From Tridacna crocea (Eukaryota; Mollusca; Bivalvia; Cardiida; Cardiidae): a stretch of DNA of 64,000 bases. The position numbers were made by a program, and so were the translations under genes. Positions within the stretch are counted from its first letter, which is position 1, and each line of letters starts with the position of its first letter. The notes below the pieces were generated by a model, which was given only the letters and a program-made list of their open reading frames with translations, had not been told where the DNA came from and made no database searches. Location: contig OX031071.1 in the NCBI GenBank assembly GCA_943736015.1, positions 15,162,119-15,226,118 of the forward strand, read 5' to 3'. Of this stretch, positions 1-64,000 are shown piece after piece.

Positions 1-690
1 ATGAGTTAAACCCCCTTCCACAGAGTATGAATCATTTACAAAAATTATGTTTGTTTACTTGCAACTTTTTCATAGTCAATGGCCATTTATATTATTACTT
101 TTTTGAATGTCAGAGATCAAGATCTGACTGTACAGAAAGCCTAGTCCGATCCTGGATCTACCATATAATCTACATCTGATGCCACATTGTAACAATGGCA
201 ATCTTCAGTTACTGGGGAAATCTACAGTGGTGAAATAATTGCAGTTGGCAGTGATAGTTAACCATATTCTAAATACATGTAATCACATTTTTCAATGCTG
301 TCTGTTTTTTTCCCCCGCCCCCTAACGAAGAAAGCTTTTGATTAAAGGAAATTGAGGAAATGCTGGTTAAAGGAAATTGAGAAAATGCTGGTAATATTTT
401 CAGTTGAATGGATTGCCTTTTTTTTTTAGCATAGTTCAGAATAAAGAAATAAACGCTATAGACAAATATCATACGGCAGATTTTGTGCAGCTTGCAAATA
501 TCACTCATGGGTCAATAACAATATGAGCCATGTTTTATCAAAAGTGGAGCGTAATGCATCTGCAAAAAGTATCGACCCATGTCAGCCTGCGCGGTCTGCA
601 CAGGCTGACATGAGTCAAAAACTTTTGCTATTGGTCAATTTTCTTCATGTCCAAAGACCATTCTTCCTCCAGATTAATTTAATCTCCAAA
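1..690. other. intron sequence, no gene seen
   Basis: Upstream ATP6V1H intron. It contains a decayed copy of the GATCAGACTG palindrome (113-165) and a different short palindrome at about 572-622 (TCAGCCTG / CAGGCTGA). No splice-bordered family exon was found. Confidence 0.5.
113..165. repeat. GATCAGACTG palindrome, decayed copy
   Basis: AGATCAAGATCTGACTGTAC ... CCTGGATCTACC matches the reverse complement of the intact palindrome at 13027-13094, with several substitutions. Confidence 0.45.
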
Positions 691-919
691 TTAACCCATT
701 ACCACACAATCCCTACTTTTGACACCCCTGAGAAAGAAGCCTTTAGAAAACATTGAGGGAAAAGGAGAAAATGCTGGTAACCAGCATTTTCTCCTTTTCC
801 CACATTGTTTTCTACCCTTCACAAAACAAATTTCAAATTTTCAGTCACTTTTCTATTGTCATCTGCAAATGCTTTCGATTTGGACCGGTCTAAAATATTG
901 TCATATGGTAAAGGATTAA
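691..919 (+). mobile_element. TH-I element, full length
   Basis: 229 bp including TTAA at both ends. Central palindrome at about 747-814. The left arm has one G-for-T change (ATTGAGGG) that the right arm lacks. The right half carries the family mark CATCTGCAAATGCTTTCGAT. Confidence 0.85.
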
Positions 920-1006
920 ATTAATTATATGGATCCCAAATTACTGGTGACTTTCTTGGTTGACAGCATTATGGAGATGCATCATGTCCCCCCCTCCCCC
1001 CTTTTT

Positions 1007-2260
1007 TATACGCCCGTCGAAGACGGGACGTATTATGGGATCACCCGTGGCGGGTGGGCGGGCGAGCGTCCAGGCAGGCGGGCGGCGTCCAGTTCTTTGT
1101 CCGGAGCATATCTCCAAAACTATTCTAGCTAGGGTTATGAAATTTCATGGGTGGATAGATCTCATCAAGGGGGAGTGCAGTGCACAAGAACCATAACTCT
1201 TGCTTGCTTAATTTTTGAGTTATTGCCCTTTGTTGTTTTTCATACTTGAATTTTGTCCGGAGCATATCTCCAAAACTATACTAGCTAGGGTTATGAAATT
1301 TCATGGGTGGATAGATCTCATCAAGGGGGAGTGCAGTGCACAAGAACCATAACTCTTGCTTGCTTAATTTTTGAGTTATTGCCCTTTGTTGTTTTTCATA
1401 CTTGAATTTTGTCCGGAGCATATCTCCAAAACTATACTAGCTAGGGTTATGAAATTTCATGGGTGGATAGATCTCATCAAGGGGGAGTGCAGTGCACAAG
1501 AACCATAACTCTTGCTTGCTTAATTTTTGAGTTATTGCCCTTTGTCGTTTTTCATACTTGAATTTTGTCCGGAGCATATCTCCAAAACTATACTAGCTAG
1601 GGTTATGAAATTTCATGGGTGGATAAATCTCATCAAGGGGGAGTGCATTGCACAGGAACCATAACTCTTGCTTGCTTAATTTTTGAGTTATTGCCCTTTG
1701 TTGTTTTTCATACTTGAATTTTGTCCGGAGCATATCTCCAAAACTATACTAACTAGGGTTATGAAATTTCAGGGGTGGATAGATCTCACCAAGGGGGAGT
1801 GCAGTGCACAGGAACCATAACTCTTGCTTGCTTAATTTTTGAGTTACTGCCCTTTGTTGTTTTTCATACTTGATTTTTTTCCGGAGCATATCTCCAAAAT
1901 TATACTAGCTAGAGTTATAAAATTTCATTGGTGGATTGATCTCATCAAGGGGGAGTGCAGTGCACAAAAATCATAACTCTTGCTTGCTTAATTTTTGGGT
2001 TTTTGCCCTTTGTCATTTTTTGTACTTCATTTTTGTCTGGTGAAAATCTCCAAAACTATACTAGCTAGGGTTATAAAATTTCATGGGTGGATAGATCTCA
2101 TCAAGGGGGAGTGCAGTGCACAGGAATCATAACTCTTGCTGGCTTAATTTTTGAGTTACTGCCCTTTGTCATTTTTCATACTCGAATTTAGTCTGGTGTA
2201 TGCCCCAGCTTTACAACTTGGGGTAAGACCGGCGTATTTTGCGACAATTTGCCGCTCTTG
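1007..2260 (+). mobile_element. TC1: tandem-core element, Helitron-like
   Basis: It starts after a T-run with a two-stem hairpin: outer TACG/CGTA, inner CCCGTC/GACGGG, GAA loop (1007-1035). Next comes a GC-rich GGCGGGC/GTCC stretch, then seven core units of exactly 156 bp; the CCGGAG mark recurs at 1101, 1257, 1413, 1569, 1725, 1881 and (as CTGG) 2037. A CCCCA/TGGGG hairpin lies at 2203-2223, and the element ends GCCGCTCTTG before a T-run. There is no ORF for a transposase, so it is non-autonomous. Helitron-like is an inference from architecture and from the lack of a target duplication in its relative TC3. Confidence 0.75.
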
Positions 2261-2340
2261 TTTTTTTTTATTTTTCTCTTCAAGAGCATGGCTGATGTAA
2301 AGAAAACCTAGTTTGAAATAATACCATTATTTTTTCCCAG

Positions 2341-2438
2341 GGTAATGAATATATCCAGACAGCTGCCCGATGTCTACAGATGATGTTGAGGGTGGATCAG
2401 TATAGATATGTGTTTGTTCAGGTTGACGGGATTAACAC
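2341..2438 (+). CDS. ATP6V1H: ATP6V1H exon a (first in window)
   Basis: Acceptor TTTTTTCCCAG ends at 2340 and donor GTAAGT starts at 2439. It starts in phase 0 and leaves 2 nt. It encodes a helical stretch with [13 protein letters not shown], matching the middle of the N-terminal HEAT-like domain. The preceding exon is not within 1-2340. Confidence 0.9.
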
Positions 2439-5400
2439 GTAAGTGAAACTCTTGTATGACTGGGCTGGATGACTTTTGTAGGTGCTGTAGATCCAAGATC
2501 AGATTGCTTTTGTAGTTGTATGATCTTTGATGTATAGATTCCATTTAATTTTTGTTTCTTTACCAAAAGCAAACTTCAATGTTGCAATAAGTTTGGCTCT
2601 TTCCACACACTGAGCAAGTCCATTTCTAATATGATGACAATTGCAGAGAGAGTTTCTTGAGTTAATTAAGCAATTACCACACAGTCCCTACTTTCGATGC
2701 CCCTGAGAAAGAAGCCTGTAGGAAACATAGTGGGAAAAGGAGAAAATGCTGGTAACCAGCATTTTCTCCTTTTCCCACAATGTTTTCTACCCCTCACAAA
2801 ACAAATTTCAAGTTTTCTGTCACTTTTATTTTGTTGTCTACAAATACTTCCAAATTTTCTTCCTTTTAAACTCTTTACCACAAACAAATCTTTAATTTTT
2901 CAGTAATTCTTATTTTATCATCTGCTAGTGCTTTCAATTTTGACTTTTCTAAATTTTGTCATTTGGTAAAGAATTATGGAACACATCCCATCATTCTAGC
3001 TACCTTTAAATCTTTATCACTCACTCCTGACTTTTAAAGACCCTGAGAAAGAGGCCTTTTGAAAACATAGTGGGAAAAGAAGAAAATGCTGGTAACCAGC
3101 ATTTTCTCCTTTTACCACAATGTTTTCTTCCCTTCTCAAACCAAATTACTATTTTTCAGTCACAATTATTTTATCGTCTGCAAATGCTTTCAATTTGGAC
3201 CAGTCTATAGTTTTGTCGTTTGATAAAAGAGTTAATGTGTTGACTGTGCATGCCTTTGGCTTGGGTCATGGCTAGGATTTTACTGTGTGATAAGGAGTTA
3301 AAGATGGACCAAAACGGATGTAATTTAGGAATATGTTTGTATATGAACTGCCTGAAAAAGGCTATATGGCTTGCAAGGTGCAGAAAGAAGCATTCGGACA
3401 TTTGCATAAAGTGTCATCTCAGATCAGCTTGTGCAGGTTAATTTCAGACGTCACTTTACAACTACAGTAAAGTTTGTCTTACAGTAGACTTGCACAAACC
3501 AGTCTGCGTGGACTGCGCAGGCTGATCCAAGAGCACGTTAGAAAAATTTATAGCAAATCTCCGAATGCCCCTTTTGGCATGTAGCAGAGCATATAAGAAT
3601 AGCAGACCATATAAGAACTTATTTGTGTGAGAAACAATGAATATGGATATGAGCTATGTTCTGGCCAATTAAGCGTTTTCTTTTACATTTTACAAATGCT
3701 TTAACCCTTTACCACACAATGACGATTTTTAACGAGCTTGTGGAAGAAGCTTTTGAAAACATTGTGGGAAAAGGATAAAATGCTGATAAAGCAGCATTTT
3801 CTCCTTTTTCCACAAAGTTTTTTTACCCTATTAAAGTGAAAATGCACCATTTGAGCCACTTTGAAATTGTCATCTGCGAATGGTTCCAGTTTTTATAGGT
3901 CTAAAATTTTTCTGTGTTAATGGTTTAAGCCTTTTTTTCACAGAGCATGGCTCATATCAAAGTGTGGTAAAGTATGAACTTTCCATTATATTCAACAATG
4001 TTTTGTCCATTCTATGTTACAGGATAGTATCAGTGTTAGACTCGCCAAAGATGGGATTTCAAATCCAGTATCAGCTCATCTTTTGTTTGTGGTGTCTGTC
4101 CTTTAATCCATTCCTTATGGACAGAATTAGCAAGTAAGTAAAGTAGCCTTTTATTATGCTGCAAAGAAATTTTTCATGATCTGATTGGTCAACATGTCGG
4201 GAACATATATATCATGTTCCCTGGCACAAACCGCGTAAAGCTAGTTTCCCTTTTGAGTGCCCTGTAAACGTCACTACATGTGCAACACAAAATCCAAAAT
4301 GGCTGCTTCGATCGATCACTAGACTGCATATTTATGCACCAAACTGCTTGTTTTAGTTACATCAGTTTTCAGTCATGACAGTTTTCATTGAATTGGGGCA
4401 CTCAGAAGGGAATTTCTATTTCGTCAGCATACTCGATTCGTGAGATTATAATACAGGAAAATTTGATTAAAGTGCTTTGAAAGGGTAAAACAGTATAATA
4501 AATTTGTTGTATGGTCAGGTGGCAGGGGACTTGGAAATTTGTTCACGGCTGTGTCAAATCATGTTGCCACCTCGTCTTCGGCTCGGCACGACATCTTAAC
4601 CACAGGCAGGAAAAAGTTTCCAAGTCCCCTGCCGCCTGACCATACAACTAATAATGTAAACTCTCAGCCACACAATCCTAAGTTCTAATGACAGACACTG
4701 ATGAGAAAGGCATTGGAAAACATTGCTGGAAAAGGAATCACATAAAATTGTTGCCTGACTTTGGATCAAACCTGGATCCCCTCATAAATCTTTACTCAGC
4801 TGTCAAAGGGTATTCTCAGTGCTACATGATGAATGTTTATTAAGAATGAAAAGAATTACCTTATTTGTATTATATTATATGATATTTAGTACATTTTGGT
4901 AATTGCCCTTCAATAGTTTGCATTCACTTTATTTGTTGATTGCTTAAAGTTTCAACTCGTATTTTCCAATTCTAACTCACATTGTGTGAGGAAATATGTG
5001 TGAATGTCAAACCCTGGTTTCATGTTCTTTGATTAGAGTTGTCCATATCATGCCCATTTGGTCAAATGCTTTACATAGAGTCATATTTGAAAATTTTCAA
5101 TTATATTCTTCAAAATCAACATGTATTGTCTTGATTTACTCTTTTGTATATAGTTAAAAAACATTGTCCATCCCAAGTAGATCAAGTTACTTTGAGTCAT
5201 ACTCTATTAACTCTTTACCAAACCACAAAGTTTTGGACCAGTCAAAAATGAAAGTATTTGCAGCGACAAAATAGATGTGACCAAAAAATTGAAATTTTAT
5301 TTGGAAAAGGAAGAAAACGTTGTGGGTAAAGGAGAAAATGCTGGTTACCAGCATTTTCTTCTTTTCCCACAATGTTTTCTGAAGGTTTCTTTCTCAGGGT

Positions 5401-8400
5401 TGTTAAAAGTCTGGATTGTGTGGTGAAGGAGTTAATGCATTTCAAATAAAAAAAACTATCCCAGGCACGTAGACTGACATGCGTCAGAATTGTTTGGCAT
5501 TCATAAATATTTTGTATTTCCTTAGACCATTCTACCCCATGATGCAGACTGTTGTGAAACAAAATGGATTTATGGATGTATAATTATGTTACAACTTGCT
5601 TGGTATCAAGCATCTTTCATAAATCTCCTTTGCTAGAGGGCCGCTCAGTTTCATTGTCATTTTCAGATCCAGCACCATTCCAGTGTTATCAGATATACTT
5701 AGTGATACAGTAAAAGAGAAAGTGTCTAGAATTATTTTGGCAACATTCCGAGTAAGTATAACTCTGACACTTTATTGAATGATTTTAAGTAATTTATTGG
5801 GAAATGATGGCGGATTATACAGATTGATAATTCATGGCTTTTACCAGTGAAATTAACTATTTTCATAGCACCCAGTATGGAACCACATAGATTCTTGCAG
5901 TATGTTTATAAATAAGCACTTTCAAACACATCAAATCTATTTTATACAGAGATAAAATCCAATCATCTATAAATCCTGTTAAATTCAGGTTTTTGAGTTT
6001 TGTTGATTTGTTGTGTCACTTTAAATGCAAATAAATGGTGGTCACTAATGAAACTAATGCGGAAGGATATATTTGACATCAGAAGATTAAACAATATTTC
6101 TGTTTGAAAATAGATTTTTGTCTATTTTAAATGTGACTCCACACTGAAAAAGGGACCATCTGGGAACTGCAAAAACAAGAAAGTGTTCAACAAGTCTGTT
6201 TTGTAACAACAATGAAGAAAACAACTTTTGGAAATACTGTAACTAGCATTGAAACCAGTCTTTTCTCTTTTTCCCTGCATTGATTTCTACCCTTCTAAAG
6301 ACAAAACCATACCATGATAGGCATATGTCACTTGTCATATAAATTGCTTTCAATTTAAAGTGTTTGGTCTAAATGTTTTTTTGTCTGTAAATTCTTTAAC
6401 CAACAAAAACATTTTGGGCTCAACTAATTGAAAGCACATACAACTGACAAATAAATGTAGCTGAAGTAATGATTTCTGTCTCTTGTAGGATAAGAGCCAT
6501 TGTGGAGAAAGGAAATTCTGCTTACCAGCATTTTCTCCACCCACAATGTGTTCAAAAACCCTCCTATTGAGGGTCCATTAAAACTAAGTTGATTGTATGG
6601 TGTTTAATGCCATTTTCAACATTATTTCAGTTATATTGTGGCAGCCAGCGCATCATCCATGCTTTCCTGGAATTTCTTTTACCAGTACCCCACACAATAT
6701 TTTTTCCAAGCCACTGGCTGCTTTCTCACATAATTATCGTCAAAACAACGATCAGCGGTGAGAGAGGAATGAATCCTGTCGCAATTAGCTGAGCCGGGGA
6801 TGGAACTCAGGACCCCCTGTTTGAAAGTCCTGTACGCTACTCACAGAGCTACCTTAACTAAGGATTGTGTTGTAAAAGTCTAAAGTGTTAAGTAACAGAG
6901 CTATCAGACCTTCTGATAGCATAGAAAACATTGTGACAAAAGGTGAAATTGCTCGTCACGAGCAATTTCACCTTTTGCCACAATATTTTCCAAAGGCTCC
7001 TACAAGCAATGCGTAGAAATGAGTATCAATGGAGTAAAGGGTTAACTAAGGATTGTGTTGTACAAGTCTAAAGTGTAAAATAACAGAGCTATGACATGTA
7101 TTTTTAGAATTTATTAGAGAAATCCGAAGAGAAGGAACTGACTCAGGAGAATGCCCTGTCTATGGTCCAGTGTAAAGTGTTGAAACAACTAGAACTATTA
7201 GAAGCTAGACGATTTGATGATCCAGACATTGTAGAGGACCTCCAGTACTTACAGGAAAAATTGCAGGAATCTGTCCAAGATCTCAGGTCTGTTGATCCTG
7301 TATAAGGAAACAAACCTTCCACTTTACCATAAGCTGCTGAAATTCCATTGGTCAATACAGAAAACATATATTTTGCTTTAAATCTTTATCAAACAATAAA
7401 TTTTTAGACTGATCCAAATTGAGAGCATTTGCACACAACAAAATAAATGTCACTGAAAAGTAAAAATTTGCTATAGGAAGGGTAGAAAACATTCTGGGAA
7501 AAGGAGAAAATGCTGGTTACCAGCATTTTATCCTTTTCCCACAATGTTTTCTTAAGCATTCTCTTTCAGGGTAGTCAAAAGTCCTCATAGTGTGGTAAAG
7601 GGTTAAACATATTTATTTTACATCAATGGAGAAACAATTTCTTACAACTTAAACTAATCTGTCTTGTTTCTGCTTCCTGGGAACTACACCAGTACTCATG
7701 CCAAGTGTATGAGCCAATGAAAAATCCTGAAGTTTACTTGCACTCCTGGGCATCAAATTCAGGACCTTATTGTTATGGGGCCGACACTGTGCCTCACAAC
7801 CACGGACACCACAGATTGTGATGTCACTCCAATGAAAAATCCAGCGCTTCCAGTGCGTCTGGAACAAAGGGTCATCAGGTTACAAGTCGTATACTTTACT
7901 TTTCTTTTACATGCTAAGAAAGAATTCAACTGACAAAAATCTGATGGTGTCGATTGCCTGGACTGATTAAGTATAGGGTAATCCTGATTTTGCTTCATCA
8001 TTTCTGACGCTGTAACAATTCATTAATGCATAACAGTTCCATGGTAGCCATACTCTGACAAATAGGGATTTAGCCCTTTACCACATAGCAAAAATGTAGA
8101 CATGTCCAAAGTGAATGCTTTTTATCCCCCGCCGAAAGGCGGCAGGGGATATGGTAATAGTCTCCGTCTGTCCTTCCGTCCTTCCGTCATTCCGTCCTTC
8201 TGTCCTTCCGTCCCACATTTTTGTCTGGAGCATATCTCCAAAAGTATTTGAGATATCATCTTCAAACTTCACAAGTGGATAGATCTCATTAAGGAGGCGT
8301 GCAGTGTACAAGAAACATAACTCTATCTTCAGTATTTTTGGTGTTATTGCCCTTTGTACACTTTTTTCCTGGAATTTTTGTCCGGAGCATATCTCCAAAT

Positions 8401-11400
8401 GTATAAAAGCTAGGAACTTGAAACTTCACACACATATAGAACTTATTGAGGAGAAGTGCAGTGCACAAGAACCATAACTGTATCTTCAGTATTTTTGGAG
8501 TTATTGCCCTTTGTACATTTTTACTTTGGATTTTTGTCTGGAGCATATCTCCAAAAGTATAAAAGCTAAGAACTTGAAACTTCACACATATATAGAACTC
8601 ATTGAGGAGAAGTGCAGTGCACAAGAACCATAACTCTGTCTGAAGTATTTTTGGAGTTATTGCCCTTTGTAAATTTTAACTTTGGATTTTTGTCCGGAGC
8701 ATATCTCCAAAGGTATAAAACCTAGGAACTTGAAACTTCACACACATATAGAACTCATTGAGGAGAAGTGCAGTGCACAAGAACCATAACTCTATCTTCA
8801 GTATTTTTGGAGTTATTGCCCTTTGTAAATTTTTACTTTGGATTTTTGTCCGGAGCATATCTCCAAAGGTATAAAACCTAGGAACTTGAAACTTCACACA
8901 CATATAGAACTCATTGAGGAGAAGTGCAGTGCACAAGAACCATAACTCTATCTTCAGTATATTTGGAATTATTGCCCTTTGTAAATTTTACATTTGGATG
9001 TCAGCAGCATATCTCCAAAAGTATAAAAGCTAGGAACTTGAAACTTCACATATAGAACTAATTGAGAAGAATTGCAGTGCACAAGAACCATAACTCTATC
9101 TTCAGTATTTTTGCAGTTATTGCCCTTTGTAAATTTTTACTTTGGATTTTTGTTCGCACATTTCTATTTAGATTCACAGGCTTTTTTTGACTGATTACGC
9201 TTTGATGAATTTATCCTGTTCTGGAACAAGTGCTAGTTTATTTTTCATACTTATTATTCCCCTGGTGGGTGGGGGGGGATATGGTAATAGTCTCTGTCAG
9301 GCCCTCCTTCTGTCCCCGATTTTTATCCGGAAGATAACTTAACCAGTATATCAGATACCAACTTCAAACTTCGTAAGTGGATAGATCTTGTAAGGAGGAG
9401 TGCAGTGTACATGAATGACAACTCTGTCCTTCAAATTTTTGGAGTTATTGCCCTTCGTTATTTTTCAGGCTTGATTTTTTTTCTCTAGCACATAACTTGA
9501 AAATTGTTTCACATATCAACTTGAAAATTTGTATGTGTCTAGATTTCAATAAGGAGAAGTGCAGTGCAGAAGAATAATAACTCTAACTTTCATAATTTTT
9601 GAGTTATTACCCCTTCTTATTTTTCAGGCTTAACTTTTGTCCAGAACATAATTGAAAAACTATTTCAGATATGAACATGTAACTTAATCGGTGGATGGAT
9701 CTTACCGTGAGGAGTGCAGTGTACAAGAACGATAACTCTGGCAATATGATTTTTGAATTATTGCCTGGCAATATGATTTTTGAATTATTGCCCTTTGTTA
9801 TTTTTCATGCTCAATTTTTGTCCAGGACATAACTCAAAAATTATTTCAGTTAATGGCATGTTTCATCATACGTGGATAGATTTTATTGTGGGGGACTACA
9901 TCGCACAAGAATGATAACTCTGCTTTTTATGATTTTTGAGTTATTATGTAATGAAATCCTGTGCCATGGAGCAAGGGAGCTTAATGTATAATTTTATCAT
10001 GGACTAATAACAAAAAGGCCACATGTACATGCAAAACACAATACCTCTTATACGTTTGTATCAAAAAAGGTCTTTTTCGGCAGGGGATATCATTTCAACG
10101 AAATTGCTTGTATGTATTAATTTAACCCTTTACTAGACAAACCCGACTTTTAACGACCCTGAGAAAGAAGTCTTTTGAAAACATTGTGAGGAAAGGAGAA
10201 AATGCTGGTTACCAGCATTTCCTCCTTTCCTCACAATGTTTTCTACCCTTCCCAAAACAAATTTCAAGTTTTGAGCCACATTTATTTTGTCATCTGCAAA
10301 TGCTTTAAATTTGGACCTGTCTAAAATCGGGTCGTTTGGTCAAGAGTTAAATGTAGCTCGACTGATAGTTTATTTTTCTGAAAGAGCAGAAAACATTTTG
10401 CGAAAAGGAAACAATGCTGGTTACAAGCATTTTTTACTTTTCTCGCAATGTTTTCAAATGCCCTCCTTCCTAAGGGTCATTTAAAACACGGGATTGTTTT
10501 ATAAAGAGTTAATTCATCTTCATTATGCATCGTACCAAGAAAGCCATTATATTTCCATTAGATCCATAAAATTCCTTTTGTCTGATAATCAACTTAATCC
10601 TGAGGTAGACTGGTTTTCAACATGCAGAAAATTAGCCGTCAAAGATCAATCCAGGTCACCCTGTGCCGAATGAGCAGGCTGATCTGGGTCAATATTTTTT
10701 GCAAATGTATCAAATCTCCTTTAGACAGAGTTTGAGTCACATTGGTTTGTTTTCTAGTTCCTTTGATGAATACGTGACAGAAATAAAATCTGGACGTCTA
10801 GAGTGGAGCCCAGTTCATAAGAGTGACCGATTCTGGAGGGAAAATGCAATGAGGCTGAATGAGAAAAACTACGAACTGCTGAAGTATGTGTTTTATCTAT
10901 TTGTATGATTAATTTATGATCAGCTGCCAACCAATTCTTTTGTGTTGTGCTATTGATCACTAGGAAATCACTAGGTTAATTGATTTAATGTATGTTGTAT
11001 GGTGTTTAAAACACCATTTTGAACATTATTTCAGTCATATTGCAGCGGCCAGTCCACCTGTCCATGCTTTTCTTTTAGCAATACTCCATACAGTATTTTT
11101 TCCAAGCCTTTGGCTACTTTCCTACATACCCATTGTTGTAAAAATAGGCAGCAGTGAGAAAGGGATGAATCCAATTGCAGATACTATCATCAGTCCTTGA
11201 AAGAGATTGGCCCAGCCAGGAGCTTTGTGAGTGAAATGCATACCTTCAACCCTTTACCAAACAATTTCTGTGTTTTTTTACGACCCAGAGGAAGAAGCCT
11301 TCTGAAAACATTGTGGGAAAAGGAGAAAATGCTGGTAACCAGCATTTTCTCCTTTTCCCACAATGTTTTCTGTCCTACTGCAGACAAATTTCAATTTTTG

Positions 11401-14400
11401 AGTTACGATTATTTTGTTGTCTGCAAGTGCTTTCAATTTGGACCTGTCTGAAATTTTGTTGCTTGGTAAAGAGTTAATCTGTAATGAGATCCTAACCTTT
11501 GCAATCATATCATTCAGGATAACTGCAAAATAGTGGACAGCATTGCTTCATGATAGGATCGTGAGTTAATGTTTTATGAAATATTATCTGTATCCACAGT
11601 AGAAGAAGATATTTTAGAAAAAGTGGGTAATGTAATATGAGCCTGCATGCCTTGTGCAGTCTGATCTCCTTCACTAGCGGGAAAAGAATATTCTAGAAAT
11701 ACATGGATTGGCCATCCTCGATTAGGCCACATGCTTTGTTCAGTCTTATCATACTCCTGCAAAACGAATGTTTTCAGGGGTATACTGGAATTAGCCTGTC
11801 TGTCTGTTTGTCCGTCTGTGTACAAAATACTACATGTGGTAATTTTGTGTCGCAAACTCCTTCTACAGTTTCCCTTCAATTGTATTGAAACTTTGCACAT
11901 ATACTGATTATAAATCAAAGATTTGCAAGACGCAATTTTAAACTGTAAGCTCTAGTTTTGATCTGTACTATCCACAGGAGAAGGTAAAGTTTAGCCAAGG
12001 CCTAATTCTTTACCAAATGACAAAATTTTAAGCTGGTCTAAATTGAAACCATTTGCAGGCAACATATGAAATACTGCTCTTATGGTCAGATTTGTCTATA
12101 TTAGAAAGAATTAAGAAACACTTCAGGAACAAGGAAAAATAACTGGTTACCAACATTTTCTCCTTTTCCCGCAATGTTTTCACAAGGGTTGTGAAAGTTG
12201 GGATTGTGTGGTAAATTGTTAAACTTTAAATGATTGATCAGATCATTCATTAAGATACTTTGTTTCAGAATTTTGGTTAGATTATTGGAAGGCAGCAAGG
12301 ATCCTCTAATACTGTCAGTTGCAGCCCATGACATTGGTGAATATGTAAGGTACTACCCTAGGGGGAAAAAGTAAGTATTTCATTGATACACAGTCTTTAA
12401 GTTTCCACCACTCAAACCTGACTGTTACAGACTTTCAGGAATGAAGACTTATGAAAATGTTGAGAGAAAAGGAGGAAATGATGGTATCTAGCATTTTCTC
12501 CTTTTCCCACAGTGTTTACTATCCTTTCTGAAAATTTGAGCCAAGGCTATGGACATATAAGACAAATTTTTCCAGCCGACAGATTTTTAAAAAAAAATTG
12601 CACATACAAAGCTCATCACATTTTTAGGCAATTACAGTTAAAAAAAGAAAAAAGATTTGGGTACCTGTGCTTGTTTGATAAATGTACATATATGCATGTT
12701 ATATATTGACCATTAAGTTAAGAAAAGAGATAATTTGATCGAATCAAGGATTAATTTTTAAAAAATACATACTTTCTTACATAACCAGCATTTTCTCCTT
12801 TTCCCACATTGTTTTCCACCCTTCCAAGCACAAATTTCAATTTTTTCAGACACATATATTTTGTTGTCTGCAAATGCTTTCAAGTTGGACCAGTCTAAAA
12901 TTATGTCGTTTGGTAAAGGGTTAACCCTTAAAGTGCTGAATTAATACAAGAGACATTTTTAAAAAGGAAAAACATCTGAAATATTGCTGTACCAAAGTTT
13001 TTTTGGCTAGAATATGTAACAATAAAGTGGACAGTGTAGATCCAAGATCAGACTGCATGTTCTGTGCAGTCTGATCTTGATCTACACTGTCCACAAATAC
13101 AAGTTAACTTGGTTCCAGCACTTTAAGGGTTAAGGAAGAGAAGAAATCATTTAAGCCACATTTATATTGTCATCTGTAAATGCTTTCAATTTGGTCAAGT
13201 TCAGAATTTTTGGTTTAGTAAAGACTTAAACCACCTTTTCACAGAGCATGTCTCAATTATATTTTACAGTGTTATAGAGCAGCTAGGAGCCAAACAGTTA
13301 GTGATGCAATATTTGGTCCATGAAGATCCCAATGTTAGATACGAGGCTTTGATAGCTGTACAGAAACTTATGGTTCATAATTGGTAAGGGATTTAACCCA
13401 TTACCACACAACCCCTACTTTTGACACCCCTGAGAAAGAAGCCTTTTGAAAACACTGTGGGAAAAGGAGAAAATGCTGGTAACCAGCATTTTCTCCTTTT
13501 CCCCCAGTGTTTTCTACCCTTCCCAGAACAAATTTCAATTTTTCAGTCACCTTTATTTTGTCGTCTGCAAATGCTTTCAATTTAGACCAGTCTAAAATTT
13601 TGTCATGTGGTAAAGAGTTAAATGGATTTTATCCAATCTTTACTATACAGTATAGTTTCTAGGCATACCTGGCATAAAGGCTTTTGAAGAAGTTATTAGG
13701 AAAAATTGTAGTGCATTTTCCACAATGTTTTTCCCTTCTACCCTTTACATAGGCAAATGTCATCAATTATCAATTTATCCTGCATAATTTTTGTCCTCGT
13801 TATTTGTCGTCTGCAATGCTTTAAATTCGGGGTCCAGGGTTTGATCCCTGGCTCAGCCAATTTCTTTCCAAGGGTTGGTGATTGTCATTGCTACACCTCT
13901 CCCACTGTCGACCATTGTTGCGACAATGATCATTTGGGAAAGCAGCCAGTGGCTTTGAAAGAAAATTGTGCAAAGCACTGGTAAAAGAAATTCCAGGAAC
14001 AAATGGATAAGTGCACTGGCTGCCATGATGTAACTGAAATAATGTTGAAAATGGCGTTAAACCCCATACAATCAACCATTAAATTCAGCCTAGCCTAAAC
14101 TTTTTTCTCTGGTAGAGAGTTAACTTGTTACAACACCCAATTTTTGACTTGTCCAATTTAAAAGCATTTGAAAAACAAATCTGGACTGATCTCCACAAAC
14201 TTAGATTGTTCTTTGGCAAGGCAGTGCAAAGGCCCAGCTAGTGCTGGTTGAAACCTGCAGAAAAGACAAGAGTAAGTGAACTGGCTGTATGAAGTGACTG
14301 GAAATGGATACAGAAAAACCTACCATTAGTGGCCACCTCTGTAGCTCAGTCATCCTGTGCTAACACTCTACCAAACAATAAAAATTTCAGACTTGTCCAA

Positions 14401-15069
14401 ATTAAGAGTATTTTTATCCAATAACCAGATAACTCCAATGTTGATAACTTTCTCTGAATGGCCAGAAAACATTGTGATAAAAGGAGAAAAAAATGTTTAC
14501 TAGCATTTTTGTGTTTCCCACAGTATCTTCAAAAGGCCTTTTTCTTCAGGCTTAGGATTGGTAAATGGCTGAGCCAGCATGTATTAAAGTCCCAGCAAAA
14601 GAAAATATGTTGGCATGTACCTGTGCTTTGCAGGTACCTGCCTTATAAGCAAGCATGATTTTACTGGCCCTTAGGTGCTTGCTTCACTATACCAAATAGT
14701 GTTTAGTTAAATGACTATGAGGAAGATGGCTATTGAAAACATTGTAGGTATAAGGAGAAAATGCTTTTGACCATTATTATCTCTTTTCCAACAAAATTTC
14801 AAAAGTCTCTCTACTCTCTCAAAGACAGATCCCTTGTTCTGAGTCACACATAATCTGTTGTTGTAGATAGACCCTTTCAAAATAGACAAGTCTTAAATTT
14901 TGTAGAATATTTCAAGTGGCTTAAACCCCATTCAGGCAATATTAGACAATAAACAAAATTAGAGTGTCACTTATGTAAAACAATTTTCTTTTTCAGGGAA
15001 TACCTCGGCAAACAGATTTCACAAGCTACAAAAGAAGAGGGACCAGGTGTGGTGCAAGCCAAAGCTTAA
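2341..15069 (+). CDS. ATP6V1H: V-type proton ATPase subunit H, 3' part of gene (eight exons, C-terminal 295 residues)
   Basis: Subunit H is the regulatory HEAT/armadillo-type subunit of the cytosolic V1 sector of the vacuolar proton pump. It is needed for coupled ATP hydrolysis and silences free V1 (family knowledge). Joining 2341-2438, 4023-4133, 5667-5751, 7108-7286, 10758-10883, 12269-12370, 13270-13383 and 14997-15069 gives 888 nt: 295 codons plus TAA in one frame, all at AG/GT borders. Recognisable landmarks, numbered in this fragment, are CLQMMLRV (near 11), IPVLSDIL (about 74-81), the C-terminal-domain motif LEWSPVH (172-178) with FWREN (183-187), [10 protein letters not shown] (218-227) and [14 protein letters not shown] near the end. 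Animal subunit H is about 480 residues, so the N-terminal 190 or so are outside the window. The end of the N-terminal domain and the whole C-terminal domain are here. No frameshift or internal stop was seen, so the gene looks functional. Confidence 0.95.
2662..2976 (+). mobile_element. TH-I element with extra right-half sequence
   Basis: The left half and palindrome are normal. The right half holds a second partial right terminus beginning at CTCTTTACCAC (about 2870), so the copy is about 315 bp. Probably one element inserted next to or recombined with another. Confidence 0.65.
3009..3235 (+). mobile_element. TH-I element
   Basis: The right TTAA is intact (3232-3235); the left terminus has decayed to CTTTATCAC. 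The palindrome (about 3065-3130) is intact apart from small changes. Confidence 0.75.
3429..3540. repeat. dispersed short palindromic fragments
   Basis: Two half-palindromes (CAGCTTGTGCAGG and GACTGCGCAGGCTGATC) resemble those at about 572-622 and 10640-10700. The family cannot be defined from these copies. Confidence 0.3.
3701..3928 (+). mobile_element. TH-Ic element, full length
   Basis: TTAA at 3701 and 3925. The right half is of the Ic type (GAGCCACT-TGAAATTGTC, then TCTGTGT near the end). The arms are partly mismatched: CATTGTGG on the left, CCACAAAG on the right. Confidence 0.75.
4023..4133 (+). CDS. ATP6V1H: ATP6V1H exon b
   Basis: Acceptor ...TGTTACAG, donor GTAAGT. The first base completes a Thr codon. 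It encodes [17 protein letters not shown] and a hydrophobic helix [13 protein letters not shown], the equivalent of the conserved GFQ-QYQ-IF segment of the family. Confidence 0.92.
4199..4221. repeat. short palindrome
   Basis: GGGAACAT and ATGTTCCC separated by an AT-rich loop. Unassigned. Confidence 0.4.
4506..4648. mobile_element. 143-bp inverted-repeat element
   Basis: 32-bp terminal arms (4506-4537 and 4617-4648), starting GTTGTATGGTCAGG and differing at one base, enclose a 79-nt loop with CGTCTTCGGCTCGGC. It may be a MITE or the end of a larger repeat. It lies in the intron between exons b and c. Confidence 0.5.
4656..4750 (+). mobile_element. TH-I left-half relic
   Basis: CCACACAATCC ... 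GAGAAAG ... GAAAACATTGCTGG match the left half. The copy stops inside the left arm. Confidence 0.5.
5207..5435 (-). mobile_element. TH-I element, full length
   Basis: 229 bp with both TTAA sites. Reversed relative to 691-919: it starts with the CTCTTTACCAAAC terminus and ends TGTGTGGTGAAGGAG. Confidence 0.85.
5667..5751 (+). CDS. ATP6V1H: ATP6V1H exon c
   Basis: Acceptor TCATTTTCAG, donor GTAAGT after CGA. It encodes [20 protein letters not shown] and IILATFR, a strongly conserved repeat-helix pair. It ends in phase 0. Confidence 0.93.
6200..6585. mobile_element. two decayed TH-I copies
   Basis: Worn hairpin halves at about 6222-6290 and 6490-6560 (GAGAAAGGAAATTCTGC / CAGCATTTTCTCC), each with remnants of flank marks. 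They meet at about 6402, and no clear palindrome remains. Confidence 0.5.
6585..6865 (-). mobile_element. tRNA-derived SINE, reverse orientation
   Basis: On the reverse strand a tRNA-like head (A box GTAGCTCTGTGAGTAGCG, B box GAGTTCCATCCCC) is followed by a body ending in AATGGCATTAAACACCATAC. The body reads TGAAATAATGTTGAAAATGG there, also seen at 11000 and 14030. This 3' body type is one I associate with bivalve SINEs (memory, unsearched). Confidence 0.6.
6854..7093. repeat. 52-bp direct repeats flanking a TH-II hairpin
   Basis: 6854-6905 and 7042-7093 are near-identical, both starting TTAACTAAGGATTGTGTTG. They bracket the partial TH-II copy. The right copy is the natural 3' end of the intron before exon d. 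Confidence 0.75.
6906..7045 (+). mobile_element. TH-II element, 5'-truncated
   Basis: Hairpin with GTGACAAAAGGTGAAATTGC and its near complement, then GGCTCCTACAAGCAATGCG and the terminus GGAGTAAAGGG-TTAA. About 90 bp of the left half is missing. Confidence 0.75.
7108..7286 (+). CDS. ATP6V1H: ATP6V1H exon d
   Basis: Acceptor GTATTTTTAG, donor GTCTGT (weaker than the others). It encodes [20 protein letters not shown] followed by [18 protein letters not shown] and ESVQDL, spanning the linker toward the C-terminal domain. A TH-II hairpin element ends 62 nt before this exon. Confidence 0.93.
7378..7606 (-). mobile_element. TH-I element, full length
   Basis: The right-side TTAA is intact (7603-7606); the left is TAAA. 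The arms contain single unmatched changes (ATTCTGGG; TTTATCC). Confidence 0.75.
7607..8071. other. intron, no gene; possible SINE trace
   Basis: On the reverse strand near 7740-7805, GAATTTGATGCCC and GTGAGGCACAGTG resemble worn tRNA B and A boxes. Nothing else is recognised. Confidence 0.3.
8072..8123 (-). mobile_element. TH-I terminal fragment cut by TC2
   Basis: Terminus CCCTTTACCACA, then a worn GACATGTCCAAAGTGAATGC. The expected continuation is missing after TC2. Confidence 0.5.
8124..10110 (+). mobile_element. TC2: tandem-core element(s), probably two copies fused
   Basis: The 5' hairpin has outer ATCCCC/GGGGAT and inner CGCC/GGCG with a GAAA loop (8124-8150). A CCGTC/CTTCCGTC pyrimidine minisatellite follows (8163-8213), then about six core units of 156-157 bp (marks at 8225, 8382, 8538, 8694, 8850, about 9003). 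The cores are clearly homologous to TC1 (GAGCATATCTCCAAA, GTGCAGTGCACAAGAACC, TTATTGCCCTTTGT). A second, degraded 5' start lies at about 9254, with more diverged cores to about 9950. The tail ends ATTGCTTG at 10110. The left edge interrupts half a TH-I element (8072-8123). Confidence 0.7.
10122..10350 (+). mobile_element. TH-I element with doubly compensated arms
   Basis: 229 bp, both TTAA sites. The left arm reads GTGAGGAAAGGAG instead of GTGGGAAAAGGAG, and the right arm carries the exact complement CTCCTTTCCTCAC. The stem is therefore preserved despite the changes. Confidence 0.85.
10347..10512 (-). mobile_element. TH-I element, shortened
   Basis: Shares the TTAA at 10347 with its neighbour and ends at TTAA 10509. 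The hairpin has diverged (GCGAAAAGG / CTTTTCTCGC) but is still largely paired. Confidence 0.65.
10758..10883 (+). CDS. ATP6V1H: ATP6V1H exon e
   Basis: Acceptor TTGTTTTCTAG, donor GTATGT. The first base completes the Ser codon begun in exon d. It encodes [20 protein letters not shown] and [17 protein letters not shown], the signature start of the C-terminal domain. Confidence 0.95.
10990..11225 (-). mobile_element. tRNA-derived SINE, reverse orientation
   Basis: Same body as 6585-6865, on the reverse strand (AATATGACTGAAATAATGTT, ending in AAACACCATACAAC). The head is worn. It lies in the intron after exon e. Confidence 0.55.
11246..11477 (+). mobile_element. TH-I element
   Basis: 232 bp. 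The left target reads TCAA; the right TTAA is intact. The palindrome is essentially perfect, with about 33-bp arms. Confidence 0.8.
12003..12222 (-). mobile_element. TH-I element, diverged
   Basis: The left end is TAAT and the right is TTAA (12219). The left arm is badly worn, the right arm intact. Confidence 0.65.
12269..12370 (+). CDS. ATP6V1H: ATP6V1H exon f
   Basis: Acceptor CTTTGTTTCAG, donor GTAAGT. It encodes [20 protein letters not shown] and [13 protein letters not shown], the HEAT-like repeat with the invariant AAHD-GEYVR. A TH-I copy ends 46 nt upstream of the acceptor. Confidence 0.95.
12398..12542 (+). mobile_element. TH-I element, 3'-truncated
   Basis: Left half and hairpin are present with many changes. 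It stops about 25 nt after the right arm. Confidence 0.55.
12783..12924 (+). mobile_element. TH-I right half, starting at the hairpin apex
   Basis: Begins at the centre of the palindrome (TAACCAGCATTTTCTCC) and runs to GGTAAAGGG-TTAA (12921). The left half is absent. Confidence 0.75.
12921..13133 (+). mobile_element. TH-III element (TTAA-flanked MITE, 14-bp TIR)
   Basis: TTAA at 12921 and 13130. Perfect 14-bp terminal repeats CCCTTAAAGTGCTG / CAGCACTTTAAGGG. The internal palindrome at 13027-13094 is of the GATCAGACTG family. Total 205 bp between target sites. Only one intact copy is in this window. Confidence 0.8.
13027..13094. repeat. GATCAGACTG palindrome, intact
   Basis: Arms run from GTGGACAGTGTAGATC to GATCTACACTGTCCAC, with AGATCAGACTG/CAGTCTGATCT inside and a short loop CATGTTCTGTG. 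The left arm has one extra C. Confidence 0.85.
13146..13229 (+). mobile_element. TH-I right-tail relic
   Basis: AAGCCACATTTATATTGTC ... AATGCTTTCAATTTGG ... TTAGTAAAGACTTAA match the right end only. It sits just upstream of exon g. Confidence 0.55.
13270..13383 (+). CDS. ATP6V1H: ATP6V1H exon g
   Basis: Acceptor ATATTTTACAG, donor GTAAGG. It encodes [20 protein letters not shown] and [21 protein letters not shown] insertion begins only 10 nt after the donor (TTAA at 13393). Confidence 0.95.
13393..13621 (+). mobile_element. TH-I element, full length
   Basis: 229 bp, both TTAA sites. ACACTGTGGG is matched by CCCCCAGTGT, so the ACTG subtype is present in both arms. Inserted 10 nt after the exon g donor. 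Confidence 0.85.
13675..13815 (+). mobile_element. TH-I decayed copy
   Basis: AAGGCTTTTGAAGAAG, then CATTTTCCACAATG and GTCGTCTGCAATGC show the family. The central apex is lost. Confidence 0.5.
13830..14085 (+). mobile_element. tRNA-derived SINE, forward orientation
   Basis: B-box-like GGTTTGATCCCTGGCTC at the head. The body ends with AACTGAAATAATGTTGAAAA, then ATGGCGTTAAACCCCATACA. This is the forward counterpart of the SINEs at 6585 and 10990. Confidence 0.65.
14118..14915. mobile_element. three decayed TH-I copies
   Basis: Fragment 14118-14175 (terminus only), a worn reverse copy 14361-14567 and a worn forward copy 14683-14915. Hairpin arms are recognisable (GAAAACATTGTGATAAAAGG; GAAAACATTGTAGGTATAAG) but poorly paired. 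Confidence 0.5.
14997..15069 (+). CDS. ATP6V1H: ATP6V1H terminal coding exon h
   Basis: Acceptor TTTCTTTTTCAG. It completes Trp and encodes [15 protein letters not shown] and a short tail ending in KA, then TAA at 15067-15069. The EYLGKQ core is conserved in the family; the tail is variable, as in other animals. No convincing polyadenylation signal could be assigned downstream: AATAAA-like strings there sit inside TH repeats. Confidence 0.9.
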
Positions 15070-15231
15070 ACTTATTTTAATTCAGATATTGGTGTATATC
15101 AAAACTAGTCATGCATTCAACACAAACTTTGATGAGATACCATTAGTACTTTGGAGAAACACCAAGTTTTGTTAGAGATATGAGAATGCAGCAAGAGCTT
15201 ATCATGAACCAGATACAGGAAAAAAGCTGGT
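15070..15231 (+). other. start of ATP6V1H 3' UTR
   Basis: Unique AT-rich sequence directly after the stop, not matching any repeat in the window. A TH-I relic begins at 15232. The true transcript end is not visible. Confidence 0.5.
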
Positions 15232-15389
15232 TTAACTCTTTACCAGACAACAAGATATTAGACTATTCCAAGTTGGAAGCATTTGCAGATAAATGTGAGG
15301 TTTAAAACGTAGTGAGAGAAACACAGTTTTCCCATAGAAGCCTGGTCTTCAAGGTAGTTAAAACAAAAGGTTGTATTGTAGACGGTTAA
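15232..15389 (-). mobile_element. TH-I relic in the putative 3' UTR
   Basis: TTAACTCTTTACCAGACAAC start and GGTTAAC end, with the hairpin mostly deleted. It begins 163 nt after the ATP6V1H stop, so it may be transcribed. Confidence 0.55.
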
Positions 15390-15656
15390 CAGAAGTGTAA
15401 ATCCTGCTTATTTATCATCACTTGTAAAACAAATTTGATGTTTCATGGTTTTCATGAAATCCATCTACCCATCTGTTTAATTTTTTGTGACATTTGTGAG
15501 TCTGTTTGGTTTTGTGTTGTTTGTTGATCTGTTTCTTTTTGTGATATTTCATCAGTTTTTCTGCCATCGCACAGAAACATTGATGGTAGTGAATACCAGG
15601 ATTCATCCTTCATTGAATGAGAATGAGGATATGTTGAAAAATATGCAAAGCAGGTC

Positions 15657-15885
15657 TTAACCCTTTCCAAAACAATAAAATTTTTGACTGGTCCAAATTG
15701 AAAGCACTTTCAGATGACAAAATAAGTGTAACGCAAAAATCATTATTTGCTTCCAGCAGAGAAGAAAACATTGTGGGAAAAGGAGAAAATACTGGTTACC
15801 AGCATTTTCTCTTTTTCCCACAATTATTTTAAAATGCCTCTATCTCAGAGTCGTAAAAACCTGGAATTGTTTGCGAAAGGGTTAA
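15657..15885 (-). mobile_element. TH-I element, full length
   Basis: 229 bp with both TTAA sites. The arms have two unmatched changes. Confidence 0.8.
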
Positions 15886-16114
15886 AGAAACTAAATATAG
15901 TAAATAGTGCCTAAGAGGTAAGAAAAAATAAGACAATTTAAAAAGTTGATTGATAAAAATGAACTCTGTATCGGATTGTGATCCCATTTAGGAATATGTT
16001 ACTACAAGGAGATAGATCAATGACAAAAATGTTTTTACACTAAATAATTTTTGATGAAATGATTAGCAGCAATAGTGATGTAACTATGGTGTGGCATATG
16101 ATAGTTCTAATACT

Positions 16115-16222
16115 GTTTATCAAAGTACCCCTTGTTTAAGCAACCCTAAGAATGATGGCTTTTGAAAAAGTGATGGTAAAATGAGAAAATTTTGTCCTCA
16201 TTCCATTATGTTGGTAAAAGCC
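16115..16222 (+). mobile_element. TH-I decayed copy
   Basis: ACCCTAAGAATGATGGCTTT and a worn palindrome (AAATGAGAAAATTTTGTCC). Confidence 0.4.
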
Positions 16223-16238
16223 GTCTATTTATTGTCAT

Positions 16239-16459
16239 TTAAATCATTACCAAATGACAAAATTTGTCCAAATCAAAAGAATTTGCAGACAACAAAATAA
16301 AGCTGACTGAAAATTTGAAATTTGTTTTGTGAAGGGTAGAAAACATTGTGGGAAAATAAGAAAATGCTGGTTACCAGCATTTTCTCCTTTTCCCACAGTG
16401 TTTTCTAAAGGCTTCTTTCTCAGGTTCATCAGAAGTAGGAATTGTGTGGTAATGGTTAA
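16239..16459 (-). mobile_element. TH-I element
   Basis: 221 bp with TTAA at both ends. A short deletion in the first half explains the length. The palindrome is nearly perfect. Confidence 0.8.
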
Positions 16460-16566
16460 AATAAAAAGTTTTTTGGCAAAGGATTTATTACTTTGATCAA
16501 TGTTTTTGTGTATACATGTATTTAAAATTGTTAGATGCACACATATTTCATTGTTTACATTCACCT

Positions 16567-16785
16567 TCAACCATACAATCCCAAATGTTTAACAACTCTG
16601 AGAAAGAAAACATTTGAAAACATGGTGGAAAAAGTAGAAAGTGACCAACATTTTCTTCTTTTCCCACATTGTTTTTTACCCTTCCCAAAACAATTCTTGA
16701 TGTTTGGGTCACTTTTTTTTTTGCCATCCTTAATACGTTTGACTTTGGACTTTCTAAAATTTTGTTCATGTGTAAAGAGTGAAAA
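16567..16785 (+). mobile_element. TH-I element, diverged
   Basis: No TTAA remains. Worn arms GTGGAAAAAGTAGAAAGTG and CATTTTCTTCTTTTCCCAC; right-half marks present. Confidence 0.6.
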
Positions 16786-17039
16786 ATTGTTAGATATTTG
16801 TATGTATATTAAATTATTGTAATCAAGTGTTCAATATTTTAAACAAGATGCCATTAAAAGTTGAGAAACATGACAAATGTTAATTTTTTTAAGCCCCAGT
16901 GAAGTCAAACAAATGGGTAATTTTGACCATTTATCACTTGATAGTATTTCAGAGAACCCATCACAACACACATATATAAGATCAGAGAAAACTCAAAAGT
17001 GTCAGCTACTGCAATGGTGGCCATGATATATGTGTGCAA

Positions 17040-17400
17040 AAATGCATGGAGAAGCCCATGATTTTGGGGAAGAATTTTTCTAGAGTTAGACCAAATATCC
17101 CTTTCATATTTGCTTGCAAAGGATTACATTCACTTCTACTAGATGAAGCTGCTATGAATTTTGGTAAACCCATAGACCTCATGGTTATGGGGAAGATGAA
17201 TGCAAAAGTAGACCAAATATCCCTTTCATCTTCGCTAGCCAAGGGTGACGGTCACTACTTCCACAAGAAGCTGCTATATATTTTGGTAGACCTAGGCAAT
17301 ATGGTTTTGGGGGAAGACAATTTTTAAGGTAGATCAAATTTTAATATCCCTTTTATCTTCTCCAGCCAAGGGTGGCGATCTCTACTTTGCTCAATTCACT
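17040..17400. repeat. three tandem units of about 122 bp
   Basis: The mark GACCAAATATCCCTTTCAT recurs at about 17088 and 17210, and in changed form at 17331. Each unit has GAAGCTGCTAT and a GGGGAAGA segment. The long open frame through the first two units is a by-product. Confidence 0.65.
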
Positions 17401-17477
17401 TTTGGCTGGTTCATGTAAATCACATTAACCTGAGTGACCTTCTAATAGACTGAGTCGACAATGAAAAAAAAAAAATC

Positions 17478-18204
17478 TTTAACTAGAAAACAAAGTGTTA
17501 GATCTAGACTGGTCCAAAGTGGAAGCATTTTGTTGAAAAGAAATCTTGGTAGCTCAAATTATGTTTTCTGCCTTTAATAAGCTAGAAAACACTGGAGTTA
17601 AAGAAGATATACTGGTAATACAGCTTCGGGTGTCCGTATTCCGTGATGATAAGGAAACAACATAGTGAAATTAGGAATCAAGTCAAGAACATGGGCTAGA
17701 AATTACTTGCCTTCTTAAAAAAAATCATTTCCCATCATGTCAATATGAAGAGAATAACTTAGATAACAATTTTCATGTTCAATATGCATAAACAAACAAA
17801 CAAAAAACATGCTGTCGGCCTTCTTGTGCAAACATGGGGTGTCCAAATTCCGGCAGTTCGGTAGTCTAGTAGATATCTAGTTATAGCAGAAAGTCGAAGA
17901 TCTTTGCATTTTCTGTGAAGGAACACTAGATCTATTCAGGTGTAAGACAAAAGATGTAATTTTCTTTTATGCAAGATTATTAGTTGATTTCACATGTATT
18001 TGTCTTGTATTTGTCTAAAATTCAAGGGCAATAAAAGATTCGAATACATGTATTGGTAAGGGTTACGAGCAGAAATACCATGTGACGTCATGAAACTATG
18101 CGCTTTACGAGATGAACATAAAAATCACCGGTTCAAAGACACTGACGGAATAAGGACACTCGACGATACATTTTCTCCTTTTTCAACAGTGTTTCCATAC
18201 TTCT
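17478..18204 (-). mobile_element. TH-I element interrupted at its hairpin by another element
   Basis: The first half (TTTAACTAGAAAACAAAGTG ... GTCCAAAGTGGAAGC ... AGAAAACACTGGAGTTAAAG) stops at the apex. The right arm resumes at 18171 (TTTTCTCCTTTTTCAACAG). The insert is 17623-18166. Confidence 0.65.
17623..18166. mobile_element. 544-bp TIR element nested in a TH hairpin
   Basis: Termini GCTTCGGGTGTCCGTATTCC and (reverse strand) TCGTCGAGTGTCCTTATTCC match at 18 of 22 positions. TACA flanks both ends (17619-17622, 18167-18170), a possible target duplication. No ORF. Confidence 0.55.
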
Positions 18205-19180
18205 AAATCGTATGATTTATATTCAGATAAATGTAAAATGGCACCCTCTTTATTATCAGCGAATTCAACTGGATTCCGGACCTATGAGACACCCCCCCCC
18301 CCCCGTTTAAAAAAAAATAATGGTCTAAGGGAGAAAACTCCTACTTAATTCACTACCACAAAGCAAAATGAATAATGTCGTAAAAAGACCATAAAGTTCA
18401 GAAGCGCGATTAATCAAAAGAATATACAAGTTGTTCATTTGAAATATCGCTGTTGTCCCCTTAAGATCTATTCGGAAAACATCTGTATTTGAAAACGTTA
18501 GCATCGACCCACGTAAGCTAAGAATACCCTTAACTACGGTAGACTTGTAACATATTCCTCACGGGTATTACTTCAGAACCAAGCTTCATGTAAGAGGTTA
18601 AACATTTGCCAGCTATTTAATATGTAAAATCGTGTTAGATTAAACTTGCCTACCTAATATTGTTAACTTTTCGTGAAAGCCTATTTACGACATTAAACAT
18701 CTTCGCATTGCTTTTTGGTTGTAGGGGGATACAAGGGAGGTTAATCATACGAAAACAAAATTAAAGATAGTATGAGTTTTCACCCTTAAACCATAAAATT
18801 CATTTGATGGATGAGCAGTGCAACTGGACATTTATAATGATAATCATACGCTGATATACATTGATACAGGGCAGGTTAATCATACGAAAACAACATGAAA
18901 GGAAACATTCAATTGTTGTTCAAAGGGCCGCAATCGATATAGGCCGAAACAGTAAAGGACCGAATTGTTATTTGCTGAAATTGGGGTCCTGTTCAAGGGA
19001 GACAACTTTGTTCACTTGCACGTGACAACATGAGACAAAATTCAAATTGACCGTCTTCTCAAAAGCATTCCATTCCTGAGGTTTTGAAAAAAAGCTGAGC
19101 CGATACCGAATGCAGAAAAATGCTCTATTCGTCATGTAGGTATATGTCCAGTCTATTTGACAAGCAGATCAAAGAAAGTG
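18205..19180. other. no gene seen
   Basis: AT-rich unique-looking sequence with a poly-C run (about 18291-18304). A 23-bp direct repeat containing GGTTAATCATACGAAAACAA occurs at about 18738 and 18863. Confidence 0.5.
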
Positions 19181-19252
19181 CAAAACAACTCGCCCCAAAA
19201 CAATTCGCCCCTTAAAAAGCTCGCCCCAAGACAACTCGCCACACATTGAGAA
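19181..19252. repeat. short minisatellite, CAACTCGCCCC type
   Basis: Four imperfect units of about 16 bp carrying (C)TCGCCCC. Confidence 0.6.
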
Positions 19253-19632
19253 GACAACTCTTTCTCCCTTCCCCTTCCCACCCCAAATACACTTAGGTTT
19301 TAAAAAAATAGATTAGTCAAAAAAAAGTCTTTAGACATAAAAGTTGATAGACCTAGCATCAGAAAGCAACTCATTTGAAATTTTCATGTAAAATCACAGT
19401 AAAAAAAGTCGCCCATAGGTAAACAACTATAAAATAGACCTGTCATTCATCTTTAGGCATATCGAGGTATCCATGAAGAAGGCTGTGACTGATTAACTAA
19501 ACAATAGTTGGGGATACATTAATATCTGAAGCATACTTAAGGGTCTACCTACACCTTTAAACTTCTTTTGTTGTCAAAACACATTAAAAGGTGTAAAAGT
19601 TGCTCAGGACTTTCTACCCCAGTGGGTGTGGC

Positions 19633-19861
19633 TTAACTCTTTACCAAACAACAAAATTTTAGACTGGTTCATATTGAAAGCATTTGCAGATGACAAATTA
19701 AAAGTGACTGAAAATTTGAAATTTCTTTTGGGAAGGGAAGAAAACATTGTGGGAAAAGGAGAAAATGCTGGTTACCAGCATTTTCTCCTTTTCCCACAAT
19801 GTTTTCAGAAGGCTTCTTTCTCAGGGTCTTTAAAAGTCGGTATTGTGTGGTAAAGGGTTAA
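19633..19861 (-). mobile_element. TH-I element, full length, near consensus
   Basis: 229 bp, both TTAA sites. Perfect palindrome of about 33-bp arms around GGTTACC. A good reference copy for the reverse orientation. Confidence 0.9.
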
Positions 19862-20295
19862 AGTACGAAAGGGACCAATCATGTATCCCTATATGGGGTA
19901 TTGTACTTGACACCAGGTCTTATTCCTATAGTGTGAAATACTGATTTATATGCAATCAAGATATGTCCTATCATCAAGCAGCTACTGAAGTTGTCAAAAA
20001 TGAAACCTAAAGACCTTATTTGGAACTTCTATAGAGTTTTGGAAAACTGGCAAAAGCCAGCTGATAAGTAGCCTTTGCAGGGACAAAATATTTTTTCCTC
20101 TCAAGTCAACTCTTTCATATTGGTATATTCGAAAAAACTTGGAACCAAAAAAAAAGGAAAAAAAAAAACCACAATACAACATCCACTAAATAGCATGACT
20201 ATTAAAATTTCGAAATGACCGCTACAAATATCCAATCAACCACTACTGACCAGTATTGACCACTTCGGGAGTATTGACCGAGGCAATTTAACCTG
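19862..20295. other. no gene seen
   Basis: AT-rich, with A-runs at 20147-20169. Nothing recognised. Confidence 0.5.
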
Positions 20296-20299
20296 TTAA

Positions 20300-21371
20300 A
20301 GGTGGCCCTTCAGATTTTGGGATGAAAATTTTACGAGAATACAACAAAAATCATGTTAAAACTCTCAGAGCCTTATAATTTTCATTCATAAAACCCCAGT
20401 AGTCGAAAACCATCTGACAGCAAGAGAAATTAGATATTTACTACAGCCCAGGTCAATACCTGCGGGAAACACAGTCTATTTTTACACGAGCAACTCACCC
20501 ATCTACATACCGGAAATATACAGACGAAGCTTCAAACATAGTGTCCGAAGAAGACATTATGGAAAATAATTACATGTTTGTTATGTTATGGAATTTCAGT
20601 GTCATAAGTCAAGTGCCAGTCACTCAACATTCCCACAATGTTTTTTTTTAATTTTTGGCGGGAAATGTAGCCTTTTAAGGGAATACAATACCATCAAAAA
20701 ATTTTTTTTTGTAATTTTATGATTCTTAATTATTGATGAATTGTATTATTTTTTCATATAGATTTCAATGATATATATTTTTTTTTAATTTGATGGGATG
20801 TGAAAATTCTTAATACTCACCTTTAAAGGCGGGTATTAAGAATTTTTACATCTCACCAAATTAAAAAATATATATATCACTGAAATTTATATGAAAAAAT
20901 AATACAAATCATCAATAATTAAGGCTCATAAAATTACTCCCCCCCCCCCCCCCCCCCCCCATTTTTTTTTGATGATGTTCTCTTAAAAGGCTACGTAGCC
21001 TCTTCAGGTATTTTTAGATTTCGCTCCAAAAATCAATAAAGCATTGTGGGAATGTCAAGTGACTGGCACGTGTCTAATAACACTTAAATTCCATTACATG
21101 ACAAACATGTAATAATTATTTTCCATAATGTCTTCTTCTGACGCTAGGTTTGAAACTTCGTCTGTGTTTTCCTCTATGTAAATGAGAGAATTGATCATCT
21201 AAATATAGAACTTGTCTCCCGTTGGTGCAGTAAATCTCTAATTTCTAGTGTTGTCGGATGGTTTTCGACTACTTGTGTTTTATGAACGCAAGTTAAAAGG
21301 CTTTGGGAATATAAGGATGATTACTTTTCATTTTTTGTAAAATTTTCGTTCCAAAATCTGAAGGGCCACCT
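20300..21371. mobile_element. 1,072-bp TTAA-flanked foldback element
   Basis: TTAA at 20296 and 21372. The termini AGGTGGCCCTTCAGATTTTG and its complement continue as two arms of about 520-540 bp meeting near 20825 (CACCTTTAAAGG). The arms differ by scattered substitutions and a poly-C run (20938-20960) in the right arm. No ORF. It is distinct from TH in sequence, although TTCCCACAATG occurs in both. Confidence 0.8.
20938..20960 (+). repeat. poly-C run
   Basis: About 22 C in a row, in the right arm of the foldback; the left arm has a T-run at the paired place. Confidence 0.9.
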
Positions 21372-21406
21372 TTAAAACCACCCCTAGCTTGGACAGCCCA
21401 ACCTTG

Positions 21407-21456
21407 CTTCTTCTTCAGGGTCATTAAAACCCAGGATTTTATGGTAAAGGATTAAA
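21407..21456 (-). mobile_element. TH-I end fragment
   Basis: CTTCTTCTTCAGGGTCATTA then TTTATGGTAAAGGATTAA: the last 50 bp of a reverse copy. Confidence 0.6.
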
Positions 21457-21498
21457 AGATAAGTTGAAATCAATGTGAATTTCACTTTCTATTTTCAG

Positions 21499-21604
21499 GA
21501 AGAAAATGTGATATAAGGATGGATATCATTTTGAATCTTTCCAGCCAGGATTATGGAGTGAAGATTTAGCTCGTCAATGCCAGAAAAGGAGAACTGAAAT
21601 TTAA
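21499..21604 (+). other. doubtful terminal-exon-like segment
   Basis: A very good acceptor (TTCTATTTTCAG, ending 21498) is followed by a short open stretch, 21512-21604. Its translation is protein-like (YHFESFQPGLWSEDLARQC, ending in RRTEI then TAA). A TGA at 21509 stops that frame if the exon starts at 21499; an AG at 21516-21517 would avoid it. It could be the last coding exon of an unidentified gene, a spliced 3' UTR exon of ATP6V1H, or chance. I do not recognise the peptide and saw no partner exon. Confidence 0.2.
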
Positions 21605-21659
21605 AGGCTGTTATCATCCATGGGGAACTTGGAACAGATCAACAAGAATTGTGATAACC

Positions 21660-21888
21660 TTAACTCTTTACCGAACGACAAAAATTTAGATGGGTCCAAA
21701 TTGAAAGCACTTGCAGACGACAAAATAAAAGTGACTCAAAATTTGAAATTTGTTTTGTGAAGGGTAGAAAACATTGTGGGAAAAGGAGAAAATGCTGGTT
21801 ACCTGTATTTTCTCCTTTTCCCACAATGTTTTCTAAAGGCTTCTTTCTCGGGGTCGTTGAAAGTTGGGATTGTGTGGTAAAGAGTTAA
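21660..21888 (-). mobile_element. TH-I element, full length
   Basis: 229 bp, both TTAA sites. One arm has ACCTGTATTT at the apex side, otherwise paired. Confidence 0.88.
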
Positions 21889-22225
21889 TCTCCTAAATAT
21901 ATGTAAAGTTCACCATTTACTCATTTTGCAAAATACATGTATAGCCAGTTTCTTCAGACTGTAGTCATTTTTGTGGCTTCATGAAAAACATTATACCTGG
22001 CGGTTGCAAGATTGCATAGATTATGATGGATAGAAAATGCAGTTTTAGACCAGGCGGCTGTCCACTCCTTCAGTCAAGGATATTGTGTAATACTCATCAT
22101 GTGACTGCGTACCACATTTACTTTGCATATTCATGTGGCTGGAAAGAAAGTGGAGTCTAGATACACTACACATTGACAGGTAAACTGTCATAACAATGTC
22201 TGTCACACTTAGAACCCAACAGCAA

Positions 22226-22454
22226 TTAAATTCTTTACCACACAATCCCGACTTTTAACGACCCTGAGAAAGAAAGTCTTTGAAAACATTGTGGGAAAAG
22301 GAGAAAATGCTGGTAATCAGCATTTTCTCCTTTTCCCACAATGTTTTCTACCCTTTCCAAGTTAAATTTCAATTTTATATTCACACTGATTTCATCGCTG
22401 AAAATGCTTTCAATTTGGATTGGTCCCAAATTTTGTCTTTTGGTAAAGAAATAA
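22226..22454 (+). mobile_element. TH-I element, full length
   Basis: 229 bp. Left TTAA intact, right ATAA. Carries the full CACACAATCCCGACTTTTAA left mark. Confidence 0.85.
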
Positions 22455-22547
22455 ATACTCTATAAAGTTGGAACTTTATAGTGTTGTGGAATGATTTCAA
22501 AGACACTAGAAATATAAATTTTGTATGTACATGTTGTAATTTAGCAT

Positions 22548-22586
22548 TTTCAGATTGTCCAAAATTTTGTCATTTGGTAAAGGGTT
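22548..22586 (+). mobile_element. TH-I end fragment
   Basis: CAGATTGTCCAAAATTTTGT, CATTTGGTAAAGGG: right end only, abutting the next element. Confidence 0.55.
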
Positions 22587-22587
22587 A

Positions 22588-22815
22588 TTAACCTTTTCCC
22601 AAACAAGCCCTTGTTTTTACGTGTCTGCTGTAGAAGTCTTTTGAAAACACTGTGGGAAAAGGAGAAATTGCTCATAACGAGCAATTTCTCCTTTTCCCAC
22701 AGTGTTTTCTGCCCGTTCAGATAATTGTCTGCCATTGTTATGAAAGTTAAAATTGTCGTCTGCAAACCCTTTCAGTTTGGAAGAGTCTAAAATTTGTCGT
22801 TTGGGAAAGGGTTAA
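22588..22815 (+). mobile_element. TH-Ib element, full length
   Basis: Termini CTTTTCCCAAACAAGCCC and TCGTTTGGGAAAGGG with TTAA. Palindrome with ACACTGTGGG ... AAATTGCTC and exact complements. Its flank shares TCGTCTGCAAA-CCTTTCA with TH-I. Confidence 0.88.
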
Positions 22816-22825
22816 ATCATCGTTA

Positions 22826-23054
22826 TTAACCCTTTACTCCATAGATACTCATTTCTATGCATTGCTTGTAGGAGCCTTTGGAAAACATTGTGGCAAAAGG
22901 TGAAATGGCTCGTGACGAGCAATTTCACCTTTTGCCACAATGTTTTCTATGCTATCAAAAGGTGTCATATACACATAAGAAACGGCTTCATCTTTGCTGT
23001 TATTTAGGGTCAATTAGAGATACCATAGAAATGCCTTATGGGGTAAAGAGTTAA
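22826..23054 (-). mobile_element. TH-II element, full length
   Basis: 229 bp, both TTAA sites. Arms ATTGTGGCAAAAGGTGAAA and complement, the GTGGC/GCCAC variant paired on both sides. GGGTCAATTAGAGATACCAT near the right end marks the family. Confidence 0.88.
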
Positions 23055-23140
23055 AGGAGAGATTGCTCAATACAAGCAGTTAACCCTCTTACTACAGTGT
23101 GGGTTATTTTTTTTTTACTTATTTAATGTCTCTAGCATTC

Positions 23141-23287
23141 TTAAACCTTTACCAAACAATCCCTGGCTTTCACGACCCTGAGATAGAAACCTTTTGAAGG
23201 CATTGTGGGAAAAGGAGAAAATACCGGTCGTCTGTAAGTGATTTCAATTTGCACCAGTCTGAAATTTTGTCGTTTGGTAAAGAATTA
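23141..23287 (+). mobile_element. TH-I deletion derivative lacking the right arm
   Basis: TTAA at both ends, but the sequence jumps from GGAGAAAATACCGG straight to TCGTCTGTAAGTG. The right arm and adjoining 60-80 bp are gone: 147 bp. Confidence 0.75.
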
Positions 23288-23377
23288 AAGCACTAAAGCA
23301 GACTTTTTCAGCATAGAAATAAGACTCAAATCAATCCAATTCCATGGTTGCTTTTGTCTGTAGGGTTTCATTACAGC

Positions 23378-23451
23378 AGACAGTATAGATCAAAGATCAG
23401 ACTGCACATTTTGTGGCGTGACAGAGTCTGATTTTGGTCTACACTGGCTGC
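23378..23451. repeat. GATCAGACTG palindrome
   Basis: AGACAGTATAGATCAAAGAT ... TTTTGGTCTACACTGGCTG. Arms imperfect. No TTAA-bordered TH-III ends around it. Confidence 0.65.
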
Positions 23452-23671
23452 AAAGGTATTTCTAGCGGCAAAAAGCAGCTGTGAGTTTTGGTTGTTTTTT
23501 TCTGAATATGCTAGTATGTTTTACAGTGAACAAAGGGAAATAACTCAATGCAACAAGCTAAGGATTGTATACTTTTTTGAGTTTTTTGGGTTAAAAAATG
23601 TTGAATTATCACTGATTATTTGGTTACATTTTGTTTTAGATTTGACTTAAGGTGTGTTGACTTAGATGTGT

Positions 23672-23901
23672 TTAACTTGTTACCACACAATCCCAACTTT
23701 TGACGACCCTGAAAAAGAACTCTAAAGAAAACATGGTGGGAAAAGGAGAAAATGCTGGTAACCAGTATTTTCTCCTTTTCCCACAATGATTTCTACCATG
23801 CCGGAAACAAATTTAATTTTTTTTTAGATATGTTTATTTTGTTGTCTGCAAGTGCTTTGAATCTGGACCTATCTAAAAATTTGTCTTTTGGTAAATAGTA
23901 A
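23672..23901 (+). mobile_element. TH-I element
   Basis: Left TTAA at 23672; the right end is worn (GGTAAATAGTAA). Palindrome nearly intact. Confidence 0.78.
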
Positions 23902-23904
23902 ATT

Positions 23905-26612
23905 GTTAACTCTGTACCATATGACAAAATGTTAGCTTTGTTCAAACTTACAGCATTTGCAGACGACAATTTCAATGTGACTCGAATGTTGCAAAGTTCT
24001 TTTCTTTGAAAGGGTGGAAAACTTGGGAAAGGAAAACATGTTGGTCTACAGCATTTTTAGCTCACCTGAGCACGAAGTGCTCATGGTGAGCTATTGTGAT
24101 CGTGCTGTGTCCGTCGTCCGTCGTCCGTCGTGCGTCGTGCGTCGTCCGTCGTCAACTTTTTACCTTGTGTACGCTCTACAGGCCACAGTTTTGGTCGGAT
24201 ACTCATGAAAGTTGGTCAGGATGTTTGTCTCGATGAAATCTCGGACAAGTTCGAAAATGGGTCATGTGGGGTCAAAAACTAGGTCACTAGGTCAAATCTT
24301 AGAAAAACCTTGTGTACGCTCTAGAGGCCGCATTTTGAGTCCGATACTCATGAAAGTTGGTCAGGATGTTTGTCTCGATGATATCTCGGACGAGTTCGAA
24401 AATGGGTCATGTGGGGTCAAAAACTAGGTCACTAGGTCAAATCTTAGAAAAACCTTGTGTACGCTCTAGAGGCCGCATTTTGAGTCCGATACTCATGAAA
24501 GTTGGTCAGGATGTTTGTCTCGATGATATCTCGGACGAGTTCGAAAATGGGTCACGTGGGGTCAAAAACTAGGTCACCAGGTCAAATCTTAGAAAAACCT
24601 TGTGTACGCTCTAGAGGCCGCATTTTCAGTCGGATACTCATGAAAGTTGGTGAGGATGTTTGTCTCGATGATTTCTCGGATGAGTTCGAAAGTGGGTCAC
24701 GTGGGGTCAAAAACTAGGTCACCAGGTCAAATCTTAGAAAAACCTTGTGTACGCTCTAGAGTCCACATTTTCAGTCGGATACTCATGAAAGTTGGTCAGG
24801 ATGTTTGTCTGGATGATATCTCGGACGAGTTCGAAAGTGGGTCATGTGGGGTCAAAAACTAGGTCACCAGGTCAAATCTTAGAAAAACCTTTTGTACGCT
24901 CTAGAGGCCACATTTTCAGTCGGATACTCATGAAAAATGGTCAGGATGTTTGTCTGGATGATATCTCGGACGAGTTCGAAAGTGGGTCACGTGGGGTCAA
25001 AAACTAGGTCACCAGGTCAAATCTTAGAAAAACCTTTTGTACGCTCTAGAGGCCACATTTTCAGTCGGATACTCATGAAAAATGGTCAGAATGTTTGTCT
25101 GGATGATATCTCGGACGAGTTTGAAAGTGGGTCACGTGGGGTCAAAAACTAGGTCACCAGGTCAAATCTTAGAAAAACCTTTTGTACGCTCTACAGGCCA
25201 CATTTTCAGTCCGATACTCATGAAAGTTGGTCAGGATGTTTGTCTGGATGATATCTCAGACGAGTTCGAAAATGGGTCACGTGGGGTCAAAAACTAGGTC
25301 ACCAGGTCAAATCTTAAAAAAACCTTTTGTACGCTCTAGAGGCCACATTTTTAGTTGGATACTCATGAAAGTTGGTCAGGATGTTTGTCTGGATGATATC
25401 TCGGACGAGTTTGAAAATGGGTCACGTGGGGTCAAAAACTAGGTCACCAGGTCAAATCTTAGAAAAACCTTTTGTACGCTCTAGAGGCCACATTTTCAGT
25501 CGGATACTCATGAAAGTTGGTCAGAATGTTTGTCTGGATGATATCTCGGACGAGCTTGAAAATGGGTCACGTGGGGTCAAAAACTAGGTCACTAGGTCAA
25601 ATCTTAGAAAAACCTTTTGTACGCTCTAGAGGCCATATTTTCAGTTGGATACTCATGAAAGTTGGTCAGGATGTTTGCCTGGATGATGTCTCGGACAAGA
25701 ACGAAAATGGGTCATGTGGGGTCAAAAACTAGGTCACTAGGTCAAATGTTAGAAAAACCTGTTGTAGGCTCTAGAGGCCACATTTTCAGTCCGAAACTCT
25801 TGTAAGTTGGTCAGAATGTTTGTCTTGATGATATCTCAGACAGGTTTGAAAATGGGTCATTGGGGGTTAAAAACTAGGTCACCAGGTCAAATCTTAGAAA
25901 AACCTTGTATATGCTCTGGATGCCACATTTTCAGTCCAACACTCTTGAAAATTAGTCAGAATGTTTGCCTTTATAATATCTTGGATGAGTTTGAATATGG
26001 GTCATGTTGGGTCAAAAACTGGGTCAATAGGTCAAATGTTATAAACACCTTTTGTATGCTCTGGAGGACACATTTTCAGTCTGATACTCCTTAAACTTGT
26101 TCATAATATTTGTCCTGGTGATACCTTGAATGAGTTTGAAAATGGGTCATGTGGAGTCAAAAACTAGGTCAATGGGTCAAATATTAGAAAAACCTTGTGT
26201 ACACTCCAGAGGCTACATTTTCTGCCTGATACTCTTCAGACTTGGTCAGAATGTTTGTTTTGGTGATGTCTCAAAGGAGTTTGATAATGGGTATTTGTCG
26301 GGTCCAAAACTAGGTCACTTGATGAAATCTTAGAAAAACCTTTTGTACACTGTAGAGGCCACATTTTCAGTCCAATACTCATGAAACTTGGCCAGAATGT
26401 TTGTCTTATTGATATCTCAAAAGTGTTTGATGATGGGTAATGTCTAATAAAAAACTAGGTCACTGGGAAACTAGATGGTGCATGTTTGGTCAATAAACTC
26501 AGGTGAGCGATTTCAGGGCCATCATGGCCCTCTTGTTTCCTTTTCCCACAATGTTTTAAAAGGCTTCTTTTGCGGGGTCTTTAAAAGTTGGCATTGTGCA
26601 GAAAAGGCTTAA
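23905..26612 (-). mobile_element. TH-I element split by TC3
   Basis: First part 23905-24058 (TTAACTCTGTACC ... left arm ... ACAGCATTTT); second part 26536-26612 (TTTCCTTTTCCCACAATG ... GGCTTAAA, TTAA 26609). The two parts add up to a full element of about 230 bp. Confidence 0.78.
24059..26535 (+). mobile_element. TC3: tandem-core element with 145-bp core, Helitron-like
   Basis: The 5' hairpin has outer AGCTCACC/GGTGAGCT and inner GAGCAC/GTGCTC with a GAA loop (24059-24092). A CGTCCGTCGT minisatellite follows (about 24108-24150), then about 16 core units of 145 bp; GGTCAGGATGTTTGTCT marks recur every 145 bp and decay rightwards. Before the 3' end is a hairpin AGGGCCAT/ATGGCCCT (26515-26531), then CTTG (26532-26535). 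It sits inside the right hairpin arm of a TH-I copy, which fixes both ends; there is no obvious target duplication, only T on both sides. The chained 71-codon ORFs follow from 145 not being a multiple of 3 and are not genes. Confidence 0.8.
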
Positions 26613-26674
26613 ATATTGGGCATAGAGCATTGTTTGTATAATGCTAGCATCTACACAGTACTTCCATGTAGTTT

Positions 26675-27101
26675 AATCACTTACCTAACAACAAAATTTT
26701 GTACTCTACCAAATTCAAAGCATTTGCAGACACAAATTCAAAGCATTTGCAGAAAAAACACTGATTGTTGCTCAAATGATGATAGCTGTCTTTGATATTA
26801 AACTAAACATTGTGGGAAAAGGAGAAAATGCAGGTAAATTTTAGCATTTTCTCCAGTTTCCTAGAGTTTTTTCACAAGCCTTCTTTGGGAAAGTGAAAAC
26901 TTGGGACTGTGTGGTGAAGAGTTGAAAAAGATGTTTATCTGTCCTTAAAATCTTAATATTTTATGAAAAAAATCAACTTTTATCAATCTAGACAAAGAAG
27001 ACTATGGAAAACATTTTTGGAAAAGGAGAAAATAATGGTATTAAGCATTTATCTTCTGTTTCCTTCATGCATTTAGACCTTTCAAACTCAAATCTGATTG
27101 T
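26675..27101. mobile_element. two diverged TH-I copies
   Basis: A reverse copy at 26675-26925 with a small internal duplication of AAGCATTTGCAGA, and a truncated forward copy at 26990-27101. Confidence 0.6.
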
Positions 27102-27329
27102 TTAACCCATTACCACACAATCCCTACTTCTGACGCCCCTGAGAAAGACGCCTTTAGAAAACATTGTGGGAAAAGGAGAAAATGCTGGTAACCAGCATTT
27201 TCTCCTTTTCCCACAGTGTTTTCTACCCTTCCCAGAACAAATTTCTATTTTTTAGTCACCTTTATTGTGTCGTCTGCAAATGCTTTCAATTTAGACCAGT
27301 CTAAAATTTTCTTGTGTGTAAAGAGTTAA
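27102..27329 (+). mobile_element. TH-I element, first of a three-element chain
   Basis: 228 bp. Its right TTAA (27326) is also the left TTAA of the next element. Confidence 0.88.
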
Positions 27330-27554
27330 CCCTTTACCAGACAACAAAATTTTAGCTCTGTCCAAATTGAAAGTATTTTCAGACGACAATTTCAGTGTGG
27401 TTCAAATGGTGCAATTGTTTATTGATTAGGTAGAAAACATTGTTGGAAAAGGAGAAAATGCTGGTTACCAGCATTTTCTCCTTTTCCCACAATATTTTCA
27501 AAATGCTTCTTTTCCAGGGGCGTCAAAAGTAGGGATTGAGTGGTAATGGATTAA
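27326..27554 (-). mobile_element. TH-I element, second of the chain
   Basis: 229 bp, opposite orientation. Shares TTAA 27326 and TTAA 27551 with its neighbours. Confidence 0.88.
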
Positions 27555-27776
27555 CTCTTTACCAAACAACAAAATAACTAATCTAAATTGAAAGCATTTG
27601 CAGACGACAAAATAAACATGAATCAAAAAATGAAATTTGATTTGGGAAGGGTAGAAAACATTGTGGGAAAAGGAGAAAATGCTGGTTACCAGCATTTCCT
27701 CCTTTTCCCACGATGTTTTCAAAAGGGCTCTTTTGTTAGTGTTGTTAAAAGTCGGGATCGTGTGTTGAAGAGTTAA
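27551..27776 (-). mobile_element. TH-I element, third of the chain
   Basis: 226 bp, ending TTAA 27773. A three-base deletion near the first mark. Confidence 0.85.
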
Positions 27777-27798
27777 GCCACATTTACATGTCTAGAGG

Positions 27799-27880
27799 TG
27801 TCCGCCAATGTAGCTCAGTGGTAAGCATATCAGACTAGTGAGTTACTGGTTGGGAATTCAATACCTGGTTGAGGCATGCT
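27799..27880 (+). mobile_element. tRNA-like sequence (SINE head or tRNA pseudogene)
   Basis: A box GTAGCTCAGTGGTAAGC and B-box-like GGGAATTCAATACC at tRNA spacing. The acceptor stem does not pair well, so it is not a sound tRNA gene. Confidence 0.45.
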
Positions 27881-28028
27881 TTCTTTCAGGCAATTTGTTT
27901 TTCCTCTCACCTCTGATGTATGTGAGAAAGTAGTTAGAGATTTGAAAAGAAAGCTGTGTCAGTATTGACGTTAAGAAATCCGGAAAATAGCCTGTAATTG
28001 TCTTGATAGTGGGTTTTTTTTCTTTGTA

Positions 28029-28257
28029 TTAACCCATTACCACACAAACCCTAGTTTTAACTACCCTCAGAAAAAAAGCCTTTAGAATACAGTGTGGGAA
28101 AAGGAGAAAATTATGGTAAGTATAATTTTCTCCTTTTCCCACAATGTTTTCTACCCATCACAAAACATAATTCAAATTTCTTTCACTTTTATTTTGTCGT
28201 CTGCAAATGCTTTCGATTTGGACATACCTAAAAATTTATTGTTTGGTAGTGAGTTAA
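28029..28257 (+). mobile_element. TH-I element with co-varying apex
   Basis: 229 bp, both TTAA sites. The apex side reads AAAATTAT in the left arm and ATAATTTT in the right, a change present on both sides. Confidence 0.85.
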
Positions 28258-28259
28258 TT

Positions 28260-28488
28260 TTAATCCTTTCCAAAACAAGCCCTTGTTTTTACGTGTCTGC
28301 AGTAAACGTCTTTTGAAAATACTGTGGGAAAAGGAGAAATTGCTCCTAACGAGCAATTTCTCCTTTTCCCACAGTGTTTTCTGCCCTTTGGGATAATTTT
28401 CTGCCATTGTTATGAAAGTTAAAATTGTCGTCTGCAAACTCTTTCAGATTGGAAAGAGTCTAAAATTTGTCGTTTGGGAAACGGTTAA
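28260..28488 (+). mobile_element. TH-Ib element, first of a four-element chain
   Basis: 229 bp. The left end is worn to TAAT, the right is TTAA. ATACTGTGGG pairs with CCCACAGTGT. Confidence 0.83.
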
Positions 28489-28709
28489 CTCCGTATCAAA
28501 GTGCTTTGTTTTACAAAACTAAAATAGGCTTTGAAACTGTTGTGGAAAATGCTGAAAGTGCTTGTAACTAGCATCTTCTCGTTTTCCCCTAAATATTTTC
28601 TATCCTTTCAGTGACAAATCTCATCATTTGAACAACATTTTTGTTTTGTCGTCTGCATGTGCTTTGAATTTGGGACAACCCCAAACTCCATCATTTGGTA
28701 AAGAGTTAA
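28485..28709 (+). mobile_element. TH-I-like diverged element, second of the chain
   Basis: Shares TTAA at 28485 and 28706. The hairpin has worn to GTGGAAAATGCTGAAAGTGC / CATCTTCTCGTTTTCCCC; the right half is normal. Confidence 0.72.
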
Positions 28710-28934
28710 CCCTTTACCCCATATGGCATTTCTATGGTATCTCTAATTGACCCTAAATAACAGCAAGGATGAAGCAGTTTCTTAGGTGAAATTGATACCT
28801 TTTGATAGCATAGAAAACATTATGGCAAATGGTGAAATTGCTCGTCTTGAGCAATTTCACCTTTAGCCACAATGTTTTCCAAAGGCTCTTACAAGCAATG
28901 CGTAGAAATGAGTATCTATGGAGTAAAGGGTTAA
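28706..28934 (+). mobile_element. TH-II element, third of the chain
   Basis: 229 bp, both TTAA sites shared with neighbours. Worn at the GTTTCTTAGGTGAAATTG stretch; palindrome intact apart from two sites. Confidence 0.86.
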
Positions 28935-29155
28935 CACTTTATTAGAAAACAGATTTTAGCCTTATCCAAATTGAAAATATTTGCAGACGACAATTTCAGT
29001 ATGGATCAAATGGTGTAATTTTTCTTTGATATAGTAGTAAACATTGTAGGAAAACAAAGAAATGCTGGATACCAGCAATTTCTTCTTTTCCCACAATGTT
29101 TTCAAAAGCTTATTTCTCAGGGCATTAAAAGGTGTTATTGTGTGATAAGGGTTAA
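28931..29155 (-). mobile_element. TH-I element, fourth of the chain
   Basis: 225 bp. Apex variant GATACCAGC; several changes in the left arm not mirrored in the right. Confidence 0.78.
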
Positions 29156-29186
29156 AACAGCTCGGAGTAAGTTTATTTTATTTATT

Positions 29187-29415
29187 TTAACTCTTCACCA
29201 TTTTACAAAATTTTGGACATGTCCAATTTGAAAGCATTTACAGACGACAAAATGAATGTGAATCAAAAATTGAAAATAGATTTGGAAAGGGTAGAAAACA
29301 TCGTGGGAAAAGGAGAAAATGCTGGTTACCAGCATTTTCTCCTTTTCCCACAATGTTTCCTAAAGGCTTCTTTCTCAGGGGCGTCAAAAGTAGGGATTGT
29401 GTGGTAATGGGTTAA
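29187..29415 (-). mobile_element. TH-I element, full length
   Basis: 229 bp with both TTAA sites. One C in the left arm (ACATCGTG) is unmatched. Confidence 0.87.
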
Positions 29416-29735
29416 CTTCTATCAAAACATTTTGTTTTAAAAACTAGGATTTTGATATCCCGCATTTTCTCCTTTTCCTTCATTGTTTTTCATCCTTTTG
29501 GAGACAGATCCCGTAATTTCAGCCACATCTAATTTGCCGTCTGCAAATACAGCAGTCAGAAATTTCATCATTTGGTAGAGATTTTTAACTCTTTACCAAA
29601 AGACAAAATTTTTGACTTGCTGAAATTGAAAGAATTAATTTGCAGACGGCAATTCAAATGATGCTCAAAGGATGGAATTTGTCTTTGATAGGGTAGAAAA
29701 GGTATGCTTTGAATTTCGACTATAGTAAAATTTGA
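29412..29735. mobile_element. two defective TH-I copies sharing a TTAA
   Basis: 29412-29588 lacks the left arm; from 29585 a reverse copy runs to about 29735 and lacks the whole palindrome (AGGGTAGAAAAGGTATGC). Confidence 0.6.
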
Positions 29736-29781
29736 CAGATTATATTATTTGAGCCACATTCCATGTCCTTTATAGGTGGCC

Positions 29782-30011
29782 TTAATTCTTTACTAAAAGA
29801 CGAAATTTTAGATATGTCTAAATTGAGAGCATTTGCAGACGACAAAATTTAACGTAACTCAAAAATTGAAATTTGTTCTGGGAGAGCATAAAACATTGTA
29901 GGAAAAGGAGAAAATGCTGGTTACCAGCATTTTCTCCTATTCCTATGATAATGTCAAAAGGCTTGTATCTCAGGGTCGTTAAAAAAAGGGATTGTTTGGT
30001 AAAAGGTGAAA
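29782..30011 (-). mobile_element. TH-I element
   Basis: Left TTAA 29782; right end worn to TGAA. Otherwise near consensus. Confidence 0.8.
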
Positions 30012-30039
30012 CTGGGCAATACTAAAATTCTGTCTTTTG

Positions 30040-30271
30040 TTAACCCTTTACCACACAAAGATGACTTTTAACGACCCGAAGGAAGAGACTTTTTTCTTAA
30101 ACTTTGTGGGAAAAGGAGAAAATGCTGGTACCCAGCATTTTCTCCTTTTTCCACAAAGTTTTCTACTCTATCAAAGAAAAATGGCATCATTAGAGCCACT
30201 ATGAAATTGTCGTCTGCAAATGCTTTCGAGTTAGATATTTCTAAAATTTCTGCTGTGTGGTAAAGAGTTAA
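30040..30271 (+). mobile_element. TH-Ic element, full length
   Basis: 232 bp, both TTAA sites. ACTTTGTGGG on the left and CCACAAAGTTTT on the right define the Ic arms. GATGACTTTTAACGACCCG mark in the left half. Confidence 0.86.
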
Positions 30272-30399
30272 AAGGTAAAATAGTCTGTATTGTGATACAT
30301 TTGTTTTCATATTGTGATGCATTTGTTTTCATATTGTGATCTGTTTGATTTGATTGTAATCCTTTGTCAAGCCAGCAATTGTTTTAAGAAAAAAATCAT

Positions 30400-30693
30400 C
30401 ATTTTTACCACACAATCAGGAATGGTAAGGACCCTGGAGAGAAAAAAAAAAAAAGTTGGAAAATTTTGTAGCAAAAGGAGAAAATGATGTTAACCAGAGT
30501 TTTCTCCTTTTCTCTCAATCTTTTCCATCTTTTCTGAGACAAATCCTGATATTTCAGCCCGATTGAATTTGTCATCTGCCTCAAATTTGACAATTCTAAA
30601 GTTTTGTCATGTGTTAACTCTTTACTAAACAACAAATTTTAGACTTGCCCAAATTGAAAGCATTTGCAGACTACAAAATGAGTATGACTTAAC
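30400..30693. mobile_element. diverged TH-I plus a terminal fragment
   Basis: 30400-30617 is a worn forward copy with an A-run; 30614-30693 is the first 80 bp of a reverse copy, cut off at TTAA. Confidence 0.6.
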
Positions 30694-31040
30694 CCTTTAC
30701 CACATGACAGAATTTTAGAGTTGTATGAATTTGAAGCATTTACACATGACAGTTTCAGTGAAGCTCATACCAAATTAATTTTTCTTTGACTGGGTAGAAA
30801 ACATTGTGGGAAAAGAAGAAACCAGCATTTTCTCCTTTTTCCATAATGTTTTCAAAAGCTTTCTCTTACAGTGGTGGTAATTGTCATCATTCTGTGGTAA
30901 AGAGTTAAAAACTGAAATTGGTCTTGAGAAGGGTAGAAAACAGTGTGGGAAAAGGAGAAAATGCTGGTTACCAGCGTTTTCTCCTTTTCCCACAATATTT
31001 TTATGTCTTCTTCTTCAGGGATTGTTGGGTAAAGAGTTAA
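30689..31040 (-). mobile_element. two TH-I copies sharing TTAA 30905
   Basis: 30689-30908 has about 8 bp missing at the apex (AAGAAGAAACCAGC). 30905-31040 lacks its outer left part but keeps a near-perfect hairpin. Confidence 0.72.
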
Positions 31041-31111
31041 AACGAAAGTTAAATAGTCTGTATTGTGATAATATTGTTTTGATTTTTATCCTTTCTCAAA
31101 CCAGCCATTGT

Positions 31112-31340
31112 TTAACCCTTTACCAAACAATCCCTGGTTTTTACGACCCTGAGATATAAGCCTTTTGAAAACATTGTAGGAAAAGGAGAAAATGCTGGTA
31201 ACCAGCATTTTCTCCTTTTCCCACAGTGTTTTCTACCCTTTCCAGAACAAATTATAATTTTTCAGTCACCTTTAATTTGTCGTCTGCAAATGCTTTCCAT
31301 TTGAAACAGTCTAAAATTTTGTCGTTTGGTAATGAGTTAA
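31112..31340 (+). mobile_element. TH-I element, full length
   Basis: 229 bp, both TTAA sites. It provides the left part of the 522-bp duplication that follows. Confidence 0.87.
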
Positions 31341-31390
31341 GGTTTTTGTATCTGTATCTTAAACCCTTTTTCAAATGACAAAATTTTAAA

Positions 31391-31622
31391 TTAACCCTTA
31401 ACCACACAGTGATGACTTTTAACGACCATGAGGCAGAGGCCTTTTGAAAACTTTGTGGGAAAAGGAGAAAATGCTGATAAACAGCATTTTCTCCTTTTCC
31501 CACAAAGTTTTCTACTCCATCAAAGACTAACTGCATCATTTGGGCCACTATGAATATATTGTCTGCAATTTTTTTTTTCTATTTAGATAGGTCTAAAATT
31601 CTGCTGTGTGGTTAAGGGTTAA
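31391..31622 (+). mobile_element. TH-Ic element, full length
   Basis: 232 bp, both TTAA sites. Apex GCTGATAAACAGC; arms ACTTTGTGGG/CCCACAAAGT paired. Confidence 0.87.
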
Positions 31623-31690
31623 TCTGCATTGAATGTATTTGTTGTTGACAAATTGTATATGTTTCAAATCATGGTGCTTGTGTGTGTAAG

Positions 31691-31861
31691 GATAGAAAAA
31701 TATTGTGAATAAGGGGAAAATGTTGGTAACCATCATTTTCTCCTTTTCCCACAGTGTTTTTACCCTTTCCAGAACAAATTACAATTTTTCATTCACCTTT
31801 GTCGTCTGCAAATGCTTTCCATTTGAAACAGTCTAAAATTTTGTCGTTTGGTAATGAGTTA
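31691..31861 (+). mobile_element. TH-I element lacking its left end
   Basis: Left arm worn (TATTGTGAATAAGGGG), right half near consensus, TTAA 31858. It straddles the duplication junction. Confidence 0.65.
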
Positions 31862-31912
31862 AGGTTTTTGTATCTGTATCTTAAACCCTTTTTCAGATGA
31901 CAAAATTTTAAA

Positions 31913-32144
31913 TTAACCCTTAACCACACAGTGTTGACTTTTAACGACCATGAGGCAGAGGCCTTTTGAAAACTTTGTGGGAAAATGAGAAAATGCTGAT
32001 AAACAGCATTTTCTCCTTTTCCCACAAAGTTTTCTACTCTATCAAAGAATAACTGCATCATTTGGGCCACTATGAATATATCGTCTGCAATTTTTTTTGC
32101 CTATTTAGATAGGTCTAAAATTCTGCTGTGTGGTTAAAGGTTAA
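31913..32144 (+). mobile_element. TH-Ic element, duplicated copy
   Basis: Second copy of 31391-31622 with a few differences (GGGAAAATGAG in the left arm). Confidence 0.86.
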
Positions 32145-32212
32145 TCTGCATTGAATGTATTTGTTGTTGACATATTGAGTATGTTTCAAATCATGGTGCT
32201 TGTAGGTGTAAG

Positions 32213-32465
32213 GATAGAAAATATTGTGAATAAGGGGAAAATGTTGGTAACCATCATTTTCTCCTTTTCCAACAATGTTTTTAAAGCCTTCTTGTCAAAC
32301 TTTTACCACACAATCCCGACAGTTAACAAACCTAAGAAAGAAGTCTTTTGAAACACTGTGGGAAAAGAATAAAATGCTGGTAACCGGCATTTTTCTTCTT
32401 TTCCCACAATGTTTTCTTCCCTTCCGACATGAAGTTTTAATGTTTCAGACATAATTATATTTCTG
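32213..32465 (+). mobile_element. TH-I fragments
   Basis: A hairpin remnant at 32213-32297 and a 3'-truncated copy at 32298-32465 with left mark CACACAATCCCGACAG. Confidence 0.6.
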
Positions 32466-32775
32466 TTGTATATATCAATAATTTATTTCGAGTAATAAAA
32501 TATTTTTTTATATTTTGTTGTTCTTGTTGCTTAAACTTGATTTCTGGTAAGAGAAACAAGTTATAAAACTTGTAAAAAATGATTTAGTATTTATTTATTA
32601 AACAGCCCTGCAATAAAACAGGTAATTCCAAATACACAGAGTAGTAAAAGGTAATTTTCCTGGGTCCCACCATCGCCTATCCAAGTGTCTTTTGGACCAG
32701 TTCACTATCCAGCTCTTGGTTTCTCTATCCAAGTGTCTTTTTCTTTCTTCCCTTCTCTCTGAAAGATTTTTTTTT
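32466..32775. other. no gene seen
   Basis: AT-rich, with TCTATCCAAGTGTCTTTT present twice (about 32680 and 32725). Confidence 0.5.
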
Positions 32776-32850
32776 CTGGAGCTGGCGCGGCTCGATCTCG
32801 GGCCTTCGAGTTCCCAAGTCGACTCCCCTGACCATTAGACCAATTTGGAG
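32776..32850 (-). mobile_element. tRNA-like sequence, reverse strand
   Basis: On the reverse strand, TTGGTCTAATGGTCAGGGG resembles a tRNA A box and GAGATCGAGCC a B box. Stems are incomplete, so it is probably a SINE head. Confidence 0.35.
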
Positions 32851-32969
32851 CCTATAAGATAGAGGTTGTAGTTTATATTTGAATACGATATCTTGTAAAA
32901 ACATTGAAAAAAAAAAATCACCGGAAGTCTCCTTACAAATGCCTCGTGTTTCTTCAATCACAACTTTCT

Positions 32970-33150
32970 ACCAAACTGGCCCGTGATTGAACAACCACAG
33001 CAAGAAAGTCTTTTAAAACATTGTGGAGAAAGGGAATAATAATTGTAAACAGCATTTTCTCTGTTTCTACAGTAATTTCTTCACTTTCAAAGAAAAATCA
33101 AATTATTTGAGCGACGTCCATGGTGTCGTCAGCGCAAAGTCTTAACTCTT
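32970..33150 (+). mobile_element. TH-I decayed copy
   Basis: AAACATTGTGGAGAAAGGG and AGCATTTTCTCTGTTTC arms; GTCGTCAGCGCAAAG mark near the end. Confidence 0.5.
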
Positions 33151-33180
33151 AGGCCTAGTATGCGCGACTCGATGACCTAT

Positions 33181-33250
33181 TGTGGACTGTATAGATCAAG
33201 ATCAGATAGCACATATATCTGCAGTCTGTTGTTTGATCTACACTCTCCGA
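33181..33250. repeat. GATCAGACTG palindrome
   Basis: TGTGGACTGTATAGATCAAG ... TTTGATCTACACTCTCC. Imperfect arms. Confidence 0.6.
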
Positions 33251-33312
33251 TAAAAAACAAATTTCCTAAAACAATCTTTGAAATAGCAACATTTTGGGTA
33301 TTTAGAGGGCAA

Positions 33313-33555
33313 GTAAACTCTTTACAACACGATCCCTATTTTTAACGACCCTGGGAAAGAAGCCTTTTGAAAATATTGTTGGAAAAGCAGAAAAATGCTG
33401 GTATAAACCAGCATTTTCTCCTTTTCCCACAATGTTTTTCTACCTTTTCCAATTCAAAATTATATTTTTGATTCACATTTATTTTATTTTGTCGTCTGCA
33501 AATGCTTTCAATTTGGACTAGTCCAAAATTATGTCGTTTGGTGGTAAAGAGTTAA
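33313..33555 (+). mobile_element. TH-I element
   Basis: 243 bp owing to small insertions (TATTTTATTTTGTCG, GGTGGTAAAG). The left end is worn, the right TTAA intact. Confidence 0.78.
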
Positions 33556-33810
33556 GGAGCGATTGGTCTCGTCTGATAAAAGGCTCGCTTCATCTGAACA
33601 TATGAAATTTCTGCTTTTCCAAAATCAAACACATAAGCAGCAGATAACTTTGAAAATAATTATGTGAAATACTGCTGGTATTGATACCAAACATGAATGA
33701 CCGTAAAAAACCAAACATTATGACAAAAGGAGCTGTTCAGTATAGGTCCAGGCTCAATATATTTTTTTCTCAAACCCATATACAACTAAGTGCAATTCGG
33801 GGACCTTTTG

Positions 33811-33880
33811 TGGACAGTATAGATCGAAGACCTATACCGTGCACGGATCATGCAGTCTGATCTTAGATCTACACAGTCCG
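33811..33880. repeat. GATCAGACTG palindrome
   Basis: TGGACAGTATAGATCGAAGA ... GATCTTAGATCTACACAGTC. Loop changed. Confidence 0.6.
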
Positions 33881-33944
33881 GTAAGGAAACCCAGCCCCCC
33901 ACCACCAAAAAAAAAGTGACGCAGCTTTAAATTTCATTTGGATT

Positions 33945-34033
33945 GGTTACCAGCATTTTCTCCTTTTCCCACAATGTTTTCTTTCTCAGTTTCTCAGGGT
34001 CGTCAAAAGTAGGGCTTGTGTGGTAAAGGGTAA
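33945..34033 (-). mobile_element. TH-I half starting at the hairpin apex
   Basis: Begins GGTTACCAGCATTTTCTCC and runs to TGTGGTAAAGGGTAAA, with a small TTTCTCAG duplication. Confidence 0.7.
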
Positions 34034-34187
34034 ACTCTTTTATAAATGATAATTCTAAAAAGGACAAAAAGGGAAAAAGTAGCTCGATGAAAGAAGTTCA
34101 ATAATACTCATTTTTAATCTTAGCAAATTTTGTAGGATAATATTACGGTGGAAATAGCTGTTCTCTATTACGGGTCAACTACCTTAA

Positions 34188-34415
34188 TTAACTCTTTACC
34201 AAACGACAAAATTTTTGACAAGTCAAAATTGGAAGCATTTGAAGACGACAAAATTGAAGTGATTCAAAAATTGAAATTTGTTTTGGAAGGGGAAGAAAAC
34301 ATTGTGGGAAAAGGAGAAAATGCTGGTTACCAGCATTTTCTCCTTTTCCCACAATGTTTTCAGAAGGCGTCTTTCTCAGGGTCGTAAAAACCAGGGATTG
34401 TTTGGGAAAGGGTAA
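34188..34415 (-). mobile_element. TH-I element, full length
   Basis: 228 bp. Left TTAA; right GTAA. Palindrome perfect. Confidence 0.86.
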
Positions 34416-34716
34416 AAACGTCATCATCTTGGTCATATCACAACGACAGCTTTCTTATATCTTTGTTTAATGCCTTCCTTCGTCTTATGGGTACTAGTGC
34501 AGAGTTTTGAGGTATTAAGCCTACGGGCACTCGCACGAAACACCCATTCGGAAATCGAACTCATGACTGGCGGACTATGAATCCTATACTATACAGAGCC
34601 AGGAATCGAACTCAATTTATTTACGTCACGACCGAGCCCGGTATCGATCCCCCGACCGTAACAAACCCAAAATTTCAAACTGTATTGTCATCAGCTCAGC
34701 TTTCGGGCTCGGCCAC
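34416..34716. other. no gene; tRNA-B-box-like motifs
   Basis: On the forward strand, AGGAATCGAACTC and GGTATCGATCCCC look like reversed B boxes (reverse-strand SINE heads), but no full element could be traced. Confidence 0.3.
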
Positions 34717-34945
34717 TTAACCCTTTACCCCATAAGGCATTTCTATGGTATCTCTAATTGACCCTAAATAACAGCATGGATGAAGCCGTTTCTTATGTGT
34801 ATATGACACCTTTTGATAGCACAGAAAACATTGTGACAAAAGGTGAAATTGCTCGTCACGAGCAATTTCACCTTTTGTCACAATGTTTTCTAACGGCTCC
34901 TACAAGCCATGTGTAGAAATGAGTATCTATGGAGTAAAGGGTTAA
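34717..34945 (+). mobile_element. TH-II element, full length
   Basis: 229 bp, both TTAA sites. Arms ATTGTGACAAAAGGTG and CACCTTTTGTCACAAT, the GTGAC/GTCAC variant paired exactly. Reference copy for TH-II. Confidence 0.9.
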
Positions 34946-35117
34946 TTTCCTTACTTCTAAATTTTCTCGCCCTGTACATAGCCGACTGAGGCCATCACGA
35001 CAAACATCATTAATTCTGATCCTGCTAAATAACTAATATATAAAATTTTCAATTCGATAGTAAAAATCCAACTATTGCTACTTCAAAGTTATTTTTGGGG
35101 GAAAATATCTCCTAATC

Positions 35118-35178
35118 AATGTAGATCCAAGATCAGACTGTACGTTCTGTGCAGTCTGATCTTGATCTACATTGTCCG
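35118..35178. repeat. GATCAGACTG palindrome
   Basis: AATGTAGATCCAAGATCAGA and its complement around TGTACGTTCTGTG. Nearly as intact as 13027-13094, but without TH-III termini. Confidence 0.78.
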
Positions 35179-35185
35179 CAAATGG

Positions 35186-36472
35186 TCCATAAATCGTGCT
35201 TAGCAGGCTAATAATCAAATTTTAACCTCGTTGGGGATGGTGGGGTGAAAACAAGAGACGAAGATGACAGTGAGTATGACGATGACCGCACACATGGGAC
35301 GGGATAGTGCCCTCTGTAGATTTTGCTTGGCAATTTCAGGAAATAGTGCAAAAAAAAAAAATACGAAATGAATGATAACTTGTTGAACGCAAGTCCTGTG
35401 TATTCACCATTTTCAACATTCATTCTGTACACTTATTGCGCCCCCTCCCCCTCAAATTGCGCAGCTATTTAAATCTGGTGGGGTATTCCTGAGATCATGC
35501 CTAAGAGATATTTAAAAAGAAGAAGAAGACCACTACAACAAATTCACCCACCTCCATGATTATTATTTTCCAGGATGAAACTTAAGATAAAATAATCCAT
35601 CACAAAAAAAAACCCCCACAAACATTGTCTCATAAACAAGCATTTTACACAAGAAATTAACACACTCAACAGTGAATACCAATACCAAACATGTCCAAAT
35701 GAAGCACGTGGAAAGCCTAATATTTGGGGATTACAGTAATGTAAAGGGGGGGGGGGGTGGTGAAGTGTTGTCTGCCATGCCTTGTGGAAAAAAAAAGGAG
35801 GGGGGTGTTTAATGTATCTGCAAAAAGTACCGACTAGTATCCGCCTAAGTAGTCCTCCTATGCTGAACTTTATAAGTGGAACCTTTACGCAATGAATAAA
35901 TTTCCAGCAACTTTTAAAGTCAAGTTTTAGTTTTTGAGTCACACTTATTTTGTCGTCTGCAAATGCTTTCAATTTGGGCAAGTCTAAAATTTTGTCGTTT
36001 GGTAAAGAGTAAAACAAAGGAATATCCTGGGTGTGGCATTGTCAAAAGCTCATTAGCTGCTAAACGTAACAAAGGGGTTTGTACAGTGCTTCAAATTTAA
36101 ATCATACCATGAAAAAGGATGGAAATTGTTGTGAAGAGGACACTGTTATTATGCAATAGCTTAAGATGTTAGTCACTGAATCGAAAGTTAATTTGAAAAT
36201 TAGGCCAGAAGCTTCCGGATTTATTTCCGTGTTTACTTTGTGTCTGGTATTAAAATTCATTTTCCTGTTAGTTACTAACATGGACTGACTTAAAAAGAAA
36301 AAAAAAAAAATTCTATACTTTTAAATGGTATGTTTTAAATTCAGTTGCACTTTAACACCAAATTCTTTACTTTAAATAAAAAAATTATCCTAAACCTTGG
36401 TGATAAATCCCCCCCTCCCAAAGCAGTGAACATTGATCAATTTGGCTTATTCAATGTGCAGCATTTAATGTG
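35186..36472. other. no gene; one TH-I right-end fragment
   Basis: 35908-36013 is the right end of a forward TH-I copy (TTGAGTCACACTTATTTTG ... TTTGGTAAAGAGTAAA). The rest has G- and A-runs (35746-35761, 35789-35799) and nothing recognisable. Confidence 0.5.
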
Positions 36473-37155
36473 GCGTGAGAAAATCCAATTAAGCAAATCC
36501 TATTAAGGGGTCAAGGGGGCATGAAGGGTTAAGGCATGTAATTTTGCAAGGGGCTTGAAAATACCAAAACAAGGTCTTCTACCTCACCGTTTTCTTATTA
36601 TTTTGCCCTTTTTCACTGAAACCTAGCATGTTCTGATGGTGCATGCCTGGCAGATTGCCAAGGACTGTACAGTAGCCTTTCAAGAAGACTTTGTATCCAC
36701 TTTTATGCCGTTCTTTGTTCACTGTTTTCTATCGATATATTAGGGCGCCATTTTGAAGGTATTTTGAAGCTCTCTGATTAGCTGATTTTGCCCAATTTTA
36801 AATTTCTCAAAGCTTCTCTGATTTGCTAATTGGTACCCATTCTAATTTCCTTAAAGGTGCTGTAATTGATTTGATTGGTTCATTGGAAGTGGGGTATCTG
36901 CTTATCCTTAATAACCCCTTACCACACAATAAAGCCATTCAACAGCCCTGAAAGAGAAGGCCTTTGAAAATTATCTGAGAAAAGGAAAAATTGTAGATTA
37001 CCAGCATTTTCTCCTTTTCCCACTATGATTTCCACCCTATCAAAGAAAAATTTGACCATTAGTTATTCTTACATCTTATTGTATCTTTATGGCCTATTTC
37101 TAAGTTCTTCAAACAACAACAAGGTTTTTTAATGGAAAAAGTTCCTGCAACAACA
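36473..37155 (+). repeat. low-copy block, copy A
   Basis: Shares long stretches with 39690-40453: AGACTTTGTATCCACTTTTA, TTCACTGTTTTCTATCGATA, TTTTGAAGCTCTCTGATTAG. It includes a TH-I relic at 36909-37060. The join at TTCCTTAA (about 36852) has no TH-II insert, unlike copy B. Confidence 0.75.
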
Positions 37156-37559
37156 GCAACCGGTTGCTTCTGGTTTTTATACTTTGCGCGCAGTTACGTT
37201 GTCTGCATATGTCATATTCTCCGAAGATTCGACTGTCTTATATGATGCATCACTAGCACCAAAAGCGGGCTGACTGTAACATTACGCTCTATAAAGTAGT
37301 AATGTAGAGAATAGCTTTTATCAATACGTTTGAGGAGAAATGTGACCTGCTTTAGCTCCAGATTACTCTAGACTGCTGATCATAGCTGAGTGAATATTGC
37401 ACGAGGTAGCGTTTTATTGAGTAAACGTTTATTTCAGTTTGAAATTCAAAGTAAGGGTTTTCACGTGGGAAAGTGATTCGGTTCTGTTCCCAGGATGCCC
37501 AAATTAGATAGATGAGTATTTATAGAATGCCATCTAGCGGGAGATAATGCGCGCATTAT

Positions 37560-37800
37560 TTAAATATATAAATTTGATTTTTGACTCGTGTGGTCACCAA
37601 AATTGGTTCCATGCTTTCGTGACCCTGGAAAGAAAAGGGAAAAAATTCGGTTTACCTTTCTTTGATTTGTGCAATAGGTATCAGTTGCCTCCGAAAGTGT
37701 CTAAGTTGATTGTACAATTTTATGCGCAGCACGTAACAGTCAGGTATGGGAGAGATATTCATCGTAACTGAATCAATGGTGCTAGTGAGAGAAAATGAAA
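37560..37800 (+). repeat. satellite-linked segment
   Basis: TGGTCACCAAAATTGGTTCC through GAGAGATATTCATCGTAACT corresponds to part of the non-transposon half of every 2,180-bp array unit. The 74-codon frame here is not conserved in those copies. Confidence 0.7.
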
Positions 37801-37954
37801 AGGAAAAATCCATGTAACTAACTAAGCAACAGGTGTCCTGTGCCATGAAATGTTCCCTCAGTTGATTTTTCATGTTTTCGAGGATACATAACAGGCACCT
37901 ATGAGACAGTAGTGAATGGGTTTGTTGTCATGGTATAAAGAGATTTGAGAAAAA

Positions 37955-38011
<57 letters not shown>

Positions 38012-39650
38012 TTTAGTTCCCTATATTTTACTTAAGAAACAGGTGTCATCTGCTATGAAATGTCCAGTCAGTCGATTTTTCATATTTTCGCGGATACGTT
38101 ACTGGCAGTTATGAGATGGTAGTCAACGTAAATGGGTTTCTTGTCACGGTATAAAGAGATTGGAGAAAAAATATATATATCAGAAATTTAGTTGCCCACA
38201 TTTGACTTAATCAAGAGGTGTTGTCAGCTTTGAAATGTTCCGTAAGTGGAATTTTCATGTTTTTGCGGAGACGGTAGTAAACATTAATGGGTTTGTTGTC
38301 TCAGTATAAAGAGATTGGAGAAAAAAAATATTTATTAGAAATTAAGATCCCTTTGTTTGACTTATGCAATAGGAAGCGGTTGCTACTGAAAGAGTCTTTA
38401 GTCTTTATTTAGCCACGTGTCACATTATTTTCTGAGGTTGTTATCTGTTGTCACGGTATAAAGAGATTGGAGAAAAAATATACATTAGAAATTTAGTTGC
38501 CTATATTTGACTTAAGCAACAGGTGTCGTCTACTATAAAATGTTCCATAAGTTGATTTTTTATGTTTTTGCAGATACATAACTGGCACCTACAAGACGTA
38601 AATGGGTTTGTTGCCACGGTATAAAGAGATTGTAGAAAAAATATTAACTAGAAATTTAGATCCCTTTGTTTGACTTAGGCAATAGGAAGCAGTTGCTACT
38701 GAAAAAGTCTTTAGTCTTTTTTAAGTCTACGGTCTCTTTGTTGCCACTTGTCACATTTTTTTCTGGGATTTTCGCATGTGCCTAACTGGCACATATGAGA
38801 CGTTAGTCAATGTAAATGTGTTTCTTGTTGGGGTTTGAAGAGATTAGAAAAATAACATTTCATTTCCTTTTCATTTGATTTATGCAATGGGAAGCAATTG
38901 CTTCTGAAAGAGTCTTTAGTCTTTTTTAGCTGCACTGGCTGAAACCTTTGGCATGTACCAGTCATGTATGGGTGAGATAGTCATCGTAACCAAATCAATG
39001 GCCCTAGTGAGAGAAAATGATAAAGAAAAATCCCTACATTTGACTTAAAAAACGAGTGTCGTCTGCTATGACATTTGCCGTAAGTCGATTTTTCATGTTT
39101 TCACGGATACGTAACTGGCACCTATGAGACGGTACCTAGTCAAAGTAAGTGGGTTTGTAGATTGGAGAAAAAACATATATGTTAGAAATTCAGTTCCCTA
39201 TATTTCATTTAAAAACAGGTGTTGTCTGCAATGGAACGTTCCATGAGTCGATTTTTCATGTTTCTGCAGATACGTAAGCGGCACCTATGAGACGGTAGTC
39301 AACGTAAATGGGTTTGTCATCACGGTATTAAGTGATCAGAGAAAAAAAAAAAAGATTAGAAATTTAGTTCCCTTTGTTTGACTTATGCAGTAGGAAGCAG
39401 TTGCTACTGAAAGAATCTTCAGTCTTTTTTTAGTCACTTGTCACGTTATTTTCTGGGGTTTTCGCATGTGCTTAGCTAGCATGTACGAGACGGTAGTCAA
39501 TGTAATAGGGTTTCTCGTTGCAGTTTGAAGAGATTAGACAAATTACACTTCAGTTCCCTTTGTTTGATTTCTGCTATAGGAAAGCAATTGCTACTGAGTT
39601 TTCATTCTGTTTCTTAGCCACTTGTCACATTAATTCATGTGTTTTTTTTA
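37790..39650 (+). repeat. older satellite, about 165-bp units in two alternating types
   Basis: Type 1 carries AACAGGTGTCGTCTGC ... TCGATTTTTCATGTTTTCGC ... GGATACGTAACTGGCACC. Type 2 carries CTTTGTTTGACTTATGCA, AGTCTTTAGTCTTTTTTAGC and CACTTGTCACATTA. Both end in GGTATAAAGAGATTGGAGAAA. About 11 units, 10-25% diverged by eye. A (TA)n run lies at 37958-38003. Confidence 0.75.
37958..38003. repeat. (TA)n microsatellite
   Basis: Uninterrupted AT/TA dinucleotides inside a satellite unit. Confidence 0.95.
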
Positions 39651-39689
39651 ACACTGTACTTTGATCATTTTGGATTTTCAGTTTCAATG

Positions 39690-40453
39690 TGTGGTGTGGC
39701 CCGAGTTATTAAAGAAAATCCAATTAAGGGGTCAAAGAGGGCATCAAGGGTTTAAGGGAAGCGAAGTAACTCTTGCAAGGTGCTCGAAAAGACCAAAACA
39801 AGGTCTTCTGACACCGTTTTCTTAAATGTTTGCCCATTTTCAGTGAAACCTGGCATGTGTGGATGATGCATGCCTGGCAGTTTGCCAAGGACTGCACAAC
39901 AGCTTTTAAAGAAGGCTTTAAATCCACTTTTATGCCGTTTTTATTCACTGTTTTCTATCGATACAAAAGGGCGCCATTTTGAGATGATTTTGAAGCTCTC
40001 TGATTGGCTGATGGGCCCAATTTGAATTTCTCAAACCTTCTCTGATTGGCTGACTGGTACCCATTCTGATTTCCTTAACCCTTTATCCCAAAAGACATTT
40101 CTATGGTTTCTCTAACTGACCCTAAATAACAGCAAGGATGAAGCCGTTTCTCATATGTATAATATTATGACACCTTTTGATAGCATACAAAATATCGTCA
40201 CGAGCAATTTCACCTTTTGTCACAATGTTTTCAAAAGGCTCCTACAAGCAATGCGTAGAAACGAGTATCTATGGAGTAAAGGGTTAAACCTTCTCTGATT
40301 GGATAATTTCACAGAGGGATGAGATTTGATTGGCTGATTGGAAGGAGGGAGTGTCTCTGTTTATCCTTTTTAACCATTTACCACACAATGATGCCTTTTA
40401 ACACCCCTGAAAGAGAATGCTTTTGAAAATAATTCGAGAAAAGCAGAAAATTC
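39690..40453 (+). repeat. low-copy block, copy B
   Basis: Second copy of 36473-37155, about 3.2 kb downstream. Contains the TH-II insert 40075-40287 and is cut at about 40457 by the array head. Confidence 0.75.
40075..40287 (+). mobile_element. TH-II element with partial left arm
   Basis: 213 bp, TTAA at both ends. The left arm is mostly deleted (ATACAAAATATCGTCACGAG), so the hairpin is lost. The left flank up to TTAA matches copy A, where no element is present. Confidence 0.82.
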
Positions 40454-40457
40454 ATGG
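40370..40457 (+). mobile_element. TH-I left-half fragment
   Basis: TTAACCATTTACCACACAAT ... CCCCTGAAAGAGAATGC; cut by the start of the inverted head. Confidence 0.6.
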
Positions 40458-42073
40458 AGGCCTGTTCCAATGATCTACTCGGATGAAAAAGAAAAGGGGT
40501 GGGGTCCGTGCTGTCAAACGTTAAAAGATCAGCACGTATTCGAAAATCTTTGTTTTAGAATGAAATTCGCCTGTTGGAATATGAGTTCTTAAGACTGCAC
40601 GAAGTGAAAAAGCAGATATTCTGTCAATACTAACATAAGAACCCTTAGTCTTCAGATGCATTTAAGATAGAAGCCTTTAGAAAACATCATGGGAAAAGGG
40701 GAAAATGCTGGAAACCAGCATTTTCCCCATTTCCCAGTGTTTTCCACCCAGCTGGAAACAAGTTTCAATTATTGAGTTACATTTATTTTTTCATCTGCAA
40801 ATGCTTTCAATTTTGACCAATCTGAAATTTGGTAGTTTGGTAAAGAAGTAAATAGGCAATTATGAATAGGCATGCTTTTACAGCATCATTTATTTATTTA
40901 ACAAATTCAAGGAAAAAAAACAAAAAAACTTTTCAGTGAATATGAAAATATTGTTGTCTTTTTCATTTGTTTACATGGGCTTCCCTAAATCAAATGCATT
41001 TACTATTCACATCATTAGCCCTGCAAAAGTCTACTCAGAGCCTGGGTTTATATCAAAATGTAGGCGTGTGAATACCGGAAATCAGACCACCCCACTAATA
41101 AGACCAAATTTTAAAAGTACCGTGAGTGGTCTTAATAGAGGAGTTTTACTGTATAGGGAACTGAATATCTAATATGTATATTTTTTTTCTCCAATCTGCA
41201 AACCCACTTCCGTTGACTACCGTCTCATAGGTGCCAGTTACGTATCCGCGAAAACATGAGAAAATCGACTTACGGCACATGTCCTAGCACACGACACCCT
41301 TTTTTAGGTCAAATTGTAAGGAATTTTCTTTATCATTTTTTCTCACTAGGGCCATTGATTTGGTTACGATGACTATCTCACCCATACGTGACTGGTACCT
41401 GCTGTGCACAAAATTGTGAAATCAACTTAGACGCTTTCCGAGGCAACTGATACCTAAGAAAGGTAAAGCGAATTTTTCCCTGTTTTCTTACCAGGGTCAC
41501 GAAAATATTGAACCAGTTTTGGTGACCGCGCGAGTCAAAAGTAAATTCAGAAGCAACCAGGGGCTGTTGCAGAAACTTTTTCCATGAAAAAGAAAATCTT
41601 GTTGCAGTTTAAAGAATTTAGAAATAGGCCATTAAAGATACAATATGATGTAAGAATAACTAGTAATCAAATTCTTCTTTGATAGGGTAGAAAACATTGT
41701 GGGAAAAGGAGAAAATGCTGGTAACCTGCATGTAACCTAATGTGACAAGTGACTAAAAAAAGACTGAAGATTCTTTCAGTACTTCCTGCTTCCTACTGCA
41801 TAAGTCAAACAAAGGGAACTAAATTTCTAATCTTTGTTTTCCTCCGATCTCTTAAAACCGTGACGACAAACCCATTTACGTTGACTACAGTCTCATAGGT
41901 GCCACTTACGTATCCGCGAAAACATGAAAAATTGACTCATGGAACGTTTCATTGCAGACGACACCTGTTTTTTAAGTGACATACAGTAAAACCTCTCCTC
42001 CTGACCACCACGGCAGTATGAGCAACCCGCTATTAAGAATGATTTTTGCCGGAACGGATTTTTCCCTTCTTAA
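40458..42073 (-). repeat. inverted head of the 2,180-bp array
   Basis: Reverse complement of 42834-44456 with few differences (a 4-base indel near 41665, scattered substitutions). It contains one partial transposon (to 41151, CTG end), the satellite segment (41152-41983) and the first 90 bp of another transposon (CAG from 41984). Confidence 0.88.
40673..40853 (+). mobile_element. TH-I copy inside the inverted head
   Basis: Arms GGGAAAAGGGGAAAATGC and GCATTTTCCCCATTTCCC: the GGGG/CCCC change occurs on both sides. The left end is missing. The same copy, reversed, is inside each array transposon. Confidence 0.75.
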
Positions 42074-42923
42074 TCTGAAGACTAAAGGTTCTTATGTTAG
42101 TATTGACAGAATATCTGCTTTTTCACTTCGTGCAGTCTTAGAAACTCATATTCCAACAGGCGAATTTCATTCTAAAACAAAGATTTTCGAATACGTGCTG
42201 ATCTTTGAACGTTTGACAGCACGGACCCCACCCCTTTTCTTTTTCATCCGAGTAGATCATTGGAACAGGCCTGCTAATAGTCAATCAATCTCGCAGTCTT
42301 CGTGTTCATCTGTTAACGATTACATAATCGTTACGGAATAATCACAGTAAGTAAAATTCAAAATGATAATCCCATCTCGATCACATCTATACCCAAATGC
42401 CTAAAGTACATCAGTCAGCTACAGACAATAAATCCTGATCACCCGGATGTAGACATGTTTGTCATCCGGGTCAGTAAGGTGTGATAAACGCATGATTGCC
42501 ACCTGGAAGACAAATCAATGGTTTGAAAATCCATTCACATGTCATTTGCTTATGTTACGTAACATCCTGATTAATTAACACAACCATGTTACAATCAACA
42601 GTCAGTGGACAAACAACAGACCGACAATTGATTGTCAATTCCATTGGACCCAAGAATATTCGTACATGTGGCACAGTCTATGGTTCGCGATTACGGAAGC
42701 GTGAAAATTAGCTGGTTGTAAAGAATACATTGTATTACGGAAATCGAGGTAAATTCAAATTGGTACTGAAAATGGTGGTCGTAATTTCGGAATAGCGGGG
42801 TTCTCGTAATTCCGGGTTTATTATCATTGATCTTTAAGAAGGGAAAAATCCGTTCCGGCAAAAATCATTCTTAATAGCGGGTTGCTCATACTGCCGGGGT
42901 GGTCGGAAGGAGAGGTTTTACTG
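41984..42923. mobile_element. chimeric transposon with two identical-type 90-bp ends
   Basis: At the head/array junction the element has the CTCTCCTNN-GACCACC end on both sides (41984-42073 and 42834-42923). It is either the original symmetric form or a product of the inversion. Confidence 0.6.
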
Positions 42924-44258
42924 TATGTCACTTAAAAAACAGGTGTCGTCTGCAATGAAACGTTCCATGAGTCAATTTTTCATGTTTTCGCGGATACGTA
43001 AGTGGCACCTATGAGACTGTAGTCAACGTAAATGGGTTTGTCGTCACGGTATTAAGAGATCGGAGGAAAACAAAGATTAGAAATTTAGTTCCCTTTGTTT
43101 GACTTATGCAGTAGGAAGCAGGAGGTACTGAAAGAATCTTCAGTCTTTTTTTAGTCACTTGTCACATTAGGTTACATGCAGGTTACCAGCATTTTCTCCT
43201 TTTCCCACAATGTTTTCTACCCTATCAAAGAAGAATTTGATTGATTACTAGTTATTCTTACATCATATTGTATCTTTAATGGCCTATTTCTAAATTCTTT
43301 AAACTGGAACAAGATTTTCTTTTTCATGGAAAAAGTTTCTGCAACAGCCCCCGGTTGCTTCTGAATTTACTTTTGACTCGCGCGGTCACCAAAACTGGTT
43401 CAATATTTTCATGACCCTGGTAAGAAAACAGGGAAAAATTCGCTTTACCTTTCTTAGGTATCAGTTGCCTCGGAAAGCGTCTAAGTTGATTTCACGATTT
43501 TGTGCACAGCAGGTACCAGTCACGTATGGGTGAGATAGTCATCGTAACCAAATCAATGGCCCTAGTGAGAAAAAATGATAAAGAAAATTCCTTACAATTT
43601 GACCTAAAAAAGGGTGTCGTGTGCTAGGACATGTGCCGTAAGTCGATTTTCTCATGTTTTCGCGGATACGTAACTGGCACCTATGAGACGGTAGTCAACG
43701 GAAGTGGGTTTGCAGATTGGAGAAAAAAAAATATACATATTAGATATTCAGTTCCCTATACAGTAAAACTCCTCTATTAAGACCACTCACGGTACTTTTA
43801 AAATTTGGTCTTATTAGTGGGGTGGTCTGATTTCCGGGTTTCACACGCCTACATTTTGATATAAACCCAGGCTCTGAGTAGACTTTTGCAGGGCTGATGA
43901 TGTGAATAGTAAATGCATTTGATTTAGGGAAGCCCATGTAAACAAATGAAAAAGACAACAATATTTTCATATTCACTGAAAAGTTTTTTTGTTTTTTTTC
44001 CTTGAATTTGTTAAATAAATAAATAATGCTGTAAAAGCATGCCTATTCATAATTGCCCATTTACTTCTTTACCAAACTACCAAATTTCAGATTGGTCAAA
44101 ATTGAAAGCATTTGCAGATGAAAAAATAAATGTGACTCAATAATTGAAACTTGTTTCCAGCTGGGTGGAAAACACTGTGGGAAATGGGGAAAATGCTGGC
44201 TTCCAGCATTTTCCCCTTTTCCCATGATGTTTTCTAAAGGCTTCTATCTTAAATGCAT
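42075..44258 (+). repeat. array unit 1 (most diverged)
   Basis: Carries four extra bases (AGTCAATCAATC), CTTAGAAACT instead of CTTAAAAACT, GGCGAATTTC and CACGGACC, and a C at 44059 where later units have T. Confidence 0.9.
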
Positions 44259-45103
44259 CTGAAGACTAAAGGTTCTTATGTTAGTATTGACAGAATATCT
44301 GCTTTTTCACTTCGTGCAGTCTTAAAAACTCATATTCCAACAGGTGAATTTCATTCTAAAACAAAGATTTTCGAATACGTGCTGATCTTTGAACGTTTGA
44401 CAGCACTGACCCCACCCCTTTTCTTTTTCATCCGAGTAGATCATTGGAACAGGCCTGCTAATGGTCAATCTCGCAGTCTTCGTGTTCATCTGTTAACGAT
44501 TACATAATCGTTACGGAATAATCACAGTAAGTAAAATTCAAAATGATAATCCCATCTCGATCACATCTATACCCAAATGCCTAAAGTACATCAGTCAGCT
44601 ACAGACAATAAATCCTGATCACCCGGATGTAGACATGTTTGTCATCCGGGTCAGTAAGGTGTGATAAACGCATGATTGCCACCTGGAAGACAAATCAATG
44701 GTTTGAAAATCCATTCACATGTCATTTGCTTATGTTACGTAACATCCTGATTAATTAACACAACCATGTTACAATCAACAGTCAGTGGACAAACAACAGA
44801 CCGACAATTGATTGTCAATTCCATTGGACCCAAGAATATTCGTACATGTGGCACAGTCTATGGTTCGCGATTACGGAAGCGTGAAAATTAGCTGGTTGTA
44901 AAGAATACATTGTATTACGGAAATCGAGGTAAATTCAAATTGGTACTGAAAATGGTGGTCGTAATTTCGGAATAGCGGGGTTCTCGTAATTCCGGGTTTA
45001 TTATCATTGATCTTTAAGAAGGGAAAAATCCGTTCCGGCAAAAATCATTCTTAATAGCGGGTTGCTCATACTGCCGGGGTGGTCGGAAGGAGAGGTTTTA
45101 CTG
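43761..45103. mobile_element. 1,343-bp TA-flanked CAG...CTG transposon (prototype copy)
   Basis: Left end CAGTAAAACTCCTCTATTAA, right end (reverse strand) CAGTAAAACCTCTCCTTCCG. TA lies on both sides (43759-43760, 45104-45105). No transposase ORF. It carries a TH-I-like copy with GGGGAAAATGCTGG arms at about 44060-44250. CAG ends with a TA target fit the pogo/Tigger branch of Tc1/mariner (inference). Further copies at +2,180 steps: 45941, 48121, 50301, 52481, 54661, 56841, 59021 and 61201. Confidence 0.72.
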
Positions 45104-46438
45104 TATGTCACTTAAAAAACAGGTGTCGTCTGCAATGAAACGTTCCATGAGTCAATTTTTCATGTTTTCGCGGATACGTAAGTGGCACCTATGAGACTGT
45201 AGTCAACGTAAATGGGTTTGTCGTCACGGTATTAAGAGATCGGAGGAAAACAAAGATTAGAAATTTAGTTCCCTTTGTTTGACTTATGCAGTAGGAAGCA
45301 GGAGGTACTGAAAGAATCTTCAGTCTTTTTTTAGTCACTTGTCACATTAGGTTACATGCAGGTTACCAGCATTTTCTCCTTTTCCCACAATGTTTTCTAC
45401 CCTATCAAAGAAGAATTTGATTGATTACTAGTTATTCTTACATCATATTGTATCTTTAATGGCCTATTTCTAAATTCTTTAAACTGGAACAAGATTTTCT
45501 TTTTCATGGAAAAAGTTTCTGCAACAGCCCCCGGTTGCTTCTGAATTTACTTTTGACTCGCGCGGTCACCAAAACTGGTTCAATATTTTCATGACCCTGG
45601 TAAGAAAACAGGGAAAAATTCGCTTTACCTTTCTTAGGTATCAGTTGCCTCGGAAAGCGTCTAAGTTGATTTCACGATTTTGTGCACAGCAGGTACCAGT
45701 CACGTATGGGTGAGATAGTCATCGTAACCAAATCAATGGCCCTAGTGAGAAAAAATGATAAAGAAAATTCCTTACAATTTGACCTAAAAAAGGGTGTCGT
45801 GTGCTAGGACATGTGCCGTAAGTCGATTTTCTCATGTTTTCGCGGATACGTAACTGGCACCTATGAGACGGTAGTCAACGGAAGTGGGTTTGCAGATTGG
45901 AGAAAAAAAAATATACATATTAGATATTCAGTTCCCTATACAGTAAAACTCCTCTATTAAGACCACTCACGGTACTTTTAAAATTTGGTCTTATTAGTGG
46001 GGTGGTCTGATTTCCGGGTTTCACACGCCTACATTTTGATATAAACCCAGGCTCTGAGTAGACTTTTGCAGGGCTGATGATGTGAATAGTAAATGCATTT
46101 GATTTAGGGAAGCCCATGTAAACAAATGAAAAAGACAACAATATTTTCATATTCACTGAAAAGTTTTTTTGTTTTTTTTCCTTGAATTTGTTAAATAAAT
46201 AAATAATGCTGTAAAAGCATGCCTATTCATAATTGCCTATTTACTTCTTTACCAAACTACCAAATTTCAGATTGGTCAAAATTGAAAGCATTTGCAGATG
46301 AAAAAATAAATGTGACTCAATAATTGAAACTTGTTTCCAGCTGGGTGGAAAACACTGTGGGAAATGGGGAAAATGCTGGCTTCCAGCATTTTCCCCTTTT
46401 CCCATGATGTTTTCTAAAGGCTTCTATCTTAAATGCAT
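44259..46438 (+). repeat. array unit 2
   Basis: First of the homogenised units; T at the site that is C in unit 1. Confidence 0.9.
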
Positions 46439-48618
46439 CTGAAGACTAAAGGTTCTTATGTTAGTATTGACAGAATATCTGCTTTTTCACTTCGTGCAGT
46501 CTTAAAAACTCATATTCCAACAGGTGAATTTCATTCTAAAACAAAGATTTTCGAATACGTGCTGATCTTTGAACGTTTGACAGCACTGACCCCACCCCTT
46601 TTCTTTTTCATCCGAGTAGATCATTGGAACAGGCCTGCTAATGGTCAATCTCGCAGTCTTCGTGTTCATCTGTTAACGATTACATAATCGTTACGGAATA
46701 ATCACAGTAAGTAAAATTCAAAATGATAATCCCATCTCGATCACATCTATACCCAAATGCCTAAAGTACATCAGTCAGCTACAGACAATAAATCCTGATC
46801 ACCCGGATGTAGACATGTTTGTCATCCGGGTCAGTAAGGTGTGATAAACGCATGATTGCCACCTGGAAGACAAATCAATGGTTTGAAAATCCATTCACAT
46901 GTCATTTGCTTATGTTACGTAACATCCTGATTAATTAACACAACCATGTTACAATCAACAGTCAGTGGACAAACAACAGACCGACAATTGATTGTCAATT
47001 CCATTGGACCCAAGAATATTCGTACATGTGGCACAGTCTATGGTTCGCGATTACGGAAGCGTGAAAATTAGCTGGTTGTAAAGAATACATTGTATTACGG
47101 AAATCGAGGTAAATTCAAATTGGTACTGAAAATGGTGGTCGTAATTTCGGAATAGCGGGGTTCTCGTAATTCCGGGTTTATTATCATTGATCTTTAAGAA
47201 GGGAAAAATCCGTTCCGGCAAAAATCATTCTTAATAGCGGGTTGCTCATACTGCCGGGGTGGTCGGAAGGAGAGGTTTTACTGTATGTCACTTAAAAAAC
47301 AGGTGTCGTCTGCAATGAAACGTTCCATGAGTCAATTTTTCATGTTTTCGCGGATACGTAAGTGGCACCTATGAGACTGTAGTCAACGTAAATGGGTTTG
47401 TCGTCACGGTATTAAGAGATCGGAGGAAAACAAAGATTAGAAATTTAGTTCCCTTTGTTTGACTTATGCAGTAGGAAGCAGGAGGTACTGAAAGAATCTT
47501 CAGTCTTTTTTTAGTCACTTGTCACATTAGGTTACATGCAGGTTACCAGCATTTTCTCCTTTTCCCACAATGTTTTCTACCCTATCAAAGAAGAATTTGA
47601 TTGATTACTAGTTATTCTTACATCATATTGTATCTTTAATGGCCTATTTCTAAATTCTTTAAACTGGAACAAGATTTTCTTTTTCATGGAAAAAGTTTCT
47701 GCAACAGCCCCCGGTTGCTTCTGAATTTACTTTTGACTCGCGCGGTCACCAAAACTGGTTCAATATTTTCATGACCCTGGTAAGAAAACAGGGAAAAATT
47801 CGCTTTACCTTTCTTAGGTATCAGTTGCCTCGGAAAGCGTCTAAGTTGATTTCACGATTTTGTGCACAGCAGGTACCAGTCACGTATGGGTGAGATAGTC
47901 ATCGTAACCAAATCAATGGCCCTAGTGAGAAAAAATGATAAAGAAAATTCCTTACAATTTGACCTAAAAAAGGGTGTCGTGTGCTAGGACATGTGCCGTA
48001 AGTCGATTTTCTCATGTTTTCGCGGATACGTAACTGGCACCTATGAGACGGTAGTCAACGGAAGTGGGTTTGCAGATTGGAGAAAAAAAAATATACATAT
48101 TAGATATTCAGTTCCCTATACAGTAAAACTCCTCTATTAAGACCACTCACGGTACTTTTAAAATTTGGTCTTATTAGTGGGGTGGTCTGATTTCCGGGTT
48201 TCACACGCCTACATTTTGATATAAACCCAGGCTCTGAGTAGACTTTTGCAGGGCTGATGATGTGAATAGTAAATGCATTTGATTTAGGGAAGCCCATGTA
48301 AACAAATGAAAAAGACAACAATATTTTCATATTCACTGAAAAGTTTTTTTGTTTTTTTTCCTTGAATTTGTTAAATAAATAAATAATGCTGTAAAAGCAT
48401 GCCTATTCATAATTGCCTATTTACTTCTTTACCAAACTACCAAATTTCAGATTGGTCAAAATTGAAAGCATTTGCAGATGAAAAAATAAATGTGACTCAA
48501 TAATTGAAACTTGTTTCCAGCTGGGTGGAAAACACTGTGGGAAATGGGGAAAATGCTGGCTTCCAGCATTTTCCCCTTTTCCCATGATGTTTTCTAAAGG
48601 CTTCTATCTTAAATGCAT
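46439..48618 (+). repeat. array unit 3
   Basis: No difference from unit 2 noticed by eye. Confidence 0.9.
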
Positions 48619-50798
48619 CTGAAGACTAAAGGTTCTTATGTTAGTATTGACAGAATATCTGCTTTTTCACTTCGTGCAGTCTTAAAAACTCATATTCCAA
48701 CAGGTGAATTTCATTCTAAAACAAAGATTTTCGAATACGTGCTGATCTTTGAACGTTTGACAGCACTGACCCCACCCCTTTTCTTTTTCATCCGAGTAGA
48801 TCATTGGAACAGGCCTGCTAATGGTCAATCTCGCAGTCTTCGTGTTCATCTGTTAACGATTACATAATCGTTACGGAATAATCACAGTAAGTAAAATTCA
48901 AAATGATAATCCCATCTCGATCACATCTATACCCAAATGCCTAAAGTACATCAGTCAGCTACAGACAATAAATCCTGATCACCCGGATGTAGACATGTTT
49001 GTCATCCGGGTCAGTAAGGTGTGATAAACGCATGATTGCCACCTGGAAGACAAATCAATGGTTTGAAAATCCATTCACATGTCATTTGCTTATGTTACGT
49101 AACATCCTGATTAATTAACACAACCATGTTACAATCAACAGTCAGTGGACAAACAACAGACCGACAATTGATTGTCAATTCCATTGGACCCAAGAATATT
49201 CGTACATGTGGCACAGTCTATGGTTCGCGATTACGGAAGCGTGAAAATTAGCTGGTTGTAAAGAATACATTGTATTACGGAAATCGAGGTAAATTCAAAT
49301 TGGTACTGAAAATGGTGGTCGTAATTTCGGAATAGCGGGGTTCTCGTAATTCCGGGTTTATTATCATTGATCTTTAAGAAGGGAAAAATCCGTTCCGGCA
49401 AAAATCATTCTTAATAGCGGGTTGCTCATACTGCCGGGGTGGTCGGAAGGAGAGGTTTTACTGTATGTCACTTAAAAAACAGGTGTCGTCTGCAATGAAA
49501 CGTTCCATGAGTCAATTTTTCATGTTTTCGCGGATACGTAAGTGGCACCTATGAGACTGTAGTCAACGTAAATGGGTTTGTCGTCACGGTATTAAGAGAT
49601 CGGAGGAAAACAAAGATTAGAAATTTAGTTCCCTTTGTTTGACTTATGCAGTAGGAAGCAGGAGGTACTGAAAGAATCTTCAGTCTTTTTTTAGTCACTT
49701 GTCACATTAGGTTACATGCAGGTTACCAGCATTTTCTCCTTTTCCCACAATGTTTTCTACCCTATCAAAGAAGAATTTGATTGATTACTAGTTATTCTTA
49801 CATCATATTGTATCTTTAATGGCCTATTTCTAAATTCTTTAAACTGGAACAAGATTTTCTTTTTCATGGAAAAAGTTTCTGCAACAGCCCCCGGTTGCTT
49901 CTGAATTTACTTTTGACTCGCGCGGTCACCAAAACTGGTTCAATATTTTCATGACCCTGGTAAGAAAACAGGGAAAAATTCGCTTTACCTTTCTTAGGTA
50001 TCAGTTGCCTCGGAAAGCGTCTAAGTTGATTTCACGATTTTGTGCACAGCAGGTACCAGTCACGTATGGGTGAGATAGTCATCGTAACCAAATCAATGGC
50101 CCTAGTGAGAAAAAATGATAAAGAAAATTCCTTACAATTTGACCTAAAAAAGGGTGTCGTGTGCTAGGACATGTGCCGTAAGTCGATTTTCTCATGTTTT
50201 CGCGGATACGTAACTGGCACCTATGAGACGGTAGTCAACGGAAGTGGGTTTGCAGATTGGAGAAAAAAAAATATACATATTAGATATTCAGTTCCCTATA
50301 CAGTAAAACTCCTCTATTAAGACCACTCACGGTACTTTTAAAATTTGGTCTTATTAGTGGGGTGGTCTGATTTCCGGGTTTCACACGCCTACATTTTGAT
50401 ATAAACCCAGGCTCTGAGTAGACTTTTGCAGGGCTGATGATGTGAATAGTAAATGCATTTGATTTAGGGAAGCCCATGTAAACAAATGAAAAAGACAACA
50501 ATATTTTCATATTCACTGAAAAGTTTTTTTGTTTTTTTTCCTTGAATTTGTTAAATAAATAAATAATGCTGTAAAAGCATGCCTATTCATAATTGCCTAT
50601 TTACTTCTTTACCAAACTACCAAATTTCAGATTGGTCAAAATTGAAAGCATTTGCAGATGAAAAAATAAATGTGACTCAATAATTGAAACTTGTTTCCAG
50701 CTGGGTGGAAAACACTGTGGGAAATGGGGAAAATGCTGGCTTCCAGCATTTTCCCCTTTTCCCATGATGTTTTCTAAAGGCTTCTATCTTAAATGCAT
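48619..50798 (+). repeat. array unit 4
   Basis: No difference from unit 2 noticed by eye. Confidence 0.9.
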
Positions 50799-52978
50799 CT
50801 GAAGACTAAAGGTTCTTATGTTAGTATTGACAGAATATCTGCTTTTTCACTTCGTGCAGTCTTAAAAACTCATATTCCAACAGGTGAATTTCATTCTAAA
50901 ACAAAGATTTTCGAATACGTGCTGATCTTTGAACGTTTGACAGCACTGACCCCACCCCTTTTCTTTTTCATCCGAGTAGATCATTGGAACAGGCCTGCTA
51001 ATGGTCAATCTCGCAGTCTTCGTGTTCATCTGTTAACGATTACATAATCGTTACGGAATAATCACAGTAAGTAAAATTCAAAATGATAATCCCATCTCGA
51101 TCACATCTATACCCAAATGCCTAAAGTACATCAGTCAGCTACAGACAATAAATCCTGATCACCCGGATGTAGACATGTTTGTCATCCGGGTCAGTAAGGT
51201 GTGATAAACGCATGATTGCCACCTGGAAGACAAATCAATGGTTTGAAAATCCATTCACATGTCATTTGCTTATGTTACGTAACATCCTGATTAATTAACA
51301 CAACCATGTTACAATCAACAGTCAGTGGACAAACAACAGACCGACAATTGATTGTCAATTCCATTGGACCCAAGAATATTCGTACATGTGGCACAGTCTA
51401 TGGTTCGCGATTACGGAAGCGTGAAAATTAGCTGGTTGTAAAGAATACATTGTATTACGGAAATCGAGGTAAATTCAAATTGGTACTGAAAATGGTGGTC
51501 GTAATTTCGGAATAGCGGGGTTCTCGTAATTCCGGGTTTATTATCATTGATCTTTAAGAAGGGAAAAATCCGTTCCGGCAAAAATCATTCTTAATAGCGG
51601 GTTGCTCATACTGCCGGGGTGGTCGGAAGGAGAGGTTTTACTGTATGTCACTTAAAAAACAGGTGTCGTCTGCAATGAAACGTTCCATGAGTCAATTTTT
51701 CATGTTTTCGCGGATACGTAAGTGGCACCTATGAGACTGTAGTCAACGTAAATGGGTTTGTCGTCACGGTATTAAGAGATCGGAGGAAAACAAAGATTAG
51801 AAATTTAGTTCCCTTTGTTTGACTTATGCAGTAGGAAGCAGGAGGTACTGAAAGAATCTTCAGTCTTTTTTTAGTCACTTGTCACATTAGGTTACATGCA
51901 GGTTACCAGCATTTTCTCCTTTTCCCACAATGTTTTCTACCCTATCAAAGAAGAATTTGATTGATTACTAGTTATTCTTACATCATATTGTATCTTTAAT
52001 GGCCTATTTCTAAATTCTTTAAACTGGAACAAGATTTTCTTTTTCATGGAAAAAGTTTCTGCAACAGCCCCCGGTTGCTTCTGAATTTACTTTTGACTCG
52101 CGCGGTCACCAAAACTGGTTCAATATTTTCATGACCCTGGTAAGAAAACAGGGAAAAATTCGCTTTACCTTTCTTAGGTATCAGTTGCCTCGGAAAGCGT
52201 CTAAGTTGATTTCACGATTTTGTGCACAGCAGGTACCAGTCACGTATGGGTGAGATAGTCATCGTAACCAAATCAATGGCCCTAGTGAGAAAAAATGATA
52301 AAGAAAATTCCTTACAATTTGACCTAAAAAAGGGTGTCGTGTGCTAGGACATGTGCCGTAAGTCGATTTTCTCATGTTTTCGCGGATACGTAACTGGCAC
52401 CTATGAGACGGTAGTCAACGGAAGTGGGTTTGCAGATTGGAGAAAAAAAAATATACATATTAGATATTCAGTTCCCTATACAGTAAAACTCCTCTATTAA
52501 GACCACTCACGGTACTTTTAAAATTTGGTCTTATTAGTGGGGTGGTCTGATTTCCGGGTTTCACACGCCTACATTTTGATATAAACCCAGGCTCTGAGTA
52601 GACTTTTGCAGGGCTGATGATGTGAATAGTAAATGCATTTGATTTAGGGAAGCCCATGTAAACAAATGAAAAAGACAACAATATTTTCATATTCACTGAA
52701 AAGTTTTTTTGTTTTTTTTCCTTGAATTTGTTAAATAAATAAATAATGCTGTAAAAGCATGCCTATTCATAATTGCCTATTTACTTCTTTACCAAACTAC
52801 CAAATTTCAGATTGGTCAAAATTGAAAGCATTTGCAGATGAAAAAATAAATGTGACTCAATCATTGAAACTTGTTTCCAGCTGGGTGGAAAACACTGTGG
52901 GAAATGGGGAAAATGCTGGCTTCCAGCATTTTCCCCTTTTCCCATGATGTTTTCTAAAGGCTTCTATCTTAAATGCAT
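50799..52978 (+). repeat. array unit 5
   Basis: Single change C at 52862 (TCATTGAAAC for TAATTGAAAC), which removes a stop and creates a spurious 62-codon frame. Confidence 0.9.
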
Positions 52979-55158
52979 CTGAAGACTAAAGGTTCTTATG
53001 TTAGTATTGACAGAATATCTGCTTTTTCACTTCGTGCAGTCTTAAAAACTCATATTCCAACAGGTGAATTTCATTCTAAAACAAAGATTTTCGAATACGT
53101 GCTGATCTTTGAACGTTTGACAGCACTGACCCCACCCCTTTTCTTTTTCATCCGAGTAGATCATTGGAACAGGCCTGCTAATGGTCAATCTCGCAGTCTT
53201 CGTGTTCATCTGTTAACGATTACATAATCGTTACGGAATAATCACAGTAAGTAAAATTCAAAATGATAATCCCATCTCGATCACATCTATACCCAAATGC
53301 CTAAAGTACATCAGTCAGCTACAGACAATAAATCCTGATCACCCGGATGTAGACATGTTTGTCATCCGGGTCAGTAAGGTGTGATAAACGCATGATTGCC
53401 ACCTGGAAGACAAATCAATGGTTTGAAAATCCATTCACATGTCATTTGCTTATGTTACGTAACATCCTGATTAATTAACACAACCATGTTACAATCAACA
53501 GTCAGTGGACAAACAACAGACCGACAATTGATTGTCAATTCCATTGGACCCAAGAATATTCGTACATGTGGCACAGTCTATGGTTCGCGATTACGGAAGC
53601 GTGAAAATTAGCTGGTTGTAAAGAATACATTGTATTACGGAAATCGAGGTAAATTCAAATTGGTACTGAAAATGGTGGTCGTAATTTCGGAATAGCGGGG
53701 TTCTCGTAATTCCGGGTTTATTATCATTGATCTTTAAGAAGGGAAAAATCCGTTCCGGCAAAAATCATTCTTAATAGCGGGTTGCTCATACTGCCGGGGT
53801 GGTCGGAAGGAGAGGTTTTACTGTATGTCACTTAAAAAACAGGTGTCGTCTGCAATGAAACGTTCCATGAGTCAATTTTTCATGTTTTCGCGGATACGTA
53901 AGTGGCACCTATGAGACTGTAGTCAACGTAAATGGGTTTGTCGTCACGGTATTAAGAGATCGGAGGAAAACAAAGATTAGAAATTTAGTTCCCTTTGTTT
54001 GACTTATGCAGTAGGAAGCAGGAGGTACTGAAAGAATCTTCAGTCTTTTTTTAGTCACTTGTCACATTAGGTTACATGCAGGTTACCAGCATTTTCTCCT
54101 TTTCCCACAATGTTTTCTACCCTATCAAAGAAGAATTTGATTGATTACTAGTTATTCTTACATCATATTGTATCTTTAATGGCCTATTTCTAAATTCTTT
54201 AAACTGGAACAAGATTTTCTTTTTCATGGAAAAAGTTTCTGCAACAGCCCCCGGTTGCTTCTGAATTTACTTTTGACTCGCGCGGTCACCAAAACTGGTT
54301 CAATATTTTCATGACCCTGGTAAGAAAACAGGGAAAAATTCGCTTTACCTTTCTTAGGTATCAGTTGCCTCGGAAAGCGTCTAAGTTGATTTCACGATTT
54401 TGTGCACAGCAGGTACCAGTCACGTATGGGTGAGATAGTCATCGTAACCAAATCAATGGCCCTAGTGAGAAAAAATGATAAAGAAAATTCCTTACAATTT
54501 GACCTAAAAAAGGGTGTCGTGTGCTAGGACATGTGCCGTAAGTCGATTTTCTCATGTTTTCGCGGATACGTAACTGGCACCTATGAGACGGTAGTCAACG
54601 GAAGTGGGTTTGCAGATTGGAGAAAAAAAAATATACATATTAGATATTCAGTTCCCTATACAGTAAAACTCCTCTATTAAGACCACTCACGGTACTTTTA
54701 AAATTTGGTCTTATTAGTGGGGTGGTCTGATTTCCGGGTTTCACACGCCTACATTTTGATATAAACCCAGGCTCTGAGTAGACTTTTGCAGGGCTGATGA
54801 TGTGAATAGTAAATGCATTTGATTTAGGGAAGCCCATGTAAACAAATGAAAAAGACAACAATATTTTCATATTCACTGAAAAGTTTTTTTGTTTTTTTTC
54901 CTTGAATTTGTTAAATAAATAAATAATGCTGTAAAAGCATGCCTATTCATAATTGCCTATTTACTTCTTTACCAAACTACCAAATTTCAGATTGGTCAAA
55001 ATTGAAAGCATTTGCAGATGAAAAAATAAATGTGACTCAATAATTGAAACTTGTTTCCAGCTGGGTGGAAAACACTGTGGGAAATGGGGAAAATGCTGGC
55101 TTCCAGCATTTTCCCCTTTTCCCATGATGTTTTCTAAAGGCTTCTATCTTAAATGCAT
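52979..55158 (+). repeat. array unit 6
   Basis: No difference from unit 2 noticed by eye. Confidence 0.9.
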
Positions 55159-57338
55159 CTGAAGACTAAAGGTTCTTATGTTAGTATTGACAGAATATCT
55201 GCTTTTTCACTTCGTGCAGTCTTAAAAACTCATATTCCAACAGGTGAATTTCATTCTAAAACAAAGATTTTCGAATACGTGCTGATCTTTGAACGTTTGA
55301 CAGCACTGACCCCACCCCTTTTCTTTTTCATCCGAGTAGATCATTGGAACAGGCCTGCTAATGGTCAATCTCGCAGTCTTCGTGTTCATCTGTTAACGAT
55401 TACATAATCGTTACGGAATAATCACAGTAAGTAAAATTCAAAATGATAATCCCATCTCGATCACATCTATACCCAAATGCCTAAAGTACATCAGTCAGCT
55501 ACAGACAATAAATCCTGATCACCCGGATGTAGACATGTTTGTCATCCGGGTCAGTAAGGTGTGATAAACGCATGATTGCCACCTGGAAGACAAATCAATG
55601 GTTTGAAAATCCATTCACATGTCATTTGCTTATGTTACGTAACATCCTGATTAATTAACACAACCATGTTACAATCAACAGTCAGTGGACAAACAACAGA
55701 CCGACAATTGATTGTCAATTCCATTGGACCCAAGAATATTCGTACATGTGGCACAGTCTATGGTTCGCGATTACGGAAGCGTGAAAATTAGCTGGTTGTA
55801 AAGAATACATTGTATTACGGAAATCGAGGTAAATTCAAATTGGTACTGAAAATGGTGGTCGTAATTTCGGAATAGCGGGGTTCTCGTAATTCCGGGTTTA
55901 TTATCATTGATCTTTAAGAAGGGAAAAATCCGTTCCGGCAAAAATCATTCTTAATAGCGGGTTGCTCATACTGCCGGGGTGGTCGGAAGGAGAGGTTTTA
56001 CTGTATGTCACTTAAAAAACAGGTGTCGTCTGCAATGAAACGTTCCATGAGTCAATTTTTCATGTTTTCGCGGATACGTAAGTGGCACCTATGAGACTGT
56101 AGTCAACGTAAATGGGTTTGTCGTCACGGTATTAAGAGATCGGAGGAAAACAAAGATTAGAAATTTAGTTCCCTTTGTTTGACTTATGCAGTAGGAAGCA
56201 GGAGGTACTGAAAGAATCTTCAGTCTTTTTTTAGTCACTTGTCACATTAGGTTACATGCAGGTTACCAGCATTTTCTCCTTTTCCCACAATGTTTTCTAC
56301 CCTATCAAAGAAGAATTTGATTGATTACTAGTTATTCTTACATCATATTGTATCTTTAATGGCCTATTTCTAAATTCTTTAAACTGGAACAAGATTTTCT
56401 TTTTCATGGAAAAAGTTTCTGCAACAGCCCCCGGTTGCTTCTGAATTTACTTTTGACTCGCGCGGTCACCAAAACTGGTTCAATATTTTCATGACCCTGG
56501 TAAGAAAACAGGGAAAAATTCGCTTTACCTTTCTTAGGTATCAGTTGCCTCGGAAAGCGTCTAAGTTGATTTCACGATTTTGTGCACAGCAGGTACCAGT
56601 CACGTATGGGTGAGATAGTCATCGTAACCAAATCAATGGCCCTAGTGAGAAAAAATGATAAAGAAAATTCCTTACAATTTGACCTAAAAAAGGGTGTCGT
56701 GTGCTAGGACATGTGCCGTAAGTCGATTTTCTCATGTTTTCGCGGATACGTAACTGGCACCTATGAGACGGTAGTCAACGGAAGTGGGTTTGCAGATTGG
56801 AGAAAAAAAAATATACATATTAGATATTCAGTTCCCTATACAGTAAAACTCCTCTATTAAGACCACTCACGGTACTTTTAAAATTTGGTCTTATTAGTGG
56901 GGTGGTCTGATTTCCGGGTTTCACACGCCTACATTTTGATATAAACCCAGGCTCTGAGTAGACTTTTGCAGGGCTGATGATGTGAATAGTAAATGCATTT
57001 GATTTAGGGAAGCCCATGTAAACAAATGAAAAAGACAACAATATTTTCATATTCACTGAAAAGTTTTTTTGTTTTTTTTCCTTGAATTTGTTAAATAAAT
57101 AAATAATGCTGTAAAAGCATGCCTATTCATAATTGCCTATTTACTTCTTTACCAAACTACCAAATTTCAGATTGGTCAAAATTGAAAGCATTTGCAGATG
57201 AAAAAATAAATGTGACTCAATAATTGAAACTTGTTTCCAGCTGGGTGGAAAACACTGTGGGAAATGGGGAAAATGCTGGCTTCCAGCATTTTCCCCTTTT
57301 CCCATGATGTTTTCTAAAGGCTTCTATCTTAAATGCAT
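55159..57338 (+). repeat. array unit 7
   Basis: No difference from unit 2 noticed by eye. Confidence 0.9.
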
Positions 57339-59518
57339 CTGAAGACTAAAGGTTCTTATGTTAGTATTGACAGAATATCTGCTTTTTCACTTCGTGCAGT
57401 CTTAAAAACTCATATTCCAACAGGTGAATTTCATTCTAAAACAAAGATTTTCGAATACGTGCTGATCTTTGAACGTTTGACAGCACTGACCCCACCCCTT
57501 TTCTTTTTCATCCGAGTAGATCATTGGAACAGGCCTGCTAATGGTCAATCTCGCAGTCTTCGTGTTCATCTGTTAACGATTACATAATCGTTACGGAATA
57601 ATCACAGTAAGTAAAATTCAAAATGATAATCCCATCTCGATCACATCTATACCCAAATGCCTAAAGTACATCAGTCAGCTACAGACAATAAATCCTGATC
57701 ACCCGGATGTAGACATGTTTGTCATCCGGGTCAGTAAGGTGTGATAAACGCATGATTGCCACCTGGAAGACAAATCAATGGTTTGAAAATCCATTCACAT
57801 GTCATTTGCTTATGTTACGTAACATCCTGATTAATTAACACAACCATGTTACAATCAACAGTCAGTGGACAAACAACAGACCGACAATTGATTGTCAATT
57901 CCATTGGACCCAAGAATATTCGTACATGTGGCACAGTCTATGGTTCGCGATTACGGAAGCGTGAAAATTAGCTGGTTGTAAAGAATACATTGTATTACGG
58001 AAATCGAGGTAAATTCAAATTGGTACTGAAAATGGTGGTCGTAATTTCGGAATAGCGGGGTTCTCGTAATTCCGGGTTTATTATCATTGATCTTTAAGAA
58101 GGGAAAAATCCGTTCCGGCAAAAATCATTCTTAATAGCGGGTTGCTCATACTGCCGGGGTGGTCGGAAGGAGAGGTTTTACTGTATGTCACTTAAAAAAC
58201 AGGTGTCGTCTGCAATGAAACGTTCCATGAGTCAATTTTTCATGTTTTCGCGGATACGTAAGTGGCACCTATGAGACTGTAGTCAACGTAAATGGGTTTG
58301 TCGTCACGGTATTAAGAGATCGGAGGAAAACAAAGATTAGAAATTTAGTTCCCTTTGTTTGACTTATGCAGTAGGAAGCAGGAGGTACTGAAAGAATCTT
58401 CAGTCTTTTTTTAGTCACTTGTCACATTAGGTTACATGCAGGTTACCAGCATTTTCTCCTTTTCCCACAATGTTTTCTACCCTATCAAAGAAGAATTTGA
58501 TTGATTACTAGTTATTCTTACATCATATTGTATCTTTAATGGCCTATTTCTAAATTCTTTAAACTGGAACAAGATTTTCTTTTTCATGGAAAAAGTTTCT
58601 GCAACAGCCCCCGGTTGCTTCTGAATTTACTTTTGACTCGCGCGGTCACCAAAACTGGTTCAATATTTTCATGACCCTGGTAAGAAAACAGGGAAAAATT
58701 CGCTTTACCTTTCTTAGGTATCAGTTGCCTCGGAAAGCGTCTAAGTTGATTTCACGATTTTGTGCACAGCAGGTACCAGTCACGTATGGGTGAGATAGTC
58801 ATCGTAACCAAATCAATGGCCCTAGTGAGAAAAAATGATAAAGAAAATTCCTTACAATTTGACCTAAAAAAGGGTGTCGTGTGCTAGGACATGTGCCGTA
58901 AGTCGATTTTCTCATGTTTTCGCGGATACGTAACTGGCACCTATGAGACGGTAGTCAACGGAAGTGGGTTTGCAGATTGGAGAAAAAAAAATATACATAT
59001 TAGATATTCAGTTCCCTATACAGTAAAACTCCTCTATTAAGACCACTCACGGTACTTTTAAAATTTGGTCTTATTAGTGGGGTGGTCTGATTTCCGGGTT
59101 TCACACGCCTACATTTTGATATAAACCCAGGCTCTGAGTAGACTTTTGCAGGGCTGATGATGTGAATAGTAAATGCATTTGATTTAGGGAAGCCCATGTA
59201 AACAAATGAAAAAGACAACAATATTTTCATATTCACTGAAAAGTTTTTTTGTTTTTTTTCCTTGAATTTGTTAAATAAATAAATAATGCTGTAAAAGCAT
59301 GCCTATTCATAATTGCCTATTTACTTCTTTACCAAACTACCAAATTTCAGATTGGTCAAAATTGAAAGCATTTGCAGATGAAAAAATAAATGTGACTCAA
59401 TAATTGAAACTTGTTTCCAGCTGGGTGGAAAACACTGTGGGAAATGGGGAAAATGCTGGCTTCCAGCATTTTCCCCTTTTCCCATGATGTTTTCTAAAGG
59501 CTTCTATCTTAAATGCAT
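57339..59518 (+). repeat. array unit 8
   Basis: No difference from unit 2 noticed by eye. Confidence 0.9.
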
Positions 59519-61698
59519 CTGAAGACTAAAGGTTCTTATGTTAGTATTGACAGAATATCTGCTTTTTCACTTCGTGCAGTCTTAAAAACTCATATTCCAA
59601 CAGGTGAATTTCATTCTAAAACAAAGATTTTCGAATACGTGCTGATCTTTGAACGTTTGACAGCACTGACCCCACCCCTTTTCTTTTTCATCCGAGTAGA
59701 TCATTGGAACAGGCCTGCTAATGGTCAATCTCGCAGTCTTCGTGTTCATCTGTTAACGATTACATAATCGTTACGGAATAATCACAGTAAGTAAAATTCA
59801 AAATGATAATCCCATCTCGATCACATCTATACCCAAATGCCTAAAGTACATCAGTCAGCTACAGACAATAAATCCTGATCACCCGGATGTAGACATGTTT
59901 GTCATCCGGGTCAGTAAGGTGTGATAAACGCATGATTGCCACCTGGAAGACAAATCAATGGTTTGAAAATCCATTCACATGTCATTTGCTTATGTTACGT
60001 AACATCCTGATTAATTAACACAACCATGTTACAATCAACAGTCAGTGGACAAACAACAGACCGACAATTGATTGTCAATTCCATTGGACCCAAGAATATT
60101 CGTACATGTGGCACAGTCTATGGTTCGCGATTACGGAAGCGTGAAAATTAGCTGGTTGTAAAGAATACATTGTATTACGGAAATCGAGGTAAATTCAAAT
60201 TGGTACTGAAAATGGTGGTCGTAATTTCGGAATAGCGGGGTTCTCGTAATTCCGGGTTTATTATCATTGATCTTTAAGAAGGGAAAAATCCGTTCCGGCA
60301 AAAATCATTCTTAATAGCGGGTTGCTCATACTGCCGGGGTGGTCGGAAGGAGAGGTTTTACTGTATGTCACTTAAAAAACAGGTGTCGTCTGCAATGAAA
60401 CGTTCCATGAGTCAATTTTTCATGTTTTCGCGGATACGTAAGTGGCACCTATGAGACTGTAGTCAACGTAAATGGGTTTGTCGTCACGGTATTAAGAGAT
60501 CGGAGGAAAACAAAGATTAGAAATTTAGTTCCCTTTGTTTGACTTATGCAGTAGGAAGCAGGAGGTACTGAAAGAATCTTCAGTCTTTTTTTAGTCACTT
60601 GTCACATTAGGTTACATGCAGGTTACCAGCATTTTCTCCTTTTCCCACAATGTTTTCTACCCTATCAAAGAAGAATTTGATTGATTACTAGTTATTCTTA
60701 CATCATATTGTATCTTTAATGGCCTATTTCTAAATTCTTTAAACTGGAACAAGATTTTCTTTTTCATGGAAAAAGTTTCTGCAACAGCCCCCGGTTGCTT
60801 CTGAATTTACTTTTGACTCGCGCGGTCACCAAAACTGGTTCAATATTTTCATGACCCTGGTAAGAAAACAGGGAAAAATTCGCTTTACCTTTCTTAGGTA
60901 TCAGTTGCCTCGGAAAGCGTCTAAGTTGATTTCACGATTTTGTGCACAGCAGGTACCAGTCACGTATGGGTGAGATAGTCATCGTAACCAAATCAATGGC
61001 CCTAGTGAGAAAAAATGATAAAGAAAATTCCTTACAATTTGACCTAAAAAAGGGTGTCGTGTGCTAGGACATGTGCCGTAAGTCGATTTTCTCATGTTTT
61101 CGCGGATACGTAACTGGCACCTATGAGACGGTAGTCAACGGAAGTGGGTTTGCAGATTGGAGAAAAAAAAATATACATATTAGATATTCAGTTCCCTATA
61201 CAGTAAAACTCCTCTATTAAGACCACTCACGGTACTTTTAAAATTTGGTCTTATTAGTGGGGTGGTCTGATTTCCGGGTTTCACACGCCTACATTTTGAT
61301 ATAAACCCAGGCTCTGAGTAGACTTTTGCAGGGCTGATGATGTGAATAGTAAATGCATTTGATTTAGGGAAGCCCATGTAAACAAATGAAAAAGACAACA
61401 ATATTTTCATATTCACTGAAAAGTTTTTTTGTTTTTTTTCCTTGAATTTGTTAAATAAATAAATAATGCTGTAAAAGCATGCCTATTCATAATTGCCTAT
61501 TTACTTCTTTACCAAACTACCAAATTTCAGATTGGTCAAAATTGAAAGCATTTGCAGATGAAAAAATAAATGTGACTCAATAATTGAAACTTGTTTCCAG
61601 CTGGGTGGAAAACACTGTGGGAAATGGGGAAAATGCTGGCTTCCAGCATTTTCCCCTTTTCCCATGATGTTTTCTAAAGGCTTCTATCTTAAATGCAT
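59519..61698 (+). repeat. array unit 9
   Basis: No difference from unit 2 noticed by eye. Confidence 0.9.
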
Positions 61699-63375
61699 CT
61701 GAAGACTAAAGGTTCTTATGTTAGTATTGACAGAATATCTGCTTTTTCACTTCGTGCAGTCTTAAAAACTCATATTCCAACAGGTGAATTTCATTCTAAA
61801 ACAAAGATTTTCGAATACGTGCTGATCTTTGAACGTTTGACAGCACTGACCCCACCCCTTTTCTTTTTCATCCGAGTAGATCATTGGAACAGGCCTGCTA
61901 ATGGTCAATCTCGCAGTCTTCGTGTTCATCTGTTAACGATTACATAATCGTTACGGAATAATCACAGTAAGTAAAATTCAAAATGATAATCCCATCTCGA
62001 TCACATCTATACCCAAATGCCTAAAGTACATCAGTCAGCTACAGACAATAAATCCTGATCACCCGGATGTAGACATGTTTGTCATCCGGGTCAGTAAGGT
62101 GTGATAAACGCATGATTGCCACCTGGAAGACAAATCAATGGTTTGAAAATCCATTCACATGTCATTTGCTTATGTTACGTAACATCCTGATTAATTAACA
62201 CAACCATGTTACAATCAACAGTCAGTGGACAAACAACAGACCGACAATTGATTGTCAATTCCATTGGACCCAAGAATATTCGTACATGTGGCACAGTCTA
62301 TGGTTCGCGATTACGGAAGCGTGAAAATTAGCTGGTTGTAAAGAATACATTGTATTACGGAAATCGAGGTAAATTCAAATTGGTACTGAAAATGGTGGTC
62401 GTAATTTCGGAATAGCGGGGTTCTCGTAATTCCGGGTTTATTATCATTGATCTTTAAGAAGGGAAAAATCCGTTCCGGCAAAAATCATTCTTAATAGCGG
62501 GTTGCTCATACTGCCGGGGTGGTCGGAAGGAGAGGTTTTACTGTATGTCACTTAAAAAACAGGTGTCGTCTGCAATGAAACGTTCCATGAGTCAATTTTT
62601 CATGTTTTCGCGGATACGTAAGTGGCACCTATGAGACTGTAGTCAACGTAAATGGGTTTGTCGTCACGGTATTAAGAGATCGGAGGAAAACAAAGATTAG
62701 AAATTTAGTTCCCTTTGTTTGACTTATGCAGTAGGAAGCAGGAGGTACTGAAAGAATCTTCAGTCTTTTTTTAGTCACTTGTCACATTAGGTTACATGCA
62801 GGTTACCAGCATTTTCTCCTTTTCCCACAATGTTTTCTACCCTATCAAAGAAGAATTTGATTGATTACTAGTTATTCTTACATCATATTGTATCTTTAAT
62901 GGCCTATTTCTAAATTCTTTAAACTGGAACAAGATTTTCTTTTTCATGGAAAAAGTTTCTGCAACAGCCCCCGGTTGCTTCTGAATTTACTTTTGACTCG
63001 CGCGGTCACCAAAACTGGTTCAATATTTTCATGACCCTGGTAAGAAAACAGGGAAAAATTCGCTTTACCTTTCTTAGGTATCAGTTGCCTCGGAAAGCGT
63101 CTAAGTTGATTTCACGATTTTGTGCACAGCAGGTACCAGTCACGTATGGGTGAGATAGTCATCGTAACCAAATCAATGGCCCTAGTGAGAAAAAATGATA
63201 AAGAAAATTCCTTACAATTTGACCTAAAAAAGGGTGTCGTGTGCTAGGACATGTGCCGTAAGTCGATTTTCTCATGTTTTCGCGGATACGTAACTGGCAC
63301 CTATGAGACGGTAGTCAACGGAAGTGGGTTTGCAGATTGGAGAAAAAAAAATATACATATTAGATATTCAGTTCC
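61699..63375 (+). repeat. array unit 10, truncated
   Basis: Ends after ...GATATTCAGTTCC, five bases before the TACAG start of the next transposon would be expected, and joins unrelated sequence with a poly-C run. Confidence 0.9.
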
Positions 63376-63451
63376 ACGCAAAAAATCTCAGTATTTCGTA
63401 GTTAGCCCCCCCCCCCCCCCCCCAATCTTGAAATGCTTCCTACGTCGCTGT
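63376..63451. other. array right-hand junction with poly-C
   Basis: ACGCAAAAAATCTCAGT, then about 19 C (63405-63423). No match elsewhere in the window. Confidence 0.6.
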
Positions 63452-63650
63452 TCTATGGTATCTCTAATTGACTCTAAATAACAGCAAGGATGAAGCCGTT
63501 TCTGATGTGTATATGACACCTTTTGATAGCATAGAAAACATTGTGACAAAAGGTGAAATTGCTCGTCACGAGTAATTTCACCTTTTGTCACAATCTTTTC
63601 AAAAGGCTCCTACAAGCAATGGTAGAAACGAGTATCTTTTGAGTTAAGAG
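63452..63650 (+). mobile_element. TH-II element, left end missing
   Basis: Starts inside TTCTATGGTATCTCTAATTG; arms GTGACAAAAGG/CCTTTTGTCAC paired. The right end is worn (GAGTTAAGAGTAAAA). Confidence 0.78.
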
Positions 63651-63935
63651 TAAAACCTTCTCTGATTGGATAATTTCACAGAGGGATGAGATTTGATTGG
63701 CTGATTGGAAGGGGGAGTGTTTCTGTTTATCCTTATTAACCCTTTACCACATAATGACGCCTTTTAACACCCCTGAAAGAGAATGCTTTTGAAAATAATT
63801 TGTGAAAAGGCTTATTTCTAAATTCTTCAAACTAGAACAAGATCTTTTTTTTTGGGGGGGGGGGGAGGAGTTTCTGCAACAGCAACCGGTCGCTTCTGAA
63901 TTTTATATTTGGTGTCAATTCACTCAAATAGACTC
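63651..63935 (+). repeat. low-copy block, copy C
   Basis: AACCTTCTCTGATTGGATAA through CTGCAACAGCAACCGGTCGC matches copy B (40287-40450) and then copy A (37090-37170). It includes a TH-I left-half fragment at about 63738-63805. So the 22.9-kb array sits inside this duplicated block. Confidence 0.75.
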
Positions 63936-64000
63936 CTATATAATTCAATGTAAATTCCGCTAATTCCATACATTGTCACATGTTCCACGACATTCGTTCA
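63936..64000. other. window end, nothing recognised
   Basis: AT-rich sequence without a match in the window. Confidence 0.4.

What the first reader, a model, noticed from the sequence alone, without database searches (positions are those of the whole stretch)
10122..40760. Hairpin arms of TH copies change in pairs
Seen: subfamily differences occur on both arms as exact complements. 10122 copy: GTGAGGAAAGGAG with CTCCTTTCCTCAC. TH-Ic: ACTTTGTGGG with CCCACAAAGT. TH-Ib: ACACTGTGGG with CCCACAGTGT. TH-II: GTGAC with GTCAC (34717) but GTGGC with GCCAC (22826). 28029 copy: AAAATTAT with ATAATTTT. 40673 copy: GGGGAAAA with TTTTCCCC. Single-arm changes also exist, as expected for later decay. Inference: arms are corrected against each other (snap-back replication or intra-hairpin conversion), or the stem is selected as DNA or RNA structure.
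Basis: partly seen in the sequence, partly recalled or inferred. Interest (0 to 1): 0.8.

Follow-up and report, generated by a model that had tools for sequence, protein, structure and literature searches.

The report
Covarying hairpin arms in a MITE
A very abundant small DNA transposon carries a long hairpin whose two halves change together more often than shared descent or chance allows, possibly because one half is sometimes copied from the other and because moving copies need an intact hairpin; most changes, however, hit one half only.

Summary
TH-I is a ~229-bp TTAA-ended, piggyBac-like MITE, about 8 long copies per 10 kb; its 57-nt hairpin core occurs perfectly 34,027 times genome-wide. 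On a tree from flanks only, two-sided complementary changes exceed a same-letter derangement control: 31 vs 16.1±3.5 on end branches, 6 vs 0.2 on inner ones. Genome-wide exact counts agree: at pair 18, 78 doubles vs 13 expected, against 32 vs 20 for a non-partner double. Twenty fetched pair-19 doubles lie on several flank groups, none within 0.13 of another, though not fully unclustered. TH-II, a MITE family with unrelated flanks, has the same stem with four pair differences, all two-sided. So arms covary beyond ancestry. Yet one-sided changes dominate (878 vs 100), A·C mismatches are as common as G·T (no RNA signature) and multi-pair tracts are rare. Best reading: occasional arm-to-arm copying plus constraint on the hairpin in transposing lineages; source selection alone, or hairpin exchange, is not excluded.

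The parts
10122..10350 (+).
   Evidence: Sequence; profile hit 10122-10340; TTAA follows the 3' end in 72 of 80 copies complete at both model ends
10177..10243 (+). Its 67-nt hairpin (32-bp stem, 3-nt loop) with two two-sided changes (pairs 12 and 14) and one one-sided change
   Evidence: Of the seven best relatives fetched (L002-L008), seven keep A-T at pair 14 and six keep G-C at pair 12, one (L005) has G·T
28029..28247 (+). TH-I copy with adjacent two-sided change GC>TA on both arms (pairs 27, 28), found in no other of the 276 aligned long rows
31391..31612 (+). TH-I copy with two-sided pair-6 change (TH-Ic)
31913..32134 (+). TH-I copy with the same pair-6 change
22588..22804 (+). TH-I subfamily copy with three two-sided differences (pairs 7, 25, 30)
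28260..28477 (+). Second window copy of that three-pair subfamily
40643..40841 (+). TH-I copy with two-sided pair-20 change, repeated in the tandem array that follows
34717..34945 (+). TH-II MITE copy, pair 12 = A-T
22825..23054 (-). TH-II copy, pair 12 = G-C
63451..63654 (+). TH-II copy, pair 12 = A-T
6902..7045 (+). TH-II fragment with pair 12 = A·C mismatch
28706..28934 (+). TH-II copy, one-sided stem changes only

Best explanation
TH-I and TH-II are TTAA-ended, piggyBac-like MITEs that share a conserved 32-bp hairpin module. SHOWN: the module diverges less than the flanks, and its arms covary beyond flank ancestry. INFERRED: (a) transposing lineages keep an intact hairpin, so dead copies collect one-sided mutations while surviving lineages look paired; (b) the paired changes themselves arise mainly by occasional arm-to-arm copying (polymerase template switching or quasipalindrome correction) while the palindrome is still near perfect, turning a one-sided mutation into a two-sided one in a few per cent of cases. 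A copied state may then be inherited, giving subfamily-diagnostic paired differences.
For: Flank-tree test: 31 vs 16.1±3.5 and 6 vs 0.2±0.4, end-branch part robust. Genome counts in a fixed 57-nt context (consensus 34,027): pair-18 double 78 vs 735x614/34,027=13; non-partner double 32 vs 20; pair-19 double 307 vs 25 if the 5'-only count equals the 3'-only count of 919. Places with both sides changed: of the first 50 listed, 36 complementary at pair 18 (1,284 places in all) and 26 at pair 27 (284 in all); my hand calculation from the non-complementary classes of the same lists predicts 16.8 and 16.0. Recurrence: the 20 fetched pair-19 doubles fall in four named flank groups plus 'other', the closest two 0.13 apart; the nearest random-set copy is G-C at that pair for 14 of 20, about the base rate of 148 of 195; six pair-18 doubles in subfamily Ib are as star-like (0.89) as eight one-sided ones (0.91) and random ones (0.86). 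Mirrored one-base insertions in both arms: 55 copies (single-arm count not taken). Adjacent paired change in 28029, near-adjacent in 10122. TH-I vs TH-II consensus stems: 4 of 4 differing pairs two-sided.
Against: One-sided changes dominate. 'End branches' in a sample of 171 copies include source-lineage history, so they do not prove events in dead copies. Among 18 mutual nearest pairs: 74 one-sided, 4 two-sided complementary, 6 other, no clear excess. No significant excess in copies with 9 or more stem changes (12 vs 9.5), against steady correction of dead copies. Two-sided complementary changes are 33 transitions to 11 transversions (0.75), as two independent hits predict (0.73), rather than the 0.54 of one-sided changes. 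Loop inversion is not evident in the reliable set (TTA 7, TGA 4, TCA 3 of 137). Mirrored indels in 3 of 81 copies with stem indels. Neighbouring pairs 18 and 19 differ much in excess. A founder cluster exists among pair-18 doubles (five GGT-group copies, ratio 0.29 vs 0.72 for random GGT copies), 9 of 19 pair-18 doubles have another within 0.085, and pair-19 doubles share a nearest neighbour more than shuffles do (0.50 vs 0.125, p=0.0015). The inner-branch excess falls to 0-1 events once divergent copies are removed.
Confidence: 0.45

Rival explanations
1. Selection on source copies alone: transposition needs a symmetric palindrome (a DNA hairpin, or half-sites for a transposase dimer), so a lineage with a one-sided mutation moves poorly until a second independent mutation restores symmetry.
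For: Stem/flank divergence ratio 0.40-0.45 at flank distances of 0.2 and more, 0.67 at 0.05-0.08; flank groups 30 and 31 have the same stem consensus as the main group although their flanks differ; the excess sits in copies with few stem changes and on founder branches; transition share as for two hits. piggyBac and piggyBat transposase dimers bind palindromes at transposon ends (PMC11707139, passages only).
Against: Predicts sibling clusters of compensated copies; 20 of 20 pair-19 and 10 of 19 pair-18 doubles have no other double within 0.085. GC>TA on both arms of one copy and 55 mirrored insertions need several coordinated hits.
Confidence: 0.3
2. Hairpins are exchanged as units between elements (ectopic conversion or recombination), carrying both arms together onto different flanks.
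For: TH-I and TH-II share the hairpin but not the flanks; the pair-25/30 haplotype sits on distinct flanks (L020 and L024 copies, mean distance 0.45 to the other eight carriers). Divergence rises over some 4-8 columns on either side of the stem, so a short gradient is possible.
Against: Exchange spreads paired changes but does not create them; widespread exchange would put old haplotypes on all flanks, which was not seen for the three-pair haplotype in 195 copies (9 carriers).
Confidence: 0.13
3. No linkage between arms: shared ancestry, age heterogeneity and recurrent hypermutable sites mimic covariation.
For: About half of the raw signal disappears with neighbour arms; non-partner doubles are already 1.6-fold enriched.
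Against: Partner doubles remain 3.7-fold (pair 18) and, under the equal-arms assumption, about 8-fold (pair 19) above that control; 0 of 2,000 derangements reach the observed value.
Confidence: 0.07
4. Selection for an RNA stem (hpRNA, siRNA or miRNA precursor).
For: The consensus folds with the 32-bp stem (-75.5 kcal/mol for the 219-nt consensus).
Against: No G·U preference: G·T 241 vs A·C 267, 614 vs 735 at pair 18; no Rfam match in the window at gathering scores.
Confidence: 0.05

Closest known systems
CMITEs of Acropora corals (PMC2872659; abstract, sections 10 and 15 and a term search seen)
   Same: TTAA target duplications, CCCTTT-type inverted termini, piggyBac link, internal region conserved across families with different ends, tandem arrays.
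   Different: CMITEs are about 100 bp, about 1,600 copies in A. millepora; the words palindrom-, hairpin, stem and secondary structure do not occur in the held main text; the parts I read do not describe arm covariation.
Template-switch mutations that create and maintain RNA hairpins (PMC8794818; abstract and part 1 of Results seen)
   Same: Stems with two-sided changes; several simultaneous compensations are enriched there and serve as evidence.
   Different: rRNA and microRNA genes; here a transposon family with tens of thousands of identical palindromes, and few multi-pair events.
Arm homogenization of inverted repeats by template switching in yeast (PMC8604942; abstract seen)
   Same: Arm homogenization, recurrent parallel events.
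   Different: Yeast coding genes; spacer inversion reported there, not evident here.
piggyBac/piggyBat end palindromes (PMC11707139; passages seen)
   Same: Palindromes bound by a transposase dimer in TTAA transposons.
   Different: 19 bp (piggyBac) or imperfect (piggyBat) and near the ends; here a 67-nt internal hairpin, and no transposase was tested.

Membership tests
piggyBac-superfamily MITE | TTAA at both ends | tested here: met
   3' TTAA in 72 of 80 copies complete at both model ends; the 5' TTAA is in 80 of 80, partly by selection of rows; sequence beyond is at background
piggyBac-superfamily MITE | Terminal inverted repeats beginning CC[C/T]T | tested here: met
   TH-II consensus CCCTTTACCCCATA with its mirror; TH-I CCC[T/A]TTACCA, T at model position 8 in 65% of 130 copies, A in the rest as far as seen, so met only in part for TH-I. 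The motif is quoted from PMC2872659
piggyBac-superfamily MITE | TTAA duplicated on insertion (empty site shown) | not tested
   No empty site was sought
piggyBac-superfamily MITE | Mobilised by a piggyBac transposase with matching ends | not tested
Template-switch (quasipalindrome) mutation | Mirrored complementary changes in excess of non-partner sites after ancestry | tested here: met
Template-switch (quasipalindrome) mutation | Several adjacent changes copied in one event | tested here: inconclusive
   5 of 195 copies had two non-founder two-sided changes, 2 of these 5 with the pairs adjacent; 10122 is a further near-adjacent case outside that set
Template-switch (quasipalindrome) mutation | Spacer inversion | tested here: inconclusive
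   TTA 7 vs TGA 4, TCA 3 of 137; part of the further TTA rows have flanks 0.25 or more from any other copy and may be hits on the wrong strand
Structured RNA family | G·U tolerated over A·C on one strand | tested here: not met
Structured RNA family | Match to a curated RNA family | tested here: not met
   whole window

The most novel reading that the evidence does not exclude
Tens of thousands of near-identical palindromes in one animal-like genome form a natural record of germ-line arm-to-arm copying: a few per cent of stem mutations are copied to the other arm while the hairpin is still intact, so a transposon's own palindrome repairs and rewrites itself, and copied variants can seed new subfamilies and hairpin modules shared across MITE families.
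Probability: 0.33. Interest if true: 0.72.

Novelty: new variant of a known kind. Interest (0 to 1): 0.52.

Why it matters
Compensatory changes in stems are usually read as proof of a selected structure. Here they can be counted in a non-coding element with tens of thousands of copies, with non-partner doubles as a built-in control and no RNA signature. The family makes the question 'selection or copying?' directly testable and could give a rate for palindrome correction in a germ line.

Tried and rejected
Loop inversion as a footprint: an apparent TTA excess (24 vs TGA 11, TCA 3 of 248) shrank to 7 vs 4 and 3 of 137 once copies with divergent flanks were removed.

Pair-19 doubles as one founder subfamily: rejected; their flanks are as diverse as those of other copies, although some clustering remains. 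I assumed the 5'-only count at pair 19 equals the 3'-only count (919); in the random set A·C outnumbers G·T there (16 vs 7), so the 12-fold excess is an upper estimate.

Conservation gradient at the stem edges, as ectopic conversion would give: inconclusive; divergence rises over some 4-8 columns on both sides. Shared short motifs between stem and flanks: nothing convincing.

Failed scripts: one search stopped with an error after printing the results used (five of the eight clusters); one search stopped on an error and was redone.

Rows dropped before counts: 17 of 248 stem-covered copies as near-identical; rows of L001-L008, fetched by similarity, (231 to 195); copies with under 100 flank columns (195 to 171); flank divergence 0.30 and more (171 to 137). 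Of 20 fetched loci each, 19 pair-18 doubles, 20 pair-19 doubles and 17 one-sided copies passed the filters; one search used 153 of 156 rows. The 10122 copy fell out with its duplicate L001 and is described apart. The complementary counts are my reading of the first 50 listed places of 1,284 and 284.

Papers: searches listed, by title and start of abstract, no report of arm covariation in MITEs; the library is limited and the lists were capped. The organism was not identified.

Full report
What it is. The window is part of a 1.05-Gb eukaryote assembly with 18 large contigs. The TH copies are a non-coding MITE of about 229 bp: TTAA-CCC[T/A]TTACCA... to ...TTTGGT-6 nt-TTAA, with TTAA after the 3' end in 72 of 80 copies complete at both model ends and background sequence beyond. 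Inside lies a perfect-consensus 32-bp stem with loop TAA. Long hits (over 150 model positions) number 57 in the window and 152 in 19 further 10-kb samples, about 8 per 10 kb; the 57-nt hairpin core occurs without mismatch 34,027 times.

The observation. The GGGGAAAA case is one insertion carried along a ~2,180-bp tandem array. In 231 deduplicated copies 100 pairs are two-sided and complementary, 57 two-sided and not complementary, 878 one-sided.

Ancestry. Swapping 3' arms within age strata gives 38.7±5.8 instead of 100; taking the 3' arm of one of the five nearest flank neighbours gives 41-63, so roughly half is inherited. On a FastTree tree from flank columns only (171 copies), partner pairs change together and end complementary on 31 end branches against 16.1±3.5 for same-letter derangements, and on 6 inner branches against 0.2. 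With copies diverged by 30% or more removed (137 copies): 20 vs 8.6±2.6 on end branches, 20-25 vs about 9-10 on five bootstrap trees; the inner-branch count drops to 0-1. By number of stem changes: 7 vs 1.4 (0-4 changes), 12 vs 5.2 (5-8), 12 vs 9.5 (9 or more; not significant). The signal thus belongs to copies whose hairpin was still nearly intact. A limit: with 171 of hundreds of thousands of copies, an end branch also holds source-lineage history.

Genome-wide counts. In an otherwise perfect 57-nt context: pair-18 A·C 735, G·T 614, A-T 78; expected by independence 13. A non-partner double of the same kind of changes: 32 against 20 expected, a factor of 1.6 that I ascribe to age heterogeneity. 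Pair 19: G·T 919, A-T 307; the A·C count was not taken. In a 35-nt inner context, 36 of the first 50 both-changed places at pair 18 are complementary (28 A/T, 8 T/A) and 14 are not; at pair 27, 26 (21 A/T, 4 T/A, 1 C/G) and 24. Solving the three non-complementary classes by hand for independent hits predicts 16.8 and 16.0 complementary places; at pair 27 the excess is in A/T only. Mirrored insertions of one base into both arms occur in 55 copies (single-arm count not taken).

Founders or recurrence. Flanks of 19 pair-18 doubles, 20 pair-19 doubles and 17 one-sided copies were aligned. Pair-18 doubles include a founder cluster (GGT group, five copies, ratio 0.29) but in Ib they are as star-like as one-sided copies (0.89 vs 0.91); their same-label nearest-neighbour share is 0.105 vs 0.119 by shuffling (three neighbours: 0.175 vs 0.117, p=0.16), yet 9 of 19 have another double within 0.085. 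Pair-19 doubles fall into other 8, CCA 5, IIa 4, Ib 2, GGT 1; they share nearest neighbours more than shuffles do (0.50 vs 0.125, p=0.0015), but the closest two are 0.13 apart, and for 14 of 20 the nearest random-set copy is G-C, about the base rate. Repeated origin is the simplest reading for most of these.

The hairpin as a module. Stem divergence is 0.40-0.45 of flank divergence between distant copies and 0.67 between close ones; within Ib 0.43-0.63 according to which variable columns are left out. A second MITE family, TH-II (20 copies), shares about 19 terminal nucleotides with TH-I outside the stem, but has the same stem with four pair differences, all two-sided, all transversions. Within TH-II, pair 12 is G-C in 9, A·C in 6, A-T in 3 and gapped in 2 of 20 copies, with no associated flank site (lowest p 0.15 of 59 tests). 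This suggests a mismatch that is carried and resolved either way; the intermediate seen is A·C, not G·U.

Mechanism. RNA selection is disfavoured by the balance of A·C and G·T. Pure decay cannot give the partner excess. Template switching between arms explains complementary, recurrent, partly adjacent and mirrored-indel changes without selection, but does not by itself conserve the sequence of the stem; constraint on moving copies does. I therefore favour both layers, copying as the source of most non-founder paired changes and constraint as the filter, at 0.45, with source selection alone at 0.30. Against copying speak the dominance of one-sided changes, the lack of significant excess in old copies, the transition share (33 of 44), the lack of evident loop inversion and the difference between neighbouring pairs 18 and 19.

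Known relatives. Coral CMITEs are the nearest precedent I found for TTAA MITEs with an internal region better conserved than their ends (PMC2872659). Template-switch repair of stems is described for RNA genes (PMC8794818) and yeast inverted repeats (PMC8604942, abstract). The listings showed no account of arm covariation in MITEs.

Noticed in passing
window 34717-34945, 22825-23054, 28706-28934, 63451-63654, 40075-40287, 6902-7045: A second TTAA MITE family (TH-II) shares the hairpin of TH-I but not its flanks; pair 12 is polymorphic as G-C, A·C and A-T.
   Followed up: yes
window ~41700-62850: A ~2,180-bp head-to-tail array, each unit holding a near-identical TH-I copy (spacing of the matches); not in the tandem-repeat list, whose longest period is 500.
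   Followed up: partly
window 1096-2193, 8217-9153, 24162-26418: Satellite-like arrays with 156-bp and 145-bp units.
   Followed up: no
window 26700-32500: Dense cluster of TH copies in both orientations within about 6 kb.
   Followed up: no
L018, L021: 10-kb samples with 26 and 20 long TH hits, against a mean of 8.
   Followed up: no
L020:2794-3000, L024:923-1129: Copies with the pair-25/30 two-sided haplotype on flanks at mean distance 0.45 from the other eight carriers, a possible hairpin exchange.
   Followed up: partly
window 4502-4652: Another inverted repeat, 52-nt arms and 47-nt spacer, unlike TH by eye.
   Followed up: no
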